Assembly (NCBI GenBank): GCA_963969365.1
Contig: OZ017757.1
Location: 620,001 to 684,000, forward strand
Reading direction: 5' to 3'
DNA length: 64,000 nucleotides
Source: Asterochloris sp. CNOR1
Lineage: Eukaryota; Chlorophyta; Trebouxiophyceae; Trebouxiales; Trebouxiaceae
The notes under the pieces were generated by a model, which ran no database searches, was not told the DNA's origin, and saw only the letters and a program-made list of their open reading frames with translations. This document shows, one piece after another, positions 1 to 64,000 of the stretch (positions within the stretch are counted from its first letter, which is position 1; every line of letters starts with the position of its first letter). The translations under genes were made by a program, and so were the position numbers.

Positions 1-187
1 GCCACTTTCCTTCTAAAAAAAAGGAACGGAAAGTTTGCAGATCGAGGGCAGGCTGCAAAAGCTGGCTCTGCTGAATATCTCAGCAGAGTGACTGCAGTGC
101 TTGAGAGAAGGTGAGCGGTTAAGAGACTGCCCGCTACCAGCTGATGCTTGCTGTCAACGACTGCTCATGCATGGTGCAGGCAGGGCC
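1..187 (+). other. 5' flank / probable 5' UTR of SKIP
   Basis: No recognisable core promoter motif. There is an A-rich tract near position 16-23. The in-frame ATG at 101 and the preferred start at 188 both fall just downstream, so this stretch is most simply leader or promoter sequence. Confidence 0.3.
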
Positions 188-3100
188 ATGGCCACGATGC
201 TGGCTCACCTGCCTGCTCCAACCAGGGAGTATGTGCCACCTGCTGAGGCGCTGCCCACCAGCACAGCACTGGCCTCGCGCATCAGCAAGGAGCCTCCTCC
301 TTATGGCTCTGTGGAGAGGCAGCGCTACATTCCTAGGCGACCAGAGGATTTTGGTGATGGGGGTGCGTTCCCAGAGATCCAGGTAAGCCGATGGCTTCAC
401 TTGCTGTCTGCCAGCTCCGCAGCGTACCTGCTTGATGCACACTGGCACGCAGGTTTGATGGGGTCTCGTGCTGGCTGTGCTGAGAAGTGCTTTTACTCAG
501 TTGCGCCTCCGGCGATTGCGGGGCTACAGCCGGAACCAGCTGTGGATTGTCTACTCCGCCTGTGCTATCAAGTCTGCTTACCAACTCTGCCTGTGATGTG
601 CTTGCCGTCCCTTACCCGCATGTGTAGTCAGGTTGCTGCACATCGTGGGTTTGCCTTCACAAGCAACCTTGCAAGCACAGGACACCGTTACACCTTGCAT
701 CCCATCTGCAGGACACTCAGCATCCGCTTGGGCAAGGGACGCCGTCGTAGCGTCCATGAGTTGCCGTTTCTCATGCTCTGTAGGCGCTGGGAATGGGCCA
801 AGAAGGAGGGATGTGCCTTGAGCATTATATCTATCGAGAGCCTGATCAATTTCTGGCGCTGGCTGACCTGACACTTGCTGTGGCTCAGGGCTCACAGGCA
901 ACAGCAGATGTGCCGCTGCAGCTATATGGCTGGGCCTGGGGAATCATCGCTTCTTTCACCTGCGTTGCAGGTGGCTCAATACCCCCTGGGCATGGGTAAG
1001 AAGGAGAAGGGGGGGGCAGGAGGGGGCAGTGGTGCCAGCAGCACAGGCACGCTGGCCGTCACCGTAAATGCCGATGGGGATGTGAACTATGATGCCATCG
1101 TCAGACAGGGCCGCAATCAAGACAAGATCGTGTACTCTGATCACAAGGCACTGGTGCCCAAGCTGGACAGCCTTACGGAGGTGGGAAAGAAAATTCTTTC
1201 CCTGTCTGGGCAATGTTGTCGCAGCTCAACGCAGGGACATCAAGGTGGCGATGTATTCAAGTTGCACAGCCTTACAGAGCTGGACAGGTGCATATTGTGC
1301 ATCATTGTTCTGGCAGCTGATTGCAGGGATCCCACGTTGGTAGCAAACAGCCATCAGATGGGCAGGAGGCAACTTTGTGTAATGTTGCCATTCTGGCAGC
1401 TGATTGCAGGAAGGCTGTGGTGTGCCCAGCAGAACGAATTTCTCGAGGTGTTCAAGGTGCTTGTTCAAGGTGCTTTGCGTGTGCCCTGCTCAGATGCTTC
1501 TATCTCTTGCTCAGCTAGTTCTGTCCCCGCATCAGTTTCTTTTCCTCAAAATAGGTGCAGCATTTGTGAGGGGCCCGCGCGGCGTGCTGCCAGAGCTTGC
1601 TGCACAGAAATGAGATGGCCCGACAGATCATTCAGGCACCACCTTTCCTGCCCTCTGTCCTCCTCAAGCCTGCACTGTGCCCTGCAGAATTTCGAGAAGC
1701 CTGATGAGGATGAGGTGGCTCAGACCGCCAAGGAGACTGAGGCTGCACTGCTGGCTGTGGTGACCACCAAGCTGCATGCCCAGCAGCCCAAACAGCTGCC
1801 CAAGCAGCCAGGGGACGCCCAGTACATCAAATACACTCCTGCGCAGCAGGGCAAGCAGTACAACTCAGGGGCGGGCCAGAGGATCATCAAGATGCAGGAC
1901 ATGCCAGTGGACCCCATGGAGCCCCCCAAGTTCAGGTGCACTGCGCTGACTTGTAGAGGGATGAGTGTTACGTGTGCTGGTGAGAGCAGGTGGCGCAGAG
2001 GGATCTCGATGTGGCAAGCTGTGCTCATGGCTGAGGAAGATGCACTGCTCTGACAAATGGGTTGTTTCGTGTATGTTGTGGGGAGACAAAGGTGTCGCAG
2101 AGGGTCCCAGTAGTGCTGAACATGCTGGCACGTTAGGCTCTCCCAAGTTTCAGGCGAGCTGCACAACATTGGACAGGGCTGGATGGTGCATGTGCTAGTG
2201 AGAGCAGGTGGCGCACATTGTCTATAGTATGACGCTGGCTCAGTACGCATCAAGCTCACCCGGGTGGTCTGTGGTGTCAGCAGCCAGCTGCGGAAACTCT
2301 CAGCAGTGACCTCAGCACATGCTGGTGCCCTTCCACCCACCCAGGTGAGCTTGCGATGCTGCCAGGTGCAGGCACAGCAAGGTCCTGTCCTGCTCCAGCG
2401 GTCATGGGCCAGCCATAGCGCCTGACAATGTGTTGGTGTTCTCCTGCAGGCACAAGAAGGTCCCCCGCGGCGCTGGCTCGCCGCCAGTGCCCATCATGCA
2501 CTCCCCGCCGCGACCCGTCAGCGTCAAGGACCAGCAGGACTGGAAGATCCCGCCTTGCATCTCCAACTGGAAGAATGCCAAGGGGTACACCATCCCCCTG
2601 GACAAGCGGCTGGCCGCTGACGGGCGGGGCCTGCAGGAGACAGCCATCAACGACAACTTTGCCCAGTTCACGGAGGCGCTGTACGTGGCCGAGCAGACGG
2701 CGCGGCAAGCAGGTGCGTGGGTGGGCTTGCCGTGTGGGCGTGCGCTGCACATGCGGTCATGACCAGGCGCCAGCTTGATGACGGCAAGCAGTCAGCCTGC
2801 AAGCAGGTGCTGTGCGCGCAAGGTATTTGTAGGCGGTTGGAGGCGCGCTTGCCTGCCTGCTGACCGCTTGCCCTCGTCAAGCCGGTGCCTACTCACAAGT
2901 GCATGTCCAGCGCATACCAGGCCTTTGTGTGTGCTTGAAGGCGATGCATGTGGCTGAGGGCACGGCGCAGTAAGCAGGTGCGCAGTCTGGACCAGCTGTG
3001 TTGTTGGGCATAGGCTTGAGGCTGCAGCTGCCTGCTGTATGCTAGGGCATTTGTTTATTTTGAGTTACTGCACATGGGAGGAGTGGATTGCTTGACAAGC

Positions 3101-6100
3101 AGTCTTGGATGGGCTTTACTGTATTTGGTGGGGACAGGGCAATGAGTTGAGCGAAAATGCTGTATGCTGCTGTTCCAGTGGCGCATCAAGCCATGGGTTG
3201 CGTCACCCACATGCAGGGTTGGTATCATCATGGTGATGGTGAGGTGTGCATGCTGCTGGCATCTGTGTGACGGGAATTTGCTGTTGCAGGCAGGGCTAGC
3301 ATGTGGTCAAGCAGATTGTGCAGCAGGCCGGTGTGGAGTTTTTGGAGGTAGTGCGCTGTGGGACAGGCAAAGGGGCCTTGCTGCCATTGCGTGGGCCAGC
3401 GCTGCGCCATGGGCTGGCTGGCAAACTGTTCTATGCTGTGGTACTGTGCTGGCGCAGCAGGAGCAGGGGTGCTGTGTGGCGATTGGGCAGGCAGCTGCTG
3501 TCGCAGGACATGCAGCGGCGTGCCTGGCTGCGGCCATGCCTCTCAGGGTTGTCAGTAGCTGGAATGTTGTCCATAGCAATGTGCTGTGCGGTGGCGAGGT
3601 TGGGCAGGATTTGCAGCATCTGTGATGGTGCTGCCTGCAACTCGTGTTGCCAAGGCAGGACTGCACCAGTACAGGCTGCCTGAGGAAGCCATGCCACGCT
3701 CAGACAGCTTGATAGCCTTGTGGGGGCCAATATAGATTGATCAATAAGAGGTAGCCGGCCCTTGTCCATATGCTCACTGCCTGCAGGTTGATGCCTCTGC
3801 CAAGGTGGCCCAGGTGATGGTGACTTTGCCTGCTTGGCCTGAGCTGTCAATAGGTGAAATCCTTCAAATCGATTCTGGCCCATGAGTGACCCCCCCTGCA
3901 CTGCACTGCCTGCAGTGGAGATGCGCTCCAAGGTGGCCAAGGAGATGGCCATCAAGGAGAAGGCCCAGAAGGAGAAGGCGCTGAGGGAGTTGGCCGACCA
4001 GGCCCGTAGGGAACGTGCGGGCGGCGCGGCCGTCCCCGTCGCAGCCCGCGACTCAGGGGCGCCGGCTCTGGCTGCCGTCAACGGCGGAGGGGGTCTGCGC
4101 ATTGAGGACGAGCTGCCGCCGCCGCCGGGCATGGGGCAGGTGAGTCAGGGCTGCAGGCCAGGCTGGCAGTCTGGCAGTGCCAGATGTGACTATCAGCAGC
4201 TGCCTCAGCTCTCTCTCGGTGTGGTGCCACTTCGTCTTGCAATTGCTGCAGGACATGATCCCTGAAAGGCGCATTGGTGCACCCAGCTGCTCCTGCACGT
4301 CAAACCCTGAAAAGATAGATGGTGCTGTCTTTGCATGCAGGTGCCGCCTCAGAGGGAGCGCCTGGCCCCAGAGGACCGCGAGGAAGCGCGTCACCGTGCA
4401 GAGCTGATGCGCGACCGCAAGCGCGAGCGTGAGAGGGAGCGACGCATCGACGAGCGTGGTGAGGGTTGCCAGTTACTTCGTAGTTCCTTATGAGTGGGTG
4501 CTGTGCTTGTGTCAGCCAGGCGCTGGCGCTGTCAGGGTCTTGAGCTTGCTGGGCAGCTGCGCAAGTTGTGACCAACGGGGCGGAGCCTCAGGCAGAATGA
4601 CGCTGATCTCTGACATGCTATGTTCACTGTGTTATCAAGCTGCAGCTTCATTATGGCACGTCTCATTGCGGCCTGGCTGACACAGCCTGCAGATAGACAG
4701 CTTGTCAGCTTCGACATCAACTATGCGAGCCAGTGTCAGCATCAAGGGCCTCCTGTGCTTGGGTGTTACCCAGACATTAGCCAACTCCTGCTGTGTGCCC
4801 CTGCAGATGGCCACGGCGTGAAGAAGAGTCGCCTGACACGCGACCGGGACCGCGACATCTCTGAAAAGATCGCGCTGGGGCAGGCGGCTGTGAAGCCCAG
4901 CGGGGAGGGCATGTACGACCAGAGGCTGTTCAACCAGGACGCAGGTGCGCAGCATCAGCGTGTTCATTGTGATCTCAGGGTGTCACCAGAAGGTTGCACT
5001 AGGGGGAGCCGCTGAGGTCCACAGCACCCAGGGCGAGTCCGACCGGAGGCTGCTCGATTGGGACATCACATTGGGAGGGCATGTCTGACCACAGGGTCGC
5101 TCAATCAGGACATCCCAATGGACGTCTGAAAGGGTAGGGTATCTCAGCGGATTCCAGGGTGTGGGAGGTGTGCGGCTGGGCTCCAGTTTGAGGAGATTCA
5201 AGCTCTGAGCCCTGTGGCACTGGGCTTGCTCTTGCATGACCTGGGCGCATTGATCTGTTTGATCGATGGGTGTCAGTGCCTGTGCTCCGCCTGCACGTGC
5301 TGCAGAGGCACTGCAGCAGTTCTTTGTGCAGCTCACTGCCATGCTGTGACTTGTGCTGACCGAGTTATTCGTCAAAGGTGGCCTTGCCTTGCATGCTCCG
5401 CGATCACTCAGCCAGGCTGGAGCCCAGCGCCAGGTGATGTAGCCTGCCGATGGAGTGGTCCTGCTGCTGCCTCTGACGCCATTTGGCCACTACCTGCTTT
5501 GCCCTGCAGACACAGCTCAGACCGGTGACGCGGTTGCAGATGCACAAGCCCATTGCCATATCATATTCCTCAACCACAATGTAACCACCTGTGCAGGTGT
5601 GGCCAGCGGGCTGCTGGCAGAGGACGCCTACAACATGTACGACAAGCCCCTGTTTGCGGACAAGGGCAGTAGCCTGTACCGTCCCAAGGCCGCCACAGAC
5701 GACGAGCTGGCAGCTGGTGGCGGCGCAGCTGAGGGGCGCCACTTCAAGCCCGACAGGGGTTTTGCTGGGGTTGACTATGGGGCGGCAACCCGCGGCGGTG
5801 GCGGGCCGGTGCAGTTTGAGAAGGACCAGGAGGAGGATCCCTTTGGCCTGGAGGTGGGTGCTGAGATTCTGGAGAAGACATTGCCTGTGTGGGCGCCCAG
5901 GCATGTGCTTGGCTGCTAGCAAGCCATGGAGTCCTGTGTGAGTGTCATCCTCATCTGCAACCTGTGCTTGCGTGCCCTGTGTCCTGAGAGGTGGGTGGAC
6001 CACACTCATTGCTCCAAGTCAGGTGCTCCTTCAGATCGAGAAGAAGCAGGAAGAGGACAGGCCTTGACTGTGAAGGTCGGCTGCATTGTCGGTGCAGCTC

Positions 6101-7009
6101 ATTTCTGGGCAGACCAGGCAGGGCAGATGATGCCCACACAATGAGTAGGCCTGCCACTTGCTGCAAGCCCACCGCTGCATATGTACCCCCTTCTGCCAAA
6201 GGGGTGTACACCAGCATCTGTAACAGCACATGGGGTCATACACAGGGTTTGTGAGAGGCTGCGGCCCTGACTGAATCCAGACCAGGCCTGAGTGCCTCTG
6301 GCCTTGAGAGTGCAAATGGTGCTGCGCCTGGTGTGGCTGCGGGGGTGATGCATGGTGCTTTGCAAAGCCTTGAGCCAGGCTGGCTCTGTTCAATGCTGGG
6401 TTGCCTGCCACATGATAGCTTCCCTTGTGCCTGACGGAGGGGAGTACTCAAAATTGCAGAGGCTTGGCACTGCAGGTGGGTTTGCGGTTGCCATGCCCTG
6501 GCAGCTGCTCAAATCCAGTTGAATTCAAGGCATACCGCCTTTCATGAGCCACAGCAGCACTTCCTTTCGGTGGAGGATGTAGTCCTAGTAGCATGCACCG
6601 AAGGCCCTGGCCTGCGCATGCTCCTTTGGGTCGTGAACGATTGCACATTGCCTCTGACAATAGCTAATCAGCCATACTAAGTCTGCAGGCCCCTTGCTGC
6701 ACCAAATTGCCTGCCCATACAGGGTCCTGCAGGAACCTCACCAGCATATTGCTTGCCCATGCTGCAGGCTGCCTTTGCCTGAGAGTTCTCCACACAAAGG
6801 CACACGTTGCACAGGCTGCATCATGACCAGTGACTGTGCCTGCTGCCTTGCAGGACTTTGTGTCCCAGCAGAACACCCGCAACAAGAATGCACTGGGCAA
6901 CATTGGCAAGGGGGGGTCCATGGCGGCTGGCGGTGGAGGGGGACGATATGAAGACTATGCTGGCGGCTCCTCTCGCAGCAGGGTTGACTTTGAGCATGGG
7001 CGCCGCTGA
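188..7009 (+). CDS. SKIP: SNW/SKIP-domain splicing factor (SNW1/Prp45 homologue)
   Basis: Nuclear protein of the activated spliceosome (NTC-related) and transcription co-regulator. Nine exons read in one frame: 188-382, 971-1180, 1688-1935, 2450-2712, 3916-4139, 4341-4458, 4807-4944, 5597-5853, 6854-7009. They sum to 1809 nt, giving 602 residues. Family signatures in order: PPPYG then EDFGDGGAFPEI, VAQYPLGMG, YDAIVRQG, the SNW core with SNWKNAKGYTIPLDKR, a basic helical stretch (RSKVAKEMAIKEKAQKEK), RDRDRDISEKIALG, and YDQRLFNQD then MYDKPLF. The C-terminus (ALGNIGKGGSM, ending VDFEHGRR) resembles plant SKIP rather than animal SNW1. I chose the ATG at 188 (MATMLAHLPAPT) because it puts the family's LPAPT motif near the N-terminus; an upstream in-frame ATG at 101 would only add unconserved residues. 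All introns are GT-AG. Several carry degenerate copies of neighbouring exon ends (see findings). Confidence 0.95.
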
Positions 7010-7540
7010 CGCTGGGCCTGTCTGCCAGCATAATATCATACCCTGCAGACTGTTTGTGAGCAGGAGCAGCTTCTGTTGCTGAAATGTTGACTTTTGTGCA
7101 CCACTGCTGCCGTATGCCAGACGTCCCTGCCCTTTCAGAACTTACGTACTTCTCTACAACAACCATTGCATTTTGCTTGATGATGCTTCCATCAAGTGTG
7201 CCTTGTTACTGTTGCCTTCAAATGTGCAACAAGTCTAGGGGCATTGACTAGTTGCACATAGAGGAGCTGCACAGACATATCTGCCTGTAACAGTTTCACA
7301 GCCATGCCTTCCGGCAGAAGATGAATCTTCAGGGCCTGGGTGTCCAGAGAATGAAACCTTCTACCAAAGGCTTGTTGCTGTGCAAGGAGGGCATCAGGGA
7401 GTGCATGTTTGGCCAACTGCTGCCAGCAGTAAGGCATACACACAATTTCTCGTCCCACTATATAGTTGCTACTCAGCTCTTCATGTCATACAGTGAGCCC
7501 TTCAAGTATGCCATGCAATCATTAGTTCGTCAATTTCAAT
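7010..7540. other. Convergent intergenic region (SKIP and DUF3431 3' flanks)
   Basis: SKIP ends at 7009 on the + strand and the DUF3431 gene ends at 7541 on the - strand, so this 0.5 kb holds both 3' UTRs. I see no further gene and no repeat. A clear poly(A) signal was not identified. Confidence 0.4.
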
Positions 7541-8401
7541 TCAGTGATCGTTTGGAGCTTCAGTGGCATCTGCTGCAGCTGGATCAGGATTTACAATCCA
7601 TGGCTGTGGCATGCTTGATGAGGACAAGTGGCCTGTCACACAGTGGAGGTCCTCCACATCCCAGCAATCAAACAGTGCATTCCACAGCCTTTCAATCACA
7701 TAGCCGGCCAGATGTGCACTTGGCAACTGCAACACGGGGTCAGCATCAGGCTGATGAAGGACATTAAGCAAAAACTTGTAGGCCGACAGAGGCCTGTGCA
7801 AGATTCTGTTCTTAGACACCAGGAACTGGGAATTGTACGCGGCCAGATATCCGTCATGAGGGAAGAGTGTCTGGGTGCTAACAGCCCACAGGTAGGGCAC
7901 AATGTGGTGCTCAAAGGTGTGGTAGGCATCACCATCTGTTGTCACTCTTCCTTTCCATGAGTTGAGGGTAAGGTACTCTGTGTCTGGCCTGAAGGTCTCT
8001 TGGACACTGCTGAGCAGGTGGTCGACGTTGTGAGCCTCATCTTGCACAAACAGCACATGTGTGGGCAGACTAGTGTAGCGATGGACAATGTATCTCAGGA
8101 AGGTCTCGGTCTCCCTCCCCACATTTGGCAGCTGCTGAACGTGCAGAGGCACCGCCAGGTCAAGCTCCTGACGCATGTCGTACTCAATGTTGGGACGAAA
8201 TTCCTCATCCTTGTTGAAGATGACAACCGTGGTGTACATGTCCATGACGGCCTCCAGCATGGTCAGCTTTTTGAGCCATGGCAAGAGCACACTGGTGGGC
8301 TTGTGGTGCTTGGCTATCACGATGTCAAGGCTCCTGTGATTGGCCGCACCCACGATGCTGAGCACAGCAAGCCACGTGCACATTCGTCCCAGGACGCTCA
8401 T
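7541..8401 (-). CDS. DUF3431-family protein, secreted or Golgi
   Basis: Single-exon gene of about 286 residues. The start at 8401 gives MSVLGRMCTWLAVLSIVGAA, a convincing signal peptide or anchor. The same frame stays open to an ATG at 8581, but the extra residues look unlike protein. The body shows the DUF3431 (PF11913) pattern: VVIFNKDEEFRPN, then LPNVGRETETFLRYIVHRY, then HVLFVQDEAHNVDHLL, and a downstream aromatic-rich segment. Family members are described as unknown but resemble glycosyltransferases in bacteria, fungi and algae; no catalytic role is proven. It is transcribed divergently from CFAP61, 346 bp away, and convergently with SKIP. It has no introns, unlike every other gene resolved here, which may reflect retroposition or transfer. 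Confidence 0.85.
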   Translation of the reverse strand: MSVLGRMCTWLAVLSIVGAANHRSLDIVIAKHHKPTSVLLPWLKKLTMLEAVMDMYTTVVIFNKDEEFRPNIEYDMRQELDLAVPLHVQQLPNVGRETETFLRYIVHRYTSLPTHVLFVQDEAHNVDHLLSSVQETFRPDTEYLTLNSWKGRVTTDGDAYHTFEHHIVPYLWAVSTQTLFPHDGYLAAYNSQFLVSKNRILHRPLSAYKFLLNVLHQPDADPVLQLPSAHLAGYVIERLWNALFDCWDVEDLHCVTGHLSSSSMPQPWIVNPDPAAADATEAPNDH

Positions 8402-8747
8402 GGAGGCTGGACTGTGTGGCCCCTGCATCATTGAAGTTTCTGAGGTACAAATCAATTTGGGTGCAGCAAAACAGCTACACAGACACTCACCTGATGTCTG
8501 GCCGCCATACCGGTTCTTTGCCTCAGGGTTCCAGGAGCCTGCTTTGCACCTCTGCAGAGCACGAGGTTGCTCACTCCCCAAACGCCATCAAGAGGCCAAC
8601 AAGGAAATCACACTCGTACCACTGTAGGTGTTTCAATCAATAGTTGCGCGCGATGGTTTGGCGCCTAGATGACTTTCCTTCTTCCCCTCATGACCTATGT
8701 TCCGCAACATAAGGTCATTGCCCATTCCTTGTGAGCTGAAAATCGAC
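8402..8747. promoter_or_regulatory. Shared divergent promoter region, DUF3431 (-) / CFAP61 (+)
   Basis: 346 bp separate the two preferred start codons, so both promoters should lie here. I found no unambiguous TATA box or named element. The assignment rests on gene geometry only. Confidence 0.4.
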
Positions 8748-11700
8748 ATGCAGGCCCTGGATGTGCATGTCACTGATGCATCCGAGCTGGACCAGCTGCT
8801 GCTACGTGTCAGGTATGAGCTCGATATACTGTAAGATGCTCAGCTCCCTTAATGCAAGACTGAATTTATTGAAGGCCCTGGATGCAGAGGGAAGGGCTGC
8901 GCAGTGCTGCAAGGGGAAAAGAAGGCTTCCTGGGTCAGGTGGGACACCTGCATGAATTTGTTTGCTCAGGTCTGCAAGGCAGGCTGCATCCTGAGCAGAA
9001 GTTGCCAACCACAAGCAATCTGTGCTGCAGCGAAAACGCCCTGTTGGTGTTGACGGCGACAGAGACTGGCAAGAGAACTCCTGTGGGCCTCTTCGCCATG
9101 TGAGCTTGCTGCCGTGATTGCCTCCTTGGGGTTTACGCAACCCTGCCTGGCGACGAACTGTCACGTGAATGCATAACATCAGACGTCAACTCCATAGAGC
9201 CTTCCTCATCTGCCTTTTGCAACTGCAGAGCGCCTGCATCCCATGCCTTTGCCCGCATGCTGCAGCCTTCTTGTGCAGCGTCTGCGCTCGCTGCTCACCG
9301 CAGGCTGCACACCATAAAGCCTTGTATGGCCATGCCATGGTTCGAGCTATCCACATGGCTCCTTGCCATGACCTTGAGAGCTGCCGCCACTGACTGTCAG
9401 ACACTGTAGCAGCCTGTGGCCAGGCCTCTGCATGTTGCATGCTGCAGCTTCCATTCCCCAGGGCTGCCGGAGGATGACCAGAGCTGGGCCACCACCGAAG
9501 CAGACAACCTGGGCTTCTCTGCAGCCAGCACTGGCTGGGCACGCATCGTGCTGGCTGTGCGGCACTATGAGGTCAGGGGAGCGTGGTTGCTGTTTCTGCG
9601 GCCAATGATCCACACACATGCGTCCTGGCTGGCTGTGCAGCGCTAAGGCAACCAAGGCTGATTCGCTCCTCTTCCGCTGCCAGTCATCCTGCTGGCTGTG
9701 TTGCAGTATGATGTGAGCACGGCCCAATCTTCACCAGACTGGCTGCCACACCCGCTTGTGCATGCAGTTAGGGGGCTGGCCTCGCTGCTCCGTGGGCCCC
9801 TGCATTGTCGGCAACACGACTGGGCCATCGCCAATGGCTGACCATCAATGGGTCATCGCCAGCATTACTGACGCCTGCACTGGCAAACCCTGTTTCAGCA
9901 GTTGCAACCTGTTGGAGCCAGCTACAGTCGTGCTTCTGCCTTGCCACAAGCATTGCTGACTCAGTACTGGTGAATCAGGGATTGCTCATCTGCCTGCAGG
10001 TGCTAGCCACCTCCAGCAGGTCCCTGCCTTGCTGCATACCCAGAGAACACCTCTCCTGCCTGCAGGCTGTGGTGCCGTGCGCCATGCTCTTGTCCAGAAC
10101 CCCCACATAAAGTGTATTTAATTGGAAACAACAGAAATGTTGCATCAGGCAGCACACCTCCAGCCTGCAGGTATCTGCGGTGTGTGCCACAGCGCAGCGA
10201 GCCTGTCTTCATGCAATTTCTGCTTGCTGGAAAGAGCACTCTCCCTTCCTGCAGGCTGTTGCAGTGCGTGCCATGCTCAGGCAGGCCTTCATCCAGATGC
10301 CCCACCTGAAGACCATCCTGCTGACCCAGAGCGAGCCCCTCACCGCAGCAGTTCCGGGCCTTGCAGGCCACTTCACGCCTGCCTCTCAAGCCCCCAGCGG
10401 TGGGTGCCACCTGTATGAGTGCAGCCGCGGGGCTGTGATGCCCCAGCTGAGGATCCGCGTGGCCCGTGTCGACGACCACGATGATCTGCTGCCCCTGGTG
10501 CAGCAGGCAGCCCTCAGGTGAAACAGCTGATGCATTAACATGACAAGGCAGGCCTCGTTTGGGGCTGGCAACTGGCCCTTGGGGTCACTCAACACAGGGT
10601 GGTTCATCCCTGCCACACCTGCTTGCTCACTTGGCTGTTTTCTTGCGGTATCTTGGGGTTAGACCGCCTCCTGCAGCAGGCCCTCCCTCCTGCAGCCTGA
10701 GTAGTCCAAGCTGTCCGGGAGTCTGACTGCTGAGACATTGGTCGCAAGTGTCCCTGGTGCAGCAGGCAGCCCTGGGGCTCGCCAGGCTGAGTGTCTTGCA
10801 ACCCGTGGGTTGGAATGCAAAATCTGGCACTCCATTTATGCATGCCTGGGGTTAGCAGCAGCTGAAAAGCTTTCTCCTGCAGCCTGACAGGCGGCATTTG
10901 CATCCATCTACAAAGACCTGCTGCTCCTGGTACAGCAGGGAACCCTTAGAATTGCAGCTGCAACTACTAGGACCCAAGTCCGGCTTGTCACCCAGCATAT
11001 CACTCTGTGATGCCCTGCCCCAAGCCAAGCTGCCCGATGCATTGATAGGGCAGCTCCAACTCCCTCCAGAGCAGCGGGGCGCATACAGCGTCCTTGCCCC
11101 ATCTCCAGCACTAGTGCCCCCGTCTGGTAGTTGTGTTGACTCAGATCTGCTGCCTGTAGGTGCCCTGCTCTAGCGCAGCTGCCCAATGCTGAGGAAGGGG
11201 TGGAGGACCCATATGCCCTGGCGCACCTGATTGCCAGCCAGGATGCAACGTCCTGTGTGCTGGTGGCCGAGCACAAGGGGCGTCTGGTGGGTCTGCTAGC
11301 CGGTGAGGGTGCTGCATCATCCGCAGCATCGCACCAAGGGCGCCTGCTGGGCCTGCTGGCAGGTCCAGGCTGGACTTGGAGCTTCACTCCCTGGGTGATG
11401 GTGGTTCTTGGTGGCCTACTGTCTTGCACAGGAACTTTGCCGGTGGTGGCAGGCACTGCATGCAAATGGCTGCAAACAGGGCTGGATCTGCCAAAGTGCT
11501 CGCCTATGCCCTGGTGTTGCATGCTGGGTCTGGTTGCAGTGGCCGCTTGGTGAGTCAGCTGACAGGGCTGACCAGCCTGCATAAAAATGATTCCGTCATC
11601 TGCAAGCTGCACATGCCCTGACGAAGTAGATTGTCATGACTGGGGCGCAGCACACTGCACTGTGTTTGACACATGCGTTGTCTGATGGTGCAGGTACCTC

Positions 11701-14700
11701 AGACGTGGACGTGAGGCCCCTGCTGCGAGGATTTGACCTGCATGCTTTTGACCAGTTCATGGATGCAGAGGACTATGAGACGCGACTTAAGGCTGCCATG
11801 GCGCAGCGCACCCTGCGCAGTGCAGCCAAGGCTGCAGCAGGTGAGAATGCAGCTCGCACTTAATTTTTTGCCTCGGGGGTGGGGCAGAGCAGCTAGCTTG
11901 CTGCCCAGTGCAGCCTGAACGGTGCAGCAGAGGCTGCAGCATGTGGGCATGAGTGGTGAAGCTGAGTTGATGGCTACTGAGGCATTGAGAAAGCAGCAAG
12001 CTTGTAGCTAGTGGCCCAGCATGAGCAGAGGAAGCAGCAAGGGGGCATGACGGTGCAGCTGAATGGCCCGCCATTGAGGTGGGGCCGAGCCATCAGCCAC
12101 ACGGCCCGAGGCGTTTGCAACCTGTGCAGCCAGCAGAGTAAGTTGGGCTGAGTGAATGACAACACCGATCAGCCAGGCGTTGAGCACAGCAGCATTGTTG
12201 GCAGATAGTACGAAATAGGCATGACTCTGGTAGCAGCTGATCGTGTCTGCATGGACAACAGCTGAGCCTGCAGCTCTCTGTCACGGACTGCACCAGAGGC
12301 CGCTGTTGTGGGAAAAGGGGGGACAGGGGATGGTTCCTTCGCATGAATACATCGGCCTGCAGCGGCCATCCCTGCCTTGCAGCATGCGGCCCAGCGCAGC
12401 CCTGGAGAGGCTGCTGCTTATCGTGTGAGGGGTTACTGACTGGCGCAACCTGCACAGTCTCCCCAACAGGCAGCTGCAGGTGGCTGAGACTGCTCATAGC
12501 CTGCTGTTGGACCCTACAGCCCACCCCAGTGTTGGAGCAGCAGCAGTTTCAAGAGTCTAGATCATGGACAATAGTGAGCCCCTTCTCCCTCATGGATTGA
12601 ACCTGCTACCTTCCAGACCCTGCTGTGCCTCACCTGGAAGCAAGCTTGCAGCATCTCACCTTTTGCTGCAGCAGACAAGGCCGCAGCAGGCGAGCAGGAG
12701 GCAGGTGGCCCCGCTGGCAGCGCCGCAGAGCCCAGGGTGCCTGAAACGCCGCAGGCAAGCACCCCCCCACACATGGCTGGTGCTTACTGTGTGTACTGGT
12801 GTCACGCAAGCAGGCTGTCTGTCTTTGACACTGTGTGCAGACGCAGCTTCCCAGTCACCCCCAGCACCCTTGCCTGCTGCCCGCACACTGCGCTGTTGCT
12901 GACAAAGTCTCACCTGGCATCCTGCCTGTGTGTTTCCTCGTAGCACATGCCAAGCAGCTGCAGACTTTGTTCCTCCCATGGCCTGGTCACAATCACATGA
13001 TGCTCTGGTGCCCATCCCGCTCCTGCCAAGCCTCTGCGGCAGCCTTTTGTTTCATAAAGCACCACATCCTATGTCTCTCCACCTGAGCTTGACGTGCTGT
13101 GCAGGGGTTGCTGCCCAGTCCCCGCCGCAGGTGGGCCATGCCGTGCAGCTTCAATGTCACCTTCAAGCAGACAGGGGAAGTCCCAGGTGAGGGATCGGCA
13201 GGAGGACGCTGTCAGAGCTTGCCTGCTGCACTTTAGCACCTGACGTGCAGCAGGCCACTCAGCCGAGCGTCTTCTGAGGTGACAGGGCCTGGCACTGCCA
13301 CAGCTTGCCTGCTGCACTCAGGCACTCAAAATGAAGCAGGTTTGATACACAGGAGCATTGTCAGGTGGGGCCTGGCTGGCTGTGCTTGAAAGGGCATGTC
13401 TAGCCAAAGCTTCGGCTGTTGGTGGCATTGCCCTTCAGCCACACTATTGACTTGTATGACAGGCAGACACCTCTCAGGTGGTGCGTGGCAAGCTGGTGCT
13501 ATCAGAATGCCCGAGTGCTGCACTTTGACACAAAGCAGGCAGTCGTCTGCTGTGACACTGCTTGAGAGGCCTTGGCAAAATGGTGTCAGTATGCATTCAG
13601 GCCACAGAAGGCATGCAGCAAGCAAGCAGGACGCACCGCTGTAGAGCATGCTGTAGCCATTGCTATCGCTGGTGTTGCACCCTTAAAGTGGGCCCTGCCT
13701 GCTGGGGATGCCAGTCACTACTAATGACCCAGCAGCGCTGCTAAAGTCCCCAATCTCTTGCTGTGCCTGCAGGCAAGAGCACTTTCATCCGCAGAGGGGT
13801 GCCCGCCCCAGAGCTACCCCCTGGGCTGCTGGAAGATGTGGTTCCTGAGCCTGAGGACATTAACCAAATTGTCCAGGTGAGCATGCCTGCCGCCGTTTGA
13901 ATATGCTTCTGTGGGCTCTGATTGCCTAGCAGTTTGCCCCGACCACGCTGTGCATGTAAGCTGAGGTTGAGGGGCAGGCAGCCCCTAGGTGCATGTGTTC
14001 TGCTGAGCCTGATCGTGTCAGCTGTCTACTCTATATCACGCAATACAGCCTGGCTGCTTTGCCTGATTGTCTTTGTCCCCTGGGTGCAGGAGCTGCAGGA
14101 GGGCGCAGCTGCCCCAGAGTGCCTGGCATTTGCTGTGACCATGCTGTGCATGGACGTTGAGTTTGAGGGACAGGCAGCAGCGCTGCTGCGCACGGCCTTC
14201 GATCTCATCCCTGCTAGGGACTTCTGCCTCTGTGAGATGTGGTGCACCTGTTGCACTCCAGTTGCCTGTGCTATCTGCTGCCTCTGCCTCCTGGGAGCTG
14301 CATAACGCATGCACCTCCATACATTGCACATGCGACGTCGCCCAGTCTTGTGCACTGGTGGACAATGCATGAGCGCACAGAGCCCTAGCTGCACTGGCTG
14401 CCAGCACTGGATCTCTCGGCAGGATATGCTGGCTGCTTTCAGAAATGCTAGGCTTGCTGCATGGACTCCCTCAGCAGCATCTTCCTGTGCCAGCCAGTCT
14501 GCGCCTCTCAACCCCAGGCATGCTGCAGGCACGCTGCCAGAGGACTGCCCCGAGCACCCCCTGCTGCGCCAGTTTGTCAGGCTGCTGCCCAACCCAGCGG
14601 CTGACTTCTCCGAGGTGCTCTACGTGTTCCAGAGGCATGGCTTCCTGGAAGACTGGCAGGTGAGGCCCATGACAGATCCACACAGACATTGCTGCCAACA

Positions 14701-17700
14701 CTTCGCAGTTCACTACCAGAGACGGCCTGGAGCACAGCTGTAATGGCAAAGACGACTGTGAGAAGCCATATCATGGGGGCACAGCTTCCACTACGAATTG
14801 ACATCTGCCATAAGTGCTCAGCAGCGCGGCTCATGGCCGAAGAGGGTCAAGCAGCCTGGCATCGTCGCTCGCAGCCAAATATGCTTGAGCAGAGGTGCTG
14901 TGTTGCTTGGAACCAAATGGCTTGCCCTGCAATGCCGTCATGCATCCTGCAGCCATACAAGCTTTGCACTGCTCTGGCATGCCATGGTGGCAGCCGTGCG
15001 TTTGGTGAGGCTCAGGCTGCTGGCACACGGCTTTGCAGCTGGCACTCTGCACATCTTCAGGCGGTCTCTATTTGTGCTGCCTGCAGGTGCTGCTGGGACT
15101 TGGAGGCAGTGGTTGCCCGGAGAGGCTGCCCTGAAAACATGTCTCACATGCAGACACCACCAACGTACAGCGTTTGAAACTGACATTACTCTGCCACATG
15201 CAGGTGCGGTCAGCTACGCAGAACGATGTGGAGGCGGTGACTGCCTTGCTGGCAGGGCTAAGCAGCCGCTACGACGTCTTTGGCTCGTTCCTGAATGTCA
15301 TTGAGACGGACGGGGTTGCTCTGGTGGCAGAGGTAGCTGGCCAGGTAAGAATCCATACCACTAGCCAGTAGCACCAAAGGCCTGATTGATGCTGATGCTG
15401 CTGCTGCTGCTGCAATGCCGCCCCTGCACCCGCCCCCCCAACACAATTGCAAATGGCACAAAACTGCCTCTGAGCTTGACCCATCTTGATCCTGCTGTGC
15501 AGTTGATGAGCCTGCTCACACTGCAGAGTACATGGCACATGGGGCGGCTGCATACATCAGTTGAAGGGTCTTTGACCAGGTCGTGTGCTTGTGTGCAGGT
15601 CGTGGGCTTGCTCACGCTGCAGTTCACAACAGACCTGCAGCAGCTGCAAACCCACTTTGACCTGTCAACTGTGTTGGACGCAGCACAGCACGACCCCCTC
15701 ACAGGTTTTGCAGATATGGAGGTCTGCTGCATGAACCCTATCTTTGCCCATAGGTGAGGTAATCTGCCACATTGCCTACCCTTTCTCAACATTGTTTTGC
15801 AGCCTGCAGCAGTGTGACCAGGCCCAGCACTGGGAGATGTGCACAGCCAGAGCCTGCCACCTGCCTTTGTTTTTCAGGAGGAGCCACCACTGCTCTTCCA
15901 GCTGAACACGATTGCAGCTAGCCCCTTTCTTTTCATGGTCCCTCTCAGGCCCCTTGCACTTCTCCAGCCAATGCCCCTTGCTGTGGGCCCTTCCATCCTG
16001 TGCAGCTTGCTATCAGGTTGCAGAGGCCGCGCTGAGAGCCTCAATCCTGCTGTTTGCAGGACAGGCGAGTTCTTGCTGGAGGCCATGCGCAAGCTCAAGC
16101 GCACCTGCCTGCTACACCTGCTTCCTCCAGACCAGGTGGCCCCTGAGGTGCTGAGGGACTTCAGGCAAGCCAATCCCTTCCTGCGCTAGTGGCCAGATCA
16201 CTGCATGACAGCTACCCATGGACTAGCCTGCCTCAGAGGTGCCAAGGAGTTCAGGCAAGTCAGGGGCCTGTCTCTTGACCCTGCTGTTGTATGCAAGGAG
16301 CCTGTCACACAGAAAGAACAATGCTTGACTACATCAGAGGTGCTGAAGGACTCTGGGCAAGATTGTGGTCAACCTCAGCTTCTGTGGCATCTGCTCGCGG
16401 TAGTGCCTGCATGCAGAATCAAGCGCAGCTTCTGCTTACTTCTTGATTTCTGGTGCCTGTGCTGACACAGGAGGTAGATGTGTCCCTCCAGGTAACTGCC
16501 AGCGCGTCACCTGCACTAAGACAGCAAGCAAATGTGCTGACATTTGGTGTGTTCACTGCCTGCAGGCTCATGTTTGCGCACCTGCGCTCCTCATGCTGAC
16601 ATGCTTCCTCACTCGTGCATGCATGAAGGTGCTGGCATGCAACCTGCACTCCTGGGGTGGGGCTTTGTCCTGCACTGCCAGGGAAGGTAATACATTGCTC
16701 TGGACCGCCCAACCCAGCCTCCGGGCCCCAACCAACATGCGCTCTTGTTTGCCTGCAGGCAGGTGCCAGCGCGTCACCTGCGCTCATGGGCCAAGGATGA
16801 CGAGGGCGCCTGCGCACTGTTTGTCTATACACACAGGTGGGCTTTCACAACCTCACTGAGTAACCTAGGATACTTTGGCGAGGGCTGCCGCAAAGCCTCT
16901 GTGTGATGAACTGGGCATGTGGATGCAGGCGCTGCAGCAGGCCTCTGTTTTCCAGCTAGGTCAGCACCAGATATGGTTGCCAAGCTGACGTGTCTGGGCA
17001 GCGCCCTGAAGGGTTGCTGATAAATGAAGCAATGCTGTGCAGCAAGTAAGGCAACTCAAGTGAGATGCAGCCATGCCTCACTGCTTGTCAACTCCATACT
17101 GCACAGGATGCCGTCGGCCAGTCTGCATAGGGCAGCTGAAGCCTGCTTGCACTAGCCTCAGCAGATGCAGGCGGCATGTCACACCATATGCTGCTCAACA
17201 ATCTGCTTGCTTGGGCGCAGGTGGGCGCAGCATCCCCAGGCAGGCTGTACACACCCCCCTGCTGCCTGGCTAGCCTGGCAGATCCCAGCAAAGCCGTCCT
17301 CTAGAACCCAGCAAAGCCACGACTCTCCTGCCACAACCTGCCAGCCTTCACCGGTCTAGTGACCCCATTTTGTCATGGGTGCAGGTGGCCATAAGGCCCA
17401 TGGCAGGTCGCCCTTCTAGAGATCGGTACCTCAACTTCAGGCTGGGTCATTCTCAGTTCCCCCTCACATCTTTCAGATTGTTCCACTGCCAATCATGCAG
17501 GTGGGCACACCGCCCTCGCCGGGCTGTCAACACCCCCCTGCTGGTGGCCGGCGCCTCTGAGTGTGGCCTGGCTGCACTGGAGCGCCTAGTGCTGCACCCC
17601 CAGCTGTGCTTCAACTCCCTGACCCTGCTGGCCCCAGGAGGGGTTGCCTGTGGGGGCGTGGGCTCAGACCTGACTCCCACCATGCTGGCGCAGCTGGTTA

Positions 17701-20700
17701 GCGCACATGCCCTTGCCGCTTGTGATCCTGTCGTTGTCAGAGCCGACAGACATCGGAGGGGGGGGATGCAACTGAGTCCTGTAATTGTGATTCAGCTGCT
17801 CGCCAGCAGGGACTGCACAGTTCTGCAGTTGCCGAACCCGCATGTACTGCCATTCAGCGCCAAGATGGTGGCTTTTTATGTACAACAGCGCATCTGTTGT
17901 CCGCACTGGCTGCATGAGACTACTTGCAGGGGGCTGGGCCCATGGCTCTGGACCAACTCCTGCAGAGCTTGCCCGGAACATGCTGTTCCTCAATGTCGTG
18001 GCTGTAAGCAGTGGCTGCTTTACCGCCTGCACATGCTGCCTGCAGGGGCTGCACGCCTCAGTCACCACCATTGACGCTGAGCTGGTGGGGCTGGACCGCC
18101 AGCAGCGCGTGGTTGTGCTGTCCACCGGGCAGCAGCTGCGCTACAGCCTGCTGCTGCTGACAGCCGGCCTGCAGGACCAGACGCTGGCACGCATTGCTGC
18201 TGGAGATGAGGCGGAGGATGCGCCAGTGGCCAGTGCGCAGGGCTTGGCTGAGCTCACCGCCGAGGTGAGCAAGCGAGCATATCATAATAAGTGCACAGGT
18301 GGTCGAGTTGCCCAGCAAGGACTCCTCAACTCAGCTCATCTGCCACACTCTGCAGGCCCTTCAGCTGCAGTCAACTGATCTTCCACACTTCCTGCAGGAA
18401 GCAGCCAAGATGGGCAGCATCATCGTGTATGGCAACACCCTGGAGGCCTATGACGCAGTTGCTCAGCTGGAGGCACTGCAGGTCAAGCCTGGCACGCTCC
18501 GGCACATCCTGCCGCCCGGGCCGCAGGGCGGCATGGTCTCAGTCCTGCACGACTGTGTGCGGATGGCAAAGGCTGAGCTCCCGCCCACTGAGGTGGGTTC
18601 TGAAGGCTTCCCGGCTCTTGGTCACTTGTGTTGGGCCTGTAGCAGCTGATCAGCTGCTGCTGAGATGGACCTGCCCGCACTAGTGCCTGCACTTCATCCT
18701 CAAGCACTTGCCCCCTTTTCTTGAAGCACTGGTCAGTTGCGGCCTGCAACCTGACCCGCAAGGAGCAATGTCTCAAGCATGGGCTGCTGTTGTGCAGACG
18801 CTGCAGCTGGTCAGCGCGCGGGCGCTGTATGGAGGCGAGAAGGTTGAGATGGTGTTCCAGGACCCAGCAGCAGGAGCAGCAGCTGGCTCTGGCCCATCAA
18901 GGGGTTCGCCGCCTGGGCCTGCTGGTGAGTGCGTGGGGCACAGCCCACCTCGACCATTCTGCAGAGCAGGTGCGGGGCTTAGAGGTGCCTCAGGTCTCGG
19001 CAGAGGCTCTGGCGCAGCAGGCATCACGCTGCCTCATAAGAATACGCTCTTGCTGCGTCTTTGCAGCAGCAACTGCTGGGGCTTCAGGCGCCTCAGGACC
19101 CGCCTGAAGTAGTAGCTGGCTCTGACGCAGCAGGAGGTGCGCTGCCTGGACCTGCTGTTGAGTGCATGGGGAGAAGCTCCAGGTGCAGTTGCAGCAGCAG
19201 CTGCTGGGGCTTGGGGTGCAGTGGGATGTGCAGCCTGTGCGTTTCCTCATGAGGGCGTGGCCATGCCTCAAATGAAGATGCGTATCATGCCTTTGTCTGC
19301 CTCAGCATGGACATGACCATGTGAGGCCTGGCTGTGTGGCCTTGCGCACCTTCCTGTATATGCTTGCAGCACATCATCCACCCAGCTGATGCCTGCACAA
19401 TTGCGCCATCAGAGTGGCCTACTACTTTGCAATGCAGTGCAAGCCTGACGTGTTTTGGGTAAGCATCATGCATTTGCATTCCTGATAGGCCGTGCGTCTC
19501 AGCCACAAACAGCCCTCATGGCAGCCTCATTGCACCCTGCAGACCAGTCAGCAGCAGCCTGTAATGCAGCCAGCACTGCAGAAGCTCCGTCTGAGGACAG
19601 CAGCATGCACTGCTGTGAGGCATGCACGCAATGCAGGCAGATGCCTCAGCTGTGAGGCTCATGCCTCACAGGCCCCAATCCAGTACCTCTTTCAACAAGG
19701 TGCCTGTATCTGCGCTGCAGAGCAGCCAGCTGGAGGCACTCGTGTAGCCAGCACTGCAGACGCCCCATCTGAAGATGGCAGCACACCGCGCTCCGAGGGA
19801 CAGCCCGGCATGCAGACAGTGCAGGCAGACCTTCTGGTGCTGGCAGACGACCCAGACGTGCATCCCAGCCTTGCAGCCTGCTTTGCCGCCAACAGCCTGG
19901 TCTGGGATGGGCGCTTGGTGGTTGACGCACAGCTGCGTACCAACGATGACCACATCTATGCCGCTGGGACTCTGGCCAAATTCTCTCGCAGGTGGGCAGA
20001 GGCTCCCCAACCTTGACTGCAGAATGCCTTGTTGCCCACCCAATACAGGCGCCTCTTGTGGTCTGTCAAATGGCTTGTGCTGGTCATGCAGGCTCACCTG
20101 GTCTGTGGAGCACCTATGCGTCCCGGAAATCCACTGTTTGCCGGCCCTAGAGAGGTGTCGACTGCTGCAGCTGCATTGCAGCAGCCATCACCATGCTGAT
20201 GCCACATAGCAACAGGAAAAACGCCTGAACCCTTGTGAGGTCATACCGTCTTACCCTGCAGGCATTGCGCCCACCTGCTGCTCCAGCAGTGTAGTAGTCA
20301 GGGCCAAGTACAATGCCGCCTTGCATGGCAGACCTGTACATGCCATGATGCCGCCATGACTGAATCCTGCTGATGGCTGGCCATTGCAGATATGGTGCCC
20401 ACCTGCTGCACCAGTACTACAGCAGCCAGGATCTGGGGACGTGCCTGGCTGATGCGGTGGTGAGGCTTTTCACAGACCCGCTGACGTCCAGGTGAGACAT
20501 GTGCTGAAAAAACCGCGACTGTTTTACAGGGTCTGGCCGACACAGCAAAAGGGCCCTTGAAGGTTGGCTCTGCAGACATGCCTGGCAGTGAGGCATTGGT
20601 GCCGCTGTTCACCATCCATCATGCATGGTAGTGCCTTAGTGGGCCTGTGACTGAAGCAAACGTGCTGTTTAGACATGTGTTGCCCAGGTGAGAGCCTGTG

Positions 20701-22252
20701 ACTAGAAGATGAATTGGCTGACACAGCAAGTAGGCAGCCATGCAGGAACATTCTGTCTGCATACCCAGTGGCAAAGCAGTGGTGCAAGCCGCCACCAGTC
20801 CTCACGCAGCATGCATTGATGTCCAAGCGGTCCCCTTGCAGATGCACAGGCCCATGCAACCTGGCTGGCTGACACCGCCTGACAGCATCAACCAGGGGTT
20901 CAGGGCCTGCTGGGGGAGAGAGCATGTGGCTTTCAATGCTGGCGCTGCCTTCCCTCAGCTGCTGCCATGCAAGATGAAGTTGATCACCGACGTGAGGAGC
21001 GCTCAGGAGTCTGCTGTGCTAGCAACGCATGTCTGCTCAGGACTTGGCTGTGCTGGTCGTGACAGCCTCTTTCCTGGCCAAGTGAAGTTTTGATGACTGC
21101 CTGCACTGCAGGAGCGACTCCCTGCCTCAGCTGAGGGGTGCCAGAGTCACGGGGGCGCGCCTGCCAGGGGGACGCGTCTTTGCCTTTGCGGGGCTGGGCG
21201 CAGCGTTTGCGCTACCCACACTGGAGGCGCCTCAGGTGAGGGCCCCTTGCATGGGCGTCAAGGGGATGGGGAGCGCTCTTGGCTGACTCTGAGCGGCTTG
21301 GGGAGCCTTCCCTGGCACCTCATCCATGATGTGGTGTTTTGCATCAGCAGTGAGGGGCAATGGATGACCGCGCGCGCTGCTGTATGGTTGAGGCACACTG
21401 CTATGGCGGTCGTACTGCCCACAACGGAAGCACCTCAAGGGGTCCCCTTGCAGGGGTTCCACTTGGGTTGTTCATTGACCCAAGATGAGCTGTACCTGCT
21501 TGAGTCCGGTGAGGTCCCTTGCCTGGATGCAACTTGGGGACACGTGTTGCCCCCCAGAATGAGCTGCCTCTGCCTGAGTGACATCCAGGCTCTAGCTGGA
21601 CTGCTGACTGCTGGCACAGATCAAGCAGAGCCCTGCATGTTGTGCATGCCTGCACGAGAGAACATCAGGGGACAACTGTGTCCAGCACAGGCAGCAGCAA
21701 TGGGTGGCAGCTCCCTGATTTGTCGGTCAATCTGGCGGCTTGACAGGGCTGCACAGCCATATGCATCCAGGCAGGCAGGCTATTCCAAGATTTGAGCCCA
21801 TCTTGTCATTTCGTGGCTTGCAGGGAGGGCACGCGCTGTACTCAGCTACTGCAGAGGATGGCTTCTGCCAGCTGAGCACAGATGCCACCGAAGTGGTGCA
21901 GGCAGCAATATGCTGCCTGCCAGTCGCAAGACAGTTCCCGCTGCGCAGGCTGGGCGCCCTGCCAGGCCTGCCCCTCAGCTACCTGAATGACATGCTCAGC
22001 AAGTACGATCGAGGGCGGGTGTTGGATCTGTGGGACTACGTCAGCGAGCCTTGGGCTTCCCTTCTGTATCATGATGCCTTCCCAGCGCTGCACAGCCGCC
22101 TTCTGGACACAGCTGCCTTGGAGCGGCAGGGTCAGGCCAGCAGGGCAGTGGCTCAGGCGTTGACAGCGGCGAGGGCGCAGGATGCAGTCATTGACTTTGT
22201 GAAGCAGAACGCTGCTGCGCTGCCCCGCTATGCTGTGCTAACATCTGCGTGA
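8748..22252 (+). CDS. CFAP61: Cilia- and flagella-associated protein 61 (FAP61)
   Basis: CFAP61 is a subunit of the calmodulin- and spoke-associated complex at the base of axonemal radial spokes. Recognisable exon blocks on one strand: 8748-8812 (MQALDVHVTDASELDQLL), 9031-9099, about 9466-9570, 10258-10519 (ending in RVARVDDHDDLLPLVQQ), about 11198-11300, 11695-11841, 13773-13876, 14090-14235, 14528-14659, 15205-15343, 15598-15753, 16061-16164, 16759-16830, about 17500-17695 (LLVAGASECGLAALE, the FAD/NAD-binding-like half), 18045-18264, 18400-18592 (IIVYGNTLEAYDAVAQLEAL), 18793-18931, about 19802-19990 (WDGRLVVDAQLRTND, YAAGTLAKFS), about 20391-20490, 21110-21235, and 21824-22252 (LWDYVSEPWASLLYHDAF). 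The GNAT-like N-terminal half and the dinucleotide-fold-like C-terminal half follow the animal protein in order. Some small exons between blocks are not resolved. The intron 16165-16758 starts with GC. I see no stop or frameshift in the main blocks. Confidence 0.88.
13215..13321 (+). repeat. Short intronic tandem repeat in CFAP61
   Basis: AGCTTGCCTGCTGCACT occurs at about 13217 and again at about 13302 with similar surroundings, an 85-bp-period duplication inside an intron. No coding signal was seen. Confidence 0.5.
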
Positions 22253-22873
22253 CCCAGTCCAACACATTTCGCATCCACAGTACATGCTTCAATTCAGCTG
22301 ACTGAATGTCAAATAGCACAGGAGCTGCGGATTCTTGCAACACCCTGCAGGAATTGCCGGTGCAGCTCAAGTTACAAAGGTGCTGGTGGCCTGCTGGGTG
22401 CTTGACCTTATTGGCATAAGCAGGCTGAGCTTGCCAGAAAAGCAGAGAGTTTGCTAGAGACCAAGTGTCACTGGGCCACAACCTGGTTGCTTGCCCACAC
22501 ATACAGTAACTACATTCATGGCATATTGAAGCCAACAATGCCCGTGATGAAAGTCTGAGACTCAGAACCAAATGGGGTCACCCATAACCTTGAATCGAAG
22601 TGTAAAGGATTCTTGTGGCGGGAAGCTGATCAAACACTGGCAGTAGCAGAGTCCATGAATGATCCTTCCCACGTCTTGTAGGGAGTGTCTGAGAGCGTTT
22701 ATTGGGATGATTCAGTGAAGTCAACATACTGACGACGCATTGCATCTGGTGGGCCGTTTGTTCGCTGCGTTGCTGAAGTGTCCTGTGCTGTGCATGGCTT
22801 AGCAAGCAGTGTCTGCAAGATTTGTATCAGTGACCATCCAGGGGCTTTGTCATTACACAACCAGGCAAGCGCC
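22253..22873. other. Intergenic region, CFAP61 3' to GT90 5'
   Basis: About 0.6 kb between the CFAP61 stop and the GT90 start, both on the + strand. It should contain the CFAP61 3' UTR and the GT90 promoter. No gene, repeat or RNA is recognised. Confidence 0.35.
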
Positions 22874-25041
22874 ATGCTAAGACCAGCGACATGGCGCCCA
22901 GCTGCAGCTGCCAAGTTTCTGGCGTATGTAGCAGCTGCAGTCCTCATCATGGGGACCTTGGAAGTCACCTCACACACTGTCAGCAACCTTATACTACAGA
23001 AAGCGCCATCCAGCTCAGCTGAGCATCGTCTGTTTGCTCAGATTGCTGAAGACCTCAAACCATTTGCTGCTGGCATCAGCCTGCAGCAGGTGGAGCGCGC
23101 ATTCTGTGCAGGCAGAGACGAAGGAGGATTCAGGTATAAAGTTGTCCTCTCTGAGCCTCTTGCATGTGTCTGTGCATCACAGAGCGTCTCCAAAGCCGGA
23201 AGTGACATCAGTAGTTGTCATCTGCCTGCTCATTGCATCATGATAGGCATGTACTTGCAGACTGCAAGTCTTTGGTGGGCGCATGTATGTCGTCGGCGAA
23301 CGGAGAGGATTCCAGTGGAGGAACAGGCAGGCACCTCTGACATGAGCCCGGCCTTCTGTTTGGCTGCTGCTGCTGCAACAGATCACCAGTCGACATCCTT
23401 GAATGCAGGGACACCAAATTGCAGCTGTTGCGTGTGGCTGGCAGCGTAAAGTTGCCAGACCTTGACATTGGCTGGATCAATACTGGTAAGCTGCATGTCG
23501 CACCCCACAGCTGCCATTAAATCAGGCTGCGCGGCCCGCCTCTGTATGGCTGCCAGACCATGGCTGCATGTCCAGGGGATGCTCCACCTCCAGCCGACAA
23601 AGGGGGTTCTCAGAGGCATGTCCCCAGCCTGGCCCTGTGTTTGTCATGGCCAAAACAGAGGCACATCACAACTCGATCCTGTACCCTGACTTCACATTCG
23701 GCGACTGGGTGGTGAGCCAAGCTCAGAGTGTTGCTGCTGCAAGCACTTCCACCGATCTTGTCCAGCTGGGCAGCCAAACAAGGCAGCAGAGCTGCTTGTT
23801 GTGCACGATGCACATGCAGTGCCCTGGGCAGACATGCCAGCTGCCATGTCGCATGCTGCAGCGTGCCCCTGGGAGAACCGCAGTTCACAGCTGTTTGCCA
23901 GGTGAGGCAGCAATGACCCAGCCATTGCCTTGAGCCGCCCTTGGGATGGAGCAGGGCTGGCGGCTGTGGCAGCATAGAGCTGAGCAGCCTGCTGGCCCTA
24001 GTACATCCTGTTGAGTTCTTGAAGGCCACTCTGATGACTGCTCAGGAAGCATAAACACTTGCTAGAACTTGCCAATGCATCTTCGCCTTGCAGGGCTGCC
24101 CCCATTGGCCCAACCAGGGATGTCATCTTAAGGCATGAGGAGGTCACAGCGTGGCACAAACTGTCGAATATCAGCATCACTGAGTGAGGCTCTGTGCATG
24201 TCAGCACACAGCAGCACCTGGCATGCATGGTGCTCTCGCTGGCACATGTACACCATCCTGAATATGAAAGTGCTAGCCTGACATGCGATGACTTCTCATG
24301 CCATGGTGCAGCTGGCATGCCCATCCTGAGACATTTGTAAGTCTCACAGACCATTGCAACTACAAGTGGTTGCTGCACACCGCTGGTGAGCCTTTGCACA
24401 GCGCCTGACATCATGGACTCACAGGCGATCCTGATCAGGATGTTGCACTTGCGTTGCCCCTGTGGGGCCATGGAAGGGCACTTTCTGCAGGCAACACGTA
24501 CAGCGCAAGGCTCAAGTACTTACTCCTCTGTGGATCAGCTGTGGTGAGCTCAGATCTGGGTCTGACAAACATGTCCTGCAAGGCCACGTGAGGGCTGCGC
24601 CGCTCCACATATCTCATGGTGTCAAGCGCAGCTGTGGCAGAGGACATACTCAAGGTCTTTGTTCTGTTATAGGTGCTGCCCCGCAATGCTTGGCATGAGT
24701 ATTATAGTGGAGCCCTTGAAGATGGCGTTCATGTGCACAAGGTCCCTTCCATTGTGGAGAGTGGCCATGTTGATCATGTCGTCCAAGCTGCAGAGGCTCT
24801 GTACAACGATGATGCCACTGCCAGGCATACCGGAGACCATGGCAGGTCCTTTGCCCGAGATGTGCTCAATCCAGCCATGGTACAGGCATTCTGGGAGCGC
24901 CTGTTAGAAGAGTATGCTGCTCTTCAGTCATCTGCACCAACAGCCCCACATCCCCATGCGGTGCCTCTGGAGACTAGTCTGCTGCATGACACATTTGATG
25001 ATTTGCCAGGCGGGCCATGCAAGTGGTGTCTCCAACCTTGA
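22874..25041 (+). CDS. GT90 (CAP10-like) glycosyltransferase, type II membrane protein
   Basis: Likely transfers a sugar (xylose or glucose class) in the secretory pathway; the substrate is unknown. Resolved exons: 22874-23133, 23261-23326, 23382-23485, 23614-23711, 23792-23901, 24094-24183, a poorly resolved piece near 24260-24336, 24350-24385, 24491-24543, 24673-25041. An N-terminal anchor (AKFLAYVAAAVLIMG) follows a short basic head. CAP10 motifs in order: FGGRMYVVGERRGFQWRN, LPDLDIGWINT, PVFVMAKTEAHHNSILYPDF, a WENR element, CNYKWLLHTAGNTYSARL then KYLLLCGSAV (the YK-DG-YSxRLKYLL-CGS block of the family), and AWHEYYSGALEDGVHVHKV. The usual LxxDG aspartate reads A here (HTAG), a possible change at a conserved site. 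The intron at 23327-23381 is only 55 nt and begins with GC. A phase mismatch between 24183 and 24350 leaves that join uncertain. Confidence 0.82.
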
Positions 25042-25399
25042 AACCTGCTCCTCAGGATGTGCTCAGCCCCCTGGACAAATGGGTCTTGCAATTGCCAGCC
25101 CCTCATTGCACTTCTGTCAGAACAAAGCTTGTCATGTTCCCTGGGATCATCATTGTCAACCTGTAAGTCCTCCCTTAGCGCACCCACATGGTTGTCTGTG
25201 GCTTCAATCCTCCTACACTGAAAGCAGCGTCAGTGTGAGGTTACGCGACTGAATTGCTGGCAAATAACACATGTACATGTCTTTCTCGGAAACAAGTATG
25301 TCACAAAAAGCTCCTCTCCTCCAATGACCTGATTGAGCATCGTGTGAGGCAAGCACTCAATTGAGTTGTAACAGCTAACTACATCAGATCATCATTTGT

Positions 25400-26850
25400 A
25401 TGGGTGGAGGCTAGGCCTAAACGCTGTACAGCATCTGCAAATGGTCCCAGACAGGCAACTGTGTGGGCTGTGTGGGCTGTTATTGTGCCAGAGGCCACCG
25501 GTCCAGAGGGTCTACAACTTCTGCTTGATCCCCTGCAGGAGTGAGCAAGAGACACATTGCAGTGAATCTGGGGAAGACCAAGGTGCTGGTCTTTGAGTTG
25601 TGCAGCATCCTTTGCCAGGACTTCAACACACGGTTGGAGGGTGCCCGCCCGGAAGGCTTCATGCGCCTGGGGCTGTGGCTTCATTCAGCGCAATGGAGCT
25701 TCGCGTTGCTCAGAGGTGTCTTGCTGATTCCGCAGGCAGGGCCATGCATGCATGCAAGCCCTGCATCACAGATGCTTCCAGCTGGGCTCTATGAAATACA
25801 TATGCATGCAATTCAAGGTTTTGGTGCTGCCCAGTTTCCATGCAATGGCCGCGAGCTCTTCCCCTGCTATCATGAAGTCAGCAGCATGGTCACTCAACTA
25901 CTGGAGGCCGCCCACTACCGTTCCTGCGGGGCCAGCATGGGCGTGAAACGCACCACTCAGCACATGAGTGTCTTGGCTGAAACTGGAAGACACCTCTTTC
26001 TGTGCATTGGCATAAGCAACTTGACAAGTTTAGGCTGACACACATTGTTCGGAGCGATGTTTGATGCTAAACCCAACGTAAGGGTCCTGAGGCTCCTGGA
26101 TACACAAGCTGTATCAGCTGTATGCAGGTCTGCGGCTCCTCAGGCAACGGCCCCAGCGCAGAGTGCCACGAGCGGCTGTCTTTGGAGAGCTCAGACAGCA
26201 CAGTGGCCATGTACAAGCAGGTGCATGGCATCACCAGTGCGTCCACCATGCGACTTTACATCCAGCACATCAGAGAGTGCGCTCCTGGCCCCAACCTGCT
26301 GCAGCAGCCACACATTGAGAGTCAAGCGGGCTGCTACACACCTGGCTTGCCAGACATGAGAGGAAATGCTGCCTTTGTCACTCAGCAACGCCCCTATGAA
26401 GATGAACAACACATGTTGCTGCACTGTCCCAGCTCGATGACTATTGAGGCCATCAAGAGCGACTGAGAGCCAAGAACATCAAGAGGGCTGCTGAGCTCTT
26501 CAGGCCCGCTGCGACAACATGAAGGTGGGCAATGCCCTGCAATTATGTGCAGTACACCACACTAGTGTCAGCCCTGATGTCATGCAGACCACGATGAAGT
26601 GGCATACCTGCAATGCAGGTGTCAATGCTGGCCCGCTGAGATACCAGGGCCGCAGGTGTGCTATGGCCGCTGCCACAGGACTAGTGGCCTCTGGAAGAAA
26701 TGCACCTGTGTTCAGCAACATGCGATGATCTAATGCTGAAGCGAGTGGTGAGGGGCCTTTCAAGACATGAAAGCTCTGTGCTCTGCTGCCAGATTTGGCG
26801 TTCATCACCAGCATATCTTCGCCGCCAAATTCGGATGACTTTCATCATAG
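25400..26850 (+). mobile_element. Degenerate non-LTR retrotransposon 3' part (copy A)
   Basis: Broken reverse-transcriptase C-terminal sequence. NLGKTKVLVF at about 25560 is the conserved LINE RT block after the catalytic domain. It is followed, after frame changes, by a LGLWLHSAQWS-like segment and, near 25800-25880, a V-LP-F segment like the RT thumb. The final zinc-finger-like region reads DEQHMLLHCPS at about 26400, typical of the RT C-terminus. Several frameshifts and stops make it inactive. From about 25931 to 26850 it aligns with copy B at 33807-34705 in the same orientation. The 5' end is not recognisable, as expected for 5'-truncated LINEs. Confidence 0.75.
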
Positions 26851-27094
26851 GAACAACTGCTCTTCTTTCTTCCATCTCCCCCCAATCTGACTTTCAACCC
26901 CAGCACGCTGCTGTCAACAGGCTGTGCACACCAGGAGGGCTCCTGGCGTCACCCTGGGCCTGAAGTGGCACCTGTGGTCATCAAATTTGACAATCTGGTG
27001 ACCAAGACTCAAGTGCTTCAATTGCCGGCAGCAATCCATGTGCGCACCATTCAAGTCTGCTGCAGAATGAAAAGACCTGCCTGATTGCAGAGGG

Positions 27095-28849
27095 ATGCCC
27101 TGGACTCTGCTGCACGCCATGCTCATCCTGGCCAGCACATGGATAGGGCGGGCGCAGACGCATGGCCAGCACCAGGAGCGCGCAGAGCGCTTAGTTGTGT
27201 CCTCGCGGACTCAGATCAAGATGCTCGCGGAGGCTCTTGCGACACCGCACCGCCAGATTGTGTTGAGCACATTCAGCGTGCCACAAGAGCTGGACGCCAC
27301 GCAGCACCACCTCCAGGTCGCTATGATCACTAATTTTGCAGAGAATCTGCACAGGACTGGAGTGCTGGGGCACACCCTCATGGTGGTTGGCGACCGCTAC
27401 AGTGCAGCCTATGCGCTGTCGTATGGCATTCCGTGTGTTGTGGACGAGGTCACCCCTTCCCTGTACCCCACCCGAGACGGTATCGGGGGCGGCAAGCCCA
27501 TGCCTGTGCTCGACAAGTGGCTCTGGTGCAATGAGCTCCTCCTCTTGAACCTGACCGTCCTTTTCATGGACTGGGATGTGGTGGTGCACAAAGACCCCTT
27601 CTCAGTCATTTCTATGGCCAACCTCGACTTCCAGGCGCTCTCAGACCACCTTGAGCCGCCAGACCATCTTGGACAGATCCCGGTGAGAGTCTGATCTGCT
27701 GGCACGCGTGCCATGTCCAGCACGGCTCACGCTCTCAAGCAAAGACGCCCAAGCACCCATTGCCCTCAGTCAAGCATGCCCTGCAGCTACCAGGTGTGGG
27801 ACAGCAGGGAGCGCTACAGGATGTGCGGCCCATAAAGCCCTGTCCACCGTACGGAAGTGAGCAACGGGTCCAGGCGCTGCTTGCTTGACCACTTCTCTAG
27901 CCCAAGCTGCTTACCAGTCTTTGCCTCGCCGTGTCCTGCAGGCCGAGTCACACCGTGTGCAAGCACAGGGCTGTGGTGTTTTGTGCCCACACCAGCCAGC
28001 ATCGATTTCATGAGCTATTTTGTCAAGGTGAGCCACAGCAGCCCTTGGTGCGGGACGGCTCTCCTTTTCTTTGAAGGCTCCCGGGGCATGAGCCTGTAGC
28101 TCTGACTGTGGTTGTGGGCTGCCTGCCACAATAGATGTACGTCAGCAGTATGGCCCCACTCACCCAGCTTTGCAGTAGTGCATTGCATTTGTGTACCTGC
28201 AGGCTCTCCTGCCACCAGTTGCCTACCAGTGGGAGCAGGAAGCCTTCAATCTGGTGAGCAGCTCTGTTGCCTGACGTTGATTCACTTGTGTCGGGCCAAG
28301 ACCATGATGTGTGCTTCAGTATGCAGATCATGCCAGCTTGGACAATGGGCACTGGCGGCCACGAACCACTGCGGATGAAACTGCTGCCCTATAGGAGTTT
28401 CATGAATGTTGGTATGCCAGACTGGTGCCACCCTGCTAAGCATCTGCCTGCTCAAGCGTGTGCCTTTGCATGATGTTGCTGTTTTCTTCATACAGGCCTT
28501 TATGGTGCTTTCAAGCGGGCCTCAGTAGAGATGGACGTCGTCGTTGTCCATGCTGGGTAGGTGCAGGGCCTTGCATGTGTCTGCTTTCAAGATTGCCATG
28601 CTGCAGCTTGTGTTCGCCCCCTGCAGGTACATTGGTGGCCTCAGCAAAAAGGTGCGCCCTCTGATGCAGCAGAAGCTGACACAGGCCTGCTTAGTGCCCC
28701 AGCTTATAAGCATGGGCTTCATGCAGATTCATTCGCTCAACGAGCTAGAAGCCTTTAACCCACACAATTGGGAGCCTGCGATGGGGGAGCCATACATTGA
28801 GGTTTTTAATATGACTCTTGACCATGCCTTGCAAAGCCAATTGGCTTAG
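27095..28849 (+). CDS. Nucleotide-diphospho-sugar transferase, GT77-like
   Basis: Predicted Golgi glycosyltransferase related to plant GT77 wall and extensin arabinosyl- or xylosyltransferases (Nucleotid_trans, PF03407). Exons: 27095-27682, about 27770-27827, 27942-28027, 28203-28253, 28327-28411, 28496-28556, 28627-28849, summing to 1152 nt and 383 residues. The N-terminus (MPWTLLHAMLILASTWIG) is a signal peptide or anchor. The LFMDWDVVVHKDPF segment carries the DxD-type nucleotide-sugar site. Later family blocks: YQVWDSRERYRMCG, CASTGLWCFVPTPASIDFM, YQWEQEAFN, LLPYRSFMNVG, and VVVVHAGYIGGLSKKVRP. The donor after exon 2 appears to be GC or otherwise non-consensus, although phase and protein alignment both support the join. 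The sugar and acceptor cannot be told from the sequence. Confidence 0.82.
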
Positions 28850-30479
28850 GCATGTAGAGACTGTCTAGCAAGGCTGGATCTGAAGTGAAGCAAGCAACTA
28901 CTTGTGTCCTGTCAATCTGATGATTTCAAAATTCAGTGACTATTGCTGTGAGGTTGCACAGCCAATTGGGAAAGGCCAGATGCCTGCAAGTCATGGAAGG
29001 CTGCACAGGCACAGCTGTCTGCAGTCTTGGATAGCATGTGGATCACTTTTGCTCAACGTTACATCACAATGGGCTTTCCAACATGCTCCACAGTGTCCCC
29101 GATATGCACAAGGTGGCCACTGGATGGCAGGGGTCCTGACCTGTCCCAGAGCGCCGATCAGTGGATTACTGTCAACCGTTGCCTGCAGTGCTGGTGCACA
29201 GGATGAACTTGATGTCAAGCTCTGCTTGCAGGCAGTCAACTCAGCGATGAGGGCCTTCTCCTGAGCTGCCAAGACCTGGGCCAGCAGCTCTGTCCTTGAA
29301 TGTCCAAGGCCCTTGGAGGTGGTCTGCAGCACTAGGAGACACCATGTGAGCTCTTGCACTTCAAGCCACAGATGGTGGGCTGTAGCATGGCCTGACATGT
29401 CCTGTACAGGGGCCCCTGCCTGGGTAAGGTCAGTGCACAGCTGAAGCTTGCCTGCCTGTATGCAGCTTTTAAAGTGGCAGCAATGTCATGACAGCAAGGA
29501 AGTGCAGTGTGAGATGAAGAATGATTTGGTGGTGCAGGCAGCAGACCGCATGGGCCCTGCAGCTTGCAGGTCTTACGGGGCCTCACCATCAGTGGAACCT
29601 CTGCAGAAATCATACGGCCCACTTCGTGCGCCCCTTGTATGCTGATGCAGGTGCTCAGCAAGGAAGCCTGCTTCATCTGCATCAGGGCAGCCACAATGCT
29701 AGAGGTATCCCTTACACAAGCTCGTATGCAGGCATTGTGGCCCTAGAGCATTCAAACAACTGGCTGCAGGCTGCATTCCCCAACACAAGCAGTGGTCAAG
29801 ACTAGGCCAGGACAGGATAAATCCAGCCATTATGCACCAGCAGTATTGCAGGAGGCTGCCACACTGTATGCATAATGACTGCTACAGCATCAGCAGGTAA
29901 GCACTGAGACAACACTATGCGCAGCGCCCTCCAGCCTACCCTCAGCAGCAACAGCGCCACTTGCAGGACCGTATCTGTGAAGCCCTGCGCCAGGCCATAA
30001 GCGTCGCAACAGCCACCCGCCATGAATTTGCCAATACCACAAGCACCTGGGCCGCCTTCTGTGAGGGTGGCATCATAGAAGGGGGTCACTGCTCTCCTGC
30101 TGCAGTGGGTTCTATGGAGCATGCATGGAGGGCTAAACTGTGCTTTCCACAAGGCCAATGCCTGCAGGCTGTGGCATCAGTCCCGCATTCCGTGTGTAGT
30201 GCAGCCCATGTAAAGGACCAATGCAGACAGGTGAGCTCCTTCTACATGCTTCCAACAACACCACTGTGAGTTGCCTCTTCATGCTGAAGTCCTGCAGTGC
30301 ATCAACCATGCACTGTATGCCCTCTGGTCTGGTGCTTGGTACAGCAAGGTCATTTGCATTTTATTCCCATGGCATGGGAAGAAGAGCTGACCTGCACCAG
30401 TCAGAAAGCAGAACGATGTTGTCAGCTTCGGCCAGGTCTTAGCGTATCAATCTGCTTCAAAAGTAGCAATCTTTGCAGC
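28850..30479. other. 1.6 kb convergent intergenic region with coding-like segments
   Basis: Lies between the stop codons of the GT77-like (+) and GT47 (-) genes. It must contain both 3' UTRs but is longer than needed. An open - strand stretch at about 29000-29400 encodes a helical-looking sequence (HSRTELLAQVLAAQEKALIA); no family is recognised and no start or neighbouring exons could be tied to it. It could be a gene remnant or chance. Confidence 0.3.
29000..29398 (-). CDS. Possible fragment of an unknown coiled-coil-like protein
   Basis: Open - strand frame with amphipathic, Gln/Glu/Leu-rich content (WLEVQELTWCLLVLQ, then LLAQVLAAQEKALIAELTA). I do not recognise it. No convincing start, partner exon or homologue was found, so it may be a remnant or an unexpressed frame. 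Listed so it is not lost. Confidence 0.2.
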
Positions 30480-33370
30480 TTAGACGGGCTGCTTGCCCTG
30501 GGGTAGGGAGGAGCACTCAAGGTGGCAGATTTCCAGGTTCATATGGGGGCTCAGGCGGCCTGATGTCAACTTCCGACGCAATGAACACATGAGCGCCTCT
30601 AGAGCGCGCCCGTCTGGCTGCCGCCAGAGAAAATAGCGCCAGACGCAGGTGAGGGCAGCCCTCATGCTGTCCACCTTGCCGGGAGTGTTCAGTACTCTCT
30701 CCAGAATGGTGGGCAGCTTGTAGATGGCATGAGAGGGCACTCTCAGTGCAAATTGATGGTAGGGCAGCACGTCCTCAAAGTCCATCTGCAGTCAGGACAG
30801 AAAAGGGCTCAGATGCTGCTGTTCACCTGCAGCTCATAGCAGCAGCTGCAACCCACATAAGCAGCTGGGCCCTGGCTTGCAGGCAGCTTAACCTTACATG
30901 GCATTGCGGCAGCATCACGTCCCTGGCTGACAATGCTTAGCTGCAGGCATTGCCAGGCCTGGGGATTCACGACCTTGATGATGCAGCTCTCACCTCAACG
31001 TGATCAGCAATGACCAGTGGGATGCAGCCATTTAGCACTGCCAGCTTGAGCCGCACGCCCCACCCTGCCCCAGTGGCAGCCAGGCAGAAGTGTGCCTGCC
31101 GCATATGGTCCTCATAATAGGCGTCCAGCCCCTCCTCATCTCGATTGATCAGCAGGAAGCCTGCAAGCACCCAACTAGTTGCGATATCTGCTGGCAACTT
31201 TGCAGCAAGGGCGGGCCCTGGGCACTTCTGGGGCAGGAACGAAGCAGGGCAGCCCTAGTAAGACATAGCCTTGCCGGTTGCCTCACCAGACTGGTTGCGG
31301 AACATGTGCCAGACTGTTTGCCGCACACCTCGAGAGTAGCTGTGATCACCATCCTGGAGCAGAGGTGTTGTGGGACATAGCTGAGTGGCAGACAGACCAA
31401 TGGCATTCAATAGGCAGAACCCAGAGGCTCCTGCTCTGCCCTGCGCACCTGAATGCCGCCAGCAAAGAATAAGGTGATTGTCCGGTTTTCAGCCTGTAGC
31501 ACAGAATGTTGTGTGAAGGTGATGTTGAATGCCGTGCAGGGCCGGAGCAGGTCCAGCAAGCCACACCGCTGCAGCTAGGAGCTTCTCATGCCAGTCCATG
31601 ACATGCATGATCTCAACAGAGCTGCAGGAGGCGCACTAATGGACTGCCTACCTCAGGCTTGAGCAATTCAGGATGGAGGTGGTCAGATACACTGCTGGGA
31701 ATGACTGTGTCCTTGGTGGGGACAAAGCATGGCAACACAGTCCTGGGGTACAGCGCTGTATGCTGCTCTGGGGCGTGCTGCAGGACCTTGTCATACGGGC
31801 AGCCATAGTGCTCCAGACGCTCCTCCAGAGAGCATGTCCGCTCTGCGGTCATCAGTCCCCAGTGCACCAGGTGCCTGGAGGCAGCCACCTCTGCCACCAC
31901 CTCCTCAGCAGGTGCAAACCCACAGTACCCATGATCCTGCATGCAGGGAGCAGTTTTGCTGGTCAAAATGTAGATGTAACAAATCAGGTGCAATGCTGCA
32001 ACAGCTGTGGTCCTGCATGCCGATTGGGGCAGGCTCCAAGCTGCTGTTGCTGCACTCACACTCAAGGTGCCTTTTGTTGTCAGCTCATGCAGATGACGTC
32101 TGGCCACATCAATTTTGTTACTGCAGACCATGTGCTGCCTCCAGCACCCTGCAGCACTGCTTGCAGATGCACCTGCACATTGGCCCAGGCCTGACAGCCT
32201 TTACCCAGCTGTGCCAGCTGAAGCTTGGCTCACAAGTGGCTGCTTGAGCAAGTGCAACAACAAGCACACTGTCTGCAGGACTCTCTCAGGACGATGCCTT
32301 TGATTGCAGCGTCACGCAGTGGGTGCCCAGCAGCTGGATGCTGTTGCTGACCTGAGTCCAGATCCAAAGGTGGTCAGAGCCATTGTTGCGCTGCCACCAG
32401 GGGTGCTCCTCCTGAATGTACTTCAGGGCAGACCTGACCATGCTCTGAATTGTCAGCAGACCTGTAGGCAGACATGCACAGCCATCACAAGACATCGTGC
32501 TTAGGGCAAGCTGATCCAGCTTGGCTGCAATACCAACAGCTGGCTGCCTGTCATCAGGCCAAGCATGTGCCAGGCCAAGCTGCTAACATGCCAGGAGGGG
32601 CAACAATGCAACTACATTGCACAGGAGCAGCCAACACAGCCTGCCAACAGCTGGCTGACAACCAATTTAGCCGCCAACATGCTACGCCAACCAGCCTGAA
32701 GGTAGTTGCATGGTATAGGAGTGCATCACCTACCCAGTTCAGCCGCATCCGGACGAGCTGCAGAATCGCGGCAGTAAAGCCAAACGTCCACCAGGAAGAG
32801 ATCTGCTGTCTGGGGGTCAGCAGTGACGTAGGGGCTGTTGCGAATGGCTGCAGGTACCAACTGCTCAGCAGCATAGATGCCTTGTAGGAATCTTGGGTCC
32901 AAGCTACAGTTGACAAAATGCTTAGGAAGTTGATATATGTAGATCTTGGGCCAGACAGTGTTGCCAGCAGCTGGTGGCAGCGCAGCGTCTGCCACCTCCA
33001 GACCTTCAAGTCAACAACATCAGGAATGCGTATAGCCAGCGACATGAAGAGCTGCAGCTAGGCAATGCCAAAAATACTGTTCAGTCCACCTCTTCTGGCC
33101 AGACTTGCTGTCTGCCGCTCTGCACCACCATGAGTTTGCCCTGCAATGCCACGTCAAGTGAGCCCCTAGAAACGGCAGCAGTGTTTGCTGCTGCTGCTCA
33201 AACCATGCTGACTGACCCTGAGGGTGCCATTTGAGATGAGCTCTGGCTGCTTGGATTGTGTCTGGCAGTGAGGAGATGTGACCTGCCCAAAACAGGCCAA
33301 TGCCTGCCAGAGCGAGCATCAACATCTGCAAACATGTTTGTCTCAAGAGCCGCCTGTCTCCAGCCTGCAT
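30480..33370 (-). CDS. Exostosin-family (GT47) glycosyltransferase
   Basis: Golgi enzyme of the plant/algal GT47 class. Eight exons in transcript order: 33370-33217, 33003-32734, 32461-32352, 31936-31652, 31493-31449, 31353-31287, 31160-30994, 30785-30480, summing to 1404 nt and 467 residues. An N-terminal type II anchor (LMLALAGIGLFWAG) precedes a short stem. Exostosin signatures: KIYIYQLPKHFV, DLFLVDVWLY, HPWWQRNNGSDHLWIW, a CF-PTKDTVIP element, NRTITLFFAGGI, and the nucleotide-sugar half FCLAATGAGWGVRLKLAVLN then GCIPLVIAD, closing with LPYHQFALRVP. All intron phases agree. Its 3' end faces the GT77-like gene and its 5' end lies about 440 bp from retroelement copy B. The acceptor polysaccharide is unknown. 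Confidence 0.88.
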
Positions 33371-33806
33371 CTGCTTGTCTGTTGTGAGTCTGGCATTTAA
33401 AACAAGCGAATACTTGCATGGAGGTGCACCTCTTGGCTTGCTGGTCTCCAGGTGGCAGGCAGAGCAGTGGATGTGGTCTCATTCGCCGGCTGAGTCACAC
33501 AACTGTGATCTTCTGGCAGGTCCATTGTCTGCAATCTTGCTGCATTCGCTGAAGACTCAACTCAAGCTGCAAGCTGCGAATGTTGGCCTCAGAAGGCACA
33601 AGCATTCAGGCACGGCTGCAGCAAGTCCTGAAATTCTCTGCCATGTTCGCTTGTGGTCAAAACGGCATGAAGGTCAACCCCTAAAAACTCCAGTTATGCA
33701 CCCGTTATGCACATACAGCCCCTGCCAACAGAGCACCTAATGAGCACCCAGTTTGGCCAAAGATTCGGCTGCACAATGGGTCCATAATGGGTGATAGCTT
33801 GGTCTG

Positions 33807-34705
33807 CTAGTGCTGGGCGTGAAATGCACCTCTCAGAACTTGGTTGTCTTTCCTAAGATTGGAAGACACCCGATTGCTGTGCATTGGCATAAGCAACTTG
33901 ATAAGCTCAGGCAGCACTTGACTGGCACACCATTGTTTGGGCAGTATTTGATGCTAAACCCAACATAAGCGTCCTGAGGCTTGTGCGAACACAAGCTGTA
34001 TCAGCTGTATGCAGGTCTGCGGCCTCTAAGGCAGCGCCCCCAGCGCAGAGTGCCACGAGTGGCTGCTCCTGGAGAAGTCAGACAGCACAGTGGCCACGTA
34101 CAAGCAGGTGCATGGCAGAGCGTCCACATTCAACACATTAGAGGCCAGAGGGTACGCTCGGGGCCCCAATCTGCTGCAGCAGCCACACACTGAGAGTCAG
34201 ATTGGCTGCTATACACCTGGTGTGTCAGCCATGAGAGGATATGCTGCTTTTGTCACTAGCAACACCCCTATGAAGATGAACAACACATGTTGCTGCACTG
34301 TCCCAGCTTGATGACTGTTGAGGCCACCAAACCAACTGGTCGCCAAGAACTTTGAGAGGGCTGCTGAGCTCAGCTTTTGAGGCCCGCCGCAACAACTTGA
34401 AGGTGAGCAATGCCCTGCTTTTATGTGCAGAACACCACATCAATGTCAGCCCTGATGTCATGCAGGCCGCAATGAAGTGGCATGCCTGCAATGCAGGTGT
34501 CAGTGCTGGCCTGCTGAGCCACCAGGGCCGCAGGCGTGCCATGGCCGCTGCCACAAGGCTAGTGGCCACTGAAAGTACTGCACCTATGTTCAGCATCATG
34601 CGATGCTCCAATTCCTAAGCAAATAGTTCAAGAAGTATTCGTGCTCTGCCTGCCAACATTGATGTTTATCAAATTCTGTTCGCGCCAATTTCGGACAATC
34701 CTCAC
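33807..34705 (+). mobile_element. Degenerate non-LTR retrotransposon 3' end (copy B)
   Basis: Direct, diverged copy of 25931-26850. Shared landmarks include a GCATTGGCATAAGCAACTTG block, the string CTGTATCAGCTGTATGCAGG, and the region encoding the same broken zinc-finger-like C-terminus (CACATGTTGCTGCACTGTCC near 34285). Substitutions and small indels are spread evenly and the frame is broken, so both copies are old. Copy B lacks the RT thumb segment seen upstream in copy A. Confidence 0.75.
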
Positions 34706-34813
34706 ATTGACTTTTTGGTCAACTGAGCTATCTTCAGCACCGCATGGCCAAGTATACCTGGTCCTGCTGACAGATAGTGTCAATTTGGAGGTTTGAATAG
34801 GCTGAGTAGCCAA

Positions 34814-36687
34814 ATGGCAGGGCGTTATGTGGCCTACTGCTTGGCAGTGCTTCTACAATCAGCCAGCTGTCTGGGTAAGCTCTTCCTGCAATACTGGAGC
34901 CTACACTCCATGTTCACCCTGTGGTCAGCCTCTGTGGTGCATGCAGGCATCTCAGCAGGCCATGTGGAAGGCCACATCCACCTGCACCGCCACCACAGCC
35001 ATAGGACGCATATCCCTGAAGAGCCTGTGCAGTGGGAGCCTGTCCAGCAGGCTGCCTGCAGCGCAGATACCCTGATGCAGTCGCAGCTTGAGAACATCCA
35101 TCTGCACAATTGCAGCAAGGAGGCACCCTGCAATGCAGTGATTGCAGCTGCCCTCAGCTATGATCCAGGTGTGTCTGCCTTGTAGCTCCTGCTCATGTTG
35201 TCTCCCGCTCTTCCTTTCACCAGGTTTGCTGTGTTGTTCTGACTTGCTTGTTTTGTGAGCTGCCCTTGTAGTGCAGGCACCTATCAGGTGTTTCTGGACT
35301 CGTACAGAGCACATTGCTCAGGAAACAAGGATAACATTTTCCTGTTGGTCACGGGCACTGATGTCCACAAGCACAGCGAGAAGATGTGCAAGGCAGTGCA
35401 GGAGCAGGGTGTCACATATGTTGTGCTGGAGGAGGACACAAGGTCAGGCTTCCAGAAGCCTGCTGGCACTGAGAACACCAAGGCCTTCACATCGAGGGTT
35501 GCCATCCTGCTGCTTCAGTGCCCCCAGCTCTTACTTTGAGGAGCGCCAGGGCAGTGCCTGCTCATCTGTCTTTGCCCCGCTGCAGCCACAACACGCCCAT
35601 CGTCCAGCGGCACATTGCCTACCTCAAGCTGCTGGAGCTTCAGGGCGACCTGCTCAGCAATATTCTCTTTAGCGATAGGTGAAGGTTGCACCTGTGATTG
35701 AATTGTGTGCAGCAGGGGACTGAGAGACGCGATGTCCTTGTTGCAGTCGGGATGTTGTGTTTCAGGGCTGCCCATTCCCTCAACAGGACCAGCCCTGGGA
35801 TGCTGTTCATTTCTCTCTGGAGGCGCAGAATGGTCTGGTAAGCCTCCTGTGTGCTTGCAGGTGGTGACTTCTCAGCACACCCTGTGGAATCTGAGCACAC
35901 TGCTCTGCCAGGGCTGGGTCAAGCATGATGTGAGCCTCATGTGTGCTTGCAGGCGCCAAACATTTCCCAAGAACACACGGGTACGGTTTATTCTCAGAGA
36001 GTCCCAAGGTGACTCGCATGTGCTGTCTTGCACACTGATCAGGGGTGAAGTGTGCTTGCAGGCTGGAATGCAAAGTGGCTGTCATGTTTTGGTGATGCCG
36101 TTTTGACTGCAGCTAGCCACAATCCTGTTTCTTGCGTTGGCGAACTGCATGGCGGAACGAGACACCTTCAGGAGTTCCTTAAGCTGGCCTACAAGGTTGT
36201 GACTGACGAGCTCATCATGAAGCCAGTGTGTTTCACAGAGTATGGAGGTGCTGGCGCTGATCAGGGTGAGGAGGCCACCCACATTGAATCCTGTGAGCAG
36301 TGCTTTTGAAGTTGACCTCATAGGCCATCTGCTGACACCTGTTGCCTGAGATGCTTGCAGGCATGCTCAACTACATCCTGTGGTACCTGAGCAAGGAGCG
36401 GCCGGACCTCATACACTTCAAAATTGTGGTTGAGCCTAACAATGGCACTGTTTATACGGTGGGGATGCTGCAAGGAGAGCATGCCAACTACATTCAGAAG
36501 CCAGATGGTCTGTACACGCCAACGGTGAGCCTGGCACAACCAAGTGTGAGCACTGCTGCCAGTGATGCTGTTTCATGACATTGCCATCCTGCAGGACGCA
36601 AAGCTCCCTGTGGTACATCAATACGACAGGTTGCCAGGAGCTGTTGTGCAGTTCCAGCACATGTACCCCTGCAGCTGGAGCTGTTGA
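34814..36687 (+). CDS. Unassigned GT-A-like glycosyltransferase, secretory pathway
   Basis: Nine exons: 34814-34874, 34947-35168, 35277-35442, 35586-35678, 35747-35837, 35953-35980, 36062-36265, 36361-36524, 36595-36687. They sum to 1122 nt and give 373 residues with consistent phases. The N-terminus (YVAYCLAVLLQSASCLG) is a signal peptide or anchor. NIFLLVTGTDVHKH and HIAYLKLLELQGDLLSNILF lead to FSDSRDVVFQGCPF, a DxD-like metal/nucleotide-sugar site split by an intron. FTEYGGADQGMLNYILWYL and LPVVHQYDR resemble the GxDQxxLN and late HQYDR blocks of plant and algal nucleotide-sugar transferases. I cannot place it in a numbered CAZy family. Part of the region near 35860-35900 is a decayed duplicate of the exon 6 acceptor edge. 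Confidence 0.75.
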
Positions 36688-37780
36688 GGCTCAGTGCAGG
36701 CCAGAATGCTTTTTCATGAATTCAAGATTTGATTTGGACTGCTGTGTTGCGTGGCTATACCAGCCATCATTGATGGCAGGAGTGGAAGGTGGCACATGGA
36801 TTGCTCAAAGCCACAGTGTGAAATCTGTGACTGTCTGCCCATAGGAGATCGTCTGCCTTGAGGCAGGGAGGTATGCTTCTTAAGCCAAGAAGCTCATTGG
36901 AGCCCGTCCATCAGGCAGCTTCATGGAAGGGGCAACTCACATCCTTCCAGCTTGTGCTGATCAGGCAGGACTTCAGATAGATGAGCTGGCATGGCAGCGC
37001 ACGCTTGAAGTAAAGCCTCTTGGCCACTTACTGTAAATCAACGCTGCTAGCCTTGCACGGTAGCAGAAGCCGTGCAGAGGGCCCCAGCACTTCATGCGGC
37101 GCATATGCAACATGAGCTTTCAGGAGCAAGGTGAAGGTCTGCCAGCTGTGCATCAGGCCAAATCTGCATCCACCATGCCTTGCCCGTTGGATCTTAAAAT
37201 TTGAGCTCAGGGTGATCTGTCGTGTAAGGCGCTGCGCTGCGCATATGGTTGCCCAGCTCAGCTGGGCATTGTCTGGTCCAGCAACATGAAAGTTGTCAGC
37301 AGCAGCAGGTACTTCGTAAAGAATGTCCTGTAGCACACCGGGTAGTCAGTACTGTGCTCGCAAGCAGCCCCAGCCTTTCCTGAATTGCTCACCTTCTGTT
37401 GCTTCAGGATGGCTATTTACACCAAAGCCTATAAGCTTGCCCTCTAAATCTTGGCAGTCCAGCTGTGCCTACAGTAGGCGCATGTCAATGTCACCGCCTG
37501 CCATCGCATTCTGGGATTTCTGCTGTCAGTGGCCTCCCAGTCTCGCATTGCCTAAGCTCGCAGTCAAAGTCAAACGCCAACAGGCTGTTCTAGAGCCACA
37601 CCCTCGCCGCTGCCTTCAGAACGAGCGCATAGAAAGAGCTGGTCATAGCAAGGTCTGCACCTTGTTGCTATTTCTCATTGCGCGGTACCTGCTCGGTGGC
37701 TGCAATCCTGACAATCAAGCGAAATGCACAGCATGATCGAGACCTGTCGTTGCGCTGCGCTGCAGGATCAGGCTCTCCCC
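36688..37780. other. Intergenic region upstream of GT32 copy 1
   Basis: 1.1 kb holding the 3' flank of the GT-A-like gene and the promoter of the first GT32 gene. A - strand open stretch at 37028-37336 (includes GPDNAQLSWATICAAQRL) is the only protein-like piece; I cannot connect it to a gene. Confidence 0.3.
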
Positions 37781-40198
37781 ATGGGAGGGGCGGAATTCAA
37801 TCCAGTGGGAAAGGGATGGCTCATCGCAGCATTCCTGTGCATTGCCTGCACACTCACAGGTTCCTGCGCATTTTGGTCTGCCTGCTTCTGTTGCCATGCA
37901 GCTTTTGATGGGGATGTTGTGCTCTCTGCAGTCTGGGACCTGATGATGTGCAGCACGTGCAAGGCCGCTGACAAGGCGCCGCTGACAGGCCATGTACAGG
38001 ACATCTTTGCGGCGTGAGTTGGTGCTGGTGTGAAGTGGCACTTTGCTATGCAACAGCATCGTACACGGCTGTGAAGCACGCCGCAATGGACACAGCCGGA
38101 CGGCACAGCAAGGCCAGACTGGAGTTGTGTTGTGCTGCCCTGCCATAGAGACGTGGGGCATCATCTCAACCTGACTGATGCAGCCTGTGCCTGGCAGTGG
38201 TGCCCCACGGCAGCGCAGCCCACAGCAGCACAGTGAGGATGCCAATCGCACAGCACTCACTTCAGCCTTGTGCTCTTAGCAGCCTGGCATAGACAGCTAT
38301 CGCACTGCAGCGGTTCCCCACACAAGACTCACAATTTCAAGCTGCCCTGTGCATCTTCAAGCACAGCTGCCCCTGCAGACAGAGCACGGCCGGACACCTG
38401 ATCTCCATGCAGCTGGTAGGTGGGGGTGTTGGAGCCATGAAGGGCATCACATGACAGCTGAGCACTTCCCCGTGCTGCTTGAAGCCTGCCAAGGAACGAC
38501 ATCGTGCAGCTGCTGCTTGCAGCCTGCCAAGAAAGGCCATCATACAGACAATCGCACATTGCCTGACACTGCCCTGTGCTGCCTGCAGCCTGCCTCGGAC
38601 AGCTGCCTACTCTGGTCTGGCGGATCAGCTGCAGCGCATCATGTTCCGGGGTACCATGCAGCAGCTCAAGCACGAGATGAGCAAGCCACCCGGCAGCATC
38701 CCCCACATCATGAATTGGGTCTACTACGGGCCTGAGGGCACGCTGTTCCGTGCAATCAAGTCTGGGCGCATGAGAAATGAGAGCATGAACTCCTGCATTC
38801 TGGCTCACAGGTGAGAGGATGCACTGAGTTCAGCATCTAATGGCTGCGATTCACTTAGCAGAACTGCAGCCTCCCCATACCAGTCTTCAAAGCATGAGCT
38901 TGTGTGGCATCAGCCTCGCCTCATCACTCCAAGCCGCTCAGCACAGTATACTGCCAAAAAAAGGGGTGTCAGAGCGTGCTCAATCCAAGTGCTACTGTGG
39001 ATGTGGTCTTCACAGTACCAGCCTGCAGGAGGTGGCCTCATCCTGCATCCCATGCTGCCCCACAAGAGGGCAGTCAGCAGTAAAACACCCCTCTGTCTTG
39101 GCCCTCTCGCACATGTGGCTTGGTGCCTGCAGGCATTGGGTTCATTTAGCATGGGACAACAGGGCCATCGAGATTCTTGTCCACCAGCGCTATCCCCAGC
39201 TGCTGCCCACCTTCAGCCGTCTGAAGCACACGGTCATGAAAGGGGACATTGGCAGATATCTTGCTCTTCACCAGTAAGTTGCCATTGGCCTGCGCTGCTT
39301 CTTTTTCATTGGCTTCACACTATGAACCACAGTCTGGCCTTCTCTGAGGCTAAATGTGGGGATTGCCTTCAAGCTGCTTGTGCTGTGAGCAACGGTCTGT
39401 GTCCCTGTTTGCAGCTGACCGAGGGTTCCTGCTGTGCAGGGTCGGGGGCATCTACTTGGACACAGGTGGGGCGCACAGGCCTGCTTCGGCCAGAAACATC
39501 ACCAAGTCCCAAGTCATGTGCTGGCTGACACACCTTTTGCCTGCATCTGCTTATCACGAGCCCAAAGATGGTGCTGAAGACATGCATCCCTGCTTGCATC
39601 TGCCCTGGGAAAACCTCAGGCTGGCTGCTGTCACCCATTTGAGCTTCCAGCAGAGTGCCTGCACCTTCCAGGTCTCATGTGTGCCCACGCAGGAAATGAT
39701 GTGCCACTGAAGGACTCAACTTGCCACCCTGTGCTGGCCTCTGCAGATATAGAGTGCTACACAGCGGTGGACACCATGCTGGTTGGGGCAGATGTGGTCC
39801 TGCAGGCCACTGCATATGAAGGGGCCAATAACCTGGCCATGGCCTCACGCCCTGGCCAAAGATTCTGGGAGACGGCCTGGGGACTCATCGAGCAGCGCAG
39901 CCAAAACGCCTCCCTGGTCGACAATGTCCTGCTCCTATCAGGGCCTGACTCCCTCAGTGACGCTCTGCAGTCTTACTTGAACTTTGGAGCAGACTACTGG
40001 CAGAAGCGCAATGGTGATAACGTGGTAGATGGAGACACCATCAGGGTGTGGCCGGCGGGGACCTTCATGTGCCCCTGCTTCCTGAATGATGAGTGCTATG
40101 GAAATATGACCTTGATGCACTCAAGGTATGAGGTCCCCGAGAATGTCACAGGCCTGCACAGGTTTCAGGGGTCCTGGCACGTGGCGGGAGTCAACTAG
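37781..40198 (+). CDS. GT32-type (Och1-like, DXD sugar-binding) glycosyltransferase, copy 1
   Basis: Six exons: 37781-37859, 37932-38013, 38589-38810, 39133-39273, 39440-39465, 39747-40198, totalling 1002 nt and 333 residues. The start at 37781 (MGGAEFNPVG) is chosen over 37724 because it aligns with the start of the paralogue at 46547. The N-terminal anchor is GWLIAAFLCIACTLT. The catalytic part includes IPHIMNWVYYGPEGTLF, HWVHLAWDN, LKHTVMKGDIGRYLALHQ, and GGIYLDTDIECY, the family DXD motif, assembled across a 26-nt micro-exon. It belongs to the Gly_transf_sug class (PF04488). Many NxT/NxS sites in the last exon suit a lumenal enzyme. It is convergent with its own inverted paralogue, with the CAS1 pseudogene between. 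Confidence 0.88.
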
Positions 40199-41115
40199 CA
40201 GGTGCTTACATGCTGCTCAGATGTGAGGGAATGCATGAATTTCAGTCAGCCTCTGATACAATCAATAACCCCACCTCTAGCCAGGAGGGGCCTGCTCTCA
40301 TGATAGGCGCCACACATGTATCTGTCTGATATCTGTAGTTATGTGTTTGGGATGTTGCACTGGGGTCTTCAGCACTTGCTGTAATGAAGTTTTTGCTCCA
40401 CCTGTTACCACCAGATTGCTTGGAATGGTGATAGTCAGCAGACCAGGAAGGGAAAGATTGATGTCTTGCAGCACTGACTGGAACTGGCTTAGGGCGCCTA
40501 GGCCGAAGACGGCAGGTTTGTGCAGGTCCCCCTAATTGATTTGACCACTAGGCCTGCCAGCGCTTGCCTGAATGGCACGCTGATGCGTACGCAGAGGCAT
40601 CAGCATCTGGGATACATACACATGATTGTCAAGCATTTAGCAATTCAATTAGCATACTTGAGGGTGGCGAACTGCTTGTTCGATGTTCCACCCGGAGCAG
40701 CCCCGCCGCACCAGCTGACTATCTGTCAATTGACAGCAAGATGCAAAAATGCAATGTTACAGAACTCCTCCAGTTGGTGCTCACCATGTCTACAACCACA
40801 ACGAGTGATGGCCAGGCGCCAATCAGCAGCGTGCAGCAACATGTTGCCCAGCAACGTCAGCAGATCAGCCAGCAGCAGCAGCTTGCAACTGCAGAAGCAA
40901 CTATAGGCCGATAAGCAGCAGCATGATGTCAATCTGCTGCTACAGGGGAGGTCCTCGAGGTCGGCAGCTTGCGTGATGAATGTGGGCAAGGAGGGTCTGC
41001 CAGCCTGCAGAGGGCAGTTACACAACTGACTGCCCTGGACCAACTGGTCTAGCAGCTGTACAGCAGCAGCTAGAGTCGCCTCCAGCAGACTGCAGTAGAG
41101 CCTCATGCGCCACAT
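40199..41115. other. Region between GT32 copy 1 and the CAS1-like gene
   Basis: No gene assigned. An open + strand frame at 40564-40914 ends in a Gln-rich run (VQQHVAQQRQQISQQQQLA) but shows no recognisable domain. It could be an N-terminal part of the CAS1-like gene or non-coding sequence rich in CAG. Confidence 0.3.
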
Positions 41116-41279
41116 TTGAGCAGCAGGCCGCTGAGGGCGGCCCCGGTGTGGCAAATGATGCTCCTGGGATTCATGGATTCATGTCAGCAAACAGAAGCAG
41201 CAGCATGCCTGCTCAGTAGCAGACTTGCCAGCCTTTATGCCTGTGAGGAGTTGTTCATCCATCAAATTGCATGCAAGGG

Positions 41280-43665
41280 GCGCTATGCATCTGCTTTCCT
41301 GCAGCGTGGAGCTGGGGACCATCATGCTGTGGTACATTTGAGCAGACCGCACAGGCGTTTCCCTCGCAATACCAAAAGCTACAGCAGCGACGTGCTGGGG
41401 TTCATCTTTTGTGGCGCTCACATTGGTGGCTGGGTGGACCTCGCTGAAGCCCTGCAGGACGCCCATGTTGCTGAACCGGCAGCAGACAGAGGAATGGAAG
41501 GGCTGGATGCAGGCAAGCCTTTCTGGTGTGCCCCTGGCAAGCTGCCAACTTTTGTGAACCTCTGGCAGGCGGTCATGGTTGCCTTTGACAGCAGCTTTGT
41601 GAGCTTATGTTGTACTGTCACATTCTCCAGGCAGCAGAGGTCAGCTGAAGGGGATGCCTACCAGGTGGCTGCATGCTCTCAAGAGCTGGGGAAAGAAGGT
41701 TCTGCACTGCTGACTAAGGGTGCTGTTGTCTCTTCTGCAGGTCCTCTTCCTCCTTTAACATTATTTTGATGCCAAAGAAGTGTGCAATGCCATCAGAGTG
41801 TTCATTGCCGGCTATGTCTGGCTGATAGGATACGGCAACTTCAGCTATTACCACAGGTCCGACGATTTCAGCAAGGGCAGGTGGGCAGGCCCAGCACTTT
41901 GTGTTGCTGTGAGGGCCTTGGGGTTTGCCAAAGTTCAGCCAGTGGTTCAGCACACCTTTGAAGGCGGATGCAATGGCTGTGCTCCTGCAGCTGCTTGGTA
42001 GGATGTTGGCTGTGGCCGAGCACTTAGCTACTATTGCATTTGTTGTATGTCTCTCCGAGGCTCTATCAGGTGATTGTTGGGAGCAGGCCGACTAATTCAG
42101 TCCAGAGCATGCCCCTCCCCCTGCAGGTTCTGTCGGATGATGTGGCGCCTCAACTTCCTTGTGATCCGTGTCTGCACTGTGCTCAACAATAGCTATATGT
42201 TGTACTACATCTGTCCCATGCACACCCTGTTCACCGTGATGTTGTACCTCACTCTGGGCGCGGGAAATCACCTGAACAAATCCAACGCCGTCATTCTGTT
42301 CAAGTGAGTGGAGTGCATAAGCCTTCTTGCAACTGCAGCTTGTGCTTGCTCACTGGCAGGCAACCTGCGCGCAAGTCAATGTTGCTGACACATTGGGCCG
42401 CAAGCGTGCTGGGCACACATGTGGTTCAGTAAAGTTGGCTACATGCAGGCCATGCTGTGGATGTAAGGTGCATGTCCCTGTTGCGAGCGGGGCACTGTTG
42501 ACAGGTGGCGCTGACCACTGCTGCTGATGGGAGGGCCACACCACTGTTGCAAGCAGGCTAGTGCTGCATACAGGCAGTGCTGCTCATGGGACGGGCCACC
42601 AGTGGCCAACCTTCTCCTTGCATGAAATGGGTGTTCATCTGCTACTGATGGGCATTGCTGCTGTTGAGATTGAGCCTGCCTGCACTGGAGCTACCTGCAG
42701 GGACCGTATTGCAGGTGAATATTGCTGGAATGAGGTCTGCCAGCAGACCACTGCTTCCGACAAGGAAGGACTCGAGGGTGCTGGCCTCAATTGGGCTTTG
42801 CCTGCTGGGACATGATGGCAGCGTGGCCGGTAACACACTGCTGCTGGCTGCAAAAGGTCTGCATGCTGCCGTCCATGTTCAGGGCAGCAACAAAGCAGTG
42901 AAGGCATTCAAACATACAACAGCTCTGCACGCTGATCTGCCCTCTGCAACCTGTCGTGACTGCCCAATACAGCTCGTGCCTGCCTGGTGTGCAGAGTGGT
43001 ACTTCAGATCGTCCCTGGACAGATATGTCTGGATCCATGGCATGTTGTGTGCCTTCCTGCACCCCTGGGGAGAGCGCATGCTGCAGAAGATTGACAAGCT
43101 CAACCTGCAGACCCGGCTGCTGGTCAAGACAGGGATTGTGGCAGGGGAGGTAGGCTTTGTGTATTCAGTGCAAGGCTGGCGTAGCTGGAATCTGCCACCT
43201 GTAGGCCAGGCAGGTGGCAGTGTGATCATGAGCCCAAGTGAGGGGCCAAGCATCTGCCTTGCTAGCTGCTTTGTCTGCCACTAGACACTGCCTTCATCTC
43301 TGGCTGCTCACTCCAAGCACATGCAGTTGCTTCTGACCCTGGCCCTGGCTTTGTCATGGACAACGCTGTCTGTGTTGTTTCCACCCAGCAATCATGCACC
43401 TGCAGCTTTGCAAGCCATCCCTGATTGGCAGTCAGCATTGCTGTCCCCTTGCATACTGTTTGACCTGCTTCCTTGCCCTGACCTGCAGCTGTCTGTGCGG
43501 CTTTCACATGGTGGTACCAGGCTGTCTATGTGCTGCCTGAGTTGGAGTACAAGGCCATGCATCCCTACACCTCCTGGATCCCCATCACCCTGTGAAAGCA
43601 GCACTCCCCATTGCACCTCTCTTACATTTGGGCCATCTTGCACCTGAGGGCAGTATCTATCTGAT
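41280..43665 (+). pseudogene. CAS1-domain polysaccharide O-acetyltransferase (RWA/CASD1-like), apparently broken
   Basis: CAS1 proteins (PF07779) are multi-pass Golgi enzymes that O-acetylate wall polysaccharides or sialic acids. Family blocks in order: SYSSDVLGFIF (~41380), LLNRQQTEEWKGWMQ (41470-41514), [20 protein letters not shown] (~41759-41815), [33 protein letters not shown] then YMLYYICPMHTLFTVM (42127-42304), EWYFRSSLDRYVWIHGMLC (~43000), LVKTGIVAGE, and MHPYTSWIPIT (~43556-43593). Breaks: an in-frame TAA at 41756-41758 where the family has tyrosine in the YHYF segment, and a TGA at about 43597 right after TSWIPIT, which removes the last membrane segments. The intron after 41514 begins GCAAG. 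The 3' end abuts the inverted GT32 paralogue. It could be a recent pseudogene, or the TAA could be an assembly error. Confidence 0.7.
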
Positions 43666-43713
43666 GACGTGCTGCAGCTGATGCATGCTTAAGCCCTGAG
43701 CTGGGCTGTGCCA

Positions 43714-46547
43714 TCAATTGACCCCAGGCACGTGCCAGGTTCCTGAAAATCTGTGCAAGCCTGTAACATTGTCTGGGATTTTGTACTGTTGGTGGAGCAA
43801 GGTGAAGTTCTTGTAGCACCTGCGGGGGGAAGCCACATCACATGAGCTGCCAGCCACAGAATGCAGCGCCATTTCTCCTGTGCAGACAACCGATTGCAGA
43901 GTGAAGAGTGCTGCCACGGCAGTCTTAGCCCTGCTGCAGCTGGGCATGCACAACTCTGAAATTGTCACGCGGCTCGAGGACCTTGCACCTCCCACCAAGA
44001 AGATCTCATGGTGCATCCCAGCAACTGGCAGGGTGGCATGCAGAGCCGCATGACAAAAAACTCACTTGTCGCTCAGGAAGCAGGGGCACATGAAGGTCCC
44101 TGCTGGCCAGACCCTGATGGTGTCTCCATGCACCACATTGTCACCATTCCGTTTCTGCCAGTAGAATGCTCCAAGGTTCAGGAATGACTGCAGTGCATCA
44201 CTGAGGGAGTCAGGCCCTGACAGGAGCAGGACGTTGTCTACCAGAGAGAAGTTCTGGCTGCGCTGCTCGATCAGGCTCCAGGCTGTCTTCCAGAAGTTTT
44301 GGCCAGGGCGCGAGGCCATGGCCAGGTTATTGGCGCCCTCCACTATGGTGCCCTGAAGAACCACATCTGCCCCCTCCAGCATGGTGTCCACTGCTGTGTA
44401 GCACTCTATGTCTGCAAACCATGGCATACGAAGTCAAGTCAGCAGGCCTGGCAGGCCGGTCCCCCTACAGGCTTAGACACCCCTGCTCAGACAACCACAT
44501 GCAAAACCTGATGCTGGAAGGCAGCAAGGCCGATTCCCGAAGCTCCAGCACCCACCAGTGCAGGGCCAGTGAGCAAATCAGCCAGACAATTCACAGGCTC
44601 AAGCACACAACAGCTGGACTGATGTCTACAGGCATCCGCCAAGCACTTACCTGTGTCCAGATAGATGCCCCCAACCCTGCAGAGCACAGCGCATTGTCCT
44701 GAGAGAGGGCACAAGAACGGTGTCTGCAATGCAGCAACTTCCACATGGGGCAAATGGTCATTCACAGCAGCACAATAGAGTACAGACAAGGGCTTGCGAC
44801 AAGATAGCAGCTCTCAGGTGGCAGCATCTCACTGGTGAAGCACCAAGTATCTGCCAATGTCTCCTTTCATGACGGTGTGCTTCAAGCGACTGAAGGTGGG
44901 CAGCAGCTGGGGGTAGTGCTGATGCAAAAGAGTCTCAAGGGCCAGATTGTCCCAAGCAAGGTGAACCCAGTGCCTGCGAAACATACACCATTGTGAAAGC
45001 CAGAAAAGCATGAAGCGTCAGAAACACCACTCAGCAGTACCATTGCTACGGTGCTGCCATGGTGCAGTGCAACTATGAACACTCATCACATGCGAGCTGT
45101 GAAGGTCCTCATAGTGTGAGGGGCTTTAAAGCAGCAATGCCACCTGTTGACCTTCCTGCCAGTGAAGGAGCAGGCTCTGTCTCACATCCCCTGCAGACTG
45201 CAGTGCTGACACTACGCAGCCCCGATCAACAGCAGCGTACTGCATCAGCATGCCTTGCCACCACCTGAATCTGGCCCTGTGTTGAGCATTGTTCACAAAG
45301 TGAAGCCAACAACGCTTTGACGGCCAGGTCGCTTGCAGGCTGCTTGAAGAGCCCCTTGCCTGTATTGTGGCTCTGGCTGCACGCGCTCAAGTTCTGAAAA
45401 TTGCCAAGCAGAGACCAACATTCCTGGAACCAACATCACTCATCCAATATCAGTCGCAGCAAGTCCTGGATTTCAGCAGACCAAGAAAGTGCAACTTATA
45501 ACCCAGGATGCAGGGCTGTTGCGCTGGTTGCTGATGCTCCCTGGCTCCTTATTCTGCAGCGCACATTTTTAAGCAAGGCCAACAAACAAGGCAATGCTTC
45601 CGCTATCCTACCTGTGTGCCAGGATGCAAGAGTTCATGCTCCTGTTGTTGATGCGGCCAGACTTAGTGGCATTGAACAGCGTGCCTTCAGGCCCATAGTA
45701 GACCCAGTTCATGATGTGGGGGATGCTGCCTGTTGGCTTGCTCATCTCATGCTTGAGCTGCTGCATGGTGCCCCGAATCATGATGCGCTGCAGCTGGTCT
45801 GCCAAACGAGGATAGGCCGCTGTCCGGGGCAGGCTGCAGGCAGCACAAGGGAGCATCACGACTGGCACCAGCATGCTGTCTCTCTTGCTGTGGCATCTTT
45901 CGCAGCGGGCGTGAAGTCCGGCCACAGAATGGCAGTGGGTCCTGCACATTGTGGTGCAAAAGTGCTTCGCAAGATGCAATGGGGCATAGCATGGCATCAA
46001 GCTGTGCAGGTGGCTCTGCTCTAGTTGAAGGTACTGAGCAGGCTACATGACTCCCCTGCCGCAGGTGCACAAGCCCCTGCACCACCACAAGGCGTGAAGT
46101 GTGCAGCCTTTGCACGTAGCAGGGTTCCAGGTGGTAGCATGCCCCACGCTGCCACCGAGCAGCAATGCATGACACGCAATTTTATGCGGCTCTGCTCCAT
46201 TGAGCAGCCTGCTCAGCTCATGGGTGCTGTGAACCACAAGTCTACATACTGAAGCCAGGGACAGTGCTGCCAGGGCAGATGCAGTCTGCCTGTGCTGCAA
46301 CTCACGCTGCGAAGACGTCCAGGACATGGTGCACAGGCTGCTGCCTGTCTGCGGTTGTGCAGGAGCCGCACCTCATTACATCCCATGCTGTAAAAAAAGG
46401 AAGAGATCTTTAGGAGCTGCATGGCCTGTGGTGCAACCCGGCAGGTTACCATCAGCGGCAGCCTCTACCTGTAAGAGCGCAGGAGATGCACAGCAGCACT
46501 GTCACCAGCCGCCCTGTTCCAGCAGAGTACCACTCTGCACACATCAT
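43714..46547 (-). CDS. GT32-type glycosyltransferase, copy 2 (inverted paralogue)
   Basis: Seven exons in transcript order: 46547-46469, 46387-46306, 45833-45612, 44973-44833, 44676-44651, 44411-44066, 43819-43714, totalling 1002 nt and 333 residues, the same as copy 1. Exons 1-5 match copy 1 exactly in length (79, 82, 222, 141, 26). Its exons 6 and 7 (346 + 106) equal copy 1's single exon 6 (452), so an intron interrupts FLSDK/CYKNF without adding or losing a base. Shared motifs: VLLCISCALT anchor, IPHIMNWVYYGPEGTLF, HWVHLAWDN, GGIYLDTDIECY and HGDTIRVWPAGTFMCPCFL. The frame is intact throughout. Start codons at 46547 and 46544 are both possible. Confidence 0.88.
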
Positions 46548-46559
46548 GGATGTGGAACC

Positions 46560-48409
46560 TGCAGTTGAAAGTGCTCTTGGGAATGCACACAGGTGGAAAG
46601 TGAGGCTTTTCTTAGGAGACACCAAGGAGAGCACATGCCTCAAGGACAGTATCTGACCGCATCAACTGTCGATGCCATCCACTGCTGGTGGCTTGAGTAT
46701 GCAGTTTTCTGTGAAGATCAGGTTTACCGCGTTTTCTCACATAAAGCCGATGCGATTGGCTGATCCTCACGGATGCAATGACTGGCACAGTGAGCAGTCA
46801 ACGACTTGCAAGGTCTCTGGCCAGGCTGGACAAGAATGTAAGAGGAACGGTGATGATGGAATGCCTGCCGATGCCTGTAACCTGGTCACTGACTTACACA
46901 TGCTCTAAACACTGTGAGTGACCACGACATTCCAGCCAGATGTTATCTATTGAGTGACACTGGCCACGCCGGTGGCAGACATGGCCACAGCTGCTGGAGT
47001 ATTTGCCAGGAAAGCTGCACAGGCACATGACATGTTGGAGCAACGTGGAGGCGCACTGACAGCTGCAGATGCCTGGCTAGGCAACCAGGGTGACTTACTT
47101 GGGTACCAGCTCTGTCAGCCATGGATGCGGACATCTGTCTGAAAGTAAGCCAAAGCCTGCTGCTCATGTGTTATGCAAGAGCCTGCTGAGGCACATCGAC
47201 ACTCTGATTACTGCACAGATGCCAGACAACGTCAGGTCCTCAAGCACTGTCAAGGCGTTCACAGCAAGGATAGCCGGTTGCAAACTGACTTTTGGCAACC
47301 AGTTTGTCTGTCAAGGTGGGGTGAGGAGCATTGGCTCTGGGATGGAGGTCCCTGGTTTGCCAGAGCAGATTGGCGTGGAGCAGATTCAAAGCATTGGCCT
47401 CAGGTCCTGGGCTATTGTCAATTCTGGGTTGTTGTGCTGGGCCAGCGCTTCAAAACTGATGTCGCTTGGGTGGGGGCACCGAAGCTCACTGCAGTGGCGG
47501 CGGGCGTTCCCCGTACTCACAGCCACCATAGAGGCTGACCTGCGTGGTCATGCTGGCCAGCCAGGCCCGGGGAGGCTTATGAAGGCAGCTGCATTACGTC
47601 AGGCGCTGGCCCAGAGCTGAGATTCGCAGCAACAGCTTACTACCACTGGAAATCTGCTGCATGGTGCATGTTCAGCGCCTTGGTTGCCTTCATGCCCTGG
47701 GTGTCTCCTCACGGGCCATCAGGCAGATCAGCCAGCAGCTGTCGGAGGTCCTTGCCATCAGCTCCTGCAGGCAGCAATGAGCTCAGCACAGAGAGTACCA
47801 GACACTTGAGGTTGTGACAGGCGGAGCATCCCTTTGGATGCCGCCCTTGCAGCCTGCACATCTGATGCGAAGCTGAGAGAACATGCCACCTTCAATGCAA
47901 GCCTCTAGGTCACGAATCCGCGCCATTTTTGAGTCGTCCTGTAACGTCTGCCAGCACAACAGGATCCGTCGAAGTCGATGTGGAGCCTGCTACTGGCCAA
48001 GCTTGAGGCAGCGGGCATGCCATCAGTCGCCAAGCCCAAGCCTGCATCAAAGCAGGCATGCCTCATGCGCCCTCAGCAGCAGTGATGTTATTGATATGCA
48101 ATAACCCTGCAGTTCCTGCACCTGCAGGAGGTCTTGGTGGAGCTGCAACACCGCGGCTGGAAGGACAGCAAGCCTACTGTTGTCCTATCTTTCCCAAAAC
48201 AGTCTTGAGCACAATGGCATCAGACACGTCCTGGTGAGCTGTCAGTCTTCTTGACTTGACTCAAAGCACCAAGCTTTGTATGATTGCAGATGATTTGAGT
48301 TGTGCTTCTGAATGTTAGCATCAGAGAGCACTTGATGTGCAATGCAAACATGTCCAACTCAACACCTGGTTGATGTGCCATCTGACTTAGGGCTTCATCC
48401 AACTTGTAG
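46560..48409. other. 1.8 kb region of uncertain content
   Basis: It should hold the promoter of GT32 copy 2 and the 5' part of the coiled-coil gene. Open frames include + strand 47090-47620 (about 176 codons, no family recognised), and protein-like pieces on both strands between 47640 and 48400. On the - strand these are ARIRDLEACIEGGMFSQL (~47900) and LDEALSQMAHQPGVELDMF (~48360); on the + strand RAIRQISQQLSEVLAIS (~47720) and EVLVELQHRGWKD (~48130). I cannot assemble a gene from them with confidence. Confidence 0.3.
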
Positions 48410-51400
48410 GTATGGTGATGTGGAGGATGTCTTGGAAGACCTCCTCGCAGGCTCGGTCCTTTCTAGGGCCTCAGTCAGCACCACCATGCTGGCTGATACT
48501 GCTCATGCCAGCAATGGGGAGCTTGTTGCTGGGACGCTGCAAAGTCAGGGACCTGAGCTTGCTGAGCAGGAGTCCTTTGCTGCCTGGCAGGCCACAGCAG
48601 GGCCGCATGAGCTGGCTCCAGCTCCCGCACAGAGCAGCACCACAGCAGGGCTGCAAGGGCAGCATGCTGGTGCACAGCTAGACGACTGGAAACCCGCCGC
48701 GCTTACAGGCATGCTCAGCAGTGCGCAGCCGCCGGATCCTGCACAGCATCCAGAGATCTGTGCTGGCACCTTGGCAGAGGAGCGCAGCCACCCTGCTCCT
48801 GCCGCCCGGCCGCCAGGCAGGCTGCGCCCCACACTGTCAGCCTATGAGTCTCGCAGTGCTCCGTCAGGTGTGGAGCCCACCAGGCTGCAGGCCACGCTGT
48901 CGGCCATCACACAGCAGCTGTCAGCTCTGGAGGAGTCGCTGCAGCCGGCAGCGCCGCCAGCCAGGCCCCGCATGTCTCAGATCATCCCTGCCACCCAGCA
49001 GCTGCAGGCACTGCCTCAGGCGCCTGCCAGCAGCACTCCTGAGGATGGCAAGCTGGGCGACAGTGTAGACCCTGCAGCAGGGCAGCACCGCAGGGCCAAC
49101 CCACGCAGGGGCAGTGAAGTGGGTCTGCCGTCGCAAGCTGGCAGCCAGGAAGACAGCAGGACGCCATTTGTGGAGGCCGGCAGCGATGCTGTGGGAGACT
49201 GGCAGCTGCAGGAGCAGGCTCTGGACGCTGACTTGCAGCAGACTGCACCGGTGCCAGCAAGCCAGGGGTCTGCTGGCGGCCAGGCCATGGAGCTGCACCA
49301 AGAGAATGGTTTGCTACAGCCCCAGCCCCCGCGTGCGGGTCCTGAGCAGGGCAGCGCCGCCAGGGGCCCATTCCAGCGGCAGCACTTCAGAGGTGGCAGC
49401 CTGCGTGGCAGTATGCCTGCCCTGGGCAGCTGGCGTCGGCCGCAGGGGACTGCTCCTGATGAGCATCAGCCGGAGGTGACAAAGTGCCTTGAGAATGGGA
49501 AATTGTGACATGCAGTCTACTGCATACTGGTCTCATACCCAACAGGCAGCGCCCTCCGATATTGCTCACCGTGTTGCTGTTGCGCTGCGTTGCATGGTGT
49601 GCGCCCAGTCTCTTTGACGAGCTTGCATGCTACTCTGCAAGGCTCTCCTTGCAAGTGAGCCTTTCTAAATGGCTGCAGCTGCTGCAGCGGCATATTTGGC
49701 AGGTGACATACTGTGAATGGTGCAGTCCCCATCGCAACAAGCAGCATGCAATTTTCTTGTTGGCCTCCATTGCATTTCTAATGAAAGTGGGTGCCAGGCT
49801 GTCTGATGTGCCAAACTTTATGGTGCCACACACCAGGCTCCCAGGAGGCCATTAAGGCCGTCTGATTCATTTGTGGAACCATCTGACAGCTCTCTCTGAT
49901 GGCAGGCATGGCATGGCAGGCAGCACAGCCACAAGCAGCTGCGCACCACCGTGGAGCAGATGCAGGCTGGCTGGGGCAAGTGGCAGCAGCAGCATCCCAG
50001 GCGCCTCCGCCCCTTGTCTGCACTTGATCTGTCCCATGAGCCCTTGGCAAGCCAGGCACCTGGCTGGGACGCCACACCTCAGCATCAGCGCCGCCTGTGG
50101 CCGCTGGCTCCTGCGCCACACCTGAAACACTCTGAAGGTTAGCAGGTCATGTGTGCTACATGAGCCTGTCAAGGTCCAGATAGGATTGAAGCTGCAGCTT
50201 AAGTCCACTTACGCAGACCTTGCCTGCAGCTGAAAAAGCTTTGCATGCAAAGAGCACAACTGCAGGCACCTCTGACTGTGGAGCTGTCAGAGGTGAAGCT
50301 GCCACACAGGTGCACTTTGCTCCTGCTCCGGATGCATGGAAGCCGCAGCATTACTGTGTGCCTAAGTTGCGCTCATCTGCTGCAGGGCCGGAGGCTGACG
50401 ATGTCCAGCACTCTGTAGAAGTTCTGAGCCCCTTGCCAGGGGGCCAGCATGTAGATGGTGGCGCAGCAGCTGAGCATATCCGGGAGCGCCTCAGGAGCGC
50501 AGTGAATCGTGAGGGGAAGCTCAGGCAAGCACACAGACATGGTGGCCCCTACCTGCCTTGTTTCTGAGCTGCAAGCATGCAGCAACATTCTGCATTTGCA
50601 TGCACCTCACAAGGGCAGTACAAAGCAAGGTGAAGCTCCAGCAGGCCCCATGGCCAGCAAGAGGGCATGCAACCCCTCTGCAGCAGCCAAGCCATTTTTC
50701 ATACTGCATGCAGTCTGTACTTGTCTGACCCACATTGCAAGGCCTTTTGGGGCAGTGCGGCTGAACCCAGTGCAACTGCTGCAGGCGTTCAGCAGGGACA
50801 CCAGACTGTGGCTGGCAGTCTGAGTTGAAGTGGCCTTGCTGAACCCAGCATGCTGGCATGCATTGGTTGCTGCTGGGGAAATCGGCAGATGGAGGCAGCC
50901 ACCTAACATGCTGATTTGCAGGCTGGAGGCTGAGATGGCTGCCATGGATGTGCAGCGTCTGCAGCAGCAGCTGCACACGGCGCGGAGCAGGCTGGCTGAG
51001 GAAAGCCAACAGCGCAGACAGCTGCAGGCAGAGCTTGAACAGGTGTGGGCATTGTCTGCTGCCCTGGGGACCAGCTGGACCAGGCAAGCAATGTGGGCTG
51101 TGCAGCTTTTTAGTGGCTACCAGGCTGCAGCAGCAGGGCCCAGCCAGCTGCAGGCAGTGCTCAAGCAGGAACAGCAAGATGGCCTGTGTTGCAGTGCAAG
51201 CGCCTAGGAGTCTGCCCGGACGTCGGTGCAGCCGCTTTTCTTCTGGTCCACACAAAGCAGGCTCATTGGCCCTCTGCCAAAGATGCTACTCATCAAGAGA
51301 CGGCACCTGTCAAGAACCACTGCATGTCGGATTTCTCGAGAGACTTGTCTACATGTGCAGGCAGCCCGGCGGGAGGGCAGGCCCACCCTGTCATCACAGT

Positions 51401-53794
51401 GATGTGCGGTGCAAAAGTGTGCCAGCCCGGTTCAGCTCTTATTTTGCGGACACAGGCGCCCCTATGGGAGGATGCACCAACACCACCATGTGAAGTGTGC
51501 AGTGACTGGCTTGACCTGCAGTGTCCTGGCCTTGCAGGCGCAGGCAGCCCTGTGGGAGGAGCGTGCTGACCCAGTAAGGCAGCAGCTCAAGCAGCTGCAG
51601 TGGGAGCTGCGGGGCACGCATGCAGCTGTCAGGGCGCTAGAGCAGCAGGTGCGTTGAATATGCAACATACATGGCCTGCATTGCAGAGGAACAGGAAAGC
51701 CACCACAGCATGGTTGTGCACGCAGTGCGCAATCAGCGTGGTCATGCCAGGATGTAGAAGTTGCAGCAGAAGCGCCGAGCGGCCTTGGCACTAGTCCAGA
51801 CTCTGTCTGCATGAGACATGCGATTAGATAGGCCATCATTCAGACCTCATAGGTGCCAAAGCACCGGAGATGAGCCTGGGCCGAAGTCTGACCCCTAGCT
51901 TCTGTGGCTTTCGTCATGATGACCTGCAGTCAAGACGACACAGGTATGCCAGGTACCTGCTGATGTGGTGCCATGCCTCCAGCATCAGGTCGTTGGAGCC
52001 GCAGGTTCGTGGTCAAGCAGACCATCAGGAGCACTGGCTCAGCATGTGCAGCATGCACCTCGGCCGCCATCCCATCTTTGAGCCCTTTCCCGTGTGCTGT
52101 CGTTTCACTGCTGGGCCCTGACTCCCTTCCTGCTGACTGACAGCGACCAGGCAGATATGCAGGTAGCCTGTTGTGCCAACTGGAAATTGCTAGTTTAGAT
52201 AATTGTGCATGCACCTGCTGAGCGGGTCGTGTTTTGCTGCAGGTTGCCAGCGCCCAGGCTGAGCTGCGCTCTGAGCAGCAGCGCAGCCGTCAGATCAAGA
52301 CAGAGCTGGATGCTGAGAAGCAGCGATACCAGGCTCTGCAGCTGCACCACCTTCGTCCCAGGTCGCCAGAGCGGGCCGCACAACCTGCCTGGATGACTGA
52401 GCGGCAGCAGCTAAGCACCCAGGTGGGCAACTGGCAGCTCTGTTATGTCGAGTGTTAGGGTCCAGAGCTTTGCAGGCTGCATCGTCAGCTGATCTGCAGC
52501 AGCTGAGCGGTCAGGTGGGCGGATGCTTACCATGTGCGCTCAACAAAGTCCTGCAAAGGCTTGAGCAATGATGTGCAGCAGTCCACATGTGTGCTGACCT
52601 GGCATGTCCTCCTGTGTGCGCACCATGTGTACTGCCTTGGCATCAGACACAGCCTCATCTGTTCAGCTTGGTGTTGATCCAACATTTTGAGCCCACGTGC
52701 CGGCCCTGCAGGTGCCGGCGCTCCTGCAGCATTTTGGGGCAAGCGCAGTGCTGTTGAATTGAGATTGCCTCAAGCCGGCATGCTAAGCACACATGATGCC
52801 CCTGCAGGTGCAGGCGCTGCTGCAGCAGGTGCGCTGCCTCAAGCAGACTGAAGGCAAGCTTTGCCAGCGCATTGCAGAGCTGCAGTCTCAGGCCAGCCAG
52901 TCACCCTCTGCCTGGCACCGCGCGGGCAGCGAAGCCTCCCTGACCCAGTCCCTCAGCCTGGCCAGCTCGCTGCACAGCAGGCAGCCATTGCAGCAGGGCA
53001 GGGCAGAGCCCCAGTCCCCTCACTTCGCCCCCAGCTGTGCCAACTTGCACTGCAGCAACGAGCCTGTGCAGCACAGCAGGTCAGAGGCCGAGTCCGCTGC
53101 CACGACCACCTCCCTGCAGGCACAGGGGTCTGCAGCCGCCTTTGCACCACAGACCCGCCCCCAGACCGCTGCCACGCCCAGCACATCTGCAACACTGACC
53201 TATCAGCAAACTGCAGCTGCGCCTCAGGCTGGCCTGCAGCAGCACATGCGGCAGCACGGCGACATCAACAGCCAGCTGCAACAGGTGCTGAGGGAGCTGG
53301 ATGCCGGCATCTTAAAGCTGCGCATGCAGCACAGTCCTAGTCCCACCTTCAGCCGGCCTGCGTCACCCTACCCCAAGTCACTTGATCCCACTGACACTGA
53401 GGAGCAGGGCCAGCATGGCCAACTTCAGCACCAGCCTCGCCCTGCTGATGGCTTCGAGGCTGAGTCACAGCAGCAAAGCCAGCAGGGAATCTCTGTTGGG
53501 CGTCAGGAGGGCGGCTCACAACAGCAGCAATCGCCACCCACCCTGGAGCAGCAGACAGCACCCTTCCAGTTGCGCATGCACCTGCCTCAGCTGTTGTGTC
53601 CTGGCGGAGGGCAGTACGATGGGGACAGGATGGATACAATGCGCTTGAGTGCAGCGCCGGCCCCAACTCGCATGTCTGCACAGCTTTTGGAACAAGCCAG
53701 ACTGCAGTACCAACTTGACAAGCAGCACATCCGCAGTAAGCGCCTGCAAGAGCTGCAGCAGGCGCAGCCCGTTAGCACTTTGCCAGCCAAATGA
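48410..53794 (+). CDS. Gln/Ala-rich coiled-coil protein, unidentified
   Basis: A large exon begins after a TTGTAG acceptor at 48409 (YGDVEDVLEDLLAGSV) and runs to near 49475, low-complexity in Gln, Pro and Ala with one helical stretch (LSAITQQLSALEESLQP). Later blocks: ~49928-50140 (HKQLRTTVEQMQAGWGKW), 50267-50526 (AAAEHIRERLRSAVNREGKL), 50923-51041 (MAAMDVQRLQQQLHTARSRL), ~51538-51650 (QLKQLQWELRGTHAAVRAL), ~52243-52420 (QAELRSEQQRSRQIKTELDA) and 52808-53794. The last exon has a coiled-coil start (VQALLQQVRCLKQTEGKL), a long Ser/Gln-rich middle, and a final helix (ARLQYQLDKQHIRSKRLQEL). This looks like a cytoskeletal or centrosomal scaffold, but no family is recognised. The true start is probably upstream of 48410. 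Confidence 0.6.
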
Positions 53795-54112
53795 TCCAGA
53801 ACACTTTACCATCAACAAGTGCTGCAGGTTTTTACCCTCCCACTTCATGGATGACTCAGTATCAGACAGTGCCTGCCCTGACCTGGCAAGTCCAAGCAGC
53901 AACGCTGCAGGATACAGGTCCGGCAGGGCTGCACACTCATGGCAGTTCTGGACAGCAAGCATGTCAGTCACAGTACGTTTACTTTGAAAGCAGAGGTCAG
54001 TTTGGTCGAGTCCTGCGCAAAGCTGTGCGTGTGAAGAGTGTCTGCAGACAAGGGTGAGGTGTGCCTCAAATCAGAGCTGGAAAGTAACCCCCGGCGATGA
54101 ACAGCCTGCCGC
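53795..54112. other. Convergent 3' flanks of coiled-coil and PH-domain genes
   Basis: 318 bp between two stop codons on opposite strands. No other feature is seen. Confidence 0.4.
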
Positions 54113-56184
54113 TCAGTGAGCTTGCGTGTCGTAATCTGCCTGATCTGTCTCCAGCATGCTGCAGCACATAGAAACAGGGTCTGCACCTGCCTTGTTCCTC
54201 AAGCTGGCCACAAGGACGTGCTCTCAGGCAGTGCCATGTGCCCCAGCACTGAGGCAGTGGTGGGCACAAACAGCAATGCTGCTACACGGCAGAAAGCACA
54301 TGTAGATACCTCTTGGAGTGCCGCACAATAGCCCTGCCTACAGCATTGATCCAGTCTTCCTTCTCCTGCAGACAGGGACAGCCTGTTTGTTACATCTCAA
54401 TTGTGTGCAGCAGCAGGCACAGCATCAACTGTGTCCCAGAAGGGCAGCAAGCGTCTGTTAAAGGTTGCCTGGGATCCAAGGCCAGTGCAGGTCTGGTCGC
54501 TAATTGCTCTGTCGGTTGTGGTAACAAGCTGCTGCTAGAGTGTGAGAACCCTGCTCCATGATGTCATGCGCTTGAAAGCGCACAGCAGTGCAGACCAGGA
54601 CATGGTGCGAGCAAGACAGGCCTCTGCATTGGCGAGTTAAGGTGCAGCTCCACGCAACATAACAGAAAAGGTGCCCCAGCAGAAAACATGGTAGCACCTT
54701 GTCGGAGTCTGCAATGAAAAACATGCTATCATCTGTGGTGGCCAGCTCAAACGCATGCGGCTTGTTGATAGTATCCTCCGCGCCCTTGATGGACAGACAC
54801 TTGTTCACCTGCAGGAGGGTATCCGCAGCTCACGATGTTGCAGATGCAGAGTTACTATGATGCGGCCAGGCCCTGTTGAAGAGACTCCGGCCCTGGCTGT
54901 ACATTGCTGCATGGCCTGGCAGGGCATGACTTAGAAAGAGCTGCTGGCCTGGCATCATTGACAGGCAGGGCACTGGTTCATCCGCAGAGTGTCATTGCAG
55001 GGCAAAGTGTGAGCAGGGGCTGCACAAGGCCCCAGACTGTGCAGGGCAGCAGCACACTGCAACATGCTGCTGAGCACAGTTGCATGGCGCAGAGAAAGCT
55101 GTGCTGTCAGCGGCAGCTATCAAGGCCGTTGATCAGGCCATTGGGGGGCCTGAGGGCATCAATGGTGCTGTGCAGGTGATGGCAGTATGCTAGGGCTCAC
55201 CTCGATAACTCCTCTGGGAATGGAGTCCTGCAGCAGGGCAATGAGACTGCTTAGAAACCATCTGGTGCATACACTCTTGTGACATAGTCCTGATGAGGCT
55301 CTTGTTAGCACTGGCAAGTTGGTGGAAAAAGAGGAGGCATGAGCTGGCCGCTAATTCCTCAGCAGCACAGCCTGCACTTGCAGACACTCACTGGGGTGAC
55401 AACATCGGACTTGAACCAGAAAATCTTGCCCTGCTTCAGGATGAACCACCTGCAATCAGCAGCATGCCTTTGCAGAACGCTGCTGCCCGGAGGTTGCATC
55501 TCAGCACCAGGACAAACAATCTGTGGTTCAAGCTAACCACGGTGAGGCCCAGCGCAGCAGGCTGTGCAACATCAAGAAGCATCATTGAGCAGGAACAGCC
55601 ACCGCTATGGCTGTTAGTAGGAGGTGCATGCTGCCTGCTTGTCTGGAGCCGCTGCCAAGGTGCCCCCCATGTCTGCAGATGTGCCTTCTGGTACTGCAAG
55701 GGTGCCCACCTGCGGCGCCAGGTCTTGATGAACTCCCCTGCAGCATGCAGCATAGGCATTCAGTACTGCCACTAGAGAAGATAGTAGGTGCTGCATTGAG
55801 AATGCCAGCCAATGTGCAGCACACACGGCCAGCAGTGCACTGCATCAATGCTGACCCACGGAAGCCTTGTACCAAAGGAGTTGCAAGAGGATGGCAACAC
55901 ATCAGCTGCTGCACGGACCACAACGACTGGCCAAAGTGAGAGCCTTGCTAGGCCAGGTACATAATTTGCGGTCTGCAGTGCCCCTGCAAGGGGTGTTACC
56001 CACCGACCAGCTAGCTCCAGGTGTGCATCAGCTAGGAGTACAATGACAGGCTTTCAAAGCCCTTTGAAAGGGCCTCCTGCTCACCCTGCTTCATGAGCCA
56101 CCCTGCACGCTCCTGCCCATGCCAGAACTCCACATCACCAACCTGGGCCTTGCCCTTACCAAAGAGGTTGTTCAGCATTGCCAT
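54113..56184 (-). CDS. PH1: Pleckstrin-homology domain protein, AtPH1-type
   Basis: Small phosphoinositide-binding protein, cytosolic or endosomal. Seven exons in transcript order: 56184-56085, 55737-55710, 55449-55392, 55227-55201, 54808-54698, 54365-54310, 54158-54113, totalling 426 nt and 141 residues. Almost the whole protein is one PH domain: EFWHGQERAGWLMKQG, FIKTWRRRWFILKQGKIFWF, IPRGVIEVNKCLSIKGAED, KPHAFELATTDDSMFFIADS, and the last helix KEKEDWINAVGRAIVRHS. The KxWRRRWF basic loop is the usual lipid-head-group contact, and the length and order match plant PH1 proteins. An upstream in-frame ATG exists at 56262, but MAMLNNLF fits the family's short head. It is divergent from TAPT1, with 389 bp between starts. 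Confidence 0.93.
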
Positions 56185-56573
56185 TGAAGCCTCTCCTGAG
56201 TTGATGAAGCCCAAGACAGCTGCAGAATTGGCATGCCACCAGGTCAGTATGGCTACCACCACAGCTAGGCTGCCATTTGATCTTTGAATGGATACCTTCT
56301 CAGGCCCTTGAGCCCAGATGGGGATCCAAAGACACCAGGCCTAGTATCGACAGACCCTTGCTGAAGCTGTTGGTACTGCTGCTGTGTTTGTTGTGCTCAG
56401 CAGCTGAGCTCAGATCGATGCAAAACTGGGCTAGAATTAAGGATGTCAGCAAGAAGGAAAGCTGGCCTCAAACCATCTGTGGCTGCCTCTTCTGGGTACA
56501 TGCTGAGGCTCAGCGTTGCGGCAAGCGCTTCCCAGGGATCACTGGCTGATGTACTGAGCTTCAGATCACGAGC
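56185..56573. promoter_or_regulatory. Shared divergent promoter region, PH1 (-) / TAPT1 (+)
   Basis: 389 bp between the two start codons, so both promoters and 5' UTRs lie here. No named element was identified; the call rests on geometry. Confidence 0.4.
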
Positions 56574-59500
56574 ATGCTGCCATCTAGCAGAAGCAATAGT
56601 TTTGCTGCCCTGTCTGAAGAGCAAAATGGAGCACAACCAGATGGGAGTGCCAAGGCACGAAAGCGCAAGACTCGCAAGCTGTCTCATAGGAGGAGCACCA
56701 GTGATGCAGCTCAGGTGGCGGAGCCACCAAAGCTGAGCAGGCTTAGCATGGGGCCCACTGGAACCGATGGTGGGCTCAGAAATGGTGAGAAATGCCTTCA
56801 GAAGCTCACAGACAGCCATTGCATTGAGCACTGGTGTTGCCAGACGCCAGGAGCTGTCCAGAGCTGTGGCATGAGCGGGGTGTGTGGTCTGTGCCCCCTT
56901 GTGTCTCAAAGGCCCAGGGGGAGGGGCAGCGGCCTGTGCCAGTATGCGTCCCTATCCAGTGTTTGGCATTGCATTGCAGTTCAGGCGGCCATGAACCTTA
57001 TTGTGCCTGCAGAGGGTGACGCCCAGGGATGGCCCCTACCGCGGCCAAACAGCGATGTCGGTGCAGCTGCTGAGATGGCAGCTGATGCCAGCAGCCGCCC
57101 AGGGAGTGGGTCTGATGGGGCAGCAGGGCCCCCAGCAAGTGGCCCGCCGAAGCAGCGCAACCCTCAAAGGCTGGCTGCTGGACACCCGGCAGGTGTGTCT
57201 GCTCTTATATCAGAGGCTCACCGGGCTGTTGTCACTGTGGTCCTACAGGCTTGCTGTGTCCCCCATGCCTTGCTGAGTGTGCCCAGCCATGAAGCAGTGC
57301 AGCCTCACAGAGATGAGGCTGGCTGCTGGCTCCTTCATCCCGTCTGCCCTGTCCCATCTCTGGATCTGCTGTCTGCTGGAGCAGCACTGCAAGCATGTTT
57401 GCATTGCATGCTGCCTGGATCATGTTGTCCACAGCAGGGGCTGCTGTCAGCACAGCGGGTTGGCTTCCAGTGCCAGTGGTTTTGGCGCTGCTTATGACAT
57501 GCGCCTGTGCTTTCTGCTTCCTTTGTGTGAACAAGCGCATCTGACAAAGATTGCTGCAGGCTTAGAGCGCTTTGGCTCCCCCTCCCGAACGCTGAAGCAG
57601 GCAGTCTCCTGCACGGAGGAGCACCTCAGGAAGTCAGGTGGGAGGGCCAGCCTAGGATGGGCCAGCGCTGGCTGCTGCATACCAGGCAGAGGGGCATCCA
57701 AATCAGGCCTAACTTTGCAGCATTGGGTATGCAGCAGCAGTGCTGCAAGCCAGGCAGATGGCACCCGTCTCTGCAAATCAAATGCTGAGTGCTGTCTTAG
57801 TGGATGTGGACTCTGAGTTTCCAGCCCTTGTTGTCTTCTCTTCTGGTGGTGCTTCCTGGTGACCCTGGGCACCTACAACTTGTCCTGGTCAAGAGCCGAG
57901 GCTGCTCGTTGCAGCCCCATCTGCCTGCACGCTGTGCATCAAAGAGGCAAAATTCTACATCAGTAGGCCACTTTGGTATGTCAGGATCCAGCATGCTGGC
58001 TTGTCATTTCTGCAGGTCTGCAAGCTGCAGAGCGGCCCTTCTCGCCAAGTGCTACACTTGCAGGTCAGTTGAGCTGTGCAATATAGGTACGCTCACGGCA
58101 GGTTGAGGTTCCCTGATGCTGACAATCTGGTCTCTGGCGCACATGAGCATCACAGAAGCGTGTTGCTGGAAGGTATGACTTGGCCAGCGCCTGTCATACT
58201 GCCCCTCAGAAAGCGCTGCCCCCTGTGTGTAGCTGTCAGACGCGGCAGTGAGCCAAGTCTTGACTGGGTGCCTGTGCTGCTTGGCATTTGGGCTTGCTGC
58301 TGCTGCAGACGAACCCCCTCAGAGCTTTGCAGCATACCTGAAAGCAGAGCTTGCACCAGAGCCCTCCTGGCCCACAGCAGATGCCATTTGGGGCCAGACA
58401 GAACGAGACCGAGTGTGAGTGCTGTCATGTCAACAAGAGCTCATCAGCTTTTGCAAGAAAGACGCATCTGCGACAAATGGCTTGCACGCCATGCAACTGG
58501 TATCGATGGTTCGGTGATCAAGCCTTGCTGAATGCATCCAGCGCCATGGTGTCGATCGCGCCTTGCCTTCCGTGCAGGCCTGTTTGCCCACGTTTTTTCC
58601 CTCAGACATCCTGCCTGTCATTGCAGGTACAACGCATTGATCTTTGTGCCCTACCAACTGGAGAGGCTGCTCTGGTATGGGCTCCTGCTCTGCTTGGACT
58701 CCTTCCTGGTAGGCTGCAGCTGCAGCCTTGCATTGCACACCCTACTTCAAGCCCTGTATCTTTGGCATGAGGCAGCCTCTGCTAACAGCTGCAGCCATGC
58801 GCTAGTGGTGCTGAGCCTGACTCAGTCCTGCGCTGCTGGCGCATGCCTCTCCAGAGAGGCTGGCTTATTCCAAACGTGTGCTCGCAGTGCAGGCTTTTGG
58901 GTCAGGTTTAGCCCCCGCCTGCACAGTATGCAGACTTGCGCGCGCCCTCATGTGCATCCCATCATCCCTCCACACCGCTTCAAGGTCTAGCAAGCCTTCT
59001 GACCAGCCCAAGCCTGGTGCCTGCAGGCCATATTCACGATCCTCCCTATCAGAGCAGTGCTGGCGCTGCAAACCCTATTGTTGTCATCTGCTGGTGGCGG
59101 CAAAGCAGAGCGCCAGCTCAGCGCGGATCAGCTGTACGACCTGATTTGCGTGGCCATATTTGGCGCTGCCATGCTCATTCTGTACAACCTCGACGTGGGT
59201 GTGCTGTACTTCTGGATCAAGGACCTGACTCAGGGTGAGGCGTGAGGGGCGCACTGTTGAGAGGCACTCGGGGCTTGATGCACTTATTTTGCCACCCGCG
59301 CCGAGCCAGTTTTTGCAGCTCAGCGGCAGCCCAAAGTAAAACTGAAGGCTTGAAACTGGCTCCACAGGATCCCTGCTGCCCTGTCGCGCTTGCACTTGAC
59401 GGACGAGTGCACATGTCTGCCTTGCGCTTTTGCACAGCCATCTCTGTGTGGGGGTATTGTGAAAGATCCAAGCAGCGCGTCTGACCGCAAGTATCAGGCG

Positions 59501-62500
59501 GCTGCCGCCGCCTAGGGCGCCTGCTTGACTCCAGCTGGCTTCAGTGACAGGATGCTGCTCGAGGTGGACCAGCATCGTGGCCGATTATATGACGCTCATG
59601 AGCTTTCCTAAGATGGCAGTGGCCCTCAAATGACTGACATGAAGCTCGCTTGGTGGCCTGCATGCCTCTAACATCTCCATGCAGGTGACGTGCCATGCCA
59701 TCTGCAGAATTTCTCAAGCTTCACGTCATCTATACCGCTGTGGAGATCTTTGACAAAGTGAGCAGCCTGATGGTTGCTGTGTAAAGCCATTGTTTTAGTA
59801 TCTTGCTGCCACTCCATGATGCTGACAGTATGCACCATGTTCATTCCAGATCACAATGAAGATGTTTGCACATGACTATGTGCCGCTGTGCATCATGCAG
59901 CATCAGCTGCTATGGTGCTGAGCCTTTGACCTTGTGTGCTGCCAGACTTTGCCATGGCATGCTTACGCTCTCTGGCACCTTTGCCTGCAGATATTCTGCT
60001 CCTTTGGCATTGATTGCCTGGAGGCTCTGTCTGGCACCTGTACCATGTATCTCAGCAGACGCAGCAGCAGGCACGTGCCATAGTTTGCTCTGCGGCTCCC
60101 AGGATTGGTGCTTGCGTGACGCTGTGTGTGTCCCACAGCCACGCCTCTGCACGGGTGCAAGGCAGACCCCTGAAGACAGCTGTGGGTAGCCACACCGGCC
60201 GCAAGCAGCATCAGGAGCTACTTTGCAGCCATGCTACGGGTGCCACAGAGAGAGCTATGTGCAGGCCCAGGGGCTGTTGCAATTGCTTATCGACATGAGT
60301 ATTGACTGTGAGTCACATGTCAGGCCAGTCTGTTTCAACCGGCTCAGGCTGCTGTGCAACAGCAGGTTGACGTTCCCTGTCCTGCTACCACTGCCTCACA
60401 GCCAAACATCTCTGCAATTGTGCATGCAGGCGCAAGCGGTTGAGGCAGCTGCTGTGCGACACCGGGGTGGCCTTCCTGGTGGTGCTGTTGCATGGCAGCG
60501 TGATAATGTGCCAGGGCATGGCCTTCTCAGTGGCTATGAACAGCAAGCGCGGCAACGCTCTGGTGGCCCTGTTGATTGCTGCCAATTTTGTGGAGATCAA
60601 AGGTGCGCACAACAGTCAGTTGGTACAAAGTTTCCATCTGGGCAGGCAGGTTCTCATGTGAACAGCAAGCACGGCAACGTTATGGTGGCGCTGCCAATCT
60701 TGACGAGATGATACGTAGGCTGCACATGCTTCTGCGTCCATTTTGCAATGAGCAAGTGATCGGAGGCCTGCATGGCCGCTCATGGAAGGTCTGGGTTGCT
60801 GCTGGGTCTGCCTGTTGTTGCGGGCGCAGGGCCCGCTTTGCACTTTGCGTCTGTTCCTTGGTGCAGCTGCAGGCACACTCCTGCCCATCTTCTGACAGCA
60901 GGCAACCTGTTCCACTCGCCTGTGCCAATGCAGCCAGCACCTCGAGTGCGCGTCCCTCCCCATGCTGCAGGCACACTCCGGCGCATCTCCTGACAGCAGC
61001 ACCCACGCTCCACTCGCCTGGCTTGCTGCAGCCAGCAGCTCAAGTATATGCCCCTTCTCATGCTGCAGGCACAGTGCTGAAGCGTTTTGACAGCAGCAAG
61101 CTGTTCAAGCTGACCTGCTCAGACATTGTGGAGCGTTTCCACCTGCTCGTCTCGCTGTCATTCGTCCTCGTGGAGGACATGGACAACTCAGGTGAGAGCT
61201 TGACTGAAACCATCTGGCAACTGCAGTGTCTCTCAAAAGCTGCACATGATCAGCGGAGCAATAGCATTATGCAGGCCTGAGATTTGGTGGCAGCAACAGA
61301 GTGCATGCACACGGCAGGCTCATTCAGGCCTTTCTCAGCACGGGTGGTCACCTGCCAGCTGGGCAGTGGCCGCATGCTCACGTGACTCAACCTGAGCGTA
61401 TGTGCGCTTGAAGGCTGCTTTTTACAGACCTGCTGCCCTGCATGCTCTGCCATGAGCGTCACCTTATGATAGCGAGGCACAAGGACCCCACTCTGAGTTG
61501 ATGCTCTGCCATGCTCCTCCTGCTTCAGGCACTGGCAGCATGTTCAGCCTGCCTGCAGAGATGCTGTCCTTCATCCCTGCTGCTCAGCATATTCAAGCTG
61601 CCTGTAGGCCACTGGGTGACCAACGCTACTGTTCCTGCTACAGCACGCCGTCTGCATCTTTGCCAGTCAGGCCTGGTTGCTTTGTTGCACACAGGATGCT
61701 CAGGCAGTTCAGCCTGCCAGCAGGCTGCTGGGTGCCTCAGGCAATGTTTATCCTCCGCTGCGCCAGCGTCTTTGCCTGTAGGCGCTGGGTGTACATCAGC
61801 CTCCTCAGAAGCTTACCCCAACTTTTGCATTGTTCCCAGCTTGATGAAGATGGATGTACCAGTTGGGCCCGCGTGCAGGCCGCTGGGTACCTAATGCAGA
61901 GCTTCTGCGACGCTGCGCATACGTCTTTGCGGCTGAGATGGTCATCGACGTGATCAAGCATGCGGTGCTGGGCAAGTTCAATGAGATCCGCCCAGGGGTG
62001 TATCGGGAATTCATGAAGGTGTGAGCGCTGGATGCGGCTTGTTGTCCTGTCTTGTCTGCTGCTGTGGCAGCTAGGGGCTGCATGCATCTGGTGGCTGCCT
62101 AAGGGGCACCACAGGCTTGCACACCACACGCCTGGTCTTTGCCAACATGTGCTGTAACTCTTTGCTGGTACAGTTGGGAGCTGCCTGCTTGGGGACTCTG
62201 TCCAGCAGGCACCACAGGTTTGCGCCAGCTTGATTGGTGTCTTTGTGCTGGCAGGCATTCGGTGCTCAGTGCACACAACAACCTTGGCTCCTGTCTGCAC
62301 AGCACATGCTGTGCTCTGCAGCGACGGCCTGCAGAGAAAAGTAATCAGTAATCACTCAAGAAAGATGTCATCCCACCTGATTGGCTGGGGTGCATGGCTG
62401 TGTCTACACATGAGCACATTTGCTGCATGCCATGCAGACGACAGCTCCATCATGCCACCACCCAAGCACGTCATATACCCTGAACTGCAATGACCTCCAC

Positions 62501-62842
62501 GTCTCCTCCCCGCAGGACGTCTGCGAGAATGTGAAGAGCAGTCAGAGCCACAATGTGCACCGAATTGTGGAGTTTGAGCCCTTTGGGCCCGCAGCTCTTT
62601 CTCTGCGCATTTTCATGACCTACTGCGCAGTCAGGGGGTCCCAGCAGGCCCCTGCTGGCTGGCAGCATGAGCTGCTGCGCCTGGCAGGCTGCCTCCTGTT
62701 TTGGGTGGCCATTGGTGTCCTCAGAGCAGCTTTAGGCTTCCTCTTGAAGTACTTGGCAAGTCTGTACACCCATCACTATCAGCATGCATTTCATATGTCA
62801 GGAAGAAACCCTCGAACCAACCTGTCAAATACGCAGATGTAG
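56574..62842 (+). CDS. TAPT1: TAPT1/POD1-family multi-pass membrane protein
   Basis: TAPT1 (DUF747) proteins are multi-pass; the animal protein is linked to the ciliary base and the Arabidopsis homologue POD1 to the ER and pollen-tube guidance. Exons: 56574-56784, 57013-57192, 57560-57637, 58016-58063, 58309-58414, 58627-58708, 59027-59234, 59708-59757, one starting at 59991 (IFCSFGIDCLEALSGTC; end unresolved), 60430-60602, 61069-61191, 61879-62018, 62516-62842. The N-terminal 150 or so residues are basic and disordered (KARKRKTRKLSHRR), a variable region. Conserved blocks: FVPYQLERLLWYGLLLCLDS, IRAVLALQTLLL, HVIYTAVEIFDK, GNALVALLIAANFVEIKG, LKRFDSSKLFKLTCSDIVER, and AAEMVIDVIKHAVLGKFNEI. 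The last exon holds two more membrane segments and ends soon after. Introns before three exons contain repeated acceptor-edge copies. Confidence 0.9.
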
Positions 62843-62912
62843 GCTCAGTGTACCGTCAAATGAACCTGCTGACCTCATTGTCTCTCAGTGGAGCCCCCAT
62901 CTCAGCAGTTGC

Positions 62913-63295
62913 TCAGTCGCTTAGGAATGCTGTGATGTCCAGTACACTGCAGTTGCCTTGCCACTGTTGAAGGATAGCATGCTGCCTGACAAGCTGCCTC
63001 TGATCCTGATGGTCTGCAAGGCTGAACAGCAGGCTCTCAATGGCGGCATCCAGGGGCGCTTTTGCTCGGGGTTGACAAGTGCTGAATGGGCTCTACAGTT
63101 GACTCAAACACTTTCAAATCTTGCCCTCAGTCTTCCTTACCAAGCCACTACATCGCTGCTGAGCCTTCTCAGCAGCCAAACTGCCTCCACACAGGGTCGC
63201 AGCTGGTGAGCAGCTTCGGGCCTGGCAACATGGTTCCAGCATTGCTTCACCAGCTTTGAGAGGGCACACACTGCTCGCTGCTGGATGATCTTCAC
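62913..63295 (-). CDS. 3' end of an unidentified gene, running off the window side
   Basis: Two exons fit in transcript order: 63295-63141 (KIIQQRAVCALSKLVKQCW, HQLRPCVEAVWLLRRLSSDV) and 63090-62913 (AAIESLLFSLADHQDQRQLV, ending FLSD). The joining intron is GT-AG and the phase agrees. The sequence is all-helical and could be part of an armadillo/HEAT-like repeat, but no family is recognised. Upstream exons should lie beyond 63295 and perhaps outside the window. It converges on TAPT1, 70 bp between stop codons. Confidence 0.5.
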
Positions 63296-63299
63296 CTGC

Positions 63300-64000
63300 A
63301 GCGACAGCAAGTGTCGCTGAGATCTCAGGGCGCAGCAGGATGAAACAGCAGCAAGTGCTGCAGAGTGCAGTTCCAGTTCTGCCTTGCCAGGTACTGTGAG
63401 GTGTTCGCCCTGTCATGTCATATGCTGCATACACGGTGCATGCCAGCATGCTCAGGCTTGCCATTGACGGGACTCACTCAAATGTCTGGCAACGTGCTCA
63501 TGTGCCTGAGGGCACCCACTGCATGCCAGCACGTCTCAGGCTCTCCAGCATCTATATCTATCTAGCTAGCCCGCTGACTAGCACTGGGATGGCAGCAGCC
63601 CTGCTCAGGGCTTTCTTTCTGCAGGCAGGCAGCATCCTTAGGCCGGGACATGGCAGCCGCTGAACAGCAATGCCACTTTCTGCTGCTTGGCAGACAGGCA
63701 GCATCCTCTGGCTTAGTTGGCCGGAGCATGGGAAGTGCTTGGCATCAGTGCCCCTGGCTCCTATGTCTCTGATGGATCTGGCACGCTGCACACTCCGCTG
63801 GTGTCGAGCCTGCTTGGATGCTGTGCCGCATGCTTGCCCGGGCTGTCAGTCAAGCTCTGCAGGGGCCTTAAAGGTGACTGAGTGCAGCACAGAGCAGCCA
63901 TGTGCCTGCACAACAGCTGTCAGACATGGGTGCCCTGACCTGCAGCTGCCTTTGCAAACGCCAAAGGCAGACCCTTGCCTGACAGCAGAACAGCACCTCG
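63300..64000. other. Unassigned right end of window
   Basis: Probably intron or upstream sequence of the - strand gene ending at 62913. It contains a short duplicated block (GGCAGCATCC at about 63628 and 63688) of the same exon-echo style seen in other introns. No other gene was recognised. Confidence 0.25.

Follow-up and report, generated by a model that had tools for sequence, protein, structure and literature searches.

Diverged direct copies of exon edges in the introns of Asterochloris sp. CNOR1, probable remnants of small tandem duplications

Introduction

Small insertions have been traced mainly to short tandem duplications (Messer and Arndt 2007 and Vaughn and Bennetzen 2014, as cited in PMC8355091), and tandem duplications are reported to arise when staggered breaks or adjacent nicks are repaired, as outlined for plants (Schiml et al. 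2016) and for CST/Pol alpha-primase (PMC8355091). The kind of event considered here is already known. Among the matches listed in our literature search (titles and abstract openings, with subscription literature mostly outside), no account was found of decayed exon-edge copies in introns as a genome-wide pattern, or of their density at junctions. How lineages come to differ in intron length without much transposon input is an open question; because conserved exon edges can serve as reference copies, the share of small duplications in intron growth becomes measurable within a single genome. An earlier note on DNA from Asterochloris sp. CNOR1 had claimed that, in at least six genes, all named, exon edges recur in the adjacent intron as diverged direct copies, referred to here as echoes. 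In this current study, the observation was confirmed and found to extend beyond the 64-kb window.

Materials and Methods

The window, that is, the whole stretch of DNA originally analysed, comprises 64,000 nt of Asterochloris sp. CNOR1 (assembly GCA_963969365.1, contig OZ017757.1, positions 620,001 to 684,000, forward strand). Together with 18 further 10-kb stretches, each from a different large contig, a total of 244 kb was scanned. For the main repeat count, this whole sequence was covered by a banded gapped scan, with pairs kept at a score of at least 90; the self-comparison of the window was ungapped, with a score of at least 100 and direct offsets of 20-500. Two other approaches were set aside: self-BLAST reported few near-diagonal repeats and undercounts, and a gapped scan with lenient scores produced long meaningless alignments, with shuffled sequence scoring as high as real sequence. 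At a pair score of 79-80, about one pair in 10 is due to chance.

Exons other than those of SKIP and the domain-checked ones are calls of a self-trained predictor. When junctions were compared with their flanks, ab initio exons with a score of at least 18 and a length of at least 60 bp were used, and these flanks may include neighbouring exons. Echo queries were exon edges with up to 60 exonic bases, so that the search was not specific for copies of whole exons. For the simulations, we chose the ages, indel rates and unit size ourselves.

Results

Short-range direct repeats were abundant. The scan of the 244 kb yielded 189 pairs, compared with 4 pairs at offsets of 1500-2080 and 4 pairs in a dinucleotide shuffle. 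When the window was compared with itself at a score of at least 100, offsets of 20-500 yielded 36 direct pairs versus 1 inverted pair, whereas no direct pair was found at offsets of 501-981. The 18 further stretches contained 122 direct pairs at short offsets, 3 inverted pairs and 7 direct pairs at longer offsets; inverted repeats closer than 500 bp showed little or no excess in the window and these stretches. Adjacent copies had a median spacing of 107 bp, and an intermediate copy was detected (p<=.05) in 40 of the 63 pairs with an offset of at least 140, which suggests a basic unit of about 107 bp. With respect to confident exons, 98 pairs had one copy touching an exon and the other outside (46.0 under random placement), 86 had both copies outside exons (127 under random placement), and 5 had both copies touching exons (16.1 under random placement, four classes summed). 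In some of the youngest copies, length was close to spacing, as expected of tandem duplications: young case L008 has a copy of 121 bp at a spacing of 119 and L003 a copy of 62 bp at a spacing of 65-67, both head-to-tail, and in L013 a 68-bp unit is repeated. Alignments of decayed pairs spanned a median of 0.58 of the spacing (102 pairs without an intermediate copy), and residual likeness in the remainder of the unit was not found. A skew towards old copies, missed in the earlier note, was also observed, with identity of at least 90% in 5% of the real pairs.

Exon edges were then considered. A decayed copy in the adjoining sequence was detected for 55 of 372 confident edges (27 of 186 donors and 28 of 186 acceptors). 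At a score of at least 100, 14.9% of 154 donors and 19.1% of 152 acceptors matched their own flank, compared with 0.29% and 0.39%, respectively, for the flanks of other genes, and no donor or acceptor matched the reverse complement of its flank. This flank comparison, proposed earlier together with shuffled controls, came out clearly in favour of the claim. Deep-intron 80-mers matched at this score in 5.3% of 151 and 4.7% of 148 cases (control, 0.37% and 0.37%), and the junction rate exceeded the deep-intron rate 2.1-, 3.4- and 5.5-fold at scores of 90, 100 and 120, respectively. Quartiles of echo offset were 105, 131 and 219.5 (n=55), broadly bearing out the ranges first given (copies of 30-75 bp, 60-280 bp away), and 39 of the 55 echoes spanned both exonic and intronic bases, as had been stated. 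Introns with an echo had a median length of 515.5 bp (n=26) versus 276 bp for those without (n=111), although longer introns also offer more room for an echo. Two exons with echoes on both sides, one of RPN11 (L009:2283-2456; 1.6e-30 to 8amz_V) and one of RuvB-like 2 (L015:8653-8853), are beyond doubt. When two echo regions of the window (2120-2225 and 4985-5130) were searched against the 56-Mb genome, using a search that skips very common words, only self-matches were obtained; likewise, a search with one exon for a paralogue that could polarise an echo returned only the self-match.

The features of the window are given in Table 1. The SKIP protein matched chain 8xi2_R (SKI-interacting protein SKIP) at 9e-181, and in that alignment there were no extra query residues at the echo-bearing exon joints. 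Echoes were present in 4 of 8 SKIP introns at a score of at least 90, or in 6 of 8 when two pairs at 79-80, where about 1 in 10 is expected by chance, were counted. For CFAP61, the end of the gene alone was matched to a Pfam domain, the upstream exons being gene-finder calls. Clear pairs were found in SKIP, CFAP61 (in predicted upstream exons), GT32 and TAPT1, in agreement with the earlier note. In the putative GT-A-like gene (PF03407, 27-30 kb), taken as such, no pair scored at least 80 and a single pair scored 75, so that the echo reported there was not upheld. The coiled-coil region, also named, contains repeats; exon edges could not be placed in it, and its repeats may be coding. The proposal of genomic tandem duplication across junctions is supported in part, in that the copies are local, direct and mostly exon/intron-spanning, but two of the six named genes were not established. 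In TAPT1, the predictor called an echo an exon (pseudo-exon 61724-61777); with this pseudo-exon added, the DUF747 match changed from 230.9 to 228.7 bits.

Table 1. Genes, exons and echoes in the window (positions count from its first letter)
Feature	Position	Strand	Echo or copy	Detail
SKIP/SNW1 gene	188..5853	+		joined exons open in frame
SKIP coding exons	188-382, 971-1180, 1688-1935, 2450-2712, 3916-4139, 4341-4458, 4807-4944, 5597-5853	+		in-frame joining
SKIP further predicted exon	6854-7009	+		prediction
SKIP exon 2 end	1159..1184	+	1258-1283	offset 99, 85% over 26 bp
SKIP exon 3 end and intron start	1925..1997	+	2142-2215	76% over 74 columns
SKIP, further copy	1934-2002	+	2038-2104	70%
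SKIP exon 4 end with donor	2674..2735	+	2939-3001	offset 265, 73%
SKIP exon 4, weaker intermediate copy		+	2787-2810
SKIP exon 5 acceptor and start	3904-3948	+	3775..3820 (intronic)	83%
SKIP exon 7 end	4866..4940	+	4990-5064	65%
SKIP exon 7, second echo	4903-4940	+	5073-5111	82%
CFAP61-region predicted exon	9448..9571	+	donor 9685-9717
CFAP61-region predicted exon	10255..10517	+	donor 10910-10949, acceptor 10044-10089
CFAP61-region predicted exon	11694..11840	+	donor 11903-11951
CFAP61-region predicted exon	16759..16836	+	acceptor 16479-16517
CFAP61-region predicted exon	17501..17696	+	acceptor 17217-17264
CFAP61-region predicted exon	19760..19991	+	acceptor 19542-19640
CFAP61-region predicted exon	21112..21235	+	donor 21406-21456
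CFAP61 dimerisation domain	21719-22252	+		PF23150, open frame
GT32-like (Gly_transf_sug) predicted exon	38589..38810	+	acceptor 38458-38495	PF04488 on joined prediction
TAPT1 (DUF747) exon	60430..60602	+	donor 60665-60693, acceptor 60336-60386	PF05346
TAPT1 acceptor region of exon	61069-61191	+	60866..61001 (intronic tandem copy)	98-bp period, TRF
TAPT1 acceptor and start of exon	61879-62018	+	61705..61775 (intronic)	offset 155, 73%
TAPT1, further copy		+	61518-61679	about 115 bp upstream

Mismatch in the echoes was 20.1, 16.0 and 24.3% at the three codon positions and 19.2% in the intronic part. Gap lengths were not divisible by 3 in 46 of 50 cases, and 40 of the 55 echoes contained an in-frame stop; the reading frame was open across exon, spacer and echo in the other 15. 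An apparent preference of offsets for multiples of 3 (27 of 55) was gone once the offset was measured at the junction (13, 7 and 19 for spanning echoes; 7, 6 and 3 for exon-only echoes). The rather flat codon pattern, the gap lengths, the stops and the lack of multiple-of-3 junction offsets together argue that echoes decay as non-coding DNA. Constraint on both copies as coding sequence was not found for the echoes as a group; individual echoes, such as those with an open frame, could differ. Decoy splice sites, which the earlier note had foreseen, do exist: a splice-matrix score of at least 3 was reached by 28 of 38 echo sites versus 17-18% of all GT or AG, and in 10 of the 38 the echo site was at least equal to the real one.

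Duplication blind to exon borders was also simulated. With ages of 0.15-0.35, the junction and deep-intron rates were.230 and.102,.188 and.078, or.148 and.042 at scores of 90, 100, or 120, respectively; the observed rates (donor-acceptor means) were.193 and.090,.170 and.050, or.131 and.024. The neutral simulation approached the junction enrichment only when duplications were mostly old. Duplication at a constant rate up to the present was rejected, as its junction/deep ratio came out close to 1, with no junction bias and an excess of young copies. Ages were varied after these present-day runs had failed, and age is therefore fitted rather than predicted. At a score of at least 120, the observed ratio (5.5) was above the simulated one (3.5), and pairs at least 90% identical amounted to 0-1% in a pure-burst simulation of age.15-.25, short of the real share.

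Discussion

The copies described here are local and direct, belong to no dispersed family in the two cases tested, decay as non-coding DNA, are in excess at junctions and are seldom young. We consider it likely, and hold with good confidence, that echoes are remnants of small tandem duplications blind to exon borders, the spare copy having been absorbed into the intron. The duplication event, its exon-to-intron direction and the growth of introns are inferred, and would run as follows. Tandem duplications spaced by about 107 bp would strike genes regardless of exon borders. When a donor or acceptor was spanned, the adjoining copy would still define the exon and the protein would stay the same, and the redundant edge and its splice site would turn into intron and then decay; such duplications would persist because the exon still splices. 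Duplications within an exon would mostly be purged by selection, and within an intron both copies would decay. Because the exon copy is under selection, exon-intron pairs would stay recognisable longer than intron-intron pairs, so that exon edges seem favoured. At the DNA level, the literature points to staggered breaks or paired nicks that are filled in and end-joined as a possible cause. Most events seem to be old, at about 0.15-0.35 neutral substitutions per site judging by simulation, which suggests that the process was probably more active formerly. Blind duplication combined with selection on exons predicts how frequent decayed junction twins should be, and the data come close.

The low coverage of the spacing and the scant likeness outside the aligned part would also fit short templated insertions, in which a break takes up 30-60 bp copied from nearby sequence and no whole unit is tandemly duplicated. 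Insertions of that type are expected in both orientations, however, and inverted repeats showed little or no excess; moreover, some young cases are head-to-tail. Sharp edges, once an argument for non-tandem copying, were equally seen in simulated decayed tandem copies, which overturned it, and because such copies also show partial coverage, low coverage is not decisive against a tandem origin. We regard templated insertion as unlikely. A process aimed at junctions (splicing- or R-loop-linked breaks, or repair primed by spliced RNA) would favour exon borders, and it could account for a junction excess of 2.1, 3.4 and 5.5 where the blind model gives 2.3, 2.4 and 3.5 at scores of 90, 100 and 120. 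Nevertheless, deep-intron repeats lie far above their control, donors and acceptors are struck equally, and conserved exons together with old ages yield most of the bias in simulations free of targeting. Targeting of exon edges is not needed, given that intron-internal repeats are also in excess and the blind model yields much of the junction bias, and such a process seems quite unlikely.

Echoes could instead be tandemly duplicated exons still in use as alternative or mutually exclusive exons, as the good splice sites, the exon call in TAPT1, its cost of just 2.2 bits and the 15 open frames would allow. That they are is very doubtful in view of the near-flat codon-position pattern, the gap lengths, the stops in 40 of 55 echoes and the alignment of SKIP with its homologue, which lacks any echo-derived insertion. 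Intron gain, whereby an AGGT-bearing exonic piece is doubled and the stretch between the copies becomes an intron, involves the same raw event and is a recognised mechanism, as summarised in PMC3443670. It is highly improbable here: the projected echo junction lay within 3 bp of the opposite predicted intron end in 0 of 53 cases, and the intronic bases included in 39 of 55 echoes indicate that the intron predates the duplication. No support was found for an introner-like element or a family of dispersed repeats lying beside exons by chance; the two echo regions matched themselves alone (very common words skipped) and other genes' flanks matched at 0.3-0.4%, and the chance of this origin is negligible.

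If blind tandem duplication is the origin, it is possible, and we suggest it tentatively, that an intense episode of roughly 100-bp duplication, now much reduced, gave a large share of intron DNA and left about 1/7 of junctions with a decayed twin. It would have acted as a one-way ratchet, in which exon edges donate and introns accept, and would have built a large stock of decoy sites usable by intron sliding, alternative splicing or mis-splicing. As naturally occurring decoy splice sites of known ancestry, echoes form a ready-made collection, and they carry a warning, as gene finders may call such twins as exons.

The comparison with known systems is as follows. Like the short tandem duplications of Messer and Arndt (2007) and Vaughn and Bennetzen (2014), echoes are short, local, direct and scattered through the nuclear genome; unlike them, they are mostly decayed, recognised largely via the conserved exon edge, and dense, at 189 pairs per 244 kb, a figure from this genome alone. 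Repair of staggered breaks or nicks would likewise yield head-to-tail duplications in a single orientation, but the unit of about 107 bp is deduced here from decayed copies, and the link to that mechanism is one of analogy. AGGT intron gain (PMC3443670, PMC4974935) shares the tandem duplication with splice signals and the splicing out of the extra DNA, whereas here existing introns are lengthened and the copies do not lie at the opposite intron end. Tandem exon duplications, some of them unannotated (Ivanov and Pervouchine 2022, PMC9013439), also place exon-like sequence in the neighbouring intron; in contrast, the sequence found there in Asterochloris sp. CNOR1 is the edge of an exon together with its splice site, and it decays in the manner of non-coding DNA.

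Short-range direct repeats across the sampled genome

The genome comprises 56.4 Mb in 21 contigs, with C1-C18 at 2.0-4.5 Mb each and C20 at 110,056 bp. Our 244-kb sample consisted of the window (C12, 620001-684000) and a 10-kb stretch from each of the 18 large contigs, always at bases 500001-510000. At scores of at least 100, the window held 36 direct matches at offsets 20-500 versus 1 inverted match, and no direct match at offsets 501-981; the stretches held 122 direct matches (20-500), 3 inverted matches, and 7 direct matches (501-981). When pairs scoring at least 85 were counted, direct pairs at 20-500 exceeded those at 501-981 in 16 of the 18 stretches (L007 equal, L014 fewer), and inverted pairs in those two ranges numbered 19 and 15 for the stretches and 7 each for the window. 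Because direct matches lay far above the controls in window and stretches alike, there is a large excess of short-range direct repeats across the sampled genome. Moreover, a gapped scan of the 244 kb (score at least 90) yielded 189 pairs versus 4 and 4 in two controls, and some pairs lie head-to-tail. The earlier note was correct on the sequence and, in broad terms, on tandem duplication.

Density differed strongly from gene to gene. Unlike their neighbours, the regions of a DUF3431 gene (7000-8700) and a PF03407 glycosyltransferase gene (22700-31000) were nearly devoid of local repeats, with a single pair (score 75) between them. L014 (C13:500001-510000), which at 52.3% had the lowest GC content sampled, lacked any direct pair scoring at least 85 at offsets 20-500; it may have a different origin. 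A passage of PMC6652019 describes a low-GC, intron-poor viral insertion in Asterochloris glomerata.

Exon models

Exons of SKIP were placed by hand; the joined protein matched chain 8xi2_R (SKI-interacting protein SKIP; 9e-181) and carried no extra residues at the echo-bearing joints, an echo being a diverged direct copy of an exon edge (donor or acceptor) in the adjoining intron. All other exons came from a simple gene finder trained on the same 244 kb, with sensible splice matrices (donor CAG|GTGAG, acceptor CTGCAG|G); since its gene starts, gene ends and weak exons were unreliable, strong exons alone were used. In a spot check of 10 of the 47 echo-bearing exons, picked because they looked recognisable, 10/10 matched Pfam at 0.001 or less, 2 of them under the family's curated cut-off, and the RPN11 and RuvB-like 2 exons matched solved structures over their whole length.

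Coordinates of individual features
Feature	Location	Strand	Basis
Predicted gene with exostosin GT47 domain	window 30480-33190	-	Pfam; gene-finder coordinates
Predicted gene with PH domain	window 54310-56184	-	Pfam; gene-finder coordinates
Single RPN11 (PSMD14) exon together with its decayed copies	L009 1984-2725	-	
68-bp unit in three copies	L013 545-748		
24-bp stretch in two copies	window 35838-35861 / 35930-35953		

Echoes at splice junctions

Junction-centred 80-mers from exons scoring at least 18 and at least 60 bp long were compared with the adjoining 400 bp. Scores of at least 100 were reached in the exon's own flank by 14.9% of donors (n=154) and 19.1% of acceptors (n=152), versus 0.29% and 0.39%, respectively, in flanks of other genes; in reverse complement, no donor and no acceptor reached that score. 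Deep-intron 80-mers did so at 5.3% (n=151) and 4.7% (n=148). A stricter scan covered 198 confident exons (score at least 16) with flanks of up to 500 bp trimmed at neighbouring confident exons, omitting weaker exons and edges too close to a stretch end; echoes were found on 27/186 donor and 28/186 acceptor edges, and these 55 were spread over 47 distinct exons in 14 of the 19 sequences. Decayed copies lie on both sides of the RPN11 exon: its start recurs 261 bp upstream and its end 291 bp downstream, where the copied donor has kept the sequence CAACAG|GTGAGC.

The junction was spanned by 39 of the 55 echoes, in keeping with the earlier description of copies holding both coding and intronic bases; the other 16 were exon-only. 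Mismatch at codon positions 1, 2 and 3 was 20.1, 16.0 and 24.3%, compared with 19.2% for intronic bases. Gap lengths were not multiples of 3 in 46 of 50 cases, junction offsets showed no excess of multiples of 3, stops made up 5 of 633 aligned codons, and readthrough from exon through spacer to echo met an in-frame stop in 40/55 cases and none in 15/55. Both splice bases were aligned in 38 echoes, with the dinucleotide unchanged in 12/17 donors and 17/21 acceptors (about 65% expected from mean identity), GT or AG intact in 11/17 and 16/21, and a splice-site score of at least 3 in 28/38. By these sequence features, the echoes collectively decay like non-coding DNA and often keep a plausible candidate splice site.

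Geometry of the copies

Spacing peaked at 80-140 bp. Among 147 pairs scoring at least 95 at offsets 60-400, a third copy lay in between (p≤.05) for 40 of the 63 at offsets of at least 140; the 102 pairs without an intermediate had a median spacing of 107 bp (quartiles 92 and 133). Some young examples were head-to-tail, with 121 bp aligned at a spacing of 119 in L008 and 62 at 65-67 in L003. The 68-bp unit in L013, likewise head-to-tail, nearly identical among its copies (93-96%) and holding an exon end with its donor site, is among the few young duplications; other high-identity pairs were short (20-35 bp). In decayed pairs likeness ended abruptly with weak collinear continuation beyond, flank scores of at least 80 occurring in 13.4% of 202 versus 6.1% of 1010 controls. 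When uniform decay of tandem copies was simulated, flank values likewise stayed at background, and the abrupt ends are therefore no argument against tandem duplication.

The 24-bp stretch, whose copies lie 92 bp apart beside two predicted exons (92% identity), begins GTAAGC, ends TTGCAGG, and resembles a complete miniature intron.

Placement and age

Pairs were classed against confident exons (15.5% of bases), with random placement as control and finder-missed exons counted as outside. One copy touched an exon and the other lay outside in 98 pairs (random 46.0), both touched exons in 5 (16.1), and both lay outside in 86 (127). We compared the junction test with simulated position-blind duplications in which those within or around whole exons were rejected, junction-spanning ones kept, and exons conserved. 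The observed junction/deep ratios were 2.1, 3.4 and 5.5. Simulated activity up to the present gave 0.9-1.0; ages of 0.1-0.3 neutral substitutions per site gave 1.4, 1.6 and 1.8, ages of 0.15-0.35 gave 2.3, 2.4 and 3.5, and ages of 0.25-0.45 from 4.8 to 19, these ages being rough because we chose the simulation parameters.

The identity spectrum agreed in direction with these ratios. At offsets 60-140, 5% of real pairs were at least 90% identical, between the 20-23% simulated under constant activity and the 0-1% in bursts (duplications confined to one age range) aged 0.15-0.25; the indel-rich burst of age 0.25-0.35 retained about 5 pairs and was uninformative. Judged against these simulations, the real pairs thus resemble a mixture in which old events predominate, and the scarcity of young copies is a safer statement than the ages themselves. 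Recombinational collapse of young copies alone would not leave young copies rarer than old.

Discussion

Two other readings were rejected. Against intron gain by tandem duplication, none of 53 projected echo junctions coincided with the predicted far end of the intron; 43 lay within the intron and 10 past a weaker predicted exon. For 2 more echoes there was no predicted neighbour. A dispersed repeat family, raised in the earlier note, found no support when two echo regions searched genome-wide returned self-matches alone. Introns between confident exons carried an echo in 26 of 137 cases, with a median of 515.5 bp versus 276 bp without one; this fits growth, but search space is a confounder.

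Messer and Arndt 2007, Vaughn and Bennetzen 2014, and Schiml et al. 2016 are cited in PMC8355091, which treats small tandem duplications. The duplications described here are probably mostly old, and a junction-specific process is not required. Among the papers listed in our literature search, none was presented there as reporting a genome-wide pattern of decayed exon-edge copies; passages of PMC3443670 treat intron gain by tandem duplication, and passages of PMC9013439 and PMC2891723 treat tandem duplication of exons and novel introns in Drosophila. Small tandem duplications are described in part of PMC8355091 as the most frequent short insertions in the human genome, arising at breaks with complementary overhangs. 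The echoes are a dense case of a known mutation type, rendered visible by conserved exons.
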